The notes beneath the pieces are model-generated. The model was not told the DNA's origin, did no database searches, and was given only the letters and a program-made list of their open reading frames with translations. Position numbers and translations under genes: made by a program. Below, piece after piece: positions 1 through 64,000 of a stretch of DNA of 64,000 nucleotides. How positions within the stretch are numbered: position 1 is the stretch's first letter; every line of letters begins with the position of its first letter. The DNA is from Steinernema hermaphroditum (taxonomy: Eukaryota > Nematoda > Chromadorea > Rhabditida > Steinernematidae): assembly GCA_030435675.1 (NCBI GenBank), contig CM059623.1:13734092-13798091 (forward strand). Reading direction: 5' to 3'.

Positions 1-3000
1 GGCTACTTACAATCTCAAAAAAGACGCTATGACTAGGATCTGGATTTAGACACGACGGTCATGATATCTACTGGTAAAGTTAGCATTTAATCTTTTGGAA
101 AGGGTACAATATGAAACAAAGAGCTACAAATGTGAAGGATATCGACCCCATCTTTCCAGTGAAAGATCCTCCAAAAGGTCTCTAAAAGTACCCGGCAACC
201 TACAGCTGAAACGATGTGAGGTTGTGTCCTGCGCGCTCAATTTATACGCACAGCCAGCTGCATCGCGGCCACGCCCACTTTGTGCTTTCGAACACAACTA
301 GCGCACATATGTATACACAAGAGGCGCAATGAATTGGGAAATCGATGGCGACAGCTCAGACTAGACGGTGATGAAAAGAACGACGGCGCATAGAACTGGA
401 AGTAAAGGGCAAACATCGGAGCTCAGTGCATCGTGGAGCTATTCAAAAGTTTGCCTTAGAACATGGCAGTAACACATAGAAATCTTAAGTAGATCGACGT
501 TTTGTGCCTCTCGCTATACAGTCATTTTTTTTTGGGTTTGAACAAGGTGAACATGGGCATCTTTGGACTAGCCCCCAGAAGGGACAATCCATACGTTTGT
601 TTTAAGCAAGGGTATACAGAAATGTGGCTCATTTCGCTGCCAATCAGCTGCTGGACGGCTAAGGAATATGATACTACTGGGTAGCTGATATATTCCAGGA
701 GAGAAGTGCATCAGGCCGGCAATTAGGCTTTCAAATAGTAGCCACTTAAGTGGACATATATATAGTTTTAAAGCTCGTATTATAAAACCACACTCGAAAA
801 GTCCTACATCTAAACGGCTTTTCACAAAAGAGAAATAACGAACATGCCATTTGAAGCCAACTATACAGCTCCCCAAATAGTAATGCTCCCTTTCCGTGCA
901 CTTTTATACGCAAATTGTGTCCTCGGCGGACTCCGCCTAGTTTGTGTTTCAGAACACAAGACAGGCACATCTGTGCACAGAAAAGGCACACCTCGAGGTG
1001 AATCAATAGCGCAATCGATGATTACAACGCCGATGCACCTCCGGCGCCGTGCACTTATCGTCTACGTTCGGCGAAGCGTGAAATAATGGATCGACCAAAC
1101 ATCGACTGGTTGTGTTGAGTGGAAACATCGCTGACAATTAAAAATTCCTGTTTTTGTGTCTGCTAAAACCAGAGTTAAATTCTGGTAGTTCAGAAGATCA
1201 GAGAAACGAGGGCTTAATTAGGGCTTAATCAACCAGCTTTTAGAAAAGTGACCTTGAGCTTCATTCGGCATGGTTAAGCTTTCTCGTAAACCGGCTAAGA
1301 AGGAACGTACAGATCGCTGCCAATCTAACCTGGGTCCTTATGAAGAAATATCTTGCAATATTATCCTGTACAGAAAAGAGAGAGAAAAAAAAACCGATCA
1401 GCTGATCGCTGAATTAGAGAAACCATTAGAGGAAATGAATCGCTACAATAGAGGAATCGTTTCCATCGTCGAGAAATGTGCGGCCTGTTCTCTTATACAG
1501 CCGTTACATAGATCGCCGTTTCAACAGAACTCCGCCCTATGTGTGCTTTAGAACACAACGAAGAGACACTCCCATACAGCCGAGACACAAAATCGTTAGG
1601 AAATACACAACGAAGACAACATAAGATGGCTTAGAGGTGCATTATCACAAACTAGAAGGGAGCATGATTCAACCAACAAGCGATGTTGATTGTCATTGTA
1701 AATGCTTGTAGGTTTTCGATGCTTAAATGGTCTACATTCTCTTTTTCTGCTGTCTACACAGTTTCTTTCAACGATTCTAAATTGCTCCCCTCATTGAATC
1801 CTGGCTAGAGTTGTCCGGGTACCCGAAACCCGAAAAAAATTGTGAAGTCAGTTCGTCTCTAGTCTATGTTAAGAAATTGCCCGTTAAAATGCTGATATGA
1901 GCCTGTTCCCTTTGAGATCCTTCATGATCACCCTACTGTTAACAATATAAACAGTTTAAGATTCATATGTGAACAATAAAATGAATGATAACTCACCTCG
2001 CCTGCAGCAGAGGAGGAACGACAGCATGAGCTTAGGGCTTCGTTGGTGTGTAGCACCTGGTAACGCCTTTTAATCCTGCGCCTTGACAACGCGAGGCGTT
2101 CCCGCCTGAAACGTGTCGGATTCGTTTCATAAAGGCGTGGTTAAACACAAAAAAAAATTTCTCTAAATTACAGTCCTAATTAAGGACATAAGGACATATT
2201 ATAGATTTGTGTCTTGCCGGAAGGCTGATATATCTTTCAGACCTCACCTGTCAGATCCATGTTTGACTAATGTCTTGATTTGTCATTTGATTCTAAACGT
2301 TCTGAGTTCTTTCAAAGTTCAAATTTTTAAAGAATGCGTATCGATTTGTGTACGATGCACCTTGCGATTAAGAACACAACTTCAGCACAGCCATGAACAT
2401 TCCAGGCGCAAACGAAAGCAAATCAATAAAAAGGCCGAGGAGGCGACGTCAGAGCAGACATGTGTACTGAGCACTTATGTTCTTCGCGAGCGAAGACACA
2501 AACTAGAAGGAAGGACGTGACTTTTGAGGGCTGTGACCTTTTTGCTCTGACCTGTTAGATGAATCGCTGAGACCATTATGTATTCAACGTGTGCTTGTTA
2601 TGTGCATCCGAAGAAACGCTATCAGTCCAAATTGTGTGCAGAATCAGGGTCGTTCGATCCGGTCACACCACGAGATCATACAAATCCTCTATAAAGGCAT
2701 TAGCGTGAAGTAGCCTTCAACTGAAATCGTAAATAGGGAAGCTCTCTTTCGTGCGGTTCCGGGCAAGGTTAACACTCGAGATTGTACTAGGGTCTTTCGA
2801 TCCATTCGGCTTAAGCAAATAAATCTAATCTAGTCATCCTGTTTTTGGAGGAGACCTGTAGCTGAAATAATTGTTGATACGTGGAACAATGCTGCAACTA
2901 GCGATATGAAAGGGCATCGTGAGCACATGATGCTTCCTTTTGTTTACCCCTAAGAGCTGCGCTTAAACTTGGGTGAGTCCCGTGAAAGGAGCTTCTGATA

Positions 3001-3117
3001 CATATAGCATTGAGACCGCCTGCTGCGCATGACACCAATCATCAGGGCGATGCTACGCGCGCTGCTAAGATCATCATATACATAGCGCAACATTCGTGCG
3101 CACAACACTTCCGAAAA
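1..3117. repeat. Gene-poor region with decayed dispersed repeat
   Basis: I see no convincing gene in this stretch. Four related segments recur near 280-310, 941-968, 1538-1571 and 2365-2393. Each contains a core like GAACACAA followed by a CAC-rich tail. The copies at about 1538-1672 and 2365-2520 both end in CACAAACTAGAAGG, so the repeat was probably 130-155 bp long and inserted in the same orientation. The copies are too diverged to name a family. Confidence 0.45.
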
Positions 3118-3987
3118 ATGAATTTCGTCCCAATCGCTTTCTTGGAAAATGTGGCTCCTTTGGTCGACAAACTAACCCTTGAACTACTGCAGGATCTCAG
3201 CGGAAATTGGAAACGTGTGCCGCGAGCTCATGCTAAGAAACGCCTAGAACTGACGCTCTACGTCTTTCGTAATAACCGAGACGAATGGTCGTATCAAATT
3301 GACGACGATGTACGAGCAGGACTATCATTGGAAAGAGTGTTCTCTAGGGACAATTTTCCCGTTTTCAGGGCGATCTATGTACTCGATTTTGCGTTTGCCG
3401 ATGAAAGCGTTCCCAAATTCACACAGAATGTGTTCAGCCTTGTAAGAAGCCGTCTTCCTTCTTCATGTCTTCTAGACGTAACACATGGGGAAAACGAAGC
3501 TTCAGACCTCAGTTTCCTGGGGGATTGTCCAGCCGGATCACTGAGCGTTTACTATCAACCAGAATACAAAGCCTTGCTGCTCAAGCATCTTCAATCCGGA
3601 CATCTAAAAAACCTGATTATCAGGAACTCTTTACCCATGGAGCTGGCTCCACACGTGCTCCTATGGGCCGACCAAAACATGGATAATCTACGTACTATCG
3701 ATCTATTCAATTCTCCAGAGATTCGCGTCGGACTTGACTTCGTAGAGCGCTTGAACAACCGATGGCTTCGAGGAAACATGGCTGACGATTTCCGATTTTC
3801 TGCTTTCGCTTCTTTCAGCTGCGAGGATCTCACTGAGTATTGCGAAAGACACAAGTTTGATCATCGCAAGATTGAAAGACATGTTGAATGGAAAGCGACT
3901 AGCAAAATATCCGGGCGAAAACCTCTAGTGTTGTTTTGGAGTCGAATGACACATCGGATAGTAATTAGTCGGAAGGCAATGGGATAA
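3118..3987 (+). CDS. F-box-like orphan family protein, single exon, 289 aa
   Basis: An open reading frame starting MNFVPIAFLENV and running without introns to a stop at 3985-3987. The reading frame is open further upstream, but the ATG at 3118 gives the family-like N terminus (MNxxP...F.E.V). The same start pattern appears in the gene at 59489 (MNDLPYAFYESV), and both have a LSGN motif about 25-30 residues in, so the two are paralogues. The N terminus is F-box-like but not a strong canonical F-box. The rest resembles the variable substrate-recognition part of expanded nematode F-box families. If so, it would act in SCF ubiquitin ligases; this is inference. No signal peptide or membrane segment is visible. 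Confidence 0.7.
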   Translation: MNFVPIAFLENVAPLVDKLTLELLQDLSGNWKRVPRAHAKKRLELTLYVFRNNRDEWSYQIDDDVRAGLSLERVFSRDNFPVFRAIYVLDFAFADESVPKFTQNVFSLVRSRLPSSCLLDVTHGENEASDLSFLGDCPAGSLSVYYQPEYKALLLKHLQSGHLKNLIIRNSLPMELAPHVLLWADQNMDNLRTIDLFNSPEIRVGLDFVERLNNRWLRGNMADDFRFSAFASFSCEDLTEYCERHKFDHRKIERHVEWKATSKISGRKPLVLFWSRMTHRIVISRKAMG

Positions 3988-4872
3988 TCGAGTAAAACTG
4001 GTCACTTCTACGATTACTACCGTTAAAACATTTATATTTTTTGTTTACTATGATTATCAGTTTGATATCATTAACTGCATTTGTGTCTAGTATATTACAT
4101 TTACTCCTGACTCAATGGCATTCACCATGCAAGAAATCTCATAATGCACAATGAAGAATCGTAGATCACCGTAGTCGTAGTTTCTCTTCTTTTTTTTCGG
4201 AGCAGGGCACGACGTCGGAGTTGAAGGAGGTTATCCCATCAGTGTGCGCGGGCTTCGAAACGACAAAGCGGATCGTAACTATCAGGAAGTAGCGCTAGTG
4301 GAGCTCAGCGGGCAAAGTCGAATCTCATCAATGGATCAGCTGGCGGAGCAGATTTCGGAGCTGGAGCGATTCTTCGGCTTGAGTTGGTCGGGCGATGCTG
4401 ACGGTCTTCTTGGCGAGATGTATGTACTCATGTACTAGTACTAGCATTAAAACGGTGGCTATCCACTGTTAAAGATTGTCCAATGGCAAAATCTTTTTTA
4501 GCGATCAAAGTATACAGTCTTGTGAAGTCGAAGATGGAGAGTTCATGGACACTGGAAAAAAACTGCATTAACGCTTTATATCGTTCACACAGAGATCGTT
4601 TAGGGATGAGGAAAAGCCGGCTACAATGCCTCGCTTTCCCTCCGCATTACCATGCCCTGATTGTGATCCACGATTTTCCTATCTCCCGACAAAACAGGTG
4701 CCGAGATTTGGGCTTTCAAATACTTCAAAACATTCTCTGTAAACATACACAACTATCAACGGGGCATAAGAACAGGTTTTCTCATCCCCACCGCCACATA
4801 GAGATGTAAATAGTGTTCCATGAACGAATATTTTCTTTTCCCATCGATCGTTCTGCTACTGTGCTGTCGGTG
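3988..4872. other. Intergenic; one unexplained open stretch
   Basis: No clear gene. A frame at about 4206-4438 stays open and ends with a stop after YVLMY, encoding among other things VRGLRND and a short acidic, Leu-rich segment. It has no good ATG and no recognised domain. It may be an exon or a relic of a neighbouring gene. Confidence 0.25.
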
Positions 4873-6299
4873 ACATGTCCTCAGAGCCTTACCTTCCCGA
4901 AGAGATCCTAGAAAGGATCGTCTCCTTCTGCGACTTGAACACTTGTGTCCACGGACTAGGCTTGGCTAATAAGAAGGTCCGTCAGTTGGCGATAAAACAT
5001 GGACCGCGAAAGTCTGTGAGTATGATTGTAAAGTAGTGTGTACCCTTTGGAATGGCCACTTATGGTGACAGTTTTAGACAAGATGGAACTGTAGGCATCA
5101 TGAGCTGCAAGGAAAAGACGTCCGAAGCAGAGATTGACCACATCGAAGAGGTGTTCTCTGGAATTGCGCCCTTCTGCCAGGTGGAATTCGTGATGTTCAC
5201 GAGTTTCTCGCAAATTGGCGACGAATTTGTGGAGCAGTTGATCGCCATCAAAAACAAATACAGTCACCTTTTTAAAGTGAGGTTCTTAGAGATGGGATCA
5301 AAGGACGATCAGTCGGGATTGTCGACAGATGTCCCTGTAAGCATTATGGAGGAGTTTGGTTGTCTTGGCGTGACTTCTGTGGCCATTCGTCAGGATTTTG
5401 GAGCGGCCAATGAAAAGCTGCTGGTGACAGCACGGAAGAATGGATTCAGACTGTTGGTGAGTTGTCTTTATGTGCTGCTTTTTGACCACAAACATGTGCG
5501 AAAACTAAGCATAAAACATGGATATGGATAAGGGTGATCATCCCCACCGAACCATCCTCAAAGGCAGTTATGGGTTGTTCACGACCATCTATGGGCTACC
5601 CGTGATCATCCATGGGCTGTCTATGACCATCCCTGGCTTTCCAGGATCATCCATTAGTTGTCCATGACCCATCCATGATCATTCATGAGGCTTTCGCCTT
5701 AAGGATCGGGATGGATCAGGATGATATGGTATGGATAGGGAAAGAGTTTAAGCATCGATAGGGGAAGGTAGTCATGGACCGGGGAAGTGATGAGCATCGG
5801 ATTGGCGATACTTTCAGGCATGTACCGCGGGAGTGGTGAGGCATGAGGATAACTCATCCATGACCATCTAAGAGTTGTCCATGATCATGATTGGCTGACC
5901 ATGACCGTCCACGAGCTGTCCATGCCTATTTATGGAATGTCCATGACCATCCCTGGGGTCCAAAAATCAGAGGTTTCGGCCATGCGAGGCGAGCCTTGTA
6001 TTCATCTTTGAATAACACGTAACCTAACAATCAGACTTGGATTTGGCTCCAGCTCTAGATACCTGGACATTCACCACAAAACTTACTTTTAGGTCTGGCG
6101 TAAAAATGTCTCAAACTCCGCTGAACTCCAGAGTCTGTTCGACGCACTACTGGAAGAGAACACAGCGATCTGGAAAAACTGTGAGATCTACTTCGAACTG
6201 ACCTCAAACGAGGACGTCCGCGAGTTGGTTAGAAGCTTTGCCGAAGTAGGCCCAATCTTCGTCAACATTATTGTATTGTCTTGCACAGAGAGCCGCTAG
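4873..6299 (+). CDS. F-box protein, 3 exons, 244 aa
   Basis: Exons by splice signals and phase: 4873-5015, 5072-5456, 6093-6299 (introns of 56 and 636 bp). The protein starts MSSEPYLPEEILERIVSFC, and residues about 6-40 have the classic F-box pattern (LPxEIxxxIxxF, then a hydrophobic helix and xxVRxLA). The rest (about 200 aa) is an acidic, variable region with no domain I recognise. F-box proteins bridge a substrate to Skp1/Cullin ubiquitin ligases; the substrate cannot be told. The product is shorter than most nematode F-box proteins. The large second intron carries a degenerate tandem repeat. The splice phases close (2, then 0), which supports the model. Confidence 0.7.
5563..5965. repeat. 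Degenerate tandem repeat in the F-box gene intron
   Basis: Repeated variants of about 20 bp built on CCATGACCATC and ATGGGCTGTCC fill two blocks (about 5563-5690 and 5850-5965). Between them lies a block in which GGATGG/GGGAAG motifs dominate, partly the reverse complement of the first. It lies wholly within the 636-bp intron. Confidence 0.6.
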
Positions 6300-7378
6300 C
6301 AAGGAGTGCCTGTTCGAGAGGATAACAGTAAACGCCGCGCGAACTGATCACATATCGCCGAGCATCTTCCCCTTTAAGCACATGTCTCTGCTCGGCTATG
6401 CAGTCATATCGTCGGCAGCTGATAACAATCTTCAGGTCAGAAGACGGCACAGCCTCAATAACCTCCGAATCAAATTAAACAATTTGGCACAACATAGGGA
6501 GGCGACATACAAGAACTACTGTATCATGAGTGTTTGAGATCCAAGCACTAGTCTGTAAGCTTAACATTAAATAAATTTTGTGAATTTCTACAAATCCGAC
6601 GTTTTATCATACGATGCGAAGGGGGTAAAACACTAGGACCACTGTATCACAGTGATGCTGACAGAAAGACCCCCACAAGAAGAGGTCAGAGCAACAAGAA
6701 TCGTCGGGAATCAATGCATATCAGAGTCGCCACAGTTCATGGTTCGTGTAATCTCAAACTTTCTGAGGTACAAACCTGCCTTATGATCTTTAGCTTGTTT
6801 AGGTTTAGATTTACCAGACTGTAGGTGAGCCAGTTTGTTGAATTGCACGAGGCGTATCATCCAAACTTGAATCGATAATTGCTCAGATTTCTTTTGATCG
6901 TTCTCTTTCAACCGCCCCCCTCCCCAGAAATTTAGACCCCTCGGAGATCTACTGAAATTTGGACCTCTTTTGATCTCGACCGTCCCCTCGGATTCTGGTA
7001 GGATTTCGACCGTCGCTGACGCGGGGTCTTGGCTGATCTTGGCTTGGCAGCTCAAGAAACATGGTATGAAGGGAGACGGCCAAAATCCTATCAGAATCTG
7101 AGGGGACGGTTGAAAGTAATAGGAGTACGGTCCAGATCAAGCGGTGAACGGACCAATTGGGACGGTCCAAATCCACGATTACAACGGCTTCATGCCCTTG
7201 ACCCTTCGCCTAAACTCCGAATTCTAGCCGACTTTTGCTGTTTTCACTTCAAAAGTGCTGAATTGGCATGACGAGCAGCTGTTTGTTTGTTTTCGCCGCT
7301 ATCTCAATCCCTCTTTCCGAACGACAAACGCTATCTGAACTGAGTGGCGCTCGAAAACAATCACAACACTCGGAGTAG
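6300..7378. other. Intergenic between F-box gene and FMO
   Basis: No gene seen. The 3' part holds the inverted repeat at 6984-7105. No convincing TATA box was found just upstream of the FMO start at 7379. Confidence 0.4.
6984..7105. repeat. Inverted repeat (31-bp arms)
   Basis: The arm at 6984-7014 and the arm at 7075-7105 are reverse complements at about 28 of 31 positions (CCCCTCGGATTCTGGTAGG against its partner). A roughly 60-bp loop separates them. Similar GGGACGGT motifs recur nearby and in the S28 peptidase intron (18320-18430), so this is probably a small non-autonomous element. Confidence 0.6.
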
Positions 7379-9707
7379 ATGGAGAGGAAACGACGCGTCG
7401 CCATCATCGGAGCCGCTGCAAGTGGACTGCCTTCCACAAGGTAACTTCCGTTTTTGTGACATTACAGGGAGTGTTATTAGGCATGCTTTGCTCTACGGAT
7501 TTGAACCTGTCGTCTTCGAAGCATCAGACGACATCGGCGGGCTGTGGCGCTTCAAAACAGAGGACACCGATGGTACGTTTGATAGGTGACAGCTCTGTAC
7601 CCTGTAGACCAACGCCAAATCATGTAGTTGAAAGAAAATTCGGAAAATCAAAGGATTAACACTTGTTCAAATCGACTATTGACTTATTTTCCTTTGACTT
7701 ATTGACTTATCTTGAGCCAGGAAAACCTTGTAGTTACCAACGTGAAAATCAGCTGAATTTTCGAGAAATGGTCCGGATCTTAAAAAGGCTATTGATATAA
7801 GCAATCCTAGTCAGCAGCTTAGGTTTTATCATCCTCTTCAAGTCAACCATAAAATCTGGCCCGTGCTTCTTGAACAAGGCCTGAGGTGACGAAACTTTAT
7901 CTATCGATTTCTACTGCCTCGAAAACGCTTCTTTCCCGTACCCTGTAGGATAACTTCCAGCCAGATATTCATCAATTACCGTGGCTTGTTGCGGACTAAT
8001 CGGATCTCACAGAATCCTCTGTCATGAAGTCAACCATCATAAATACCTCCAAGGAGCTGACAGCCTACAGTGACTTGCCTCCACCAGCGGAATTCGCCAA
8101 CTTTATGCACAACGAGAAAGTGCTCGAGTACCTGCACATGTACGCCGAGCGCTGGGACCTCATGAAGTACATCCGCTTCCGGCACAAAGTCCTCAATATC
8201 CGACGAAGCGTCTCTTATGAGAAGAGCGGCAAGTGGACCGTTCACTTCAGAAATCTTGAGTAACTTCATTCTACCGTAACCCATGGGTAGCTTTCCGTTT
8301 AGGACTGATTCCGAAGAGGAAGAAGAGTTTGACGGTGTGGTAATCGCTTTGGGACATCACTGCACACCTAACTACCCCCCGAAATGGCCCGGTCAGGACT
8401 CTTTCAAGGGAAGAATTATCCATTCTCATTCCTATAAGGACCATCGGGGGCTTGAGGATATGGTATGCATAGTCGTCGGCGTTGGCAACTCAGGATGCGA
8501 TGCGGCGGTTGAGCTGAGCAGAGTCGCAAAAATGGTTCGAACATGATATCGCAATAGTTCTTAGGGAGAGTCTTCTTTCAGGTCTATCTTGTAGCTCGTC
8601 GAGGAGCTTGGGTATACGGTAGAGTCTTTGAACATGGCGTGCCATATGATATATTTTTGAACAGCCGTTTTAACGCCTTCATGATGTCCATCCTCCCGGA
8701 ATCTACTGTGTGTAATTATCTGGAGAACATGGTCGAAAAAAGATTCGATCACGCCAATTTTGGGATCAAGCCGGCGCATCGGATTCTCGGGTAGGCAGAA
8801 GAGATACCGTATACCGTAGCCCATCACTAACAGGGCACATCCAACGGCGAACGACGAACTCCCCAGCAGAATTGCGAGCGGAATGGTATGCGTCAAGCCC
8901 AACATCAAGGAGTTCACCGAGACGGATGTCATCTTCGAGGATGGAACGGTCGCTAAAGACGTCGACCTTGTGGTCCTGGCCACCGGCTACACCTACAACT
9001 TCGACATCGTCGAAGAGGGGCAACTCATCAAAGTCGATCGGAACAAATCGGACCTTTATCAGTTCGTCTTTCCGCTGGAAACCGCCGATCATAATACTCT
9101 GGCTGTGATCGGCTACATTCAGGTATATCACTGCACAGTCCCACCGTAATCCTTGGGATTCTAGCCCCTCGGATCCGTGATGGCCGTGGCTGAGATGCAG
9201 TGCCGTGTTTTCTTCGATGCTCTAAGTGGCCGAACCCGTCTCCCGTCAAAAGACAAGATGATGATGAGTGTCAAGATGAAACGAAAGGAAATGGCGCGCG
9301 TCTATGTAGAGTCGCAGCGCCACACGATCCAAGTACCGTACACTCCATACATGGACGAACTGGCGAATATGATAGGCTGCAAGCCTAATCTGGCGACGAA
9401 GTTCTTCACTGACCCCAAGCTCTGGTATGTCCTGTTGTTTGGACCGAATGTGGCCTATCAGTACCGTCTTCGTGGACCCCATCAGTGGGACGGCGCCCGT
9501 GATGCACTGCTCACTCTTCAAAATCGTGTTGTTTCGGCGACAAGGACTAGAGAGCCTCCTATGGCCAAGAAGTCGAGTGGATTTCCATACATAAAGGCGA
9601 TTGTCGTGCTAGGTGTCGGAACGGTCATCGCGTACCATGTCTACCACAAACATTCGAGTTCTCATGACAGTGTTGGCCTTATCTGTTGTTGGAATCCTCA
9701 TCTTTAA
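7379..9707 (+). CDS. Flavin-containing monooxygenase, 7 exons, 557 aa
   Basis: Exons: 7379-7440, 7481-7572, 8013-8259, 8303-8534, 8582-8790, 8834-9122, 9165-9707; all phases agree. The enzyme uses FAD, NADPH and O2 to oxygenate soft nucleophiles (N- and S-containing compounds) at the ER. Visible motifs are an N-terminal Rossmann segment (VAIIGAAASGLPS), the FMO signature FKGRIIHSHSY, the NADPH-binding VGVGNSGCDAA, the family-typical VKPNIKEFTE, and a C-terminal hydrophobic helix (KAIVVLGVGTVIAYHVY) that would anchor it in the ER membrane. The FAD motif reads GAAASG instead of GxGxxG: the middle glycine is alanine. The exon 4 donor (GTTCGA) is weak. Length is close to the usual ~530 aa. Confidence 0.93.
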
Positions 9708-10292
9708 AACAAGACGAGGCTCAAAATATCTGATCTTTTATATGTTATATAAGATGATTTGTGTCCTTGCTCGGATCCTCCGACAGCTCTCTCAGATATG
9801 AGGGTGGAACATGAAGGATGTCGGCGAACGGTACCCATAATAAGGTGTGTCGTTGAAACTGTGAGATCAATAAATCAATAAATGCAAGGTCAATAGATTA
9901 GTCTCTTTTTTATCATATTTCAGCTCCGCTAGCTCCTCTTGCTACACTCATTAAAGTCTATCATTTTTCGGCGAGATCAACATCACAACCTCCCAACATC
10001 AGTATGACATGAGAGCGTGCAAAGCGCCCCACTCATATCAAAAGACCACCCACTTCGAAAATCACAACCATGCTTTTATGATCGAAATTGAGTCGAAGCA
10101 TTCTTGGGAACTATGAGAACGACTACTAAAGATAAAGACGATAAGTTTGTGCTCGCGGGCATGTTTGCTTTTCGGACACGAATAGGGCACAGTGCTGCAT
10201 CTTTATAACGTCATCGCGTCACTTTCGAGAAACGTCATATTTTCTTGGCGACATCACCGGCGATCGGCGTTCCTCCAGTCGCTGGTCGCACA
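9708..10292. other. Intergenic between FMO and ABC transporter
   Basis: No gene seen. A short AT-rich stretch with AATAAATCAATAAAT at about 9868-9882 is a plausible poly(A) signal region for the FMO mRNA. Confidence 0.35.
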
Positions 10293-16441
<6,149 letters not shown>

Positions 16442-16479
16442 ATTTCGGGAAGTTACATATCCTGTTTGTAGAATAAATA

Positions 16480-16892
16480 TCCCCTATATATAAATGGAGA
16501 ACCGACGGGTCCGTTGGTCTGTGTGTGTGTTTTTCCGTGCGCACGGCGGAAACACCCACACAAAATAAGGACCACGAGGAGAACCGAACCCGACACCGCC
16601 CGCTTACAAACGGATAACGTTCGCAAAGAGCCACACAGACAGTTGAGAAGGTAGTGCTCTTCTTCCACTATTTCTCTGGTGATGCTAGGCTTTGAGTTTT
16701 TTTGCTGTTTTTGAGTGATTTCTTGTCTATTTTGTAACCAGCAGTATTTTCGGTTCGAGTTTCCTGAAACTTTACAATTTTTTCGCCCACTTTAGCCATT
16801 TACATGAGCGCCAATCTTGCCGCCCGCAGGGCTACATGCTAATTGGCTTTTAGTACCTGGAGGGCGCGAATTCGCGCGCAGCCGGGTTTATT
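16480..16892 (+). mobile_element. Dispersed element, copy A (Helitron-like ends, non-autonomous)
   Basis: The left end reads TCCCCTATATATAAATGGAG, followed by a GACGGGTCCGT palindrome. The right end contains the hairpin GCGCGAATTCGCGC (16864-16877), then GCAGCCGGGTTTATT. The same ends occur inverted at 50213-50742 and in the same orientation at 40495-41730. A TC start and a 3' hairpin recall Helitrons, but I see no CTRR terminus, so the class is open. No coding capacity in this copy. Confidence 0.7.
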
Positions 16893-17367
16893 AATTTAAT
16901 CGACAGTGTGCATTAAGAAGAGTGGACAGGCCAACTTCGGGCAAGCCAGCTTTCCTATCTTATCGATGCTCATATCTTGCTCCAGAGCTCTCTTCAGGGA
17001 GACTATGGTGACGTGGTGCCTTCTTCTCCAGAATGTATCGCAGTTTTTTTTTCGTTTGATTCAGATCAAACGAGTTGTGCGGTTCGATATCCTTGGTCCT
17101 TATTGGTCTACATCTATTGGTCTTGAACCAGAGGATCAAATACCTGTACTGATCCAGGACGTAAACTCGGATGCATTCTGAGAGATGCAACCGTCCAGCA
17201 AATTACAGTAACAGCCACTTACGGCAATACCAAACACCGTGCTTTTCGTGCCATACATAGGCATACACATTGACATAAACGTAGTGATATGACTTTCATA
17301 TGACGTAATCTGACCATCGCCGGGGGTATTTAAGAAGCGATAAGAGTCGTTAATCCGCCGTTCAGCC

Positions 17368-19426
17368 ATGAAAGTGTGTCTCGCCTTAGTTCTCGTCTTC
17401 GTCGGTAAGAAAGCGTTGCTTCTTTTACACTTTATTGAACGTGGCTGCGCGCGAATTCGCACCCTATAGGAATTAAAAGCCAAGTAGCCCTGCGCGGGTC
17501 AAGACTCCTAAAGCCCACCGCTAAACACACGAAAGAGCTGACGACGTTTCGGATGGAGACACCAATAGCCCTGCCGGCTGGCTATGATTACCCTGTCATT
17601 GTACAAACAGTTTCTCCAATAAGTGCCGCCTTTGTGATTCAAAATATTTACTTTCAGGCGTTGCACTGTCGAAGTCATTGGTTCAAAGCAGCACCTCGGT
17701 GAGGAGTGCTCACAAAGATCTCCACAGACGTTCCCCTCCAACTCCAAAATCTGTCCATTCCACCTCATTTCCCGAACAGTGGCTTAGTCAACGTATCGAC
17801 CACTTGGACATCCACAACAATTCGACATGGAAACAGCGTTTCTGGCTGAACGACCAATGGTACCAGCCTGGCGGACCGGTGTTTCTCATGATCGGCGGAG
17901 AATCTCCTCAAGACAGCTCCTGGCTCTACGACACGACTCTCGAATGGATCCAGTTGGCGAAGAAGTTCAACGCCATGACGTTTCTGCTCGAGCATCGATT
18001 CTATGGCGACAGTCAGCCGTTTGAAGGTGCCAGTACCTCAGAACAGTTGAAGTTCCTCTCGTCTCGTCAAGCTATCTTGGACGTCGTCCACTTCGTGCAG
18101 GCCATGAACAAGAAGCACAGTTTCGATGAGCCAAAGTGGATTCTCTTTGGTGGTTCTTATGCTGGCGCTCTGGCGGCATGGACTCGACAAAGGCACCCTG
18201 ATCTTGTCTACGGTGCTGTGGCCAGTTCTGCTACTCTCACTTCTGTGGTCGACTATTGGCGTAAGTACACAACCACAGCTTCCGCTGGATTGATATATAA
18301 AGTGGCCTTAAGTACAAGTCTCACGGGGACGGTTTAATCCTCAAAGACGGAGGACTGTTCAAAGCAAGGGGACGGCTCAAAGCGCAAAAAGGGACGGTCT
18401 GAATCCCAAAGGGGGCTGTTGAAATGACTTATGCCCAGTCCATGTCATTATCCAAAGTCAAAAACCTCCTCTAATCACCTGTTTAGAATACCTGGACATT
18501 GTGAAGACAGTCTTCAGCAAGACGGACCCCAGCTGTGGAAACAATTTACACATTGGCTTTACCAAACTCCAGTCCCTGATGAAAACCGCCGCTGGCCGGA
18601 TGACCGTCAAGCAGCTCATGAACGTCTGTTCCAACAACGATCTGAGCCCCTCCACTCCTGACAACATCCACTACTTCTGGAAACTTGTCCTCACCAACTA
18701 CATGGTTACAGTTCAATATGGTGGTCTTAACGTCGCCGAATACAAGAACATGACATCAAACGTCGTGTGTGGCATGCTCAACGATAAGAATTTCGATGTC
18801 TTGACAAGAATGGCGAATGTCAATAAGTACTTTTTGGACAAGAACCAGGAAGAATGCATGGACATTGATTACGAAGACTATATAGGTTTCACGAAAATGT
18901 TCCCCGATTCGGGTAAAACAGCGTGTTCATCAAGTCATCGAATAAGGTTTAGGGCAAGAGTGGTTCTGGCAGCTTTGCACCGAATTTGGAACGTTCCAAG
19001 CCACAGATTCCAATCATGCGGGACCCTTCTTTGGAGACAACAGCAATAGCTCGATTCCCATTGGGTAAGTGGCCCATACATCTAGGATAGGATTGGAAAT
19101 TTTTTAGCTTCCTGGTTAAGGAATGCAGTCGTTTATTCGGCGATCAGTTCGACAGCGATTTCGTTTACAAATCAATCAAGGAAACAAACGACTACTTTGG
19201 CGTTGCTTCCCACTTCAACGCGACTCGTGTGATCTTCCCCAATGGAAGCCACGATCCGTGGAGAGGGATCGAGATTCTGAAGAGTCCGAATCCGTCTTCT
19301 CCAGCCATCTACATCGAAGGAACCACTCACTGTGCTGATATGTATGTGGCCGAAGACGATCCTCCGAGTATGAAGGCGGCTAGGAAACAGATCGCTGTCC
19401 ATTTGGCAGCCTGGATTTATCATTAG
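17368..19426 (+). CDS. S28-family serine carboxypeptidase (PRCP/thymus-type), 5 exons, 498 aa
   Basis: Exons: 17368-17404, 17658-18260, 18487-18912, 18953-19064, 19108-19426. The first exon encodes a signal peptide (MKVCLALVLVFVG), so the enzyme is secreted or lysosomal. S28 peptidases cleave after proline at protein C termini or release N-terminal dipeptides. The catalytic triad is visible: Ser about 179 in GGSYAGALAAW, Asp about 442 in NGSHDPW and His about 467 in GTTHCADM. The substrate-pocket region GGPVFLMIGGE and EHRFYGDSQPF are also present. Intron 1 contains a fragment of the dispersed element, and intron 2 contains repeated GGGACGGT motifs. Length fits the family. Which member it is (PCP, DPP7 or thymus-type) cannot be decided from this. 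Confidence 0.93.
17442..17504 (-). mobile_element. Fragment B of the dispersed element, in S28 gene intron 1
   Basis: It reads GGCTGCGCGCGAATTCGCAC on the plus strand, the reverse complement of the right end of copy A, followed by TTAAAAGCCAAGTAGCCCTG. Only the terminal ~60 bp is left. Confidence 0.65.
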
Positions 19427-19941
19427 ATGATAAAACTATGTTTCCTCAGTGAGTGTTGGATCAACTGTATAAATATCTGACCAATGTCGATGCACACGAG
19501 ATGGCTCACTCTTCTATCTGCTAGACAAACAATAGCATCCATAAATGATATTATCTACGATGGCATAAAGTCAGATCATTCTAATCAAACTCCTTAAATC
19601 AAGAGGCAAAAAACGCCGACTCTGCAACGCAAAAACGATCAAATTCACGAAATATAGGCCATCTGAAATTACTTCCGCCCACGCCGGCGGTGGGTCCTGG
19701 CCAGGGTAAAAAATGGTACGAACGGACTAGCATTCACTCGCACCTCTCTCAACGATCCTGCTTCACTCTTGTTCGCCCAAGTATAGTGTATCAACATGGA
19801 CAGAGCTATTTTCCCTTTAGATGCTTTTATATGCTTTCTTGATTCGTCTTCTACGTGTCTTTTGAAGCATCGCTTTGAAGCATGGCTTTTGAATGGGCTG
19901 TTATTTATGGAAAGAAACAGACCAAACCCGGCATCATCGCT
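19427..19941. other. Intergenic
   Basis: No gene seen between the S28 peptidase stop and the F-box-like gene. The frame of the next gene is open for 20 codons above the chosen ATG. Confidence 0.35.
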
Positions 19942-20737
19942 ATGGCTGACACCAACAGAGAAACTAAACGTGAAGCCAAGGATTTTGCTTATCTTCCCCC
20001 AGAAATCATCGCTGACGTCTTTGACGAAATCATCGGGAACGACTGGATCGAAGAAGTCGAAGAAATTCGCCTTCTTCGCCGCCTGAACGGACCTTGGGGG
20101 GATTTCCGTGCCAACCACAACGTCTATTTAGGCACGCCTGACAAATTTCAGAATGTCAGTTTGGATCGATCAGGCGAATTCGTGCGCCAAGAACTCGGCA
20201 CCGATGACGTTTCCATCGTGCACAGAGCTCAGTATAGATTTAAAAAGAAGAAGCCAGCAGGTTTTGAGAGATTTCTCAAGATGTCTTCCAAACGTCACAC
20301 CAGAACTCTCCAAATGTCCGATGTTGCCGAGTGTCTGTTGATTGACGGGAACCGAGAGAAGCTGGAGTCGGCTCTAAGTGGTGTGAGACCGGGATACGCA
20401 GAATTAAAAATAACTTTTTACACTAGATATTTGAAATACTTCGAAAAGGCGCTGATCACAGAGTTCCCGAACACGATTTGAAAACCGTGGATATCTTTGC
20501 TTCTGGGGACAACAGCAGAACTTCTACAATCCCTACATGCACGTGGAGGTGTTCGTGGTCGACGATTTGTGTACGGTCATCCTGCACAAATGCGACGAAC
20601 TGACGGTGGAAGCAGCGATGAAGGAATACTCTGATATGACTAATCCAGAAATGAACAAAGGCAGAGATAGGACTGAAGCGCCAGTTGAAGTTTTTTTCCG
20701 GAAGAGGCAGTTCGGAGAAAATCCTGTTTTGTTTTGA
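19942..20737 (+). pseudogene. F-box-like gene, frame broken near its 3' end
   Basis: Starting at MADTNRETKREAKDFAYLPP, the frame has an F-box-like beginning (LPPEIIADVFDEII) and runs to a stop near 20481. The segment downstream continues convincingly in other frames: EHDLKTVDIFAS, then WGQQQNFYNPYMHVEVFVVD to a stop at 20735-20737. A 44-bp intron (20383-20426) can link the first frame to the middle one, but one more frame change at about 20505-20515 has no acceptable intron. Either the gene carries a small indel or the assembly has an error. An alternative intron 20383-20515 would skip the middle part and keep frame. Confidence 0.5.
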
Positions 20738-20944
20738 CGTTGAAGTGTGACAAATGTTATCTCTTTTTGATAAATTTTGAATACAGCACTGGTGTTGGTT
20801 TGGTCGTCCACTGAATGAAGGATGCGTCCGTTCCAATTCGTCGAAGCTGGCTTAAAACGCCAAAGTTCCCTCCCTACGGGAAAAAGGAGAAAAGTGACTA
20901 AAGGGCATTCTGAGAACAGTTCGAGTAAGTGAGAGGTGAACACA

Positions 20945-21165
20945 GTTTGCGTGCTGAGTACTGATTACGTACCACGTGATGCGCCAGCAATTTAAAGCTG
21001 TGTGCAAAAAGCAAATGTGGTCGACGACCCGGCACACGCTGAACTGACCTGATAAGATGGTAACATCACGCACTAAAGTCGAAGAACGCATATTCCATTC
21101 GCTTAATTCTTGATTTTCTGTGACGTGTTCGAAGCTCCCACAAGAGGGTACATTAGCGGATTATC
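20945..21165 (+). repeat. Direct repeat, copy 1 (decayed F-box gene 5' region)
   Basis: Shares with 21468-21672 the blocks TGATTACGTACCAC, GCAAATGTGGTCGACGACC, ACCTGATAAGATGG, ACATCACGCAC and CTCCCACA(A/G)GAGG. The reading frame is destroyed in this copy soon after the Leu-Pro-Gln-Glu codons. Confidence 0.7.
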
Positions 21166-21467
21166 GACGATAAATTGCAGATCACAAGGCCTAGTTGATA
21201 AATCAGTAAAAAACGGCCTTAAGGCATATGATGTCTTTTTTTCAACCTTTTACGGCCATGTTTTATAAATCAAAGGCATTTCGTCCTGTATGACACCATG
21301 GTGCAAGACACATGATCCGTTTGCTATGCCGTCACCGTATGTGCCTCTACCAGCTGTGCCTCTCTGTAGCCCATGACCTCTCCCATGCGAATATTGTCAA
21401 GCATCTTTTTTTTATAATTTATTTTATAGTTTAATTTTAACAACTTTTTTTACTTATTCTATGCAAA

Positions 21468-21672
21468 AAATGATTACGTACCACCTGACGCCAGCAATTT
21501 ACAGCTGTGTGCAAAAGCAAATGTGGTCGACGACCTGGAACATGTTGAAATGACCTGATAAGATGGAAGATTTCGGTCACATCACGCACTCAAGTCGAGG
21601 AACACAGTGTCCATTCATTTAACTCTTAATCCTTTGTGACACATTCAGAACTCCCACAGGAGGTTAAAATGC
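21468..21672 (+). repeat. Direct repeat, copy 2
   Basis: A roughly 200-bp partner of 20945-21165 at about 80% identity by eye. It ends at the start of the F-box-like fragment that precedes lectin gene 1, so the repeated unit looks like a gene promoter plus the first codons. Confidence 0.7.
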
Positions 21673-21806
21673 GGATTATCCAAAAACTGAGGAATGTTTG
21701 TTCATCGGAGACCATGCGGTATTTCTCTTTTACGAGCAAACTGAACTTGCAGCTTCGGCGTGCTCTTCTGATAAGCGTTTACCATATAAAGAAGCATGCT
21801 TTCCAC
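21636..21806 (+). pseudogene. F-box 5' fragment truncated by the lectin gene
   Basis: The frame reads SELPQEVKMRIIQKLRNV, then MRYFSFTSKLNLQLRRAL, matching the LPxEVxxxIIxKL pattern of an F-box with its following helix. There is no ATG at the expected place (a GTG stands there), and the frame runs into the lectin gene 1 promoter. I read it as a relic of an F-box gene whose body was replaced. Confidence 0.5.
21769..21790 (+). promoter_or_regulatory. GATA site and TATA box of lectin gene 1
   Basis: TGATAAG at 21769-21775 and ATATAAA at 21784-21790, 36 bp above the ATG. In nematodes TGATAA is the target of ELT-2-type intestinal GATA factors. All six lectin genes here have such a site. Confidence 0.5.
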
Positions 21807-21825
21807 TTCGTGATCAGTTGCAAAG

Positions 21826-22823
21826 ATGCGTCTATTTCTCTTCCTCTTGTCCACTCTCGTTCCCGGCCTTCTGTGCCAACACTACTGTGGCAGCAACGGA
21901 TTCCTCACCAATGGCGACGATCCGACGGACAGCACGTGGTTCTGCGTCAGGCACTACAACGTCTCGAAGACTTGGCTCGACGCTGAGAAGTACTGCAAGA
22001 AGATAGGAGCTCAGATGGCTTCGATCCACTCAAAGGACGAGAATATTAACTTTCTTCGTATGGAGGAACATTCACCATATATACCGTAATGCGTTCTCTA
22101 GCCTTGCAAAAGTTCCCCTCCTTCTGGCTTGGCGGTCGTGATGTGAAGAACAGTGGCGCGTGGTCCTGGGACGATGGAACAACGTGGGATTACTCGAACT
22201 GGGGCGCCGGAGAGCCGAACAAGTACCTCCCGTGGGACTGCCTTCTCGTCGATCCACTCACCGCTCTCTGGCAAGCTGGACCCTGTAACTCGAAGACCGC
22301 TGGAGTCGCCTGCGCCACACCATTCACCTGTAAGAACCAGGGTCACCCAGAATTCCAGCATTTTGCATTGCAGTCCCCAACGTGAACCCGCCGAATACAA
22401 CGTGCTGGGATAAGTACTGCTTCGAGATGACCGACACTGGCTACGACAGAGACGGGGCCGAGAAGTACTGTCAGTCGAAGGGAGGCCACCTGGCTTCCAT
22501 CCACAGCGCCGGCGATGTGCAGCGCCTGATAGCCATTGCGAACTACAATAGTGAGGACAACTTCTGGATTGGACTGACCCAGACGGCGCCGAAGAAGTTC
22601 GTGTGGAGCGATGGATCTCCGTACAATTTCGACGATTTTCTGCGTCCATCGTTCCCTGACTACACTGATGGAGAATGTGTCGAGGTAGGAGAGATGAGTA
22701 AGAGGTCGCTGGAGTGACGAAGTACACTTTCAGCTGGACACTTTCACCGGGAAGTGGATCAACATGGGATGCACCAACACCTTGTCCGTTGGCATGTGCG
22801 AGATTCCAATAACTAGTTTCTAA
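21826..22823 (+). CDS. Secreted C-type lectin with two CTLDs (CTL-1), 286 aa
   Basis: Exons: 21826-22057, 22102-22329, 22374-22684, 22734-22823 (phases 1, 1, 0). After a signal peptide (MRLFLFLLSTLVPGLLCQ) come two C-type lectin-like domains; exons 1-2 form CTLD1 and exons 3-4 CTLD2. CTLD1 has FWLGGRD, WSWDDGTTWDYSNW and GEPN, the mannose-type calcium site, but no WND partner. CTLD2 has FWIGLTQ and WSDGSPYNFDDF but no EPN. Such nematode lectins are secreted, often from the intestine, and many are induced by pathogens; that role is inferred here. It heads a cluster of six related genes with the same exon plan. Confidence 0.92.
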
Positions 22824-22992
22824 TGACACAACTCGATAAGTAGAATGGTTAAATGAAAATTTTGTGCGGTTCGTGTAATATACATAAGAAGTATTGGTGC
22901 AGGGGATCCGGCCGAGAGAAGTATCATGAACATGAGGGGAAGTCGCGGGGCACCTCAGGCACAATGCCGTTGATTCAGGAGTGGTTTCGGAG

Positions 22993-23449
22993 ATGTCCAT
23001 AAATGCCCAAGAATTGTCGGGTAACATTGGAATTGTCGCGCAGCAGATGACATCGATGTTCAAATATCATGGCGTGTCTCTTGGAAGCAACCGAATAAGC
23101 AGTAAGCAACGTTGAAATCTTAATGGCGAAGTACCCTGTGGATCGCCTGTGGATCGAGAAAGACAAATTTGTAGCAACCGTTGTTATAAACATTTTCGAA
23201 ACTAATGAAGACAAAGCTAGCCAGGAAATCATCGATCGCATTTGCTTTTCTAATGCCGTGTACTACTCAGGTCTATCGACAGTCGCCAGTAAGGCCTGGG
23301 AAGACTGGGCATGCACATTTAAACAACTAACGGTATTCTGTATCTACGAAAAACCCAACGACGAAACGATCGCCCTTTGCAAGAGACTTATCGAAACCGG
23401 GCGACTCAGTGAATGGAAAGAACGATTTGAGAACCATTACTACAACTGA
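22993..23449 (+). pseudogene. Truncated, frameshifted copy of the 59.5-kb F-box-like gene
   Basis: The sequence follows the gene at 59489 closely: NAQELSGNIGIVAQQMTSM, then, one frame over, DRLWIEKDKFVATVVINIF and on to CKRLIETGRL. The frame breaks at about 23110 (a stop follows SSKQR), and the copy diverges after RLIETGRL, ending EWKERFENHYYN. The C-terminal ~140 residues of the paralogue are missing. Its 3' end abuts palindrome P1, and a second, inverted copy of that end lies at about 28685-28745. Confidence 0.75.
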
Positions 23450-23621
23450 TTTCACAGATTTAGTAGAAGATACAGAAGCGTGAGTTGCTTGCTTTTACTC
23501 ATTACAAATTCGAATAAATACGAACACAGCTACAGACAGACATGAATGAATCGGTTCTTCTGCGAGAGATGAAGGGGTGCTTGAAGAAAGGAACTTCTGG
23601 TACTGCTTGACTGTCCACAAT

Positions 23622-23768
23622 TTAGGAGTTTCCTCCTTCGCCGCCTCCACCGCCGCCACCGCCTCCACCGCCTCCACCGTTGTCTTTCGGTTCATTAGTC
23701 AATGGGGCACAGCCATATGCCGCAGCGGCCAGGACGACGAGAAGAAACCAAAGCGACAGGAACCTCAT
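23622..23768 (-). CDS. Secreted poly-glycine peptide a (P1 left), 48 aa
   Basis: A one-exon gene. Signal peptide MRFLSLWFLLVVLAAAAYG, then one Cys (residue 20), a short linker APLTNEPKDN, 13 consecutive Gly, and EGGNS. The start is the ATG about 45 bp below a TATAAAAG box (23810-23817, minus strand). I know no characterised family with this sequence. Small Gly-rich secreted peptides in nematodes include antimicrobial and cuticle peptides, so a defence role is possible but unproven. It is divergent from gene b, with which it shares the promoter region. Type A coding and type A promoter. Confidence 0.75.
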   Translation of the reverse strand: MRFLSLWFLLVVLAAAAYGCAPLTNEPKDNGGGGGGGGGGGGGEGGNS

Positions 23769-23809
23769 GATCACTGAGGAAGCTGATACCTTGCTCTGCC
23801 GAGAAGGCT

Positions 23810-24148
23810 CTTTTATATCCAAAAAATGGGTCAAATGCAACGTGAGGATACTAGTTTTTGACGTCGTTTAGGAACCACATGCGTTGTTTCCGACGATTAA
23901 ATTTGCTTTGCCGCAGGAGATCGCGCAGCAAAGATCGAAGAAACAAAGGTTCCGATGGTATTCAGCAGGTAGTGAACGTTTTGTGCTCGGGAAGATCACG
24001 GACATTTAACCGTCAGAAACAATACGGGCGGTTTTTAACCGATCTCAAAAACCCGTTCACTCACGTTGCAACGGCGATCTCCCTACCCAATTCGAAGTCG
24101 AAGAACCCTTCGGTTCCGCAACATATGACCCATTTTTGGATATAAAAG
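23810..24148. promoter_or_regulatory. Bidirectional promoter of P1
   Basis: A TATAAAAG box faces each gene (23810-23817 minus; 24141-24148 plus). Each is preceded by CCATTTTTGGA-type sequence and conserved upstream blocks. The left half is type A (AACGTGAGGATAC, TTTTTGACGTCGTTTAGG); the right half is type B (AACCCTTCGGTTCCGCAAC). The halves are distant homologues in inverted orientation. Confidence 0.7.
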
Positions 24149-24189
24149 AGCCTTCTCGGCAGAGCAAGGTATCAGCTTCCTCAGTGATC

Positions 24190-24300
24190 ATGAGGTTCCT
24201 GTCGCTTTGGTTTCTTCTCGTCGTCCTGGTGGCTACGGCATATGGATGTGCCCCAATGATTAATGGACCGAAAGACAACGGTGGAGGCGGTGGAGGTGGA

Positions 24301-24344
<44 letters not shown>

Positions 24345-24360
24345 AGGAGGAAACCCCTAA
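24190..24360 (+). CDS. Secreted poly-glycine peptide b (P1 right), 56 aa
   Basis: Signal peptide MRFLSLWFLLVVLVATAYG, Cys20, linker APMINGPKDN, 21 Gly, EGGNP. This is coding type B (VATAYG...PMING) under a type B promoter. The start is 42 bp below the TATA box at 24141. The stop is followed by a UTR-like region, well conserved in all palindromes, with AATAAA-poor but AT-rich sequence. The homopolymer is encoded mostly by GGC, so length variation by slippage is expected. Confidence 0.75.
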
Positions 24361-24548
24361 ATTGTGGACAGTCAAGCAGTACCAGCAGCTCCTTTCTTCA
24401 AGCACCCCTTCGTCTCTCGAAGAAGAACCGATTCATTCATGTCTGTATAGCTATGTTCGTATTTATTCGAATTTGTAATGAGTAAAAGCAAGCAAATCAC
24501 GCTCTTCTGTATCTTCTACAGTATACTGTGCACCACGGAAATATCCGT

Positions 24549-24683
24549 TTATCCATGAACAATGTCAACATGAGTAGCATCAACTATCAAACGACGAACA
24601 GTCACTTGTTGTCCTTTCGGCATCTCGCACACAGCGAAAATCTCCACGCTGCATATGGCGTTTACCCACTGTTCCTCGGATTG
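24549..24683 (-). pseudogene. Inverted duplicate of the last exon of lectin gene CTL-2
   Basis: On the minus strand this reads QSEEQWVNAICSVEIFAVC and on to DATHVDIVHG and a stop, nearly identical to exon 4 of CTL-2 (27442-27576). Part of the preceding intron is also copied (homology to about 24711). There are no other lectin exons beside it, so it cannot make a lectin. It lies between the right end of P1 and unrelated sequence. Confidence 0.9.
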
Positions 24684-24711
24684 CTATAACCGATTTAATT
24701 TTACTGCTTAC

Positions 24712-26460
24712 CTCAAAGAGAGCGAGTGCACTGACCGATCGCTGGGAGCACAAATGAAAGACCCGACAAGATTGGTACTCACAAAATAGGCTCGACCGGA
24801 ATCACCTTGGGAAGCCCGCGTGTACTGTTAGGATGGCTACATTCTACCCCAATAACACACACTGTGCCGAAAATTGAGGAAGACCAGCCAAAAAATTGTC
24901 ATATTTGCTATCTTTTGCGCCATAACAATAATTTTAACTTTTGTGACAGGTGTAATGCGTTATTTGGCCTCGCCAAATCTGAATCCAACGAACTGCGCAA
25001 TTTGACCCATTCTGGAGAAGAAGGACTGTCAAGGACGCCAACCCACCATATACTCCCCGAAAAGAACACTAGAGCCAGGCTAGGAAGAAACAAGCCTAGA
25101 AACCCCTGTGTGCCTCGAACTAATTGTCAAGAAACGTTTTCAAGCCTGCATCAATGCTTGAAGAGGCCACTTCGGGTTATATCCACGCTGTATGTGTGTA
25201 CTTTTGCGCACTGAATAACGTAGTGTTGCTCGTTTTCCGATAAACATGCGTTTTGTTCCAAAAATCATCGCTTTTTTGTGTTGCAGAACTTTCTGAACGT
25301 ATTGCCTTTTATAAACTGAAAAATGCACTTGATGTGACATCTCGCCAGGAATACATGTCGTGTGTAACAAATATAAATTTTAAATATCGACAGTCGCCAC
25401 AGACACAAATGGAAAACTCCTGCACTAACTGAAGCAAATATAATGTGTTTATACCCGACAAAGCATCATTTAACAGCTAGTCGAAAAGAACGACTTTACC
25501 GATCGGAACCGGCACAATCTGACGCAAAAGACCGACACAAATCGTAGTCTTATTCAGCTGACCCCCTTGCAAACACAAATTGTTGACAAGCGAGTCTATC
25601 GGCGGTACGCAGTGATAGGTGGTCGCGAGTAGATGCTGGTTTTTGATCAAAAAAACTCGTGTCAGATGACTGAGGCTACAAAGTGGTCCGCGACAGATCG
25701 ACGCGGATAAGATGTTGGTCGTCGATCTTATTCTTCAAATTAACCGTAAAGACTAGCAGTTTCTTGATAAGGAATTACCTTTAAACAAATTAACACAAGC
25801 GAACACAACTGCAATCTATTTGCACAAATCGCAGCTTCATTCGGTTGACCCCATTTTTGAACACAAATTTTGGGTACACATCTCGGTACGGTTTTTGTCT
25901 TCGTGCTCTATTGCTTCTCGTCCGAACATTTCCCATTTGCAATAGGATCTGCGGCAGAAGTGGGCGTCCCACGAATCGAAAACTGACGGTGACTCTGTCT
26001 TGGATCATCGCTGTTTGTCATTTGGAAGCGATGATTCTTTTTGCCCGCCGAAAAGTGCCGATCTGAATTTGGATTATTCCATTTGAGGCATCCTTTAGAG
26101 AAAGGTCTATTTGTATTATTTCACGCTCTCTGAAAGTTCCATACCCGAGGAGCGCGGGGCGAATTGTTGCAGAGGATCTGTGCGACCATGGTCAAGCACT
26201 TCACGAGATGTTTAGAAGCCTACACTGTACCGGAGCGTGGCCATTCCAAAGACCACATAGTATTCTTCTAGTCGAATGTAGAAGAAGCAAAAATGTAGGT
26301 TCTTTATGAATTCTATGGTTGTTTATTTGATCACGCTGTGACTTCTTGTGGCTAGCACAAAAGTGCGGAATCGATTGCCATCAGAGTTTCGAAGATGATT
26401 CATTTTTGCATGCCGACTGCCACGGTCTGGGCGGAACTGAACTCTGATACTTTCCCCTTT
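24712..26460. other. Long intergenic region
   Basis: No firm gene. A frame at 24807-25214 contains CHICYLLRHNNNFNFCDRC (CxxC-x12-CxxC), which looks like a zinc ribbon, but nothing else supports it. Two related ~60-bp blocks with ACACAAAT and (C/G)TTGACCCC motifs occur at about 25538-25600 and 25821-25882. Another frame near 26150-26290 (AEDLCDHGQALHEMFRSLHC) is also unexplained. Confidence 0.3.
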
Positions 26461-26464
26461 GCAC

Positions 26465-26513
26465 CTTATCTCCTTCTATGCTGCTCTCAATCGATAACAC
26501 CAGGCACATAAAA
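26465..26513 (+). promoter_or_regulatory. GATA site and TATA-like box of lectin gene 2
   Basis: CTTATC (GATAAG reversed) at 26465-26470, CGATAA at 26492-26497, and ACATAAAAG at 26506-26513 or so, 30-80 bp above the CTL-2 ATG. Confidence 0.45.
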
Positions 26514-26546
26514 GTACTTTCCCTCTTTCCCCTTCAATTTGCAGTC

Positions 26547-27576
26547 ATGCGAGTGGTTTTGGTCCTAGTCAGCTTGCTCCTTCCTCTTGTCCTCTCCAGG
26601 CACCTTTGCGACAAGGGCTGTGGGCCCAATTCTTTCCTCACCAAATCGCACAAATGCATTCGCTACTATAACCAGACGACTGACAACTACGATAAGGCCG
26701 TTGAGCAATGTTTCGCTCTGAACTTTGGTTCGTTGCCATCAGTTCACAACAAGGCAGACAACGAAAAACTGAGAAGTGAGTTGAAGTCATGGATTGCCAT
26801 GAAACATTCGTCGATTCAGAGCTGGCTTCTGGTAGTCCTCTTCTTCTCGGAGCTCGAGATCTTTTTGCCAATGGCACATGGTCCTGGGACGATTTGACGC
26901 GTTGGGACTACACCAACTGGGCTGCTGGAGAGCCTAACAACCTGCAGAATAATAACTGCATTCTCATGGACGCAATCACTGGATTATGGGCTGCCGTCGA
27001 CTGTGGCACCAAAACGCACGCTTTGGCCTGCATTTCACCTTTCCCAGGTAACTTAATGTTCTTGATTGTTCACATACGACGGGATTCCTTTAGGATCCAA
27101 GAATTCCAGCACCGCACAAACTTGCTCGGGAAACTACTGTTACTGCGTATCTGACGAAGAGCTTTCATGGGATCTGTCTCAAGACTACTGCCAACAAAGG
27201 GGAGGTCAACTGGCCTCTCTCCACAGCGACGACGACGTGAAGTTTGTCGGCAAGGTTTCTGAAATGGAAGGCTTTTGGATTGGCGGACAACTGCACGAAA
27301 ACAACAAGCTCTACTGGTCCGACGGCTCGCCGACTGACTTCACCAAATTCGCGCCTGGACTTCCAGATGCTTACTATGGATACTGCGTTCAGGTACGAGT
27401 ATGCTTAGTTTTGGTAAGCAGCAAAATTAAATCGGTTATAGCAATCCGAGGGACAGTGGGTAAACGCCATATGCAGCGTAGAGATTTTCGCTGTGTGCGA
27501 GATGCCGAAAGGACAACAAGTGACTGTTCGTCGTTTGATAGTTGATGCTACTCATGTTGACATTGTTCATGGATAA
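26547..27576 (+). CDS. Secreted C-type lectin with two CTLDs (CTL-2), 296 aa
   Basis: Exons: 26547-26775, 26820-27047, 27094-27392, 27442-27576 (phases 1, 1, 0). Signal peptide MRVVLVLVSLLLPLVLSR. CTLD1 carries LLLGARDLFANGTWSWDDL and GEPN; CTLD2 carries FWIGGQL, LYWSDGSPTDF and a final CEMP. The first intron-exon junction of CTLD1 is weaker than in the paralogues (SGSPLLLGARD), but the phases close. The C terminus is longer than in its neighbours and ends DATHVDIVHG. Its last exon was copied in inverted orientation to 24549-24683. Palindrome P2 starts 18 bp after the stop. Confidence 0.9.
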
Positions 27577-27751
27577 ACGGATATTTCCGTGGTGTATACT
27601 GTAGAAGATACAGAAGGACGTGATTTGCTTGCTTTTACTCATTACAAATTCGAATAAATACGAACACAGACATGAATGAATCGGTTCATCTGCGAGAGAC
27701 GAAGGGGTGCTTGAAGAAAGGAGCTGCTGGTACTGCTTGACTGTCCACAAT

Positions 27752-27919
27752 TTAGGGGTTTCCTCCTTCGCCGCCTCCACCACCGCCACCGCCGCCTCCG
27801 CCGCCGCCGCCACCTCCGCCGCCTCCACCGTTGTCTTTTGGTCCATTAGTCAATGGGGCACAGCCATATGCCGCAGCGGCCAGGACGACGAGAAGAAACC
27901 AAAGCGACAGGAACCTCAT
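27752..27919 (-). CDS. Secreted poly-glycine peptide c (P2 left), 55 aa
   Basis: Signal peptide ending AAAAYG, Cys20, linker APLTNGPKDN, 20 Gly, EGGNP. Type A coding and type A promoter (minus-strand TATA just after 27955). Same structure and same uncertainty of function as gene a; it differs from a in the linker (NG for NE) and the last residue. Confidence 0.75.
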   Translation of the reverse strand: MRFLSLWFLLVVLAAAAYGCAPLTNGPKDNGGGGGGGGGGGGGGGGGGGGEGGNP

Positions 27920-28349
27920 GACCACTGAGGAAGCTGATACCTTGCTCTGCCGAGAAGGCTCTTTTATATCCAAAAATGGGTCATACACAACGTGAGGATA
28001 CGAGTTTTTGACGTCGTTTAGGAACCACACGCATTGTTTCCGACGATTAAATTTGCTTCGCCACAGGAGATCGCACAGCGAAGATCGAAGAAACAAAGGT
28101 TCCGACGGTATTCAGCAGTTAGTGAACCTTTCAAAGAACGTTTTGTGCTCGGGAAGATCACGGACATCTAATCGTCGGAAACAATACGGGCGGTTTTTAA
28201 CCGATCTCAAAAACCCGTTTAGTCGTTCCAACGGCGATTCCTTTACCCATTTTGAGATCGAAGAACCCTTCGGTTCCGCAACATATGACCCATTTTTGGA
28301 TATAAAAGAGCCTTCTGGGCAGAGCAAGGTATCAGCTTCCTCAGTGGTC

Positions 28350-28514
28350 ATGAGGTTCCTGTCGCTTTGGTTTCTTCTCGTCGTCCTGGTGGCTACGGCA
28401 TATGGATGTGCCCCAATGATTAATGGACCGAAAGACAACGGTGGAGGCGGTGGAGGTGGAGGCGGCGGCGGCGGCGGTGGCGGCGGCGGCGGCGGCGAAG
28501 GAGGAAACCCCTAA
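28350..28514 (+). CDS. Secreted poly-glycine peptide d (P2 right), 54 aa
   Basis: Signal peptide ending VATAYG, Cys20, linker APMINGPKDN, 19 Gly, EGGNP. Type B coding and type B promoter (GGATATAAAAGAGCC about 45 bp above the ATG). Nearly identical to gene b apart from the length of the Gly run. Confidence 0.75.
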   Translation: MRFLSLWFLLVVLVATAYGCAPMINGPKDNGGGGGGGGGGGGGGGGGGGEGGNP

Positions 28515-28792
28515 ATTGTGGACAGTCAAGCAGTACCAGCAGCTCCTTTCTTCAAGCACCCCTTCGTCTCTCGCAGAAGAACCGATTCATTCATGTCTGT
28601 ATAGCTATGTTCGTATTTATTCGAATTTGTAATGAGTAAAAGCAAGCAAATCACGTCCTTCTGTATCTTCTACAGTATACTGTGAAGTCTGTGGAATCAG
28701 TTGTGGTAAAGGTTCTCAAATGGTTCTTTCCATTCACTAAGAGAGCACTCGGCAGTGTAGGTGGTAGGATTGGTCAACCGCGCTGCTTTTCA

Positions 28793-28916
28793 TTGGAAAT
28801 TCGAATTTCCACGATTTCCTGGTTGTGCAAGTGGCGATGAACCGCTTTGAAGTTTCAAATCGCCCTAAACAGCTAAAAAAGCAAGTGAACCTATCATTAC
28901 TGGACGCACTGTAGTA
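28793..28916 (-). mobile_element. MITE-like fragment, inverted partner of 31015-31150
   Basis: On the minus strand it begins TACAGTGCGTCCAGTAATGA, continues with GGTTCAC(T)TGC, and then a segment alignable to 31017 onward for about 100 bp. The two copies point away from each other. A third, shorter match (CCGTCCAGTAATGATTGGG) is at 47240. The ends look like those of Tc1/mariner-type elements. Confidence 0.55.
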
Positions 28917-29067
28917 TCGTGAATACTGTTACACATTTTAAAATTGCATTTTCTGTGGAATTTTTGCCTCCTTTGACCTGTTTTTCGTGCGTTGATCGTG
29001 GTCTTCACGTTACTTATTGCTGTAATGCCATTTACTCTGATATTTTCTGCTATTCTCTAGAAAGAAA

Positions 29068-29930
29068 ATGGTATCAATGGAAGGCCGTTCGACCATCGTC
29101 GCACTGCACCAACGTGGATCGTCGAATTCGGTCATCTCAAAGGCGCTCAAACTTCACCGAATGCAGACCCATCGTGTCTTGAAACGGTTTCAGAAGACCG
29201 ATGGAATCAAGGACCATCAGCAAAGAGAGAAACCCCGAACAGGAAAAAACGCAAGAGCTGAATTTGGCCGTCAGGAAGAAAATGAATCGGTATTTGATGG
29301 TAGAGCACAAAATTGGGGACGGAATCATGCAACGGCTCGGAAATGAAAACCTAGGACAAGACCTCAAGTCTGCTAAAGGAAAGCTCCTCACGGGCAACAT
29401 TAACGCCTCCAGGTTGGACAAATGTCGGAATATGAAGAGGCTGAACCGCGGTGGAGCCTTGAACCCCATTCTGTTCGCCGATGAAGCGATTTTTAACGTC
29501 GAATCCCTCTGAAACCCCGAACTGTTACAGAAAGATTCCTTGCAAAACTAGGCTCCTTTTCACACCAAATGGCGCGAAGGTCAACGCGAAAATTTTTCAT
29601 GAGCTAATTTTTTCTTGACATCGTGATTCTCCGCACATTGGCCAATTCAATAAACTTTGAGTGGAGGCACCAGCAGGACTGGGCCCTTACCTATGGCGCG
29701 AAAAAAGTTTTGAACTCCTGTGAGACCACCTACCCCGGCCTTCTGGGGCAAGGACTGCCAAGGATGTTTGGCCCTCAAACTCGCCCGATCTGAACTTCCT
29801 GAATGTCAGTGTTCGAGCGACGAGAGTCGACTCTTTCAAGCACAAGTGGACTCGCTCAAATGCGCTCTGAAGGAAGCTTGAACAGAAATTACTCAAGAAG
29901 ACAATGCGGCTATTTTAAAGAATTTTCGGT
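29068..29930 (+). pseudogene. Tc1/mariner-family transposase pseudogene
   Basis: The N-terminal paired-type helix-turn-helix is clear: GRSTIVALHQRGSSNSVISK, then THRVLKRFQKTDGIKDHQ. After a frameshift at about 29210-29270 the frame continues with VRKKMNR, MQRLGNENLGQDLKSAKGKL, ASRLDKCRNMKRL and ILFADEAIFNVES, the region around the second catalytic-core strand. Stops follow, with further matches in scattered frames (WRHQQDWALTYGAKK; LSSTSGLAQM). It cannot make an active enzyme. It lies between palindromes P2 and P3. Confidence 0.85.
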
Positions 29931-30118
29931 AGCGTTTTGACATCTGCATTGCGGGGATACTGTAGAAGATACAGAAGCGTGATTTGCTTGCTTTTACTCA
30001 TAACAAATTCGAATAAATACGAACATAGCTATACAGACATGAATGAATCGGTTCTTCTTCGAGAGACGAAGGGGTGCTTGAAGAAAGGAGCTGCTGGCAC
30101 TGCTTGACTGTCCACAAT

Positions 30119-30283
30119 TTAGGGGTTTCCTCCTTCGCCGCCTCCACCGCCGCCACCGCCTCCACCGCCGCCTCCACCTCCACCGCCTCCACCGTTGTCT
30201 TTCGGTCCATTAGTCAATGGGGCACAGCCATATGCCGCAGCGGCCAGGACGACGAGAAGAAACCAAAGCGACAGGAACCTCAT
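30119..30283 (-). CDS. Secreted poly-glycine peptide e (P3 left), 54 aa
   Basis: Signal peptide ending AAAAYG, Cys20, linker APLTNGPKDN, 19 Gly, EGGNP. Type A coding placed under a type B promoter, unlike genes a and c. The TATA box is intact (CTTTTATA on the plus strand at about 30325). Function unknown, as for the other copies. Confidence 0.75.
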   Translation of the reverse strand: MRFLSLWFLLVVLAAAAYGCAPLTNGPKDNGGGGGGGGGGGGGGGGGGGEGGNP

Positions 30284-30691
30284 GACCACTGAGGAAGCTG
30301 ATACCTCGCTTTCCCGAGAGAGCTCTTTTATATCCAAAAATGGGTCATATGTTGCGGAACCGAAAGGGTCTTCGACTTCGAATTGGGTAGGGAGATCGCC
30401 GTTGCAACGTGAGTGAACGGGTTTTTGAGATCGGTTAAAAACCGCCCGTATTGTTTCTGACGGTTAAATGTCCGTGATCTTCCCGAACGCAAAACGTTCT
30501 TTGAAAGGTTCACTAACTGCTGAATACCGTCGGAACCTTTGTTTCTTCGATCTTCACAATTCTCATCGTCGGAAACAACGCGTGTGGTTCCTAAACGACG
30601 TTAAAACTAGTATCCTCACGTTGCATATGACCCATTTTTGGATATAAAAGAGCCTTCTCGGCAGAGCAAGGTATCAGCTTCCTCAGTGGTC

Positions 30692-30862
30692 ATGAGGTTC
30701 CTGTCGCTTTGGTTTCTTCTCGTCGTCCTGGTGGCTACGGCATATGGATGTGCCCCAATGATTAATGGACCGAAAGACAACGGTGGAGGCGGTGGAGGTG
30801 AAGGTGGTGGCGGCGGCGGCGGTGGCGGCGGTGGCGGCGGCGGCGAAGGAGGAAATCCGTAA
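30692..30862 (+). CDS. Secreted poly-glycine peptide f (P3 right), 56 aa
   Basis: Signal peptide ending VATAYG, Cys20, linker APMINGPKDN, a Gly run of 21 broken by one Glu, and EGGNP. Type B coding under a type A promoter, the reverse of genes b and d. TATAAAAG lies about 45 bp above the ATG. Confidence 0.75.
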   Translation: MRFLSLWFLLVVLVATAYGCAPMINGPKDNGGGGGGEGGGGGGGGGGGGGGEGGNP

Positions 30863-31014
30863 ATTGTGGACAGTCAAGCAGTACCAGCAGCTTCTTTCTT
30901 CAATCACCCCTTCATCTCTCGCAGAAGAACCGATTCATTCATGTCTGTATAGCTATGATCGTATTCATTCGAGTAATGAGTAAAAGCAAGGGAATTACGC
31001 CCTTCTGTATCTTC

Positions 31015-31150
31015 TACAGTATACTACAATGCGCCCAGTAATGATGGGTTCATCTGCTTTTGCAGCCGTTAAGGGCGATTCGAAATTTCAACGCGGCTCA
31101 TCGTCTATCGCGCAACCAGAAAACCGTGTCTTCCAACATGATAACAGAAC
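31015..31150 (+). mobile_element. MITE-like fragment
   Basis: Begins TACTACAATGCGCCCAGTAA directly at the right end of P3, then GGGTTCATCTGC, GGGCGATTCGAAATTTCAA and GCGCAACCAGAAAACCGTG. It aligns with the reverse complement of 28793-28916. Confidence 0.55.
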
Positions 31151-31803
31151 ACATAATTCGACGTAGAGCCGGCCATTGGACTTTCTGCCCCGCAGAAACA
31201 GATGATTGGAAAAAAATGCCGTATGATAAAGCGTGTCCAATAACGGACATACACCTTTTGACCGGGCTTAGGAAACTAATGATGAGCTGACAGATTTCAG
31301 TGTGACTCGATACTTTACCTTCTGCAACTTGATTCACTCAGATACATCGATCTCATGTGGTATTTTAGGTGACAGTTGTTAAGACTGCTATGAACATGAA
31401 GGCTGTCAGGCACGCACTTCGTCCACATTTTCCTGTTCCGTTTTCGGTACTGGTTTTTTAAAGTAAAGGGCTTCCTTCTATCGCCACATGCTACTCTTGC
31501 TCCCAATTTGTGTTTTATTCTGGTCACGAGATTCTTGCAAGGCTGTGCCCTCTTATCACACCGGCAGTCAATAACGTCTGATTGCTGTGGTCGCTATCAA
31601 TTGACCAACAAACACTTTCGTGCGTGTACGCGCTGTTGTGATTGATGCTGATCACGTTTTCATTGCAGGACGTGCTCAGTCGTTTATTACCCAATGATAA
31701 GAGAGCATCGGTTCTACCTACTCAATCATTTTATCGCCTTGTTTTGAACAAAAAAAAAACACATTTATCGATGAAACATTCGATAACTACTGCACTCCAA
31801 ATT
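31151..31803. other. Intergenic
   Basis: No gene seen downstream (3') of the minus-strand lectin gene 3. Confidence 0.35.
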
Positions 31804-33702
31804 TCACTTCTTCTTGAAGTTTCGTCTCGGGAGCTCGCAGATGGCCCAGAACACCTGATCGCAATGGTAGGTGCTCCATTGCATGTCATCCGTAGATTGC
31901 TAAATTCGTAATTTTGGTAGGCCTACCTATAACAATAAAACTTACGAAGACACAATTGCCGTAACCTTTCATCGGGTTTGAACGCTCCCAATTCTGGAAA
32001 TCGACCTTGGAACCGTCGGTCCAGGAGAGCGTCAGGTTACTGTCCACTTTACCGCCGATCCAGAAGGGGCCACCACCGGCCGACGCCATGATCGGTTCCA
32101 TGAGTCTGATGTCTTCCTTGCTGTGGATAGAAGCCAGATGGCCACCACCCATCAGGCAGTATTGTTCGGCGATGTCCCATGTGGCCAGGTTTGTTGCTTC
32201 ATAGCAGTACTCTCCCCAGCATTCAACTGGAGGAGGCTGAGCATTGGGCACTGAAATCGTTGAACGATTCAGAGGTGTTTGAATCTGATCACTCGCGTTA
32301 CCCTATGTCTGTGCCAGGTTTGGGCTCGATCAGAGACAGGCACGCTGAAGCATGCAGTCAAAAGATTCTGATCTTCGGATAGTCAAGCCAAGCTCAAGAC
32401 AGAAGACACAACGTTCACAGATTTTAGCCTGAATCGAAATTTTCCTCAATTTCTGTAGTCACAAGGAGAGATGCCAAACTATTCCACACTGGCAAGGAGG
32501 TTGACATATCAGAGTGTAGCAAAACCTGATAGGTTCCATCGGTGAATGACCTCACAAAAGCCCAAAGAAAAGGTAAAAAAACTGATAAGACCTCCGTATC
32601 TTTTGTGCCATCAGGGACACCGTGCTAGGACTCCTTCGGCGTGGAACAATTTGAGAGCTGTCCTTGTCAGATTCTTCGGTCTTATGCGGTATTTTGGAAT
32701 TACAACTGTTAAGGATCTTGAATAAGAAGGCTCTCAGTTCTTTGTGTTCGTTGTTGTTTCCAATTGAATTCCAGTCATTAACACAAGCAAGGAATCCGAA
32801 TAAAATGCATAATCGAAAATGGCAACCAAGACATATCCGGCACCCAAAGTATTGTTACTTTTAAACGGTGTTTACATGGTCTATGCCTACCTCCGTGCCA
32901 ATTTTCACCTCGATTTCATACGGACACTTCGGAATATTTCTTTGTCAGACCAAGCTGTCCCATCTAGGCAGTATACACGAATATATACGAATTGAAGGCT
33001 TGAAAAATTCCAGAAACTTTTAGATTTAAAAAGAGCTCTACGACTCGACCTTCTGAAATTCTTCGCTTTACCAGCGCTGTGCGGCGTTGCGTTCAATGAG
33101 GAATAAACGCGGCTTCGCACCCTCTAGTACTAAAAGCCAAGTAGCCTTGCGGGCGGCACGACACCAATGCACCAATGTATTCAGGAATTGCAATCATCCG
33201 GCATCAACTTACAGGTGAACGGAGTGTAACAGGCATAGCCATGCTGCTTTGAATTGCAGTCCGCAGCAGACCACAGCATCGTGAGAGGGTCATAGAGAAG
33301 ACAGTCATCGCCATTCTTGTTGCTGGGCTGTCCAGCCGCCCACTGGCTGTAGTCAAAGGGTGTCCCATCTAGCCAGCTCCATGTGCCGTTGTTGAAGACG
33401 TCGCGTCCGCCGATCCAGTACGGGCCATTGTTCCATTCTAAAGATAGAAAGAAAATTGTGCATGTAGATGGCTGAGATGTCAACTTACGGGCGAGGATTA
33501 CGTTCGTGAGGTCACCGTGATCGGAAGTGAGATTGCCTTTCCGACTGGCACAGAACTTCTGGGCCGCATCGAAAGTGACAGAATCATTGTAATAGTTTAG
33601 ACATCGGCTGTCGTCATCGAGAAGGACGCCGTTGCTGCCACACCATTGCTGACACAGAAGGCACGGTAGAAGGATCGAGAAGAACAGGAGAGACAACTTC
33701 AT
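31804..33702 (-). CDS. Secreted C-type lectin with two CTLDs (CTL-3), 279 aa
   Basis: Minus-strand exons in order: 33702-33489, 33437-33213, 32250-31946, 31899-31804 (phases 1, 1, 0). Signal peptide MKLSLLFFSILLPCLLCQ. CTLD1 has YWIGGRDVFNNGTWSW and QPS where others have EPN; CTLD2 has FWIGGKV and LSWTDGSKVDF and ends CELPRRNFKKK. CTLD2 closely resembles that of CTL-6 (PPPVECWGEYC; CELPRRN). It is the only lectin in the cluster on this strand. The 962-bp intron 2 is unusually long and contains a dispersed-element fragment. The upstream TGATAAAAG (plus 33742-33750) combines a GATA site with a TATA-like box. Confidence 0.9.
33102..33172 (-). mobile_element. Fragment E of the dispersed element, in CTL-3 intron 2
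   Basis: The plus strand reads AATAAACGCGGCTTCGCACC, then TACTAAAAGCCAAGTAGCC and GCGGGCGGCA, the reverse complement of the right end of copies A and D. The hairpin is shortened. Confidence 0.6.
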
Positions 33703-33741
33703 GACTGAAGAGTTAAAGTGGAAAGTGCCCTTTGTGCTGCT

Positions 33742-33750
33742 CTTTTATCA
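33742..33750 (-). promoter_or_regulatory. GATA/TATA element of CTL-3
   Basis: TGATAAAAG on the minus strand, about 40 bp above the ATG at 33702. The same nonamer occurs above CTL-4 at 33999-34007. Confidence 0.45.
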
Positions 33751-33998
33751 ACTGGACAGGCTTGCACGCTGCAAGGAGGTGGTGATAAGAAGAAGCATGT
33801 GACGATCGGTCTACGAACTTCTGAAGTGGTCCCTACCCCACCTAAGGATCTTTTCGGGTATAGAGGACAAACCGTGTTCTAACAAATAAAAGAACCATGG
33901 CTGAACCTTGTTCCGTAGATTCATCACATTTACACGTCTGTTGCTTAAGAAACCTGCATGCTCTAGGATCAATCTCTCCTTGAGACCATGTGCCCAGC

Positions 33999-34022
33999 TG
34001 ATAAAAGAGCTCCTCATAAAAG
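33999..34022 (+). promoter_or_regulatory. GATA site and TATA-like box of CTL-4
   Basis: TGATAAAAG at 33999-34007 and CATAAAAG at 34015-34022, 36-58 bp above the ATG at 34058. Confidence 0.45.
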
Positions 34023-34057
34023 CGCCCGTTTGTGCCGCTCTCTGATCAGTCCCAACC

Positions 34058-34800
34058 ATGCGCATTCTTCTCGTCCTATTCGCCTCTCTTGTCGCCGTCT
34101 TGTTCGCCGATGACCAATGCAACACCGGTTTCCTCTCCAACGGCGACGATCCGACCGACAACACCTGGTTCTGCGTCAGGCACTACAACATCACCGCCAA
34201 CTACCCGGACGCGAAGAAGTTCTGTGAAAGCCAAGGAGCCACGATGGTGTCGGTGCACAGGAAGATCCAAGACGAGTCTTTGACGAGTGAGTTGTGAAGA
34301 ATGGAGCATAACAAATCTATTGTTTTAGTCTTCGATCAGTACCCGACATTTTGGATCGGAGGTCGAGACGTTTACAACAACGGCACTTGGTCGTGGGAAG
34401 ACGGAACGAAGTGGGATTACAGTAGTTGGGCAGCTGGAGCACCCTACAAGGGTCTTGGCTGGGATTGCATTATGGTTGACCCGTACACAGGCCTGTGGCA
34501 GAACTACAACTGCGACAATCACAAGGGTGGTGTGTGTTGTAGCACTCCGTACCATTGTAAGTGTCTCCATGGTTAAATCCATGATTGTTTGGCTTTTTTT
34601 AGAGACTCCAAAGCTTCGTACAAGCCATAGTGAAGATTTTACCACATTATGCGATTGCTATTTTATGTTTCTTGAGTGCCTGAAGGTTTGAGATAAATCC
34701 AATAGAAACATCATTTATGACACTGCAGTCTAAGAGTTGGACCGACATGGGATGTCTCCTTTCGGAGACGCCGATCCAGTGAAATTTAGCAATCCGATCT
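34058..34800 (+). CDS. C-type lectin reduced to one CTLD (CTL-4)
   Basis: Exons 34058-34286 and 34329-34556 encode a signal peptide (MRILLVLFASLVAVLFA) and a full CTLD1 (FWIGGRDVYNNGTWSWEDG; GAPY in place of EPN). The second CTLD is missing. After exon 2 (phase 1) the next acceptor (34601 region) gives an immediate TAG, and a relic of exon 4 (KSWTDMGCLLSETPIQ, about 34727-34790) has no exon 3 before it. Joining exon 2 to that relic gives a stop as well. The product would be a single-domain lectin of about 150 aa. The coding sequence probably ends near 34560-34610; the end given includes the exon 4 relic. Confidence 0.75.
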
Positions 34801-35131
34801 GACTCAGTTGGCCAGAACTCCGACGTCTGCGCCACCAGCCGATGATGGATCTATTCGGTATGCCAAGCCTCAACCCGTGCCAGTTCCTCATGTCACATCT
34901 TGATGGGATCGTTGTCTTCTGCTCACACGTGCCCTGTGCCAGAGAAAGAAGAAGGCCAATGACTACAGTGCGCTGTTTGATCTTTCTTTCGTGCCATAAT
35001 AAGTGACTTGCTCAAGGAGTACATTCGGTCAACGTAGCCCATCGCCATTAGAGAAAGTCGTTAGAACACCAGCTTTACTGATGTCCCACATATAACCAAA
35101 TCCGACTCAATGGTGAACAGCACGCAAAGCA
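34801..35131. other. Intergenic
   Basis: Nothing recognisable between the CTL-4 relic and palindrome P4. Confidence 0.3.
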
Positions 35132-35271
35132 AAGGACGTGATTTAGTTGCTCTTACTCATAAAAGATGAATACGAACACAACTATACAGACATCAATGAA
35201 TCGGTTCTTGTGCGAGAGATGAAGGGGTGCTTGAAGAAAGGAGCTGCTGGTACTGCTTGACTGTCCACAAT

Positions 35272-35289
35272 TTAGGGGTTTCCTCCTTC

Positions 35290-35320
<31 letters not shown>

Positions 35321-35436
35321 CCGCCTCCACCTCCACCGCCTCCACCGTTGTCTTTCGGTCCATTAGTCAATGGGGCACAGCCATATGCCGCAGCGGCCAG
35401 GACGACGAGAAGAAACCAAAGCGACAGGAACCTCAT
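35272..35436 (-). CDS. Secreted poly-glycine peptide g (P4 left), 54 aa
   Basis: Signal peptide ending AAAAYG, Cys20, linker APLTNGPKDN, 19 Gly, EGGNP. Type A coding under a type B promoter (GTTGCGGAACCGAAGGG upstream on the plus strand). Its mature sequence equals that of gene e. Confidence 0.75.
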
Positions 35437-35867
35437 GATCACTGAGGAAGCTGATACCTTGCTCTGCCGAGAAGGTTCTTTTATATCCAAAAAATGGGTC
35501 ATATGTTGCGGAACCGAAGGGTTCTTCGATCTCAAAATGGGTAAAGGAATCGCCGTTGGAATGAGTAAACGGGTTTTTGAGATCGGTTAAAAACCGGCCA
35601 TATTGTTTCTGACGATTAGATGTCCGTGATCTTCCCGAGCACAAAACGTTGTTTGAAAGGTTCACTAACTGCTGAATACCATCGGAACCTTTGTTTCTTC
35701 GATCTTCGCTGCGCGATCTCCTGCGGCAAAGCAAATTTAATCGTCGGAAACAATGCGTGTGGTTCCTAAACGACGTCAAAAACTCGTATCCTCACGTTGT
35801 GTATGACCCATTTTTGGATATAAAAGAGCTCTCTCGGCAGAGCAAGGTATCAGCTTCCCCAGTGGTT

Positions 35868-36011
35868 ATGAGGTTCCTGTCGCTTTGGTTTCTTCTCGTC
35901 GTCCTGGCCGCTGCGGCATATGGATGTGCCCCATTGACTAATGGACCAAAAGACAACGGTGGAGGCGGCGGTGGCGGCGGTGGCGGAGGCGGCGAAGGAG
36001 GAAACCCCTAA
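35868..36011 (+). CDS. Secreted poly-glycine peptide h (P4 right), 47 aa
   Basis: Signal peptide ending AAAAYG, Cys20, linker APLTNGPKDN, only 12 Gly, EGGNP. Type A coding under a type A promoter (CTCGTATCCTCACG); in P1-P3 the right-hand gene is type B. The shortest of the intact copies. Confidence 0.75.
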   Translation: MRFLSLWFLLVVLAAAAYGCAPLTNGPKDNGGGGGGGGGGGGEGGNP

Positions 36012-36158
36012 ACTGTGGACAGTCAACCAGTACCAGCAGCTCCTTTCTTCAAGCAGCCCTTCATCTCTCGGAGAAGAACCGATTCATTTATGGCTGTATA
36101 GTTGTGTTCGTATTTATTCGAGTTTATAATGAGTAAAAGCAAGCAAATCACACCCTTC

Positions 36159-36719
36159 GTGCGTCTTTATATTCACTGGAGAAACTTTCGCCAAAGTTTA
36201 CCTCAATGTAACCCCGAATTCTAACGCAATTTCGTAGAATTTCCATCGGGTGTCGTGTTCGATCAAAACAGAACTACATGTAATACTTCAAGAGAAATCA
36301 AATATCCGTCTATCCACGAATAATGTCAACATATGTTGCCATTCTGTTCCACTGTGCCTACATCTCCTACATCTTGTTGGCCTCCGTCTTGAACTTAAAT
36401 AATGGCCATATTCCACGCGAACTTCCACTTTCTGTTTGTAGCTGCCTTGCAAGTCACTGAAGCCGGTTGTAGTTGTTCAAGCCAACCGTAGTTCTGATGA
36501 AACCAGGAACGCAAGAGCTAATACATATACTATGTATCTTACTCTTGAGTGAGAAGCGCAGTAATTTTAGTGACATGAGCTTATTATCAATCACTACATG
36601 CTTCACTTCATCATCACTAAAGTCGCAGCCATCATCGATCGGGATGTGTGGCTCTGGTCAACTGATAACAGCAGACTAATCGAAATTTTTACCTTCCTGG
36701 CAGTCCGTCATTTGCAACC
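36159..36719 (+). promoter_or_regulatory. Intergenic and promoter of CTL-5
   Basis: No gene. ACTGATAAC (GATA core 36663-36668) lies about 52 bp above the CTL-5 ATG. No clear TATA box. Confidence 0.4.
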
Positions 36720-38193
36720 ATGCGTCTACTTCTCTTCTTCTTCGTCTCCTTCATATCGACCTCTTTTTGCCAACTGGAATGTGGTGAAGACGGATTCCTC
36801 TCGAATGGCGACGATCCTACGGATAGAACGTGGCACTGCGTCAACTACTATGGAGTCTCGGTCGACTTCGACGGGGCCAAGGATTTCTGCGAGAAGAAAG
36901 GAGCGAAGATGGCTTCGATTCACTCGAAGTATCAGAATGGAAATTTGCTGAGTAAGTGATTGTGACAAGTTTACACAAATCAGATCTCTTAAGCATTCGG
37001 AAAAGTTCAGTTCTGGATCGGAGGTCGAGACGTATACAACAACGGCACTTGGACATGGGTCGATGGAACACGCTTCGATTTCAGCAGCTGGGGAGCTGGA
37101 GAACCCAACAACATGTTCGGACACGACTGTCTCATGGTTGATCCGTACAGTTCGCTATGGTCAGCCAATGACTGCACTACGAGAAGAGCTGCAGTGGCCT
37201 GCATGGCGCCGTTTTCGTGTAAGTGGAACTTTTGAAGACATATATAGTCAAGGGATTGTCGTGACCGGGAGCACCTCATGTTATCTAGTTCACTTCCGGT
37301 GTTATGTTGTCCCCAAGTTACACAAGGCATGCCTGCGGACGCGATTTTGGCTAATGGGGTCACGTATCCAAAAGTGCTTTAAAAAGAGGCTAGAAAGACT
37401 GTATATACCAGTCACCTGCAATAGCACAGCTCCAATATCACTCGACGACTGATTGATTGATTCTGCGGTCCCGTGGTGTAGCGGTTAGCACTCAGGACTC
37501 TGAATCCTGCGACCCGAGTTCAAATCTCGGCGGGACCTAATATTTTTCTGTTTACTCAGTTAGTTTCTTTTGGTTTATTTGGCAATCTTAACGATCATCT
37601 TTTCTTGGAGAGTTCTTCGGCGGTAATTTTCAAATAAAAAAAATTCACGATCCAAAGGCATTTCGCCTATCAAGGCACTCGTTGAAATGTGTATGGTTTA
37701 AAAGCCAGTTTACAGTCCCATCAACTACATCGGCCACAACTACCGCACCTCCTTCCACATCTTGTTCCAACACCTCCTGCTACACTCTATCCGACGGACC
37801 TTTCTTCCAATGGCAGTACGCCGAGAACTTCTGCAAGACCATCGGAGGACATCTAGCCTCAGTCCATAGCGTCAGTGAAGCCAAGATCATAGCAGAGCTT
37901 GCTACCCGTCAGTCTGCTGACACTTTTTGGCTAGGAGGCACTGTTGATAAGAACAACACTGTTCACTGGCTAGATGGATCGCCAAGCGACTTCGACAACT
38001 TCTCTCACCCATCGTTCCCTAACTACAAGGCTGGAGGATGTGTTATCGTAAGGAACACTAGAAATAGACTTTGTTCATTGAGAACTTTTAGCAAGACACG
38101 ACTTCGGAGAAGTGGATGAACACCAATTGCAACAAGCTCTCATATGCCTTGTGCGCCGTTCCGAAAAGGAAAAAGAAGTTAACGAACTTTTAA
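36720..38193 (+). CDS. Secreted C-type lectin with two CTLDs (CTL-5), 296 aa
   Basis: Exons: 36720-36951, 36994-37218, 37716-38047, 38092-38193 (phases 1, 1, 0). Signal peptide MRLLLFFFVSFISTSFCQ. CTLD1 has FWIGGRDVYNNGTWTW and GEPN with a nearby WSANDC, the closest to an intact calcium site in the cluster. CTLD2 starts after a Thr/Ser-rich linker (STTSATTTAPPST) and has FWLGGTV and VHWLDGSPSDF. The C terminus is basic (PKRKKKLTNF). The 497-bp intron 2 contains a complete tRNA-Gln gene on the same strand. Confidence 0.92.
37467..37538 (+). tRNA. tRNA-Gln (CTG), inside CTL-5 intron 2
   Basis: A cloverleaf of 72 nt: acceptor stem GGTCCCG/CGGGACC with discriminator T, anticodon loop ACTCTGAAT (anticodon CTG), and T arm with GTTCAAATC. 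No intron and no encoded CCA. An identical-looking copy is at 55388-55459. Confidence 0.95.
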
Positions 38194-39162
38194 GAACTTT
38201 TAATTCGTGTTAGGATAAAATTTGTCACAACGTCAATCACAAATCTATACGAAGATTGTATCTCAAACTCATTCACGAATCTGTTATCGTTAGATTCATA
38301 TCGAATTTACGAGTTTTTAGTTTTGGATCATCGGCTTATACACTACAAGGATACAAGGAATCATATAGAGAAAAGAAAAAGGCACATCATAGGCACTGCG
38401 TCTCCTCTGGTTTCACAGGAGAAGCAGTGCGGCGAAGAGGCCGGATTCCGGTTGATGCGCTGTGGTAGGGTACAACGAACGGAACGAAGACCCATCTGCG
38501 GTTTCAATGGCGGCGCAGACTTTGACATTTTGATATTTCAGTTTGAGAACGTCTTATTGGCGCGACCTTGGAATTATGACTCCCTGAACTGAGCCTGTTA
38601 CTGTTCGGACGGTCAGGAAGGACTGTTCACTCAGCTCATTTCTGAGAGAGCGATCGGACCGATCGCCACTGATGAATGAATCACAAATGAATCAAATCGG
38701 ACTATAGTTCATTTCTGCCACTTCTCATATTTGACCTTCATTTGGTCGTGCTTATCAATTTTGCGCATGTGCATGGTACATGCTGACCAAAAAACAAAAT
38801 TATATGCCGAGACACCAAAGTGACACGGTCTCCAACCTCGATGTTCAGCCGTTTCCTTTCACTTCAGGCGTTCAAACACTCTCTGATAAGCTAGCACATG
38901 CCTGCAGTCGGCGTAAAGGTTTATAGCCTTCTGCACCTGTTAATTATCGAACGGCATCACATAGTACGCTTGATCAGCATGACAGGTGAAGCTGTCCTAA
39001 AAATGCAGTCTTGCGATATCTCGCTTTTTGACCGCTTTATCTGTGATAACGTCAATTTTGAAAATTTTGCAGATTTATAGTAGTAGTAGCTGAACATTGT
39101 TTTGTTAGGATACTTTAATCTCCAAGGCCCCAATGTGCATTCCACTCTGATGTATGCTCCGC
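38194..39162. other. Intergenic between CTL-5 and CTL-6
   Basis: No convincing gene. Nothing repeated elsewhere in the window was noticed. Confidence 0.35.
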
Positions 39163-39185
39163 TGATAAACCATCGCCTATAAAAG
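39163..39185 (+). promoter_or_regulatory. GATA site and TATA box of CTL-6
   Basis: TGATAA at 39163-39168 and TATAAAAG at 39178-39185, about 30 bp above the ATG at 39216. This is the clearest core promoter among the lectin genes. Confidence 0.55.
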
Positions 39186-39215
39186 TGGTCTTTCCGTCAG
39201 TGACAGGCTGCGACC

Positions 39216-40451
39216 ATGCGTGTGCTCACCTTCCTCTTCTCCTCTCTCATACCCACCTTCTTGTGTCAACTGTGGTGCGGGAAAAACGGCTTCCAAACCT
39301 TCGCCGACGGCAACGACAACAAGTACCGCTGCGTGAATTACTACAACGTTTCTCTCGATTTCAATGGAGGCAAGGAATTCTGCGCTAAGAAAGGAGCCAA
39401 GTTGGCGTCTATCCATTCAAAAGATGACAATGATGTGCTAGGAAGTAAGCTGAAACATTACCCGTTACTTTCATGAATAACCCATTTAGTGTTCACGTTC
39501 CAGGGCGGTGCCTACTGGCTCGGAGGTCAAGACGCGAACAACAACGGCACATGGACGTGGCAGGACGGCTCGCACTTCGATTACAGTAACTGGGCAGCTG
39601 GACAGCCAAGCACCGAGAGTGGAAAGAACTGTCTGGAGGTGGACCCTATTTCGGAGCTGTGGTCCGCCACCGATTGCAGTGAGAAGAGAGCGGTTACATG
39701 CATCAAGCCCTTAGTCTGTAAGTAGCGAGAAAGCAAGTCGGGGGTGGCTGCTTGGAGTATCGAAGAGTGGCTAAGTTGAGCGATCAAAGAGTGAGGTCAA
39801 GACTTGTGATGAGTCAAGTGATCATAGTGCAATCGAAAGCACCTGGCGTATGTTGGATCTGGATCTGACACTGGATTTAAGCTGTAATATTTGGCTTCCG
39901 AAAGTAAGCGCTCATAGCACAAAAGCCGGGTCAAAAGACTTAAAGGTTACTGCAGTTGGCTCTAAGAAAGCAGCTCACCATTAGTTTTGATATCCCTTAT
40001 GTCCTTCCATCTAGACCCGGACGCGCAACCTCCTCCAATCGAGTGCTGGGGCGAATACTGCTATCAATTCCTCGATGGCATTGCCGCTTGGGACATCGCC
40101 GCACAGACCTGCAAGATGAAGGGTGGCAACCTGGCGTCAATCCATAGCGCGAAGGATCAACGACTCATGGAGCCGATTGCGACGTCCAACGGCATCGATA
40201 GCTACTGGATCGGCGGACAAGTGAACGTGAACAACACTCTCAGCTGGATCGATGGGTCGAAGGTGAACTACAGTAATTATCTAAGCGACTGGCCAATGTA
40301 TTCGTTGGGACGTTGCCTTTGTGTAAGTGTGGATTTCTGTGATTTTTCTGATCGTTCCGTTCAGATGGACGGAGCTTCTCAGCAATGGATCACCGATCAT
40401 TGCGACGTGAAGTTGTTCGCTTTGTGCGAGCTGCCGAGAAGAAATGACTAG
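39216..40451 (+). CDS. Secreted C-type lectin with two CTLDs (CTL-6), 283 aa
   Basis: Exons: 39216-39444, 39490-39717, 40015-40322, 40365-40451 (phases 1, 1, 0). Signal peptide MRVLTFLFSSLIPTFLCQ. CTLD1 has YWLGGQDANNNGTWTWQDG and GQPS, not EPN. CTLD2 has PPPIECWGEYCYQF, YWIGGQVNVNNTLSW and the end CELPRRND, and is most like CTL-3. It closes the cluster; a dispersed element (copy D) begins 44 bp after the stop. Confidence 0.92.
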
Positions 40452-40494
40452 TTCACTGTTGTGTCTATGGCAATTTGCTTTAAACCCTTACAAA

Positions 40495-41730
40495 TCCCCT
40501 ATATAAACGGAGAACCGACGGGTCCGTTGGTCTGTGTGTGTATGTGTTTTTCCGTGAGCATGGAGAAAACACCCACGCAAAATAATGATCAACCAAATGC
40601 CCCATCTGTCGTGACTTCCAGTATCACGTCGGATGGCTTCCATCCACTCCCCAAGGCCGCAGACCATGGTATTTACCCGGCAGGCCTCACTCCTGGGAAT
40701 CTGTTGAGTGAAACACTTCTGCCTACCGGGACATCACGATATGCTGTCGTGCATCCTCCCAACTCGCGTAAAACGCTAGCTGAGGTTGCGCGCCTCCACC
40801 AGTGGAATCGTGCCTTCCGGGGAGCCGCAATCCACATCCTCCGGCCTAGCCCTCGTGTCAAGAATGACCGATTCATCATTGTGACCGTTTGCACCTACAC
40901 CCTTGCAATAAAGGTCGATGAGGTAGCTCTGGACTCGATCGCCGAGTTCGAGACCACCCTCCGCGAGCATTATGGCCACCGTGACGAAATTTATGTCGAC
41001 AATACAGCCCCGTTCGAGTTGAGAAACCTCGACGACAGTCACGGTCCCTTTCGATTCACCACAATAAATTTTCATGTGGGACCTTCGTCATCTGGCGCTT
41101 GCTATGATTATCAAAGCCCCCTTACGGTGGACTCTATCTTTTCGGACTTCGCGCGAGTCCTTGAACAGATCTATCGCTCGCGCAGCGCAGCGTCCTCATG
41201 CGCTCTATCGTGGATTTCGAGCATTGCAGCCACGCACAATCACAGTCCACATACGGACTTGTGTGGCTACTTCCCTGTTCAAGCCCTAGCAGCTGTAGCT
41301 CGTAGCCAGCATTCCTGATTCTTGAGTGGATTCCCCTCACCAAAAAAAAACAAAAGCTACACCAATGCACGCACGCCTTCTCGGCCTCTCGTGCGCACAT
41401 CCTGATTATCGGGACGATAATCCCATAAGGTGGGTATTGTACGGTACAGTCATAGGGTCCCCTATATCAAAAATCTCTTAAAATCCGTAGTGGAGAGGAG
41501 AAACCCAAACAGAAGGGAACAGCTCCACTCTCAAGCTCGCGAGAAGAACGCGGCGGCTGACCGGTCAGAGGGAAGGAGCAAAAGCGGGCCGCGCGTGCGC
41601 TCACGGCTTAGTTTGGATTCAGCTTCAGCTCAATTTAACAGAGAGGTGTCCTGTTCTCTGGCGTCTTGCCGCCCGCAAGGCTACTTGGCTTTCAGGACCT
41701 AGAGGAACGAATTTGCTCTGAGCGTTTATT
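40495..41730 (+). mobile_element. Dispersed element, copy D, with internal ORF
   Basis: The left end TCCCCTATATAAACGGAG and the following ACGGGTCCGTTGGTCTG match copies A and C. The right end (CCGCCCGC, GGCTACTTGGCTTTCAGGAC, then GCGTTTATT) matches their hairpin side. At 1.24 kb it is about three times longer than copy A because it holds a 252-codon ORF and about 340 bp more. The right end touches palindrome P5, which has lost its own outer end. Confidence 0.65.
40560..41318 (+). CDS. Unknown ORF carried by the dispersed element, 252 aa
   Basis: An uninterrupted frame from MEKTPTQNNDQPNAPSVV to a stop at 41316-41318. The first codons lie in element sequence shared with copies A and C; the rest is unique in the window. 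The protein has no signal peptide or membrane segment. Its middle has a hydrophobic, strand-like part (FIIVTVCTYTLAI) and its C terminus is Ala/Ser-rich. I recognise no transposase, reverse transcriptase or Rep/helicase motif. It may be a captured host fragment or an accessory protein of the element family. Confidence 0.45.
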   Translation: MEKTPTQNNDQPNAPSVVTSSITSDGFHPLPKAADHGIYPAGLTPGNLLSETLLPTGTSRYAVVHPPNSRKTLAEVARLHQWNRAFRGAAIHILRPSPRVKNDRFIIVTVCTYTLAIKVDEVALDSIAEFETTLREHYGHRDEIYVDNTAPFELRNLDDSHGPFRFTTINFHVGPSSSGACYDYQSPLTVDSIFSDFARVLEQIYRSRSAASSCALSWISSIAATHNHSPHTDLCGYFPVQALAAVARSQHS

Positions 41731-41731
41731 T

Positions 41732-42506
41732 AAAATACGAACACATAACTATACAAACATGCACAAATCAGTTTTTGTCCGATAGAGGAAGGAGTGCTTG
41801 AAGAAAAGAACTGCTGGCACTGCTTGGTTGCCCACAAATTTAGGGGACTCCTCCGCCACCGCCTTCAGTGCCGCCGCCGCCACCGCCTCCAGCGCTTCCA
41901 CCGCCGCCTCCACCTCCGCCGCCTCCACCGCCACCGCCTCCAGCGCCTCCACCGCCACCGCCTCCAGCGCCGCCACCGCCACCGCCTCCAGCGCCGCCAC
42001 CGCCACCGCCTCCAGCGCCGCCACCGCCACCGCCTCCACCTCCGCCGCCTCCACCGTTGTTTTTCGGTTCGTTAGTCAATGGAGTACAGCCGTATGCCAC
42101 AGCGGCCAGGACGAGGAGAAGGAACCAAAGCGATAGGAACTTCATGATGACCGAGGAAGCTGATACCTTGCTCTGTTGAGAGAGTTCTTTTATATCCAAA
42201 AAAAAGTCATATGTTGCGGAGCCGAAGGGTTTTTTGGCTCAAGATGGGCAAACAGATCGCCGTTGCAAGATCAATTAAAAAACAAGCATTGTTTCTCACG
42301 ATTTGATGGGCGTGTTTTTACGTGGACTGAAACGCTGAGACCGACTCGCGATTCGAACGCGGCGATAGCGGCATCGAGAATTTTTTAATTTGTGGACAGC
42401 CTTTCTTTAAGCACCCCTTCATCTCTCGCAGAAGAACCGATTCATTCATGTCTGTATAGTTCTGTTCGTAGTTATTATAAATACTTGTATTCGCTACAGT
42501 ATACTA
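41732..42506. repeat. Palindromic cassette P5, one arm deleted
   Basis: The left arm has gene i (minus). The right arm keeps only the 3' UTR (CAGCCTTTCTTTAAGCACCC at about 42400, AGAAGAACCGATTCATTCAT, TACAGTATACT at 42496-42506). The right-hand coding region and promoter half are gone. The spacer next to gene i is B-type (GTTGCGGAGCCGAAGGG). Confidence 0.75.
41840..42145 (-). CDS. Secreted Gly/Ala-rich peptide i (P5), 101 aa
   Basis: Signal peptide MKFLSLWFLLLVLAAVAYG, Cys20, linker TPLTNEPKNN, then a long Gly region broken by single Ala residues at about 8-residue intervals (four or more GGGGGGGA units), then SAGG and TEGG, ending GVP. It is about twice as long as the other copies. The changed Arg2 to Lys and linker make it the most diverged member. 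The TATA box (CTTTTATA on plus, about 42188) and spacing to the ATG are kept, so it is probably expressed. Confidence 0.7.
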   Translation of the reverse strand: MKFLSLWFLLLVLAAVAYGCTPLTNEPKNNGGGGGGGGGGGGGAGGGGGGGAGGGGGGGAGGGGGGGAGGGGGGGGGGGGGGGSAGGGGGGGTEGGGGGVP

Positions 42507-44029
42507 TCAGCTGCGGAATCGATGCACTTTCTGAGCGATGAGAGGAGTTAATTTTGCAGCTGGCTCCCTTTAAGGTTATTTGTGTAAAACGCACTATATT
42601 TTCAACTATGGGAAAAAGGCAGATGCCTCATTTATCAGGGCCAGATACTGCATCTCGTGTTTTTTTTAATTTTTCATTTAGGTCAACGGACGAATGAAAG
42701 TTGCGGTTGCACCGTCGTCCGTCTCGATCGCAACATAAAATGTTGCAAGAGGGTGCGGCCGTGCAAAGTGAGACGTCGAACACGTTTCCTTTATTTAGGT
42801 CACCGTCTGCATGGCGTCTAAAAAACACTACGTAGCAGGAGATCATTTTCACCCTTTTGTTGCGAAGTGTTGTGGGTGCACTGGAATCCGTTTGGGTTGC
42901 CTGTCATGGAGAGAAGGATCGTTGAGGTGCGTCCACATTTCTGCCATTACCGTTTATCTTCCACGGGACGTCATGAGTTGGAAAAGTTCAAGATATCTCG
43001 CATACCGTAACCAATATCACTGCCCCATCATATAACAACCATTCTCTTTTGCGCTTTCAGACGTCCCTTTCTGGGAGTTAGACTGTCCCGTTTTTGATTG
43101 CTTATCTCAAGATCTCGACCATCCTCCACGGAAATGGGTCATGCCCTCTGGGATGCTGCATTGGTCGGTGGCGATCCGCTTCACGGTACACGTGGAAACT
43201 CCAGAAATGGCCGCAGAACGGGCGTTTGCGGGAGAGGAGTGGCTTTGGGAGCACACGTTTGATTGGGTGCGAGCGGTCCTTGATCCGAAAGAGCCGTCTT
43301 CGTCGGTGGTCAGAGCGCCGGCACCCTTCAATGTTGTCGATGGTGGTAGGACCTCGTCATCCAGGTGTTCCAATTCTCTTCGGAAGCCAGACAACTCACA
43401 ATTGTCACCGCCTCTGAACTTTGAATGACCTCGAATGTAAATGGTTAAATTTCGCAATCGGTGCTGCGGCTGGAAACAAGAGTACGGTAGCAACATGATC
43501 CACACTGGAGCCGGCGAGTCGCCAAACAGGTTTCCTTTATTTAGGTCACCGTCTACATTACGGTTTCGAACGCGAATTTCGCTCAAGGTTCGCTTTATAT
43601 ACAGGGGAGAGGGTGCGAAAAGAGACGTCGTTTGAGTTGGAGAACTGGAAGTAGATTGTAAGACTTTTGCTGGAACAGGAGCCTCTAGTCACCTACACCA
43701 GGATCATTTTTAACGCAGAAAGAGGAGTTTCTCTTGTTTTTTAGTGTTAACTTGTGGGTACCCGACAACTTCCGGCCCAAGGTCTATCCAGAGATTCCAC
43801 TTCCAAGGTAGTGTTCAGAAGACATTTATCACCCACAAGAATTGACTGATAGTGCAGTGTGCTTCTGTTACGAGTGAGCAGCGCCGTACATGCAATAGAA
43901 GTGTTTCTTCTGCATACAAGATTCATTAACTAAGGACAGATTAACCAAAAGCCTGAAAGGAACTCAAGTCGTGCCGCGCCAGGACGATCGTGACGGGACC
44001 AGGTTTTCGCGTGCTCTGGCGGTTAATTT
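42507..44029. other. Region with a possible small gene and a short direct repeat
   Basis: A frame at 42811 starts MASKKHYVAGDHFHPFVAKC just after TTTAGGTCACCGTCTGC. A second frame, open from about 43062 to 43428 (WELDCPVFDCLSQDLD; FTVHVETPEMAAERAF), follows a TTTCAG. The phases of the obvious donor (GAG/GTGCGT, 42926) and this acceptor do not fit, so I do not call a gene. GTTTCCTTTATTTAGGTCAC occurs twice (about 42783 and 43529). Confidence 0.3.
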
Positions 44030-44298
44030 CGGCGTTGAGACATTTGAGTCCCAGCACTTGAGTCCCGGACATTTGAGTCCCGGACATTTGAGTCCCAGAC
44101 ACAGAGCTCCGACGAAACGGTAACAACTGTAAACGGCAGAAACGTCCAACGTGAATCATAGCGCATCAAATTGCTAAGCAAATACCCAAGAAGTTAACTC
44201 AAACTCAACCGTTTCGTCGGAGCTCTGTGTCCGGGACTCAAATGTCTGGGACTCAAATGTCCGGGACTCAAGTGCCGGGACTCAAATGTCTCAACGCC
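44030..44298. mobile_element. Foldback element 1 with tandem-repeat inverted ends
   Basis: Arms 44030-44123 and about 44208-44298 are reverse complements: GGCGTTGAGACATTTGAGTC at the left and its complement at the right. Each arm is built of about four 17-bp repeats (ACATTTGAGTCCCGG) and ends inward with ACAGAGCTCCGACGAAACGG. TTAATTT flanks it on both sides (44023-44029, 44299-44305), a likely 7-bp target duplication. Confidence 0.85.
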
Positions 44299-44305
44299 TT
44301 AATTT

Positions 44306-44772
44306 GTTATGTGTGCGCGACTCAACCTCTTTGATCTTTAGTCGAAATGTTCGAGATTCGTTCTCGAAATCTCGGTCAAAAATCTCGAAATTTCGAGTAT
44401 GGGACCCATCACGGGTTCCAGGCACATTTAAGTTACTACACCTGATAATAAGGTTTGATGAGGCACAGTTGTGGAATGGTGTTTGTAAACTTCATTCGTT
44501 CGGCTATCTTCGATATCTTCTTCACGATATGTATCTTCATTGATCTGATAGTTAGTTAGATGCTTCCGTCTTCTAAAAGAATGGTCTATGTGAATTACTG
44601 TACTCCAAGTTCCGCGTTCAGGCGCTAATCTTAGTCCAAGGGTGCAAGCAAATGCGCATCGCTTTACATGTTGCCCTGAACATGTGTTTTGCGTACTTTC
44701 CCCTCTTTACAATCAATATCACACTTTTCAGATCGCCGCGCGCGTGTTCATCTTTCGTCGCCATCGAAGACC
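44306..44772. other. Upstream region of ribose-5-phosphate isomerase
   Basis: No gene. A run of TCGAAAT-type motifs occurs at 44340-44395. TTTTCAG at 44724-44730 is a possible splice or trans-splice acceptor for the isomerase mRNA. Confidence 0.35.
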
Positions 44773-46375
44773 ATGTCGTCGACTCGCGCCGCCTTTCTCT
44801 GCGCTTCACGTCTCCTCTCCGCCGCCGACGGCTTCGACTGTCGGCCTCGTCGCCTCGCCATTTCAGTCAGTAACGTCGTCGCGCGTTCGCCCTCCACGTT
44901 TCGGCTAATCGTAATGCTTTCAGATTAGGAAGATGTCGGCGCTGAGTGAGATCGAACGGGCGAAGCGGCATGCGGCCTTCCAGTGCGCGTCGGGGAACGT
45001 CGCCAGCGGAGCGAGGATCGGCGTCGGCAGCGGATCGACTGTCAAGTATTTTGTGCAGTATTTGAAGGAGAAGTTCCACGAGAAAACGCTCACCGACATC
45101 GTTTGCGTTCCCACCAGCTTCCAGGTGAGCTGACGTTTTGTTTGGACGTCTGTCAGTAGTGGAAAAGACGGAAAGAACGGATAAAGGCAGACGGATGGAC
45201 AAATACAGCTGAATCTAGGAGTGTCTAGGCCATTGTTTGTGTGCTCCACTTTCTTTTCGTTTTCGACCGTTTTTGACAGTCATCAACAGATGGTTGTCTA
45301 TCTGCCGGGTGTTTGTATATCCGTCTGTCTAGAAAACAAACAGACTGACAGACAGACACGCGACCGAAAGGCGAAAATGTCTATCTGTCAGGAGAGACAA
45401 ATTGATGCATGTGAACCCCGTGATTTCGACCTCATTTTTGGCCGATCTCTCCTACAGTTTTACTTCTAAATTTCGCTTGATTATGCTCTCTTAATTCGCG
45501 TATTTCAGACCCGACGCTGGCTCATCGACGCAGGCCTTCCCGTCAGCGATCTCGAACAAACCCCTTCGCTTTCTGTATGTATCGACGGAGCCGACGAAGT
45601 TGACGCGAAGCTCAACTGCATCAAGGGCGGTGGAGGATGTCTTCTGCAGGAGAAAGTCGTGCAGACGTGTGCCGAGAAGTTCTTCGTCATCGCCGACAAT
45701 TCGAAACAGTCGACGGTGCTCGGAGAGAAGTACAAGAACGTTCCGCTTGAAGTTTCGCAGTTTGCCTATGCGCCCGTGATGAAGTGGATCGAACAGAAAC
45801 TTGGTACGCGTTTTTTATTCGACGGAGATCGAATGTCTGCATCGACCACTCACGTGTCTGCATTTGAATTGTAGATGTGTGAACCGTCTACAATTCCCAC
45901 GTCTGCAATTCAAATGCAGACTCATGAGCGGTCGATAAGAGACAAGTAGACCTGAGCTCTTTTTTGTACTTTCCGTGTGGTTGTCTATTATTGACCACTC
46001 ATCTGCCTACAGTCGTGTTACAGATGTTGATAACGTTTCCTAGACGTGGCTTGTTGTAGACACCTACAGTGCACTCATTATTACCTTTTTTTAGGCGGCA
46101 AGTGCCATCTCCGCAATGCTGTTAAGAAGTGCGGCCCGATCGTCACCGACAACGGCAACTACATCGTCGACTGGGAGTTCCCGAAGTCCGACGATCAGAA
46201 TCGCGACTGGAACGCCGTCAACGACACGCTTCTCCGAATTCCAGGTGCCGTCAAAACCGTTATTTACGTAAACTAATCCAGCTTTTCAGGTGTTCTCGAG
46301 ACCGGCCTGTTCCTCGGCGTCGCACAGAAGGTGTACTTCGCCACTGCCGAAGGCAGCGTCACTGTCATTCCCTAA
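44773..46375 (+). CDS. rpia-1: Ribose-5-phosphate isomerase A, 5 exons, 274 aa
   Basis: Exons: 44773-44865, 44924-45124, 45509-45803, 46095-46244, 46290-46375. It interconverts ribose 5-phosphate and ribulose 5-phosphate in the non-oxidative pentose phosphate pathway, in the cytosol. RpiA landmarks are present: the phosphate loop VGSGSTVKYFV, CIDGADEVD, IKGGGGCLLQEKVV, FFVIADNSKQ and the C-terminal GLFLGVAQKVYFATAEG. Exon 1 adds about 34 residues (MSSTRAAFLCASRLLSAADG) before the usual start (MSALSEIERAKRHA, ATG 44933). It is in frame, but may be 5' UTR or a targeting extension; the ATG at 44933 gives a more normal 240-aa enzyme. The symbol follows the C. elegans orthologue name. Confidence 0.93.
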
Positions 46376-49024
46376 TAGTCCCACATTCCCATAACTCACG
46401 GTTGTTACTTTCCGAAGAGAAAAAAATGTATAGAACTGAAGAACGTGTCCTTAACGAAATCGGCCCTTGAACAAAGAACGCGTCTTCCATGCATACATTA
46501 GCGCTCGCCACCATTATTCTTTCATGTCGGCTAGCAACAAAAAGCTGTCGCCGTGGTGAGCCCGAGTAGTCCACTCTCCCGAAAACCACTCCCAAATAAG
46601 ATTTGAACGTTTGAATGGCGCCCCTTATTGACGTGTGCGGAAGAGATTTAGCGTCGACGTTGCACGGCATAATTGCGCCGCGTTTTCCGAGTTCGTGCCT
46701 TGAATTACTACTTATGGATGCGCGCGCTTGCACGTCTTGACAAACTCCGGCCTGTGCACCTTTGATGCGTGCGTAAAAAGGACGAAAGCTTGTTGTTAGG
46801 GTGTTGTTTGAATTTGCCATTCATGGTGGGACGTGTTATTTATGGAAGCACCCTCTCTTATGCATGGATGTTGACGTGTTCGGAGCAACATTGAGCGATT
46901 CAAGCCCTTTTCACGACCTTCCTCTTATTGCTACGTGAATGTCACACGTTCGTCGTGTAACCAGAAGCTGTCGTGATACGTAATACAACTAAACTTGTGA
47001 CACATCGCCCTATTTCTGATAAAACCAGAAGAGAAAATCTCCCGACTACTACGAGCGCTAACCCTATTGTCGGTAGACGAGGTCGGAGACAATTTGGATG
47101 GTGTGGAAACTGTAGCAACAAAAGAGCAAATCGAAGTCGTCAAAACGGAGGATAGATTTACAAACATTGGCTGGTGACAGTCCACACAATCTCGGCTAGG
47201 AATTCGGTAGAGAGCATCATAATTTGAGCCAGTTGGGGTGCCGTCCAGTAATGATTGGGTCACCTGCTTTTTATCTCGTTTACGGTGGTATACGAATATT
47301 TTTCACCACTATGGCTACTTCAGAGGGCCATCAATTTTTTCAAAGAACGGATTTCACAACTGGAAAGAGCAAAAAACAGGTGAACCACTGTTCACAGAGC
47401 GATGCAAGATGCACTTATCTGCCTAGACAGTGCCACTGATCCTAGACAGGATCTCGCACTGTCTAGTTGCTTGTCTGGAATCATCGCTGTCGAGGGACTG
47501 TAGAGTGAGCAAATGGCGAATCCCAAAGAACATTTCTAGGTCTGTCTTCAACAGTCTTTTTTCCATCAAACGGTCATCCTTTCGTGGTGTGCTGACCGTC
47601 CGCTTTCGGTGTTCGACTTTCTTACCATGCAACTTAAGTAACCGGGTCCGATCAATTTGGAACATGAGTCTTGAAATGGTCCGCCTCAAAAAGCATTGAC
47701 CGTTGAGACGGTCAAGGGGTCAATTTTTTGTTTTTTTTTCTGGTCTACAGCGGTCGCGTTCGAGTGACGCTCTCAGTTAGGACAAAATAGGGACTGAGGC
47801 TGGCAGTGAACCAGATTTTTCTGATCTCAGTCTTAATATTTCGTCAGATGGCAAGGATTGGGTTATATAGACTTAAGGGTGCTCCCCAAATACCAATGAT
47901 TGCTCTTTCTTGTCTAAGTTTTTTCGATTCCTAGGATTTTATAGATTTGTAACACAAATTCTTAAGATCTAAAAAATCTAGAGGCTTTTTACGTTACATT
48001 CAACATCGAGCCACTTATGAGAAAACAGCATGTGTCCGACAACACTATTTGGCCGCCATCAACTGTCGCGCCCATATTTTATGGATCGCAATGCATAGGC
48101 GATTGTCGTCAAACGATGCCGCTTTATCTAACAGTCGGCAGCGCGCTCGCTGTTTGCTCATTTGCAGTTGGCGCTTGTGTTCAGCGCCGAGGTCGCCACG
48201 CAGGTATCAGGTCTACTTCCTGTGTTGATTGTTTTGTCTAGATTAAGGTTGTCCAATTCATCATAATGAGAAGACACCATTCACTGTGTGTAGTTTGTAG
48301 TAAACACGTCAAGATTTTGGTGCAATTAACCCCCACTTAATAAGAAATAATTTGAGCCATTTGTTATGTAGAACATTGTTATGTCTATGGATCTACGATC
48401 CCCAGTCGTTCGCCCCAACCATCCCCTAATCCCTTCTATGCAAATTCTACACGAATGCGTTATTCTCGCACACATAATTCGATCATAAACAAACGTTGTT
48501 TGTGGTGCGCCTCTAGAATAATCGCATCATAAACGTGATTTCACCGAGAAGCCTCATTGGTGCGCCTCCTCCTCGTTCCCGTGGTGTCCCCCTGCAGAGG
48601 GCGTAATTGTAGGAGGCGAACACACGCGTCAGGTTTCTGTTTATTGGCGCCTCGAGGGGTTTCGTTCGCGCGAGTGGAGGGCAAATGCAATGATTTGATG
48701 TGGCGACTGAGTGCGTCTCCTCTTCTGGTTTTTCGCCAGTGGCGCACAGTCTGAGGCGAGCGTCTAGTGACGGTCCATGGTCTCTCTGACTCGTCTTTAA
48801 TTGTTTTTTCGTGGTTAGTCGTGAGAGTGTCCCTATTTCTTAAAAATGTGTTCTTAATGGTATGAAGAGTCCCTTATATGAGTGGTCTTTTACGGGATGC
48901 TCTTTTCTGTTTGGAAATCTTATGAATTCAGCCAGAAATTCATGGAAATAGTGGCGACTGACAAGTGGTAGAGAGTTATTTGCCACCAGGCCTCCTAAGG
49001 GTATCACTGATCAATTTAAACGAC
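46376..49024. other. Long intergenic region
   Basis: No convincing gene. A match to the mariner-type end (CCGTCCAGTAATGATTGGG) is at about 47240-47259. 48541-48760 is GC-rich with repeated GGCGC/GAGGCG motifs and could be a promoter region, but no gene follows within reach. Confidence 0.3.
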
Positions 49025-49097
49025 GCCCGGTTAGCTCAGTCGGTAGAGCACCAGACTCTTAATCTGGCTGTCGCGGGTTCGAGCCCCGCATCGGGCT
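49025..49097 (+). tRNA. tRNA-Lys (CTT) copy 1
   Basis: 73 nt with acceptor stem GCCCGGT/ATCGGGC, D loop AGTCGGTAGA, anticodon loop ACTCTTAAT (anticodon CTT), and T arm GCGGGTTCGAGCCCCGC. Identical by eye to copies 2 and 3. Confidence 0.95.
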
Positions 49098-49129
49098 AAC
49101 GTTTTGATGGTCGTTCGGAGGTATAGGGA

Positions 49130-49215
49130 ACTCTTTTCGACATAATAAGACCTGAGGGTTTTCGCCGAAAGCACCGCCGTAATTATTTTGCACTTTCTCC
49201 GGCAGTGCTCTATGA
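49130..49215 (+). repeat. Segment duplicated downstream of two tRNA-Lys genes
   Basis: CTCTTTTCGACATAATAAGACCTG, then GGTTTTCGCCGAAAGCACCGCCGTAATT: matched at 51935-52025 after tRNA-Lys copy 2. The tRNA was therefore duplicated with its flank. Confidence 0.65.
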
Positions 49216-50212
49216 AACCCCGCTCGCTTATTTATAAAGTGAATATGTATCGTTTTGTGTGCTCATAGCAGCGATTGCGTCGCAGATCCGATTACATATT
49301 CGTGCTGCGCTGCTCACAATGAATATTCAGTCTCCGTTCGGTTTCCGACGCATCGACACATGGTGTTTGCTTTGTTCGCATGTGCATTCGAATTAGCTGG
49401 TCTATCAGTGGGATGGCTGGTAATGAAATGTTTATCTACGGGACCACGCACCTTAATATTCAAATACATTACTTATCATTCATCTGTTCCAAAGCTGTAC
49501 AGAAGTGGTCAACATAAGGAAGTCAACGTAACCATACATTCATCAAAGTAATGATTCAGTTCCTTGTCTTTCAAAACATACACTTCGTTACCGTTTGTGA
49601 CCCATGCCGTTTTCCTGGGTACCCAAAGACTGCTTTCAAACGCTCTTTTTGCCAGTCTTCGACGAACCATCTGCACTCAAATTTGTAAATATTTTTGAAA
49701 TTCCACAACGATTTATTCGATGCGCCAAACACATTCTGTTTTTGTAAACACATTTGATGCGTTGCCTCCAGTGCAGTTTCCACTGCCCCTATCATGCCGT
49801 GAAATGGGTCCCAGTGAAATCTGATCTGTCATGACTCGCGTCTCATTGGATCTCACTAATCGATGTGTGCTAAGATTAGCTCGTCTAGCCGAGTTGCTCA
49901 GATCTTTTCATTTCTTGTATTCTGCGAAAAAGAAGACATAATTCTTTGATCGGTGACTTTTCAAGGTCGACGACACTAATCCGTATGGCGTGAATGGGTT
50001 TAGCGCGATCCACCTTCAGCAAAACCTGTCTCAGCCATTGTTGCTTTCTCTGCGCGCCTTCTGCACTTATTTGTCACCATGAATTACGTTGACAGTTAAC
50101 TATTTTTCATAATATATTGACGCTATCGATCTGTGTCCAAAGTTCCCTTTCATTCAGTTTTCTATTCGCATGTACGTTCAAAATAGGACGCTTTTCCGCT
50201 TTCTTTTAAACC
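49216..50212. other. Intergenic
   Basis: Nothing recognisable. Confidence 0.3.
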
Positions 50213-50742
50213 AATAAACCCGGCTGCGCGCGAATTCGCGCCCTCCAGGTACTAAAAGCCAATTAGGTGCTCATGGATAGGGCTGAAGTTGGGGCCTAAA
50301 ACTGTAGCCCTGCGGGCGGCAAGACACCATAGCCCTGCGGGCGGCAAGATTGGTGCTCATGGATAGGGCTGAAGTTGGGGCCTAAAACTGTAGCCCTGCG
50401 GGCGGCAAGACACCATAGCCCTGCGGGCGGCAAGATTGGTGCTCATGCAAATGACTGAAGTTGTCCAAAAAACTGCAAAGCTAAAAAATACGCTAAAAAC
50501 GGCACAAAAACTGTAAAGAAACGCAAAACCTTGCGTCCCCAGAGATATGGTAGAAGTACAGCGCAACCATCTCAATTGCTTGTGTGGCTCATTGCGAACG
50601 TGCTTCGTTTGTAAGCGGGCGGTGTCGGGTTCGGTTCCCCTCGGGGTCTTTATTTTGTGTGGGTGTTTTCCCCGTGCTCACGGAAAAACACACACACAAA
50701 CAGACCAACGGACCCGTCGGTTCTCCATTTATATATAGGGGA
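50213..50742 (-). mobile_element. Dispersed element, copy C, with 86-bp tandem repeat
   Basis: The inverse of copy A. The plus strand begins AATAAACCCGGCTGCGCGCG with the AATTC hairpin and ends CCATTTATATATAGGGGA. It contains an 86-bp unit starting GGTGCTCATGGATAGGGCTG at 50266 and repeated at 50352, with a partial third at 50438. Each unit carries two CCCTGCGGGCGGCAAGA motifs. Confidence 0.75.
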
Positions 50743-51827
50743 TCAATACGGCCCGTTTGAACAAACATTGCGAACTGATAACAGTTCGATTCCACGCCGA
50801 CGGGTGCCTTCAGTGGCTTGTCGAGGCGCACTTTTGTACACGTGTTTCGCGTTTGTTCAGTTGCTCAATTGCGGTCACACTGGTTGCATCATCATCGTAC
50901 TATTCATTCCTTTGTTTCTGAAAATGGTATACTGGTGTTTTGATCGTGATTTTTAGCTAATTTTGTGCAACGCGAATCATGTCATTAGAGGTAAGATCAC
51001 GGAAAGTTCTGCGCTTAAAATGCACCTATCGGATTTGATAGTGCTTCTGCTTATATTCATCAAAAATCGGTGGACTTGGCACTCAGATTGTGTTCCACAC
51101 ATGAGAACTGCTCTGAGAACCGTGAGAGCTGAAAATGGTGATATTCTATCGAATATCTGATGAACACCCTAAAGTTAAATTTTTATGAAGTCTTGCGAAC
51201 CCCTTTGATGCCGTTCATATGTTAATGGAAACCCTCTCAGTTCGATATGTGGAACTCTCTCGTGAGACTTTACTTTCGTTTTTTTATAGAAATCTATAGA
51301 TACATATAGGAAATACGAAAACTACCTCTGGGTTTGGAGCACCTCATGGGTTGAGAACTTCTCGACTGGGAGCACCGCATCAATTTCTTAGATCAAAAAT
51401 CCACCATCTAGTTGACGGTGTGAAACTTCCCTACCTACCGTGACTATCATTACAGTGCAAAATGTTTGGTCTTATCACAAGAGCAATAACATTCTCTGTG
51501 CTTTTAGCTTTTAGCGTTCCGGTTTCAAAAATTGGAGATTGTATCTAACACGAATGCAATATTTCAGTGTTCCTTTGAGAAATACGCAAACATTGAGAAA
51601 TACCAAGTTGAGATATGATCGAAGTTTGCTAAACACGTCGCGATAGAGTTCGAGTTCGGCTCACAATGGAAATGGCACGCCCTAAACGCGTCATGGTTGT
51701 CACTCTATGTACATGTATGTTCCCTGAATTGAATATCGCCCTTAAAGCGTGATTTTGGAACCCCTATTATGATAAGGCGACCGCTGGTACCCAGCAGTGT
51801 TAAGATCATCGCACAAAAGTAAGCACC
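50743..51827. other. Intergenic
   Basis: No gene seen. CGCTGGTACCCAGCAGTGTT (51783 on), just above tRNA-Lys copy 2, recurs above the tRNA-Lys pseudogene at about 54041. Confidence 0.35.
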
Positions 51828-51900
51828 GCCCGGTTAGCTCAGTCGGTAGAGCACCAGACTCTTAATCTGGCTGTCGCGGGTTCGAGCCCCGCATCGGGCT
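51828..51900 (+). tRNA. tRNA-Lys (CTT) copy 2
   Basis: Same 73-nt sequence as copy 1, anticodon CTT. Shares flanking segments with copies 1 and 4. Confidence 0.95.
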
Positions 51901-52419
51901 TATCTTTTTGATACTCTTTTCGACTCTTTTATAACTCTTTTCGACAAAATAAGACCTGGTAGTTTTCGCTGAAAACACCGCCGTAATTGCTTCTTTTCAC
52001 TTCTTTTAGTACACGTTCTGAGTGCTCGCCGTCCCACCATTGGATTGGAATTCCCTGAATTGAACATCAGCTCCGTTGAAACCACATAAATGTTGTCTTT
52101 CGTTTATGTTCTAATCGTGTTTGGCGAAGCGTTTCATTTCGTTCATGATTTCTCTTGAATTGGGCCCAAACACTTTACTTCTTCACATAATGTTTTCCAC
52201 AACTCTGCAGTTCTTTTGTCTTCTTGCTTTTGTACAGTCTCTTCCCAACCTACATAGTCTTCCTAATTTTCAGTTAACCTCATCAGTAACTCTCCTTCAC
52301 TGCAGAATATGATTCACAAGAAGATCTCATTTGCGCGTTCCCTTTTTTATCATTCGCCGAGTGAATGAGGTCATCTTCGAGTATCGTCCGCTCATCACGT
52401 CTCTTCTCGCCGCTGTTTC
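51901..52419. other. Upstream region of the MGAT4-type gene
   Basis: Contains the duplicated tRNA downstream segment (51935-52025). No gene. Confidence 0.35.
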
Positions 52420-54933
52420 ATGGTCGTTTCAATTACCCTGCGCGGTGTTTCAGTAGTTGACCTCTACTGGATGGTCCGTCGGGGCACTTCGCTCAGAAGC
52501 ACGGTTCTGAAGGTGGGCACCGCCGTGCTACTGCTTTATCTCGTGCGGAAATGGACTGAATATGAAGTATCTAGTAAATATGAACAATTATTGGCGGTTG
52601 AGAGAGCGACGACGTTTCGATCGCCGATGGATATCAGCAATGGGCAGGAGGTAGGTCTTAGTGCACGGGGCTCATATATATTGTCGACGCCCGGTTAGCT
52701 CAGTCGGTAGAGCACCAGACTCTTAATCTGGCTGTCGCGGGTTCGAGCCCCGCATCGGGCTATTTTTTTATTTTATGGTTTCCACTTTTATCTATTTTCA
52801 CACGTTTATGCGCGTTTGCTAAAATTATTAAAAAATGAATTCATTTGCTACTGTGTCAGGGATAACAGCACTCCGAGAGAGACTGTCAACAGTGATCTCG
52901 TGGTGTAGTGGTTATCACATCTGTCTAACACACAGAAGGCCGGCGGTTCGAGCCCGCCCGAGATCAAACGTTTTTACTTTTCATTTCAGGTCGCCCATCT
53001 ATCGAAAGAACCCCAAAACCTTGTTCCCTTCCCACTTTATGACGTCCTGCCACACCTCATCAAATTGCCTGCCGACGCCCTTCTCAACCCGGCGTATCCT
53101 CTAAAACCAAGGTTAAAAAGAAGTGGCAATAGCACATCTCCTAAGATTGTGGTCGCCATTCCATCGGTGTATCGTGCAGAGGTATCCATAGTCACCTTCT
53201 CGTAATGGTTATTACCGTAAGCCTAGGTGAATTACCTCCGTACCACACTTGATTCTCTCTTCGAGAATTTGAGCCCGGAAGAAGCTCTGATTTCAAAGTT
53301 CATAGTCATGCTGGCTGAAATCGATTCAGACAGCGATCAGAAAATCGATCATGTTGCTGAAGAGCTGAAGAAATATTTCGAACCGCAGGTTGAATCGGGC
53401 CTTCTTGAATTCATTGTCCCACCGCTGGATTGGTATCCTCCAAATTTGGCGAATACCACGCCAACTTTCGGCGATAGCCCGGAGAGGATGTACTGGAGGA
53501 CAAAGCAGAATCTCGATTATGCATACTTAATGCTGTATGCGAGTCATTTCTTCAGTACAAGCAGGTACTACGTACAGCTGGAGGATGATATAAGCGCAGC
53601 CAAAGGTGGCTCATATAATAACTGGTCCCAAAAAGATGGTGATTTTAGGGTACATATCCACAATGATGCAATATGCGGACGGCAAAGGAACGGATTGGCT
53701 TTCCTGTGAATTTTCGAAGCTGGGATTTATCGGAAAACTCTTCCATATTTACGATCTGCCATTGATCTACAGATTTATTTTAATGTTCCATGCCGATAAG
53801 CCCGTTGATTGGCTTCTGGACCAGCTGTTTGAGGTTAAGTACTGCCATCATGAGGAGAAGAACTGCGTCAAGAAGGTGAGTCTTTTTTTTAAATTGCCAA
53901 CAATTAAATTGCCAAAAATGAGATAGCTTGGATTTTGTGGAAAGCATGAAATTTAAGCTTAAGCTTATTCATTTTTTTTGCACAAGTTGTACTAATTTTA
54001 GTGAATTTGAACCCCGAGATTTTGAACCCCGATTTGGTCGCTGGTACCCAGAAGTGTTAAGATTATTGCACTGATCAATGAAAGCGATGCCCGGTTAGCT
54101 CAGTCGGTAGTACCAGACTCTTAATCTGGCTGTCGCGTGTTCGAGCCCCGCATCGGGCTAATCATTTTTTCCACTAATGTGTTGCCCTCGTATTTTGAGT
54201 CTTTTTCGGTACGATGACCTCTAATGACCTGAAAACCACAACGATAGCGTTTGCTATATAAGCTTGTAGCCACTCATCACATTGCAGCGGATCAACAACA
54301 TTAAACGCAATTACGCCCGCCCTCCTCTCTTCCAACACCTCGGTCGTTTCTCGTCGCTCAAAGGAAAGAAACAAAATCTGCGAGAAGCCGGCTTCAATCG
54401 CTTCCGTGTCGCTCACGATGCCATCGCCACCACCAAGTCGGGCAATCCAGGTGTTTCTCATGTAAGTTCGCCTCGAAAAGCACAGCATGAGCACCAAAAT
54501 TACAGACGGACAGCAGCACGGACCACGGATCGGGTTCTCTTACAGACCCGTACACCTCTTCAGGCAACTTCTCACTTCAGAACCCGCATGTTGGCGACTA
54601 TTTCCTCTATCATTTCAAGTTCCCTTGTACTGTGCTCAGTATGTCCTTCTCTTTAGACCGCAGAGCTAAACGATGGTTTCAGAAATCTCACTGACCATGT
54701 GCCTTCCCACGGCCAAGCCACCTTCTGTGATTGTTAGAAAGGTGGCGCGAATAGTGAATCGTCGACGGGAAAGAGCGGCGGAGGAGGAGATCATGTGGAC
54801 AAGCACTTCGTCTACTGCTATGGAATATTCGGTGGACGCCGACAAAGCGCTCAAGATCAGTGAGCTCCGATTTGAGATCAACGATGATACGACGCCATTT
54901 TGCATGGAGAGGATAGCAATTCAGGCGTCTTAG
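52420..54933 (+). CDS. MGAT4-type beta-1,4-N-acetylglucosaminyltransferase, 7 exons, 528 aa
   Basis: Exons: 52420-52650, 52990-53181, 53227-53605, 53649-53875, 54288-54461, 54506-54638, 54683-54933; phases close throughout. It is a Golgi type II membrane enzyme: a short cytosolic tail, a signal anchor near GTAVLLLYLVRKW, then the GnT-IV catalytic domain. Landmarks are KIVVAIPSVYRAEVNYL, FGDSPERMYWRTKQNLDYAY, YYVQLEDD (metal site), LSCEFSKLGFIGKLF, FHADKPVDWLLD and LFQHLGRFSSLKGK, with a lectin-like tail ending KISELRFEINDD. GnT-IV adds a GlcNAc branch to the Man-alpha-1,3 arm of N-glycans. The start may be ATG 52471, since TTTCAG at 52448-52453 could be a trans-splice acceptor. Introns 1 and 4 hold tRNA genes. 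Confidence 0.9.
52689..52761 (+). tRNA. tRNA-Lys (CTT) copy 3, in MGAT4-type intron 1
   Basis: 73 nt, same sequence as copies 1 and 2, anticodon CTT, same strand as the host gene. Confidence 0.95.
52894..52966 (+). tRNA. tRNA-Val (AAC), in MGAT4-type intron 1
   Basis: 73 nt: acceptor stem GATCTCG/CGAGATC with discriminator A, D arm TGGTGTAGTGGTTATCAC, anticodon loop TCTAACACA (anticodon AAC), and T arm GGCGGTTCGAGCCCGCC. Confidence 0.95.
54089..54159 (+). pseudogene. tRNA-Lys pseudogene, in MGAT4-type intron 4
   Basis: The tRNA-Lys sequence with bases lost in the D stem (GGTAGTACCAG for GGTAGAGCACCAG) and a T-stem change (GCGTG for GCGGG). The D arm cannot close, so it is probably not functional. 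Confidence 0.85.
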
Positions 54934-55087
54934 AGTGAGCTTGTCTATGATTACTTCTAGTCTGTGGTTGCCTTTGATGCGGGTAAATAAAATAACTATA
55001 TATTTGGATTAAATTGGAAGCAAAACGAATCGTGAAATAAGCTAATCATTCGTGAATATAAGCAACTTAGAGATCTGAAATATCGAC

Positions 55088-55161
55088 GCCCGGTTAGCTC
55101 AGTCGGTAGAGCAGCAGACTCTTAATCTGGCTGTGCGGGGGTTCGAGCCCCGCATCGGGCT
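55088..55161 (+). tRNA. tRNA-Lys-like variant (CTT), possibly non-functional
   Basis: 74 nt. The anticodon stem has GCAGA against TCTGG (first pair broken) and the variable/T region is GTGCGGGGGTTCG, so one T-stem pair changes. The anticodon is still CTT. It may be decaying. Confidence 0.7.
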
Positions 55162-55387
55162 AATTTTTTCCCCAATGCAATAATAACTTCTCAAGAAAAA
55201 TTCTTACTTAATGGTTTGGTTTTGTTTCATCCATGGTTGGAAGGTCAACTTTATTTGATCAACTTTCACCTTAGTTCCGCTGGCGCGCGCACTATTGAAA
55301 GAAACGACAGCCAGTCGGCGGTCGATCGATCACTGTGTGTTGCAACATCGCCGCGATATAAACTCGTCGAGTGCAACAAAGTGCAGC

Positions 55388-55459
55388 GGTCCCGTGGTGT
55401 AGCGGTTAGCACTCAGGACTCTGAATCCTGCGACCCGAGTTCAAATCTCGGCGGGACCT
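55388..55459 (+). tRNA. tRNA-Gln (CTG) copy 2
   Basis: 72 nt, same as 37467-37538 by eye, anticodon CTG. Confidence 0.95.
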
Positions 55460-55944
55460 TATCTTTTGCATTGAGCTCAGTTGTTATTGTTAGGTGTCGA
55501 CACAGAGTTATTCTCGAGGCATTATGGAACGGACGAACTGTACTGCTGGGCAACTAACTGGCTAGATCATTTGCGCATTACCCGTCATTGCTTGTTATGT
55601 GATTAAATACTCGCAGATCGGTGTTCGCTGACTACGGCTACACAGAAGCATCGACGAAGCTTTGCAGGAAGTTTTGGAAATCTCCAAAAACACGACACTT
55701 TCATCGATACAGCTGTTTTCTCAAAGATGTTCTGATTTTTACCAAATGTGTTATTCAAAAGGTGAGGAACATCCTTCCGAAAGGTCTTTAACGATCAGCC
55801 TGGTGAAACTGTTTGATTATGCACTTCAAATAGATTATTTATTGTTTTCTTGGACACCAAGATAAGTGACAAATGCGATGAGTTCATGATATATACACGT
55901 AAAGAAACCCGAGCTGAAGTATAACTGATCTAAGGAGAAGATGT
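55460..55944. other. Intergenic, 3' side of GPDH
   Basis: No gene seen. Confidence 0.35.
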
Positions 55945-57385
55945 TCATTCGAGGGAGACGCCGCTAGAGTTGCTGGAGGCGTCGTCTCTGTTCTGCACCG
56001 TTTGGTGGGTGCTGTGGTTTTGCAGGCACTTAACCAGCTCCATCGGCGACACTTGACGTGTGCAGATGCGGTGAACAACGGTGAAGATCGGGAACGCCTC
56101 TTCAAGGCCGACGTCCGAGAGGATTCCGTAGATTTCGGACGCTGTGGGCGGTCCCTGGGCGCTCTGTCCCTTCAGGAGTTCTTTCTCGATTTCGTGGAGC
56201 TCCTTGTCGGATTGGACGAGTTCGCGGCACACTTTCATGTTGCGGCCACCAGAGCAAGTGGCAATGAGATCGGCCAGGCCGCAGGACTCGAAGAAGGTTT
56301 TGAGGTCGCTGCCAGGGTAGAAGGTTTCGACGAACTTGATCATCTCGTGCATGCCAAGACGAATGAGGGCGGCCTTGGAGTTGGAGCCGAGGCGGAGGCC
56401 TTCGGCGAAGCCAACAGCACAGGCGACGATGTTCTGGAAAGGAGTGATTTATATCATATTCAGGAAGTCACGACTAACCTTAAGAGCTCCACACATCTCC
56501 ACGGTGTACACATCTCTAACCACATTGATTCTGAAGTTGTCGGTGTCGAACATTCGCTGGAACATATCTCCATGCTCTGGATGGATGCATCCAACAGTGG
56601 CCTCGGCAAATTCGCCAGCGGCGATCTCATTAGCCAAGTTGGCGCCCATCAAGACGGAAACGTCGATGTTAAGGTGATTGCGGATCTCATCGGAGACGGC
56701 GCTGGCAGAACCGTCGGGTTTGGTGGCAATGCCCTAAAGTGACAGCTTTGTAAAGGGAGAACGGGGGAAGGGTCTACCTTGATAAGAGAGATGCCGACGG
56801 CCTCCGACTGCACGTGGTCTTTGATCGACGTGCACACGTCTTGCACCATTTGATGGGGGGTGGCGAAGATCAAAATGTCGGCGTTCTTCACCGTGTCCTT
56901 GATGCAGCTGTATGCGACCTAAATGAATCGAAAAATAGTAACCTAGCTTAAGATCATGCTCATTCTATGGATTGCTATTGAATCTCGAAACGAATTTTGA
57001 TGGTTCTATGAAAAAGGTGGAATTTGAAGAGGTCCGTGGACCACCCATAGCGTGGAATACGACCAAGTACTCAAAGGCTAACTTCCATCTCATTTCAGAT
57101 CGATAGGAATGAGCAACATACCACATTAGTGGGCAGCTTGATCGACGGCAAGTAGACGACATTCTCGTGGAACTCATTGATTATATCGGTGAGGGTGCGA
57201 CCGTTGATGTCCTTGGGGCGGACCCACATGGCCACATGAGAATCGAACTCGGCATAGCGCTGGACGTTCTCTCCGACAACCTTCGCAATCGTAGAAGCCC
57301 TGAACATCCGCCAATTATTGCCTACATCTTCAACTCAAGGCACTTACCAGTTACCGTATCCAACGATGGCAATGCGTTTGGCCAT
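55945..57385 (-). CDS. NAD-dependent glycerol-3-phosphate dehydrogenase, 5 exons, 366 aa
   Basis: Minus-strand exons in order: 57385-57348, 57299-57122, 56918-56778, 56733-56479, 56433-55945. The cytosolic enzyme reduces dihydroxyacetone phosphate to glycerol 3-phosphate, for lipid synthesis, glycerol production under osmotic stress and NAD recycling. Landmarks are IAIVGYGNW (NAD loop), VRMWV-like VAMWVRPKD, NEFHENVVYLP, ILIFATPHQM, GISLIKGIA, VLMGANLANEIA, FRINVVRD, MCGALKNIVACAVGF and the FFESCGLADLIATCSGGRN segment. The NAD loop reads GYGNWAST where GSGNWGSA is usual. It has a longer, Ser/Asn-rich C terminus (SSNSSGVSLE). Two nematode paralogues exist (gpdh-1 and gpdh-2); I cannot say which this matches. 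Confidence 0.93.
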
Positions 57386-57461
57386 TTTCGGGGAAATCCT
57401 GTCAGGCTTTGAGAGATTTGGAAGAGAAGACAAATGATGATAAGCGCCGGGTGGGCAAGGG

Positions 57462-57500
57462 CGCTTTTATGTGGGCGCCGACTCCGCCCCTCCCCCACAT
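57462..57500 (-). promoter_or_regulatory. Probable GPDH core promoter
   Basis: On the minus strand CCCCCATGTGGGGGAGGGG is followed by CCCACATAAAAGCGCCC, a TATA-like box about 80 bp above the GPDH ATG. Confidence 0.4.
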
Positions 57501-59488
57501 GGGGGCGGATAGTACATCGTCTCCGGGACGAACTTTGCCCAAAAGGAGATATCGACAACGTTCACGTGAAGAGACGGTCAACGCCAGAGACAGGGAACGG
57601 GCTATTTTGGGATATTATGAGCGATCGAAAAGTTGGTCATCAGTTCAAAGTCGACGTCGACAGTGGACGGTGTTCGAAGATCGGTATGATCTCTGGTGGG
57701 GAAGACCAGAGGTAGAGGAGACGGCGATCGATGTTCAGTTTTTAGAGGTGATCACCGGTTGGGCATGTTTCTGTCAATGTTTATGGGACTAAGGTAGAGT
57801 GGAAGTCAAAGACTGAAAAGACTCTCCGGATACTTAGGACTCTAAGTTAATCTTTCAGAAAAGTCTTTATGCCAATTGAAATGTTCCGCGTAATTGTCGT
57901 TTATCGCATGGTCGATTATTTCTGTGGGATTCTTAAGGTTAAGAAGAACAGTAATGTCGCTGTCTTTCGTTCTTTGCATATGATTCTGTTTGTTACCTGT
58001 GACATTTTTAATCCTTTCTACTGTTCAAGGGTATTAACATGATTGAGACGAGGGTGCTGAGTGGGGGTGTCTTACCTGTCGTACCTATATCATCTGGATG
58101 TCTTCAGACTAAGCGAGCACTGGATTTCGTGCCAGGGATAGGATGAGCACATTCCAGTACATTAAAGACGTCTCAGCTGTTTATTTTTTGTGTCTAAACA
58201 TCTTGACAGGCAGAAATATTTGAGTAGGAATTGTGAGTCTGATTACTCGGCGTTCCGGAATCCGTGAATATGTGACCCATTATGCGTAGATATGAGTGCT
58301 CGGCATCTCTTCGACAGTCTCAGAATAGTATAGGCCAATTCAGATCGAACTAATCATCTAATGGCATCAACCACCCGTACTGCCCGATATTCTTTTTCGC
58401 GTTTAGTTCAACAAAGTGTGGTTTTTTTGCCCTTTTGGAGTCGAACTATGACTATGAATCTTCATCGGTGGCACGCCCTTCTTTGTACGCGACTCCACAT
58501 CTATCCGCTCTAGCCAATCTCAGCCCGATCGGCGCCTGGCGCCTGGGAACCTATCCCTTACGACACAAGTAATACATCCCTTTTGAGAAAGATCGATTTT
58601 TTGTATAGTGGCGCAGCTAGGTACCTCCGTGTTATTTCTTTTTCAGATGGTGATTCTTGTTGTGCTGGTGATCTGAATGATCGGGTTGGCATCTATTTAA
58701 TATTTGTGTCATTTTGTTGCCCAGCCCTTATTTTGTCCTGATATTTATGGGAAATGGGACGATACAGTTAGATCACATCTATCACGATGTTGTATTTCAC
58801 TCAAAAAAGAGGAAGGCCACAGGTCGTTGTTCGGTTCATTCTAGCAAAGGTTGACCGGCTACACTTCCACTATTACACTATTCTCTCCCACTCACCCTCT
58901 TGCAGAAACCAAATTATCTCTTTTTCCGATCTCTCCCGCACTCTGATCTTTGACAGAAGCGTCGAAGGCCTAAAAATTGCACTTTCATTCTGAGGGCTCT
59001 TATCGGAAAAGGTGGCGGCGCTGCCGGCGACGGCTCTGTCGTCGACATCGCCGCGTCTGACTCGGGCCAGCCGGCCGTCGTGGCGCCGGGCGCGTCTGCA
59101 GCGACACGTGTTTGCCATCGTTTTGCTGGGTGCAAATGGCTTCCGCCGCGGGGTTGCCGGCGAAGAAGAGTTGATGGCGACGACAGATTTGAGTGCAAGC
59201 GAGGGAGCAATGTAACAGGGCTGCAAAAGGTGCCAACTCAATGATGAAATCGAACGTTGAAGGGGGCCGTCAAGGAGCGAGTAGCGTTTTTTTTTTCGAA
59301 TAAATGAGAACTAAGTATTAAAGACTAGGTCTTATATTAACAGAATAGTTGTCCAAAGCAGTCCAAAAAAGTCGTTGTGCGATGCTATCACAATCCGGCA
59401 TTTCGCATTCTCGATTAGCGATGCACTCGAGATGATGTTTGTGCTATTAAAGTCTCTGATTTTGAAATATGTCCCACAGTCACCGCCG
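57501..59488. other. Intergenic, with a GC-rich block
   Basis: No firm gene. 59000-59215 is markedly GC-rich and open in several frames on both strands, so it could be an exon or promoter, but no domain is recognised. Confidence 0.3.
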
Positions 59489-60421
59489 ATGAACGACCTT
59501 CCCTACGCGTTTTACGAATCTGTATTGTGGGGTGGATGGACTTAGCGAGAGTTGGAGGTTTCGCGGCTGTCCATGACTGCCCAAGAACTGTCGGGTAACA
59601 TTGGAATTATCGCGCAGCAGATGACATCGATGCTCAAATATCATAGCGTTGTTGTTAGGAACAACCGGATAATTCGTGAGACACGTTTCGACCGGCACGG
59701 AGCAATATCCGAACACCTCTGGATCGAAAAAGACAAATTTGTCGCAACCGTTGGCATAAATATTTTCGATAATAATGAAGACAAGGTTAGCCGGGAAATC
59801 ATCGATCGGATTTGCTTTTCCAATGCCGTATACGCCTTAGCCCTGCACACAGCTACCGTAAGTGAATCATGGATCGACTGGGCATGCACAAATAGGCGAC
59901 TAACGGAACTGTGTATCTTCAAAAAACTCGACGACGGAGCGATTGCCCTTTGTAAGAGACTTATCGAGACCGGGCGCCTCAAGATTTTACACATTGAAAG
60001 CGAGGCATATTCGGAAGGACTGATCGAAATGGCGAAGTTATCACTTACTCAAACTCAGTTCCAGTCTTTGCGCCTTGTGGATGATGGTCATCTCGAGGAG
60101 CTTCTAGTATTCTGGTCCCAGAATAAGGAAGCACTTCGAGGGAAAGAGTTATACGTCAGAACCCCAAATCATGGTCAGTTCTTCGAGGGAAAACTGGAGC
60201 TTTGTCGCAAAGAAGAATTCGAATCGATCGGCAGGCAGCACTTATATTTCACGCACAACTTCTTCTCGTCACCATCGCACCCTTACAAGCTGAAGTACGG
60301 TGGAGACGGCACAGACAGCCACATCGCGTATGTGTTTTTCAGCTGTTTTGGACGGAATCCCAACGAGAGTGAGTTGAGTTGTCTTGCGAGTAGGGTACCA
60401 ATTGGAATATTGTTTACATAA
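59489..60421 (+). CDS. F-box-like orphan family gene with one in-frame stop
   Basis: From ATG 59489 the frame reads MNDLPYAFYESVLWGGWT, then TAG (59543-59545), then stays open in the same frame to 60421. The start matches the family seen at 3118 (MNFVPIAFLENV), so the N terminus is probably real and the stop a mutation or sequencing error. Without the N terminus, translation could begin at ATG 59573 (MTAQELSGNIGII), giving about 282 aa. No domain beyond the family is recognised. A truncated copy lies at 22993-23449. Either a recent pseudogene or an intact allele elsewhere. Confidence 0.6.
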
Positions 60422-60675
60422 ATCGCATGTTCAATACACAATGCAGAGGGATAGAGCCTAGGGAGTGAGGCGATGAAGTGGCCATATGTGGGAATCTGAG
60501 AGCTTCAAACGAAAAAAATGAATAAAAACAACGCATAATGAGCAACGAGAAAACATCTGTCCTATGTACTATCTTATCTCCCTGTCAAAACCCACCATTC
60601 AATGAGATCTCAGGTGGTATTTGACTATGGTTCTAGCCCTTGATAGAGTATAAGACACAGACAGCTGTTCGATGC

Positions 60676-60747
60676 GCCTCATTGGCTCAGGGGCAGAGCG
60701 TCTGTCTAGTAAACAGAAGGTCGCTGGTTCGATTCCAGCATGAGGCA
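60676..60747 (+). tRNA. tRNA-Thr (AGT)
   Basis: 72 nt: acceptor stem GCCTCAT/ATGAGGC with discriminator A, D loop TCAGGGGCAGA, anticodon loop TCTAGTAAA (anticodon AGT), and T arm GCTGGTTCGATTCCAGC. Confidence 0.95.
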
Positions 60748-60861
60748 TTTGCTTTTTTCTTTTTCTTTTCTTTTTTCCTTTCCTTTTCTTTTATGTTGCT
60801 CGACTCATGTTTTTCAGAGAGGACGCCGTAGGTCGTTCTGTGAGAGGATAATTTTCAACTA

Positions 60862-61541
60862 GGACATTTGCGCCACCGACATTTGCGCCACCGACATTTG
60901 CGCCACCGACATTTGCGCCACCAACATTTGCGCCACAGACATTTGCGCCACAGACATTTGCGCCACTTTTCTGGTCTCACCACGAAAAGCCTTTTACGAA
61001 TCCCTTTAATTGATAACTGAAGTAGGAACGGTAAATCGTGAGCTGTGTTCGATACTTTCTGTGTCTCACCATGTAAGCTACGACTAGGACGTACAAGAAT
61101 AAACTTAAAAATCGCAAAGAAAAATTGGAGTCACAGCCTGTGTCTCACAACTATGGCCTGGCATTTATGCACGAGCTTGAGTTTATAAAATTCAGATCAA
61201 ATTCTTAATCTTGAATTTCGTGTTTTCGGGCATGCACAAAATCAATAGGTATGAGCCTAAGCCAAGCCTGGATGTCAGGTCATTAGGCCATCTCCCGCAA
61301 TATTAAACATCTAGGCATGTTCCTAAGGCAAACCTAGGTCTACGACAAAAGCAAAGAGGAGGGCTCGCTTCGCTTGCTGAAACCTCGGTGACATGCGCCC
61401 AGACATCTGAACACAACATGCTCTCCGTTTAAAATTTAAAAGTATTGGGCGTAAAAGGCTTTTCGTGGTGAGACCAGAAAAGTGGCGCAAATGTCGGTGG
61501 CGCAAATGTCAGTGGCGCAAATGTCGGTGGCGCAAATGTCC
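60862..61541. mobile_element. Foldback element 2 with tandem-repeat inverted ends
   Basis: The left arm (60862 to about 61000) is seven copies of ACATTTGCGCCACCG, then TTTTCTGGTCTCACCACGAA. The right arm (about 61449-61541) is the reverse complement with four copies. The outer ends are GGACATTTGCGCC and its complement. About 450 bp of unique DNA lies between the arms. No clear target duplication is seen. Confidence 0.85.
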
Positions 61542-63308
61542 GAGCACCATGACATACGACCGATGGTTTTCTTTGTTCACTGGTAATACTCTTTTAAAAA
61601 TGCTATGCATAGCTGCTCGTCAAGATGTCGAACGTCTTATCACTTTTCGATCTGGTCGTCTGACGTAGAATCTTATCACTGTGCACTTTCAGGGGTTCCC
61701 TTACGGCGGTGTCACCTTGCCCGTGGGAGAATTACAACGCCCGTCACGAGACTAGACTAAAGTTCTCTTTTAGCGTCCAGTAGCAGTAATGTAATAATCT
61801 TTAAAGGCTAACAGTGCCCTGACATGTAATTTTTTTTATATCAAATCACTGCGAAAGAATTAAGCTGGGCTCGAGTTTTCTATAATGCGTTCTCTAGGAA
61901 AGGCATTCTCGATAGGTTTAAGTGATGTGAAAATTCCGAAAACGCGCCACTTCCGGAATCAACTCTTCAAGACTTCGACGCCCGCGCATACAGATGGGAA
62001 CGCTGGACTCTCTTCGGATTCGTCTGTCCTCCGAAACCAGAAGAAAATCAGCGACTACGGTGTGACTTTGTTCTTCTTTGCGCATATATGAGACGTCCGG
62101 CATGGCATAAGCCGTTGATTCGGGAAGATAAATCGTGTAAATCGAAAATTATTATGCGTTTTACAATTATATAGGATATTGCAATCAGTTGGTAAACGGT
62201 TCTCTTTGTACAATGTCATCTTCCTTATCAGTACCTCACTGATCGTTTTTCGGGATTCACTTCATTTGTGAACAGTTCTGAAACCGAAGTACAGATGATC
62301 TCTATTGTAAGATATGTGTTTCAGACCTTCAGGACATGACAGGACTGCGCTTGATGACTGGAATACTAGCTATAGCTATGTGCTACAAAGTAGGGTACAC
62401 AAAAGGTCAAAAATTGACAGTAAAAAAGACGCCGAGTCGAGTCAAAAAGGGCGACTCAGACTCGACTCGAAGTGTCAAGTCAATAGAGGACCAAAACGTG
62501 ATCACAGCGAATCCAGAGACGTTCCTGAAACCGAAGTACTGACGATCTCTCGTGTGTAGTCCTCCAAGATGATATCACATTGTGGTTTTGTTTTGGTGTC
62601 GGGTCCAACTGCTTTGTTTGTTTTGATCGAAGGTGACGCGTCCTCCGACCGACCTTTCATGGTCGTCTTTGTTTTGTCCTTTCAAAACACACAGTCTATC
62701 ATTCACGTGAATAACTCGTTAGTGGCATAAATTTAGAATCACCGGAGAACGTCACTTTCTAAAGATAGAACTGATGGCGAAATGAGAACTGGTTTCGTTG
62801 AGTGATTAATGAAATATCATAAAAGGAGAGACATAGTGAATGAGAGATGAGCACAGCCAAGCTAATATTATCAGTATCAGTCTTCTGTAACCGTATCCGA
62901 GAACGAGGAAAAACTCGCACAGTCGCTTCCCATCCCTTCCAGTTCGGTTCAAAATGGGAAGCAGTGGGAAGATCTCTATGTCCCTCCACTTTAATCGCAC
63001 TACTCCCAACGTTAGGGCATTGGCGGGATTGGTCCCAAGTTGGGAGGCTTAAATTCAAAATCAGGACTCTTCAAAATTTCCGAAAACCCATGGTAAGACT
63101 ACAAATTAAACCGTTTAGAGAGCGTTTGATGAGGAGAAGAACAGTTTTGCTGTGTCTGAATGCTCTTTGAAGATCATCCTCAAATCCGAACTCACTCAGC
63201 TCGTTCCTCGTTTCCCAACCAAACCGAAAGTGGTGGGAAGCCCCTTTCAAGTCTGGAATAGATTGTCTGGCTAATTACTTGTACTACGGCATTACGGCAA
63301 GCAATGTA
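61542..63308. other. Intergenic with a small open frame
   Basis: A 68-codon frame at 62336-62542 follows a TTTCAG (62320-62325) and starts MTGLRLMTGILAIAMCYKVG, which looks like a signal or membrane anchor, followed by a Lys/Ser-rich tail. It could be a small secreted or membrane peptide. Support is weak. Nothing else seen. Confidence 0.3.
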
Positions 63309-63768
63309 TTAATTCCCAATAACAGAAATTAAGATAAAGACAAGAGTGGAGATGAAATGTAAGTTTTTTGACGAGTTGTTGTTCGCAGTAGTTGTTGTAA
63401 GTGTTTTGGTCGTGGAAGTTGTTACGATCAAGGTGCTGCTCCGTGAGCTTGTACTTCCAGAAGTCGTTGTTCTTGACATGGGTGTGGTTGTCTCCTGCTG
63501 CACTGATGTCAAGCCGTTTACTGCCGTTGTCACAAAGGGAGCCGAGCTAAGCGCTGTCGTCTTTTGTGTGGTACTGAGAACCGAGCTTCCGACTGGTGTG
63601 GCGGTTACGGTAGAGGAAGTCGTGGTGGTGACGCCAGCAACTGCTGATAGACGCATATTAATTGGGGAGTAGAGTGAGCAGCCGATGTGAGATTTCCGCG
63701 AGAACATGATGCGCACTTGGGAGAAATTCGAGAAGACAACCGATCCATGTGGATTTGTTAGTGATGAA
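63309..63768 (-). CDS. 3' end of a Thr-rich, probably GPI-anchored protein (partial)
   Basis: A minus-strand last exon that begins after TTTCAG (63769-63774 region) in mid-codon and ends at 63309. It starts with a folded-looking part (SVVFSNFSQVRIMFSRKS), then about 85 residues of Thr/Ser-rich, mucin-like sequence, then a hydrophobic tail (FISTLVFILISVIGN), typical of a GPI-anchor signal. The protein is therefore probably a heavily O-glycosylated surface or secreted protein. The upstream exons lie beyond 63.8 kb and largely outside the window; the front part may be a CUB-like domain, but too little is visible. Confidence 0.55.
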
Positions 63769-64000
63769 CTGAAAGTGCATTGTATTACTTTGTGTAGCAT
63801 AAATCAGAATTTCCTTTTTTAAATGTTTTAAGCGTTTAAATTTTCACTGAGTCATTTTACAGTTTGTCCACATCTTTTGATTCAGAAGAGACATTTCTCA
63901 AAGAGTTCTAGCACAAAAAAAGCTCAAAAATTGGACGCAGCTTGATGCACAGAAATGGAGACTTCAGTTTTCTGAGACCGAGACTCGTTGCGGGACCAAG

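Follow-up and report, generated by a model that had tools for sequence, protein, structure and literature searches.

Nematode glycine-rich secreted peptides (GRSPs) have been delimited as proteins of at most 200 amino acids with a signal peptide, a mature glycine content above 17% and a C. elegans GRSP among the top five BLASTp hits (PMC10506718, where Ying et al. 2016 is cited as a source for GRSPs). That survey places GRSPs with the putative antimicrobial peptides of nematodes and cites tests against bacteria and fungi for C. elegans; its GRSP class takes in several C. elegans neuropeptide-like proteins, and a common evolutionary origin is called not clear. A separate line of work (Zhao et al. 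2007, PMC1803023) describes head-to-head paralogues in Caenorhabditis that flank a palindromic intergenic region of ~0.4 kb; between F44E5.4 and F44E5.5 it measures 446 bp. Such inverted-repeat pairs are duplicated as an entity, and their arms are homogenised while gene ends are free to diverge; an inverted-repeat structure kept across species is a further mark of the class.

Here, we describe a locus in which a polyglycine peptide class and a mirror-image gene arrangement, each known from nematodes, occur in a combination that looks new. We consider it probable that the genes form a recently expanded small family, intron-less and TATA-driven, encoding short secreted peptides of the GRSP kind with a matrix or coat role and homogenised by the palindrome; on the best reading of the sequences, the family would be a new, unusually pure poly-Gly type of GRSP. 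The first-pass annotation knew of no described family like it, which fails at the level of kind, since GRSPs (PMC10506718) and inverted-repeat gene pairs (PMC1803023) are in print.

The window, meaning the whole 64-kb stretch analysed (46.7% G+C), holds nine intact ATG-to-stop poly-Gly ORFs, at the very sites where nine such genes had been annotated, arranged as four two-gene palindromes (P1-P4) and a decayed single-gene unit, P5 (Table 1). Of the five palindromes originally proposed, P1-P4 are borne out, with arms 91-93% complementary over 191-222 nt, far above chance, and P5 retains only its left gene intact. An assembly foldback artefact was rejected, as the arms differ by 7-9% over ungapped stretches and tract lengths differ. 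For P4L, the listed 76-aa version starts upstream of the TATA box, and the likely product is the 54-aa frame found in its siblings.

Table 1. Cassettes, genes, core promoters and adjoining features in the window.
Feature	Position	Strand	Description
Cassette P1	23463..24523	.	two head-to-head genes; arms 23632-23825 / 24133-24326, 93% complementary
Gene P1L	23622..23768	-	48 aa, leader type A, 13-codon Gly tract, end EGGNS
Core promoter P1L	23807..23825	-	0 mismatches; TATA box 49 nt before ATG
Core promoter P1R	24133..24151	+	19-bp promoter search
Gene P1R	24190..24360	+	56 aa, leader type B, 21-codon Gly tract
P1 left flank, 57 bp	23405..23461	.	inverted copy of P2 right flank 28685-28741, 89%
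P1-side flank	24531..24712	.	inverted copy of 27413-27594 beside P2 (3' end, neighbouring lectin-like gene), 98%
Cassette P2	27597..28680	.	arms 27764-27985 / 28284-28505, 91%
Gene P2L	27752..27919	-	55 aa, type A, 20-codon tract
Core promoter P2L	27958..27976	-	19-bp promoter search
Core promoter P2R	28293..28311	+	19-bp promoter search
Gene P2R	28350..28514	+	54 aa, type B, 19-codon tract
Degraded Tc1/mariner-type transposon	28918..29953	+	ends approximate; transposase HTH match below Pfam cut-off
Cassette P3	29954..31022	.	arms 91%; outer arms 28810-28917 / 31021-31128 extend palindrome, 81%
Gene P3L	30119..30283	-	54 aa, type A leader, promoter spacer P1R-like
Core promoter P3L	30322..30340	-	19-bp promoter search
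Core promoter P3R	30635..30653	+	19-bp promoter search
Gene P3R	30692..30862	+	56 aa, type B; sole Gly-to-Glu codon of P1-P4 tracts
Cassette P4	35135..36165	.	arms 35303-35493 / 35811-36001, 91%
Gene P4L	35272..35436	-	54 aa, type A
Core promoter P4L	35475..35493	-	1 mismatch
Core promoter P4R	35811..35829	+	19-bp promoter search
Gene P4R	35868..36011	+	47 aa, type A (one synonymous change), 12-codon tract
Cassette P5	41715..42506	.	decayed palindrome; right gene lost, 3'-UTR-like remnant 42400-42476
Gene P5L	41840..42145	-	101 aa, Gly/Ala tract 63 codons, 56 Gly
Core promoter P5L	42184..42202	-	1 mismatch

Beyond the window, the same contig carries a gene-less relic (L062) and three further genes 0.58 and 0.9 Mb away (the Q1 pair and S1), which have the leader and promoter of the window genes and a non-Gly tail. 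In all, one contig carries 12 family genes at three sites, each with an intact ORF and the common leader. In five of the seven gene-bearing units (P1-P4 and Q1), two paralogues diverge from a palindromic intergenic stretch, with spacers of 408-474 bp. Searching a protein collection with the poly-Gly and Ala/Pro peptides returned no match; a 474-aa lectin-bearing ORF from the same genome was also without a match at E 0.001 among 7986 scored candidates, and the collection is therefore probably uninformative on this organism.

The 19-residue leader is hydrophobic, with AYG before the Cys and small residues at -3 and -1 (judged by eye), and the mature part starts CAPLT or CAPMI (CTPLT in P5L) with a single Cys. 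Beyond this point the family divides: nine of the 12 genes have Gly-rich tails and three have tails of Ala, Pro and Lys. All 12 products lie within the GRSP length limit, at 47-101 aa for the nine and 43 aa for the three. Glycine content counted from the Cys is 52-74% in the nine poly-Gly genes, well over the GRSP threshold, and the Ala/Pro-tail peptides fall below it (2 Gly in 24 residues). The annotated range of 12-21 Gly describes the tracts of the eight P1-P4 genes, in which one of 144 codons is non-Gly (Glu in P3R), and not P5L, with 63 codons broken by Ala, Ser and Thr; the proposed EGGNP ending likewise does not extend to P1L (EGGNS) or P5L (GGGGGVP). Leader types pair as A/B in three of the four pairs P1-P4.

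All nine poly-Gly mature peptides contain one Cys and no aromatic residue and carry a net charge of -1 or -2. With so low a charge, a role in a matrix or coat would be more likely than membrane lysis. In the mechanism we propose, the leader would be cut near AYG|C to release a mature peptide of 28-37 residues (82 in P5L) that keeps this charge and lack of aromatics; such peptides may pair through the single Cys, and the glycine arm, judging from its composition, could be an extended stretch that self-associates or serves as a spacer within some extracellular layer such as gut lining, cuticle or mucus. If true, a secreted near-homopolymer of Gly with one Cys would be an unusual natural biomaterial building block.

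The three Ala/Pro tails all terminate in GGKR, which we take to be a possible amidation or dibasic processing signal. This ending, together with strict conservation of the tail and the placing of several C. elegans neuropeptide-like proteins among GRSPs (PMC10506718), would suit a peptide-hormone-like family from which the poly-Gly genes are derived side branches; we think this improbable, as all nine poly-Gly peptides end in NP, NS or VP, without a dibasic site.

Leader conservation had been taken as a sign of selection, and dN/dS analysis does not uphold this. Maximum-likelihood estimates of omega for three assumed trees were 0.56, 0.70 and 0.76, all without a significant difference from 1 (p 0.23-0.57), and 21 pairwise values ran from 0 to 1.55, with one undefined (no synonymous change); we rejected leader dN/dS as proof of selection. 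The sequence comparison instead places the signal of constraint in the mature part. In the tract codons that can be aligned across the eight P1-P4 genes, 5 of 8 third-position columns are variable, as against 1 of 16 columns for first and second positions (Fisher p 0.007; p 0.0001-0.0005 with more columns), in a test that ignores phylogeny and gene conversion. Moreover, the three alternative tails (19 codons) show four synonymous and no amino-acid changes, with a chance of ~0.006 by arithmetic from site counts. A coding function is likely, as the first-pass annotation had supposed.

The third-position pattern by itself would also be conserved by a two-layer quadruplex built on GGN with a free third base, and tract length varies (12-21 codons, 63 in P5L), as would fit a G-rich repeat that persists through neutral slippage or for its nucleic-acid structure (G-quadruplex), the peptide being incidental. 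We give this little credence: the three paralogues without a G-tract keep an identical protein tail through synonymous changes only, and leader, stop codon and promoter are all kept. GGG codons, which would suit a quadruplex and whose absence therefore counts against one, number 0 of 159 Gly after the linker in P1-P4 and 0 of 61 in P5L, compared with 3 of 44 in the lectin stretches of the window. Slippage of mixed GGT/GGA/GGC units, or selection on a G-rich structure of the nucleic acid, would also produce the GGN pattern.

The TATA boxes, reported earlier as conserved across copies, are part of a strictly kept 19-bp core promoter that occurs (at most one mismatch) at the 12 family genes and nowhere else in 90.6 Mb, with the TATA box 49 nt from the ATG in 9/9 window genes. 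Alternation with lectin genes breaks down between P2 and P3, which are separated by the degraded Tc1/mariner-type transposon and not by a lectin. This transposon sits between the left end of the P3 cassette and the P3 outer left arm (28810-28917). The association with GATA sites stands for the lectins, all six of whose upstream windows contain them (12 counted sites, 11 distinct, versus 4.9 in shuffles), but not for the five peptide-gene spacers of P1-P4 and Q1 (none, versus 5.4 in shuffles) or the 250 bp before P5L (none); one site lies in the 250 bp before the distant S1. GATA regulation common to lectins and peptide genes was rejected as a general rule on the empty spacers, S1 notwithstanding. 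Among the 150 of 257 candidates that were scored, a set from which at least one lectin-like window gene is absent, S1 has its nearest PF00059 match at ~229 kb and Q1 at ~546 kb. The spacers are without GATA sites, the distant paralogues have no scored lectin close by, and the association with lectins is probably incidental.

The same observations weigh against secreted antimicrobial or immune effectors acting with neighbouring C-type lectins in the gut, a reading we find doubtful, as does the negative charge of the nine poly-Gly peptides and their lack of aromatics. Copy expansion and loss are usual in antimicrobial-type genes, and the GATA site before S1 fits such effectors. DIM, the Drosophila immune-induced peptides (PF08194), are short and secreted with an MKFLS-like leader; the present peptides share the leader and shortness, but in the three proteins tried the match is limited to residues 1-16 or 1-26 at E 0.05-0.12, and we rejected PF08194 membership (13.1-14.1 bits, cut-off 20.8). 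With GRSPs listed among putative nematode antimicrobial peptides (PMC10506718), a defence role is conceivable.

P1 and P2 are, by their sequences, inverted segmental duplicates, because their flanks match in inverted orientation (Table 1). Whole cassettes P1-P4 are 91-96% identical in the better orientation, and spacers compared with one inverted reach 95% (P1-P3) and 96% (P2-P4), versus 79% and 81.5% uninverted. Upstream of the genes, 16 of 27 informative sites group P1L, P2L, P3R and P4R against P3L, P4L, P1R and P2R; in the CDS, five of seven group P1R, P2R and P3R against the rest, and over the 150 nt beyond the genes, downstream, the eight sites that are informative gave no clear grouping. 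From P1/P2 to P3/P4 the promoter spacers are thus turned around, but the leader types keep their places, a mosaic indicating arm-to-arm exchange of segments between palindrome arms. The palindrome may be pictured as a copy-number and homogenising device.

A selfish or mobile foldback transposon with inverted ends TACTGTAG...CTACAGTA, carrying the small ORFs by chance, is a very unlikely source of the cassettes. Foldback transposons and MITEs are palindromic units with similar ends, and the cassettes resemble them in being palindromic. Of the 12 ends that P1-P5 and Q1 have between them, 8 bear TACTGTAG as read by eye (P1R, P2L, P2R, P3L, P3R, P5R, Q1L and Q1R), and AACTGTAG is present at relic L062. 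In this reading of the ends for target-site duplications, the flanks proved to be duplicated or rearranged. Unlike such elements, the cassettes show no dispersed copies: in a DNA search with half of P1 (best candidates scored, common words skipped), all of the scored matches, at least 26, lie on one contig within 0.92 Mb, and no palindrome copies on other contigs were found among the scored matches. Allowing up to three mismatches, the end motif gives counts of 8 and 11, as does the reversed motif used as control; all five exact matches of the end motif are inside the cluster. Nor does homology stop at terminal repeats; it runs past the ends (P1/P2, around P3, around Q1, and Q1/S1), as expected for segmental duplication, and the ~1-kb units are taken up by two genes and a spacer. 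Flank homology could also stem from later segmental duplication of an inserted element. An ordinary genome-wide foldback repeat, which the first-pass annotation had set against its own reading, was rejected, the scored matches being confined to one contig and the end motif no commoner than its control.

Within our preferred reading of a GRSP-like family, a wider scenario is conceivable, though we hold it loosely. Promoter and leader may together serve to launch mature peptides that are unrelated to one another; GGN codon expansion may have turned an Ala/Pro tail containing GG into a natural, nearly pure secreted polymer of glycine; the palindrome may hold the sequence-distinct Cys variants A and B in one unit, possibly for disulfide heterodimers; and arm inversion may re-pair promoters with genes. 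One leader and promoter joined to two tail kinds would allow the emergence of one group of glycine-rich secreted peptides to be traced, with P5L a possible intermediate.

Set beside GRSPs, the present peptides are alike in being short, in their hydrophobic leader, in the high mature glycine of nine genes and in forming a multigene family. They differ in their near-pure Gly homopolymer, one Cys and lack of aromatics; the GRSP NLP-31, for example, has aromatic YGGWG-type repeats. The likeness to the Caenorhabditis pairs (PMC1803023) is one of architecture, with divergent paralogues around a palindromic spacer (P1-P4, Q1) and duplication of the pair as a unit (P1/P2 flanks). Here, in contrast, the promoter spacer and the leader within one arm have had different histories, and cassettes differ in the orientation of their spacer, features not seen described in the part of that study covered; one locus thus displays exchange between palindrome arms, by which promoter halves and coding parts have come to differ in history.

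Between positions 23461 and 42506 of the window, on a contig (C3) of the 90.6-Mb genome, we identified nine ATG-to-stop reading frames encoding peptides of 47–101 aa. Each peptide has the leader M(R/K)FLSLWFLL(V/L)VL..(A/T/V)AYG, judged by eye to be a signal peptide; next come a start of the form C(A/T)P(LT/MI), a brief linker and a run of glycines. The first-pass annotation had placed all nine in head-to-head palindromes; this describes cassettes P1–P4, whose eight genes form four such pairs within palindromes of about 1.03–1.08 kb (arms 91–93% complementary across 191–222 nt), but not P5, which retains its left gene alone, with a Gly/Ala tract of 63 codons. Start codons within the pairs are 408–431 bp apart, and in all nine genes a TATA box begins 49 nt upstream of the ATG with no ATG in between, bearing out the reported conservation of these boxes.

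Querying the whole genome with residues 1–40 of P4R, the right gene of P4 (E up to 10), yielded 12 places, all on C3: the nine window genes and three further genes, the pair Q1L and Q1R and the single gene S1. These carry the same leader, and their tail after CAPLT is ADAPKKDATTPAPATGGKR. Growth of the glycine run probably took place with a PKD-like linker on one side and an ancestral GG on the other, a direction that we infer because the final codons and stop resemble each other (GGC GGA AAA CGC TAA in Ala/Pro-tail genes versus GGA GGA AAC CCC TAA in poly-Gly genes) and the DNA downstream of the stop, GTGGACAG, is alike in both. The Q1 palindrome is flanked by two related short secreted-looking ORFs, two pieces of which gave no match in a Pfam scan; we take them to resemble M13 peptidase N-termini.

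Coordinates of features in the window, and of paralogues and relics at other loci of the genome (L060–L062)
Feature	Location	Description
Repeat, ~425 bp	22983-23408; 59557-59981	78% identity
Reading frame, 116 aa	23099-23446	no match in Pfam scan
Lectin domains (five)	22451-22708; 31946-32185; 33226-33582; 37808-38056; 40086-40430	above Pfam cut-off on protein rescan
Lectin-like gene	26547-27576	first exon below Pfam lectin cut-off on protein rescan
Piece, 31 aa	34196	below Pfam lectin cut-off on protein rescan
Degraded Tc1/mariner-type transposon	28918-29953	between P3 left outer arm and P3 cassette; Sleeping Beauty HTH, E 4e-6, below cut-off
Dispersed repeat	40455-40591; 50647-50785; 16474-16574	81-85% identical; one copy directly past a lectin gene end
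tRNA cluster, 6.5 kb	49025-55459	five tRNA-Lys(CTT), one tRNA-Val, one tRNA-Gln
Second tRNA-Gln	37467-37538	between two lectin-domain stretches; ~135 bp in common with 55362-55495 (81%)
Palindrome, ~280 bp	44025-44304	self-complementary, 77%; outside peptide cluster
Q1L and Q1R	L060 3481-5042	~0.58 Mb away; head-to-head palindrome, 86.5%
CDDFxxFVC-motif ORFs	L060 1148-1456; 5855-6169	flank Q1
3'-UTR remnant	L060 5078-5246	
S1	L061	~0.9 Mb away; single gene
Relic	L062	spacer-side and 3'-UTR pieces; without ORF of the peptide family

All 12 genes share a 19-bp string, TTTTTGGATATAAAAGAGC, exact at ten and with one mismatch at two. At 0–1 mismatches it occurs nowhere else in the genome; the other four matches each have two mismatches, and a reversed control gave four matches in all (three forward, one reverse). 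Because adjacent spacer sequence is only 62–86% alike between P and Q/S genes, this core promoter stands out.

By sequence, P1 and P2 arose by segmental duplication in inverted orientation, since on both sides the flank of one matches the opposite flank of the other when inverted: P1 left with P2 right over 57 bp (89%), and P1 right with P2 left over 182 bp (98%), the latter a duplicate of the lectin-like gene's 3' end. The P3 palindrome extends into outer arms of 106–108 bp (81%). Spacers are more alike in direct than in inverted orientation for P1–P2 (93.1% versus 84.2%) and P3–P4 (90.1% versus 81.9%), and the reverse holds for P1–P3 (79.1% direct versus 95.2% inverted) and P2–P4 (81.5% versus 96.0%). 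Among informative sites (gap-free, two-state, at least two copies per state), 16 of 27 upstream set P1L, P2L, P3R and P4R apart from the other four arms, while five of seven in coding sequence separate P1R, P2R and P3R from the rest; no site in either region shows the other's grouping, and the eight downstream sites show no clear grouping. The switch falls in a nearly identical stretch comprising the TATA box, 5' UTR and codons 1–13, as expected if the arms recombine there, which would flip the spacer.

Coding selection had been proposed from conservation of the signal peptide and linker, with dN/dS as a check. Under three assumed trees, maximum-likelihood omega for the leader (24 codons, seven distinct sequences) was 0.70, 0.76 and 0.56, below 1 yet not significantly different from it (p = 0.46, 0.57 and 0.23), and among Q1L, Q1R and S1 all three variable leader codons alter the amino acid. 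The leader alone thus does not demonstrate coding selection; the mature parts give a better signal. When the eight P1–P4 genes are compared over tract codons 1–8, 5/8 third positions vary against 1/16 first and second positions (Fisher p 0.007; 0.0001–0.0005 with codons added), in a test that ignores relatedness and whose pattern unit slippage could mimic. Just one of 144 tract codons in P1–P4 is non-glycine. In the three Ala/Pro tails all four variable codons are synonymous, which with 15.7 synonymous of 57 sites has by arithmetic a neutral probability of about 0.006.

C-type lectin domains surround the cassettes; one neighbour is termed lectin-like because its DNA is 59–63% identical to other lectin genes. 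A defence or mucosal-matrix role had been suggested from the placement of the peptide genes beside secreted lectins with intestinal GATA sites. Six 300-bp lectin upstream windows hold 12 WGATAR sites, one counted twice where two windows overlap, against 4.9 in shuffles (3/500 reach 12). No such site occurs in the 2164 bp of the five peptide spacers, where 5.4 would be expected (4/500 shuffles as low); two 250-bp stretches added afterwards contain none for P5L and one for S1. Among the 150 of 257 candidates that were scored, the closest lectin-domain (PF00059) matches on C3 lie 546 kb from Q1 and 229 kb from S1, although others may have been missed, and six scanned ORF pieces from those two loci revealed no lectin domain. 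GATA-free spacers and lectin-distant paralogues therefore argue against a link to the lectins, and the lectin neighbourhood is likely incidental to the peptide family.

Secretion, cleavage, dimerisation and role are predictions from sequence. Secreted, Cys-bearing and glycine-armed, the peptides would most likely contribute to an extracellular layer. A membrane-lytic role is less likely for the nine poly-Gly peptides, given that they lack aromatic residues and carry a net charge of -1 or -2.

In the literature searched we found no near-pure polyglycine family of such build and no single leader serving two such tails. The claim that no described family resembles this one nevertheless falls as regards kind, since such peptides and such gene pairs are each already known. 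One study defines nematode glycine-rich secreted peptides by length (at most 200 aa), a putative signal peptide, mature glycine above 17% and a C. elegans member among the top BLASTp hits; the nine window genes fall within its length and composition limits (PMC10506718). Similarly, inverted-repeat divergent paralogous gene pairs occur in C. elegans, C. briggsae and C. remanei, where they are reported to tend to duplicate as an entity and gene conversion has been proposed (PMC1803023).
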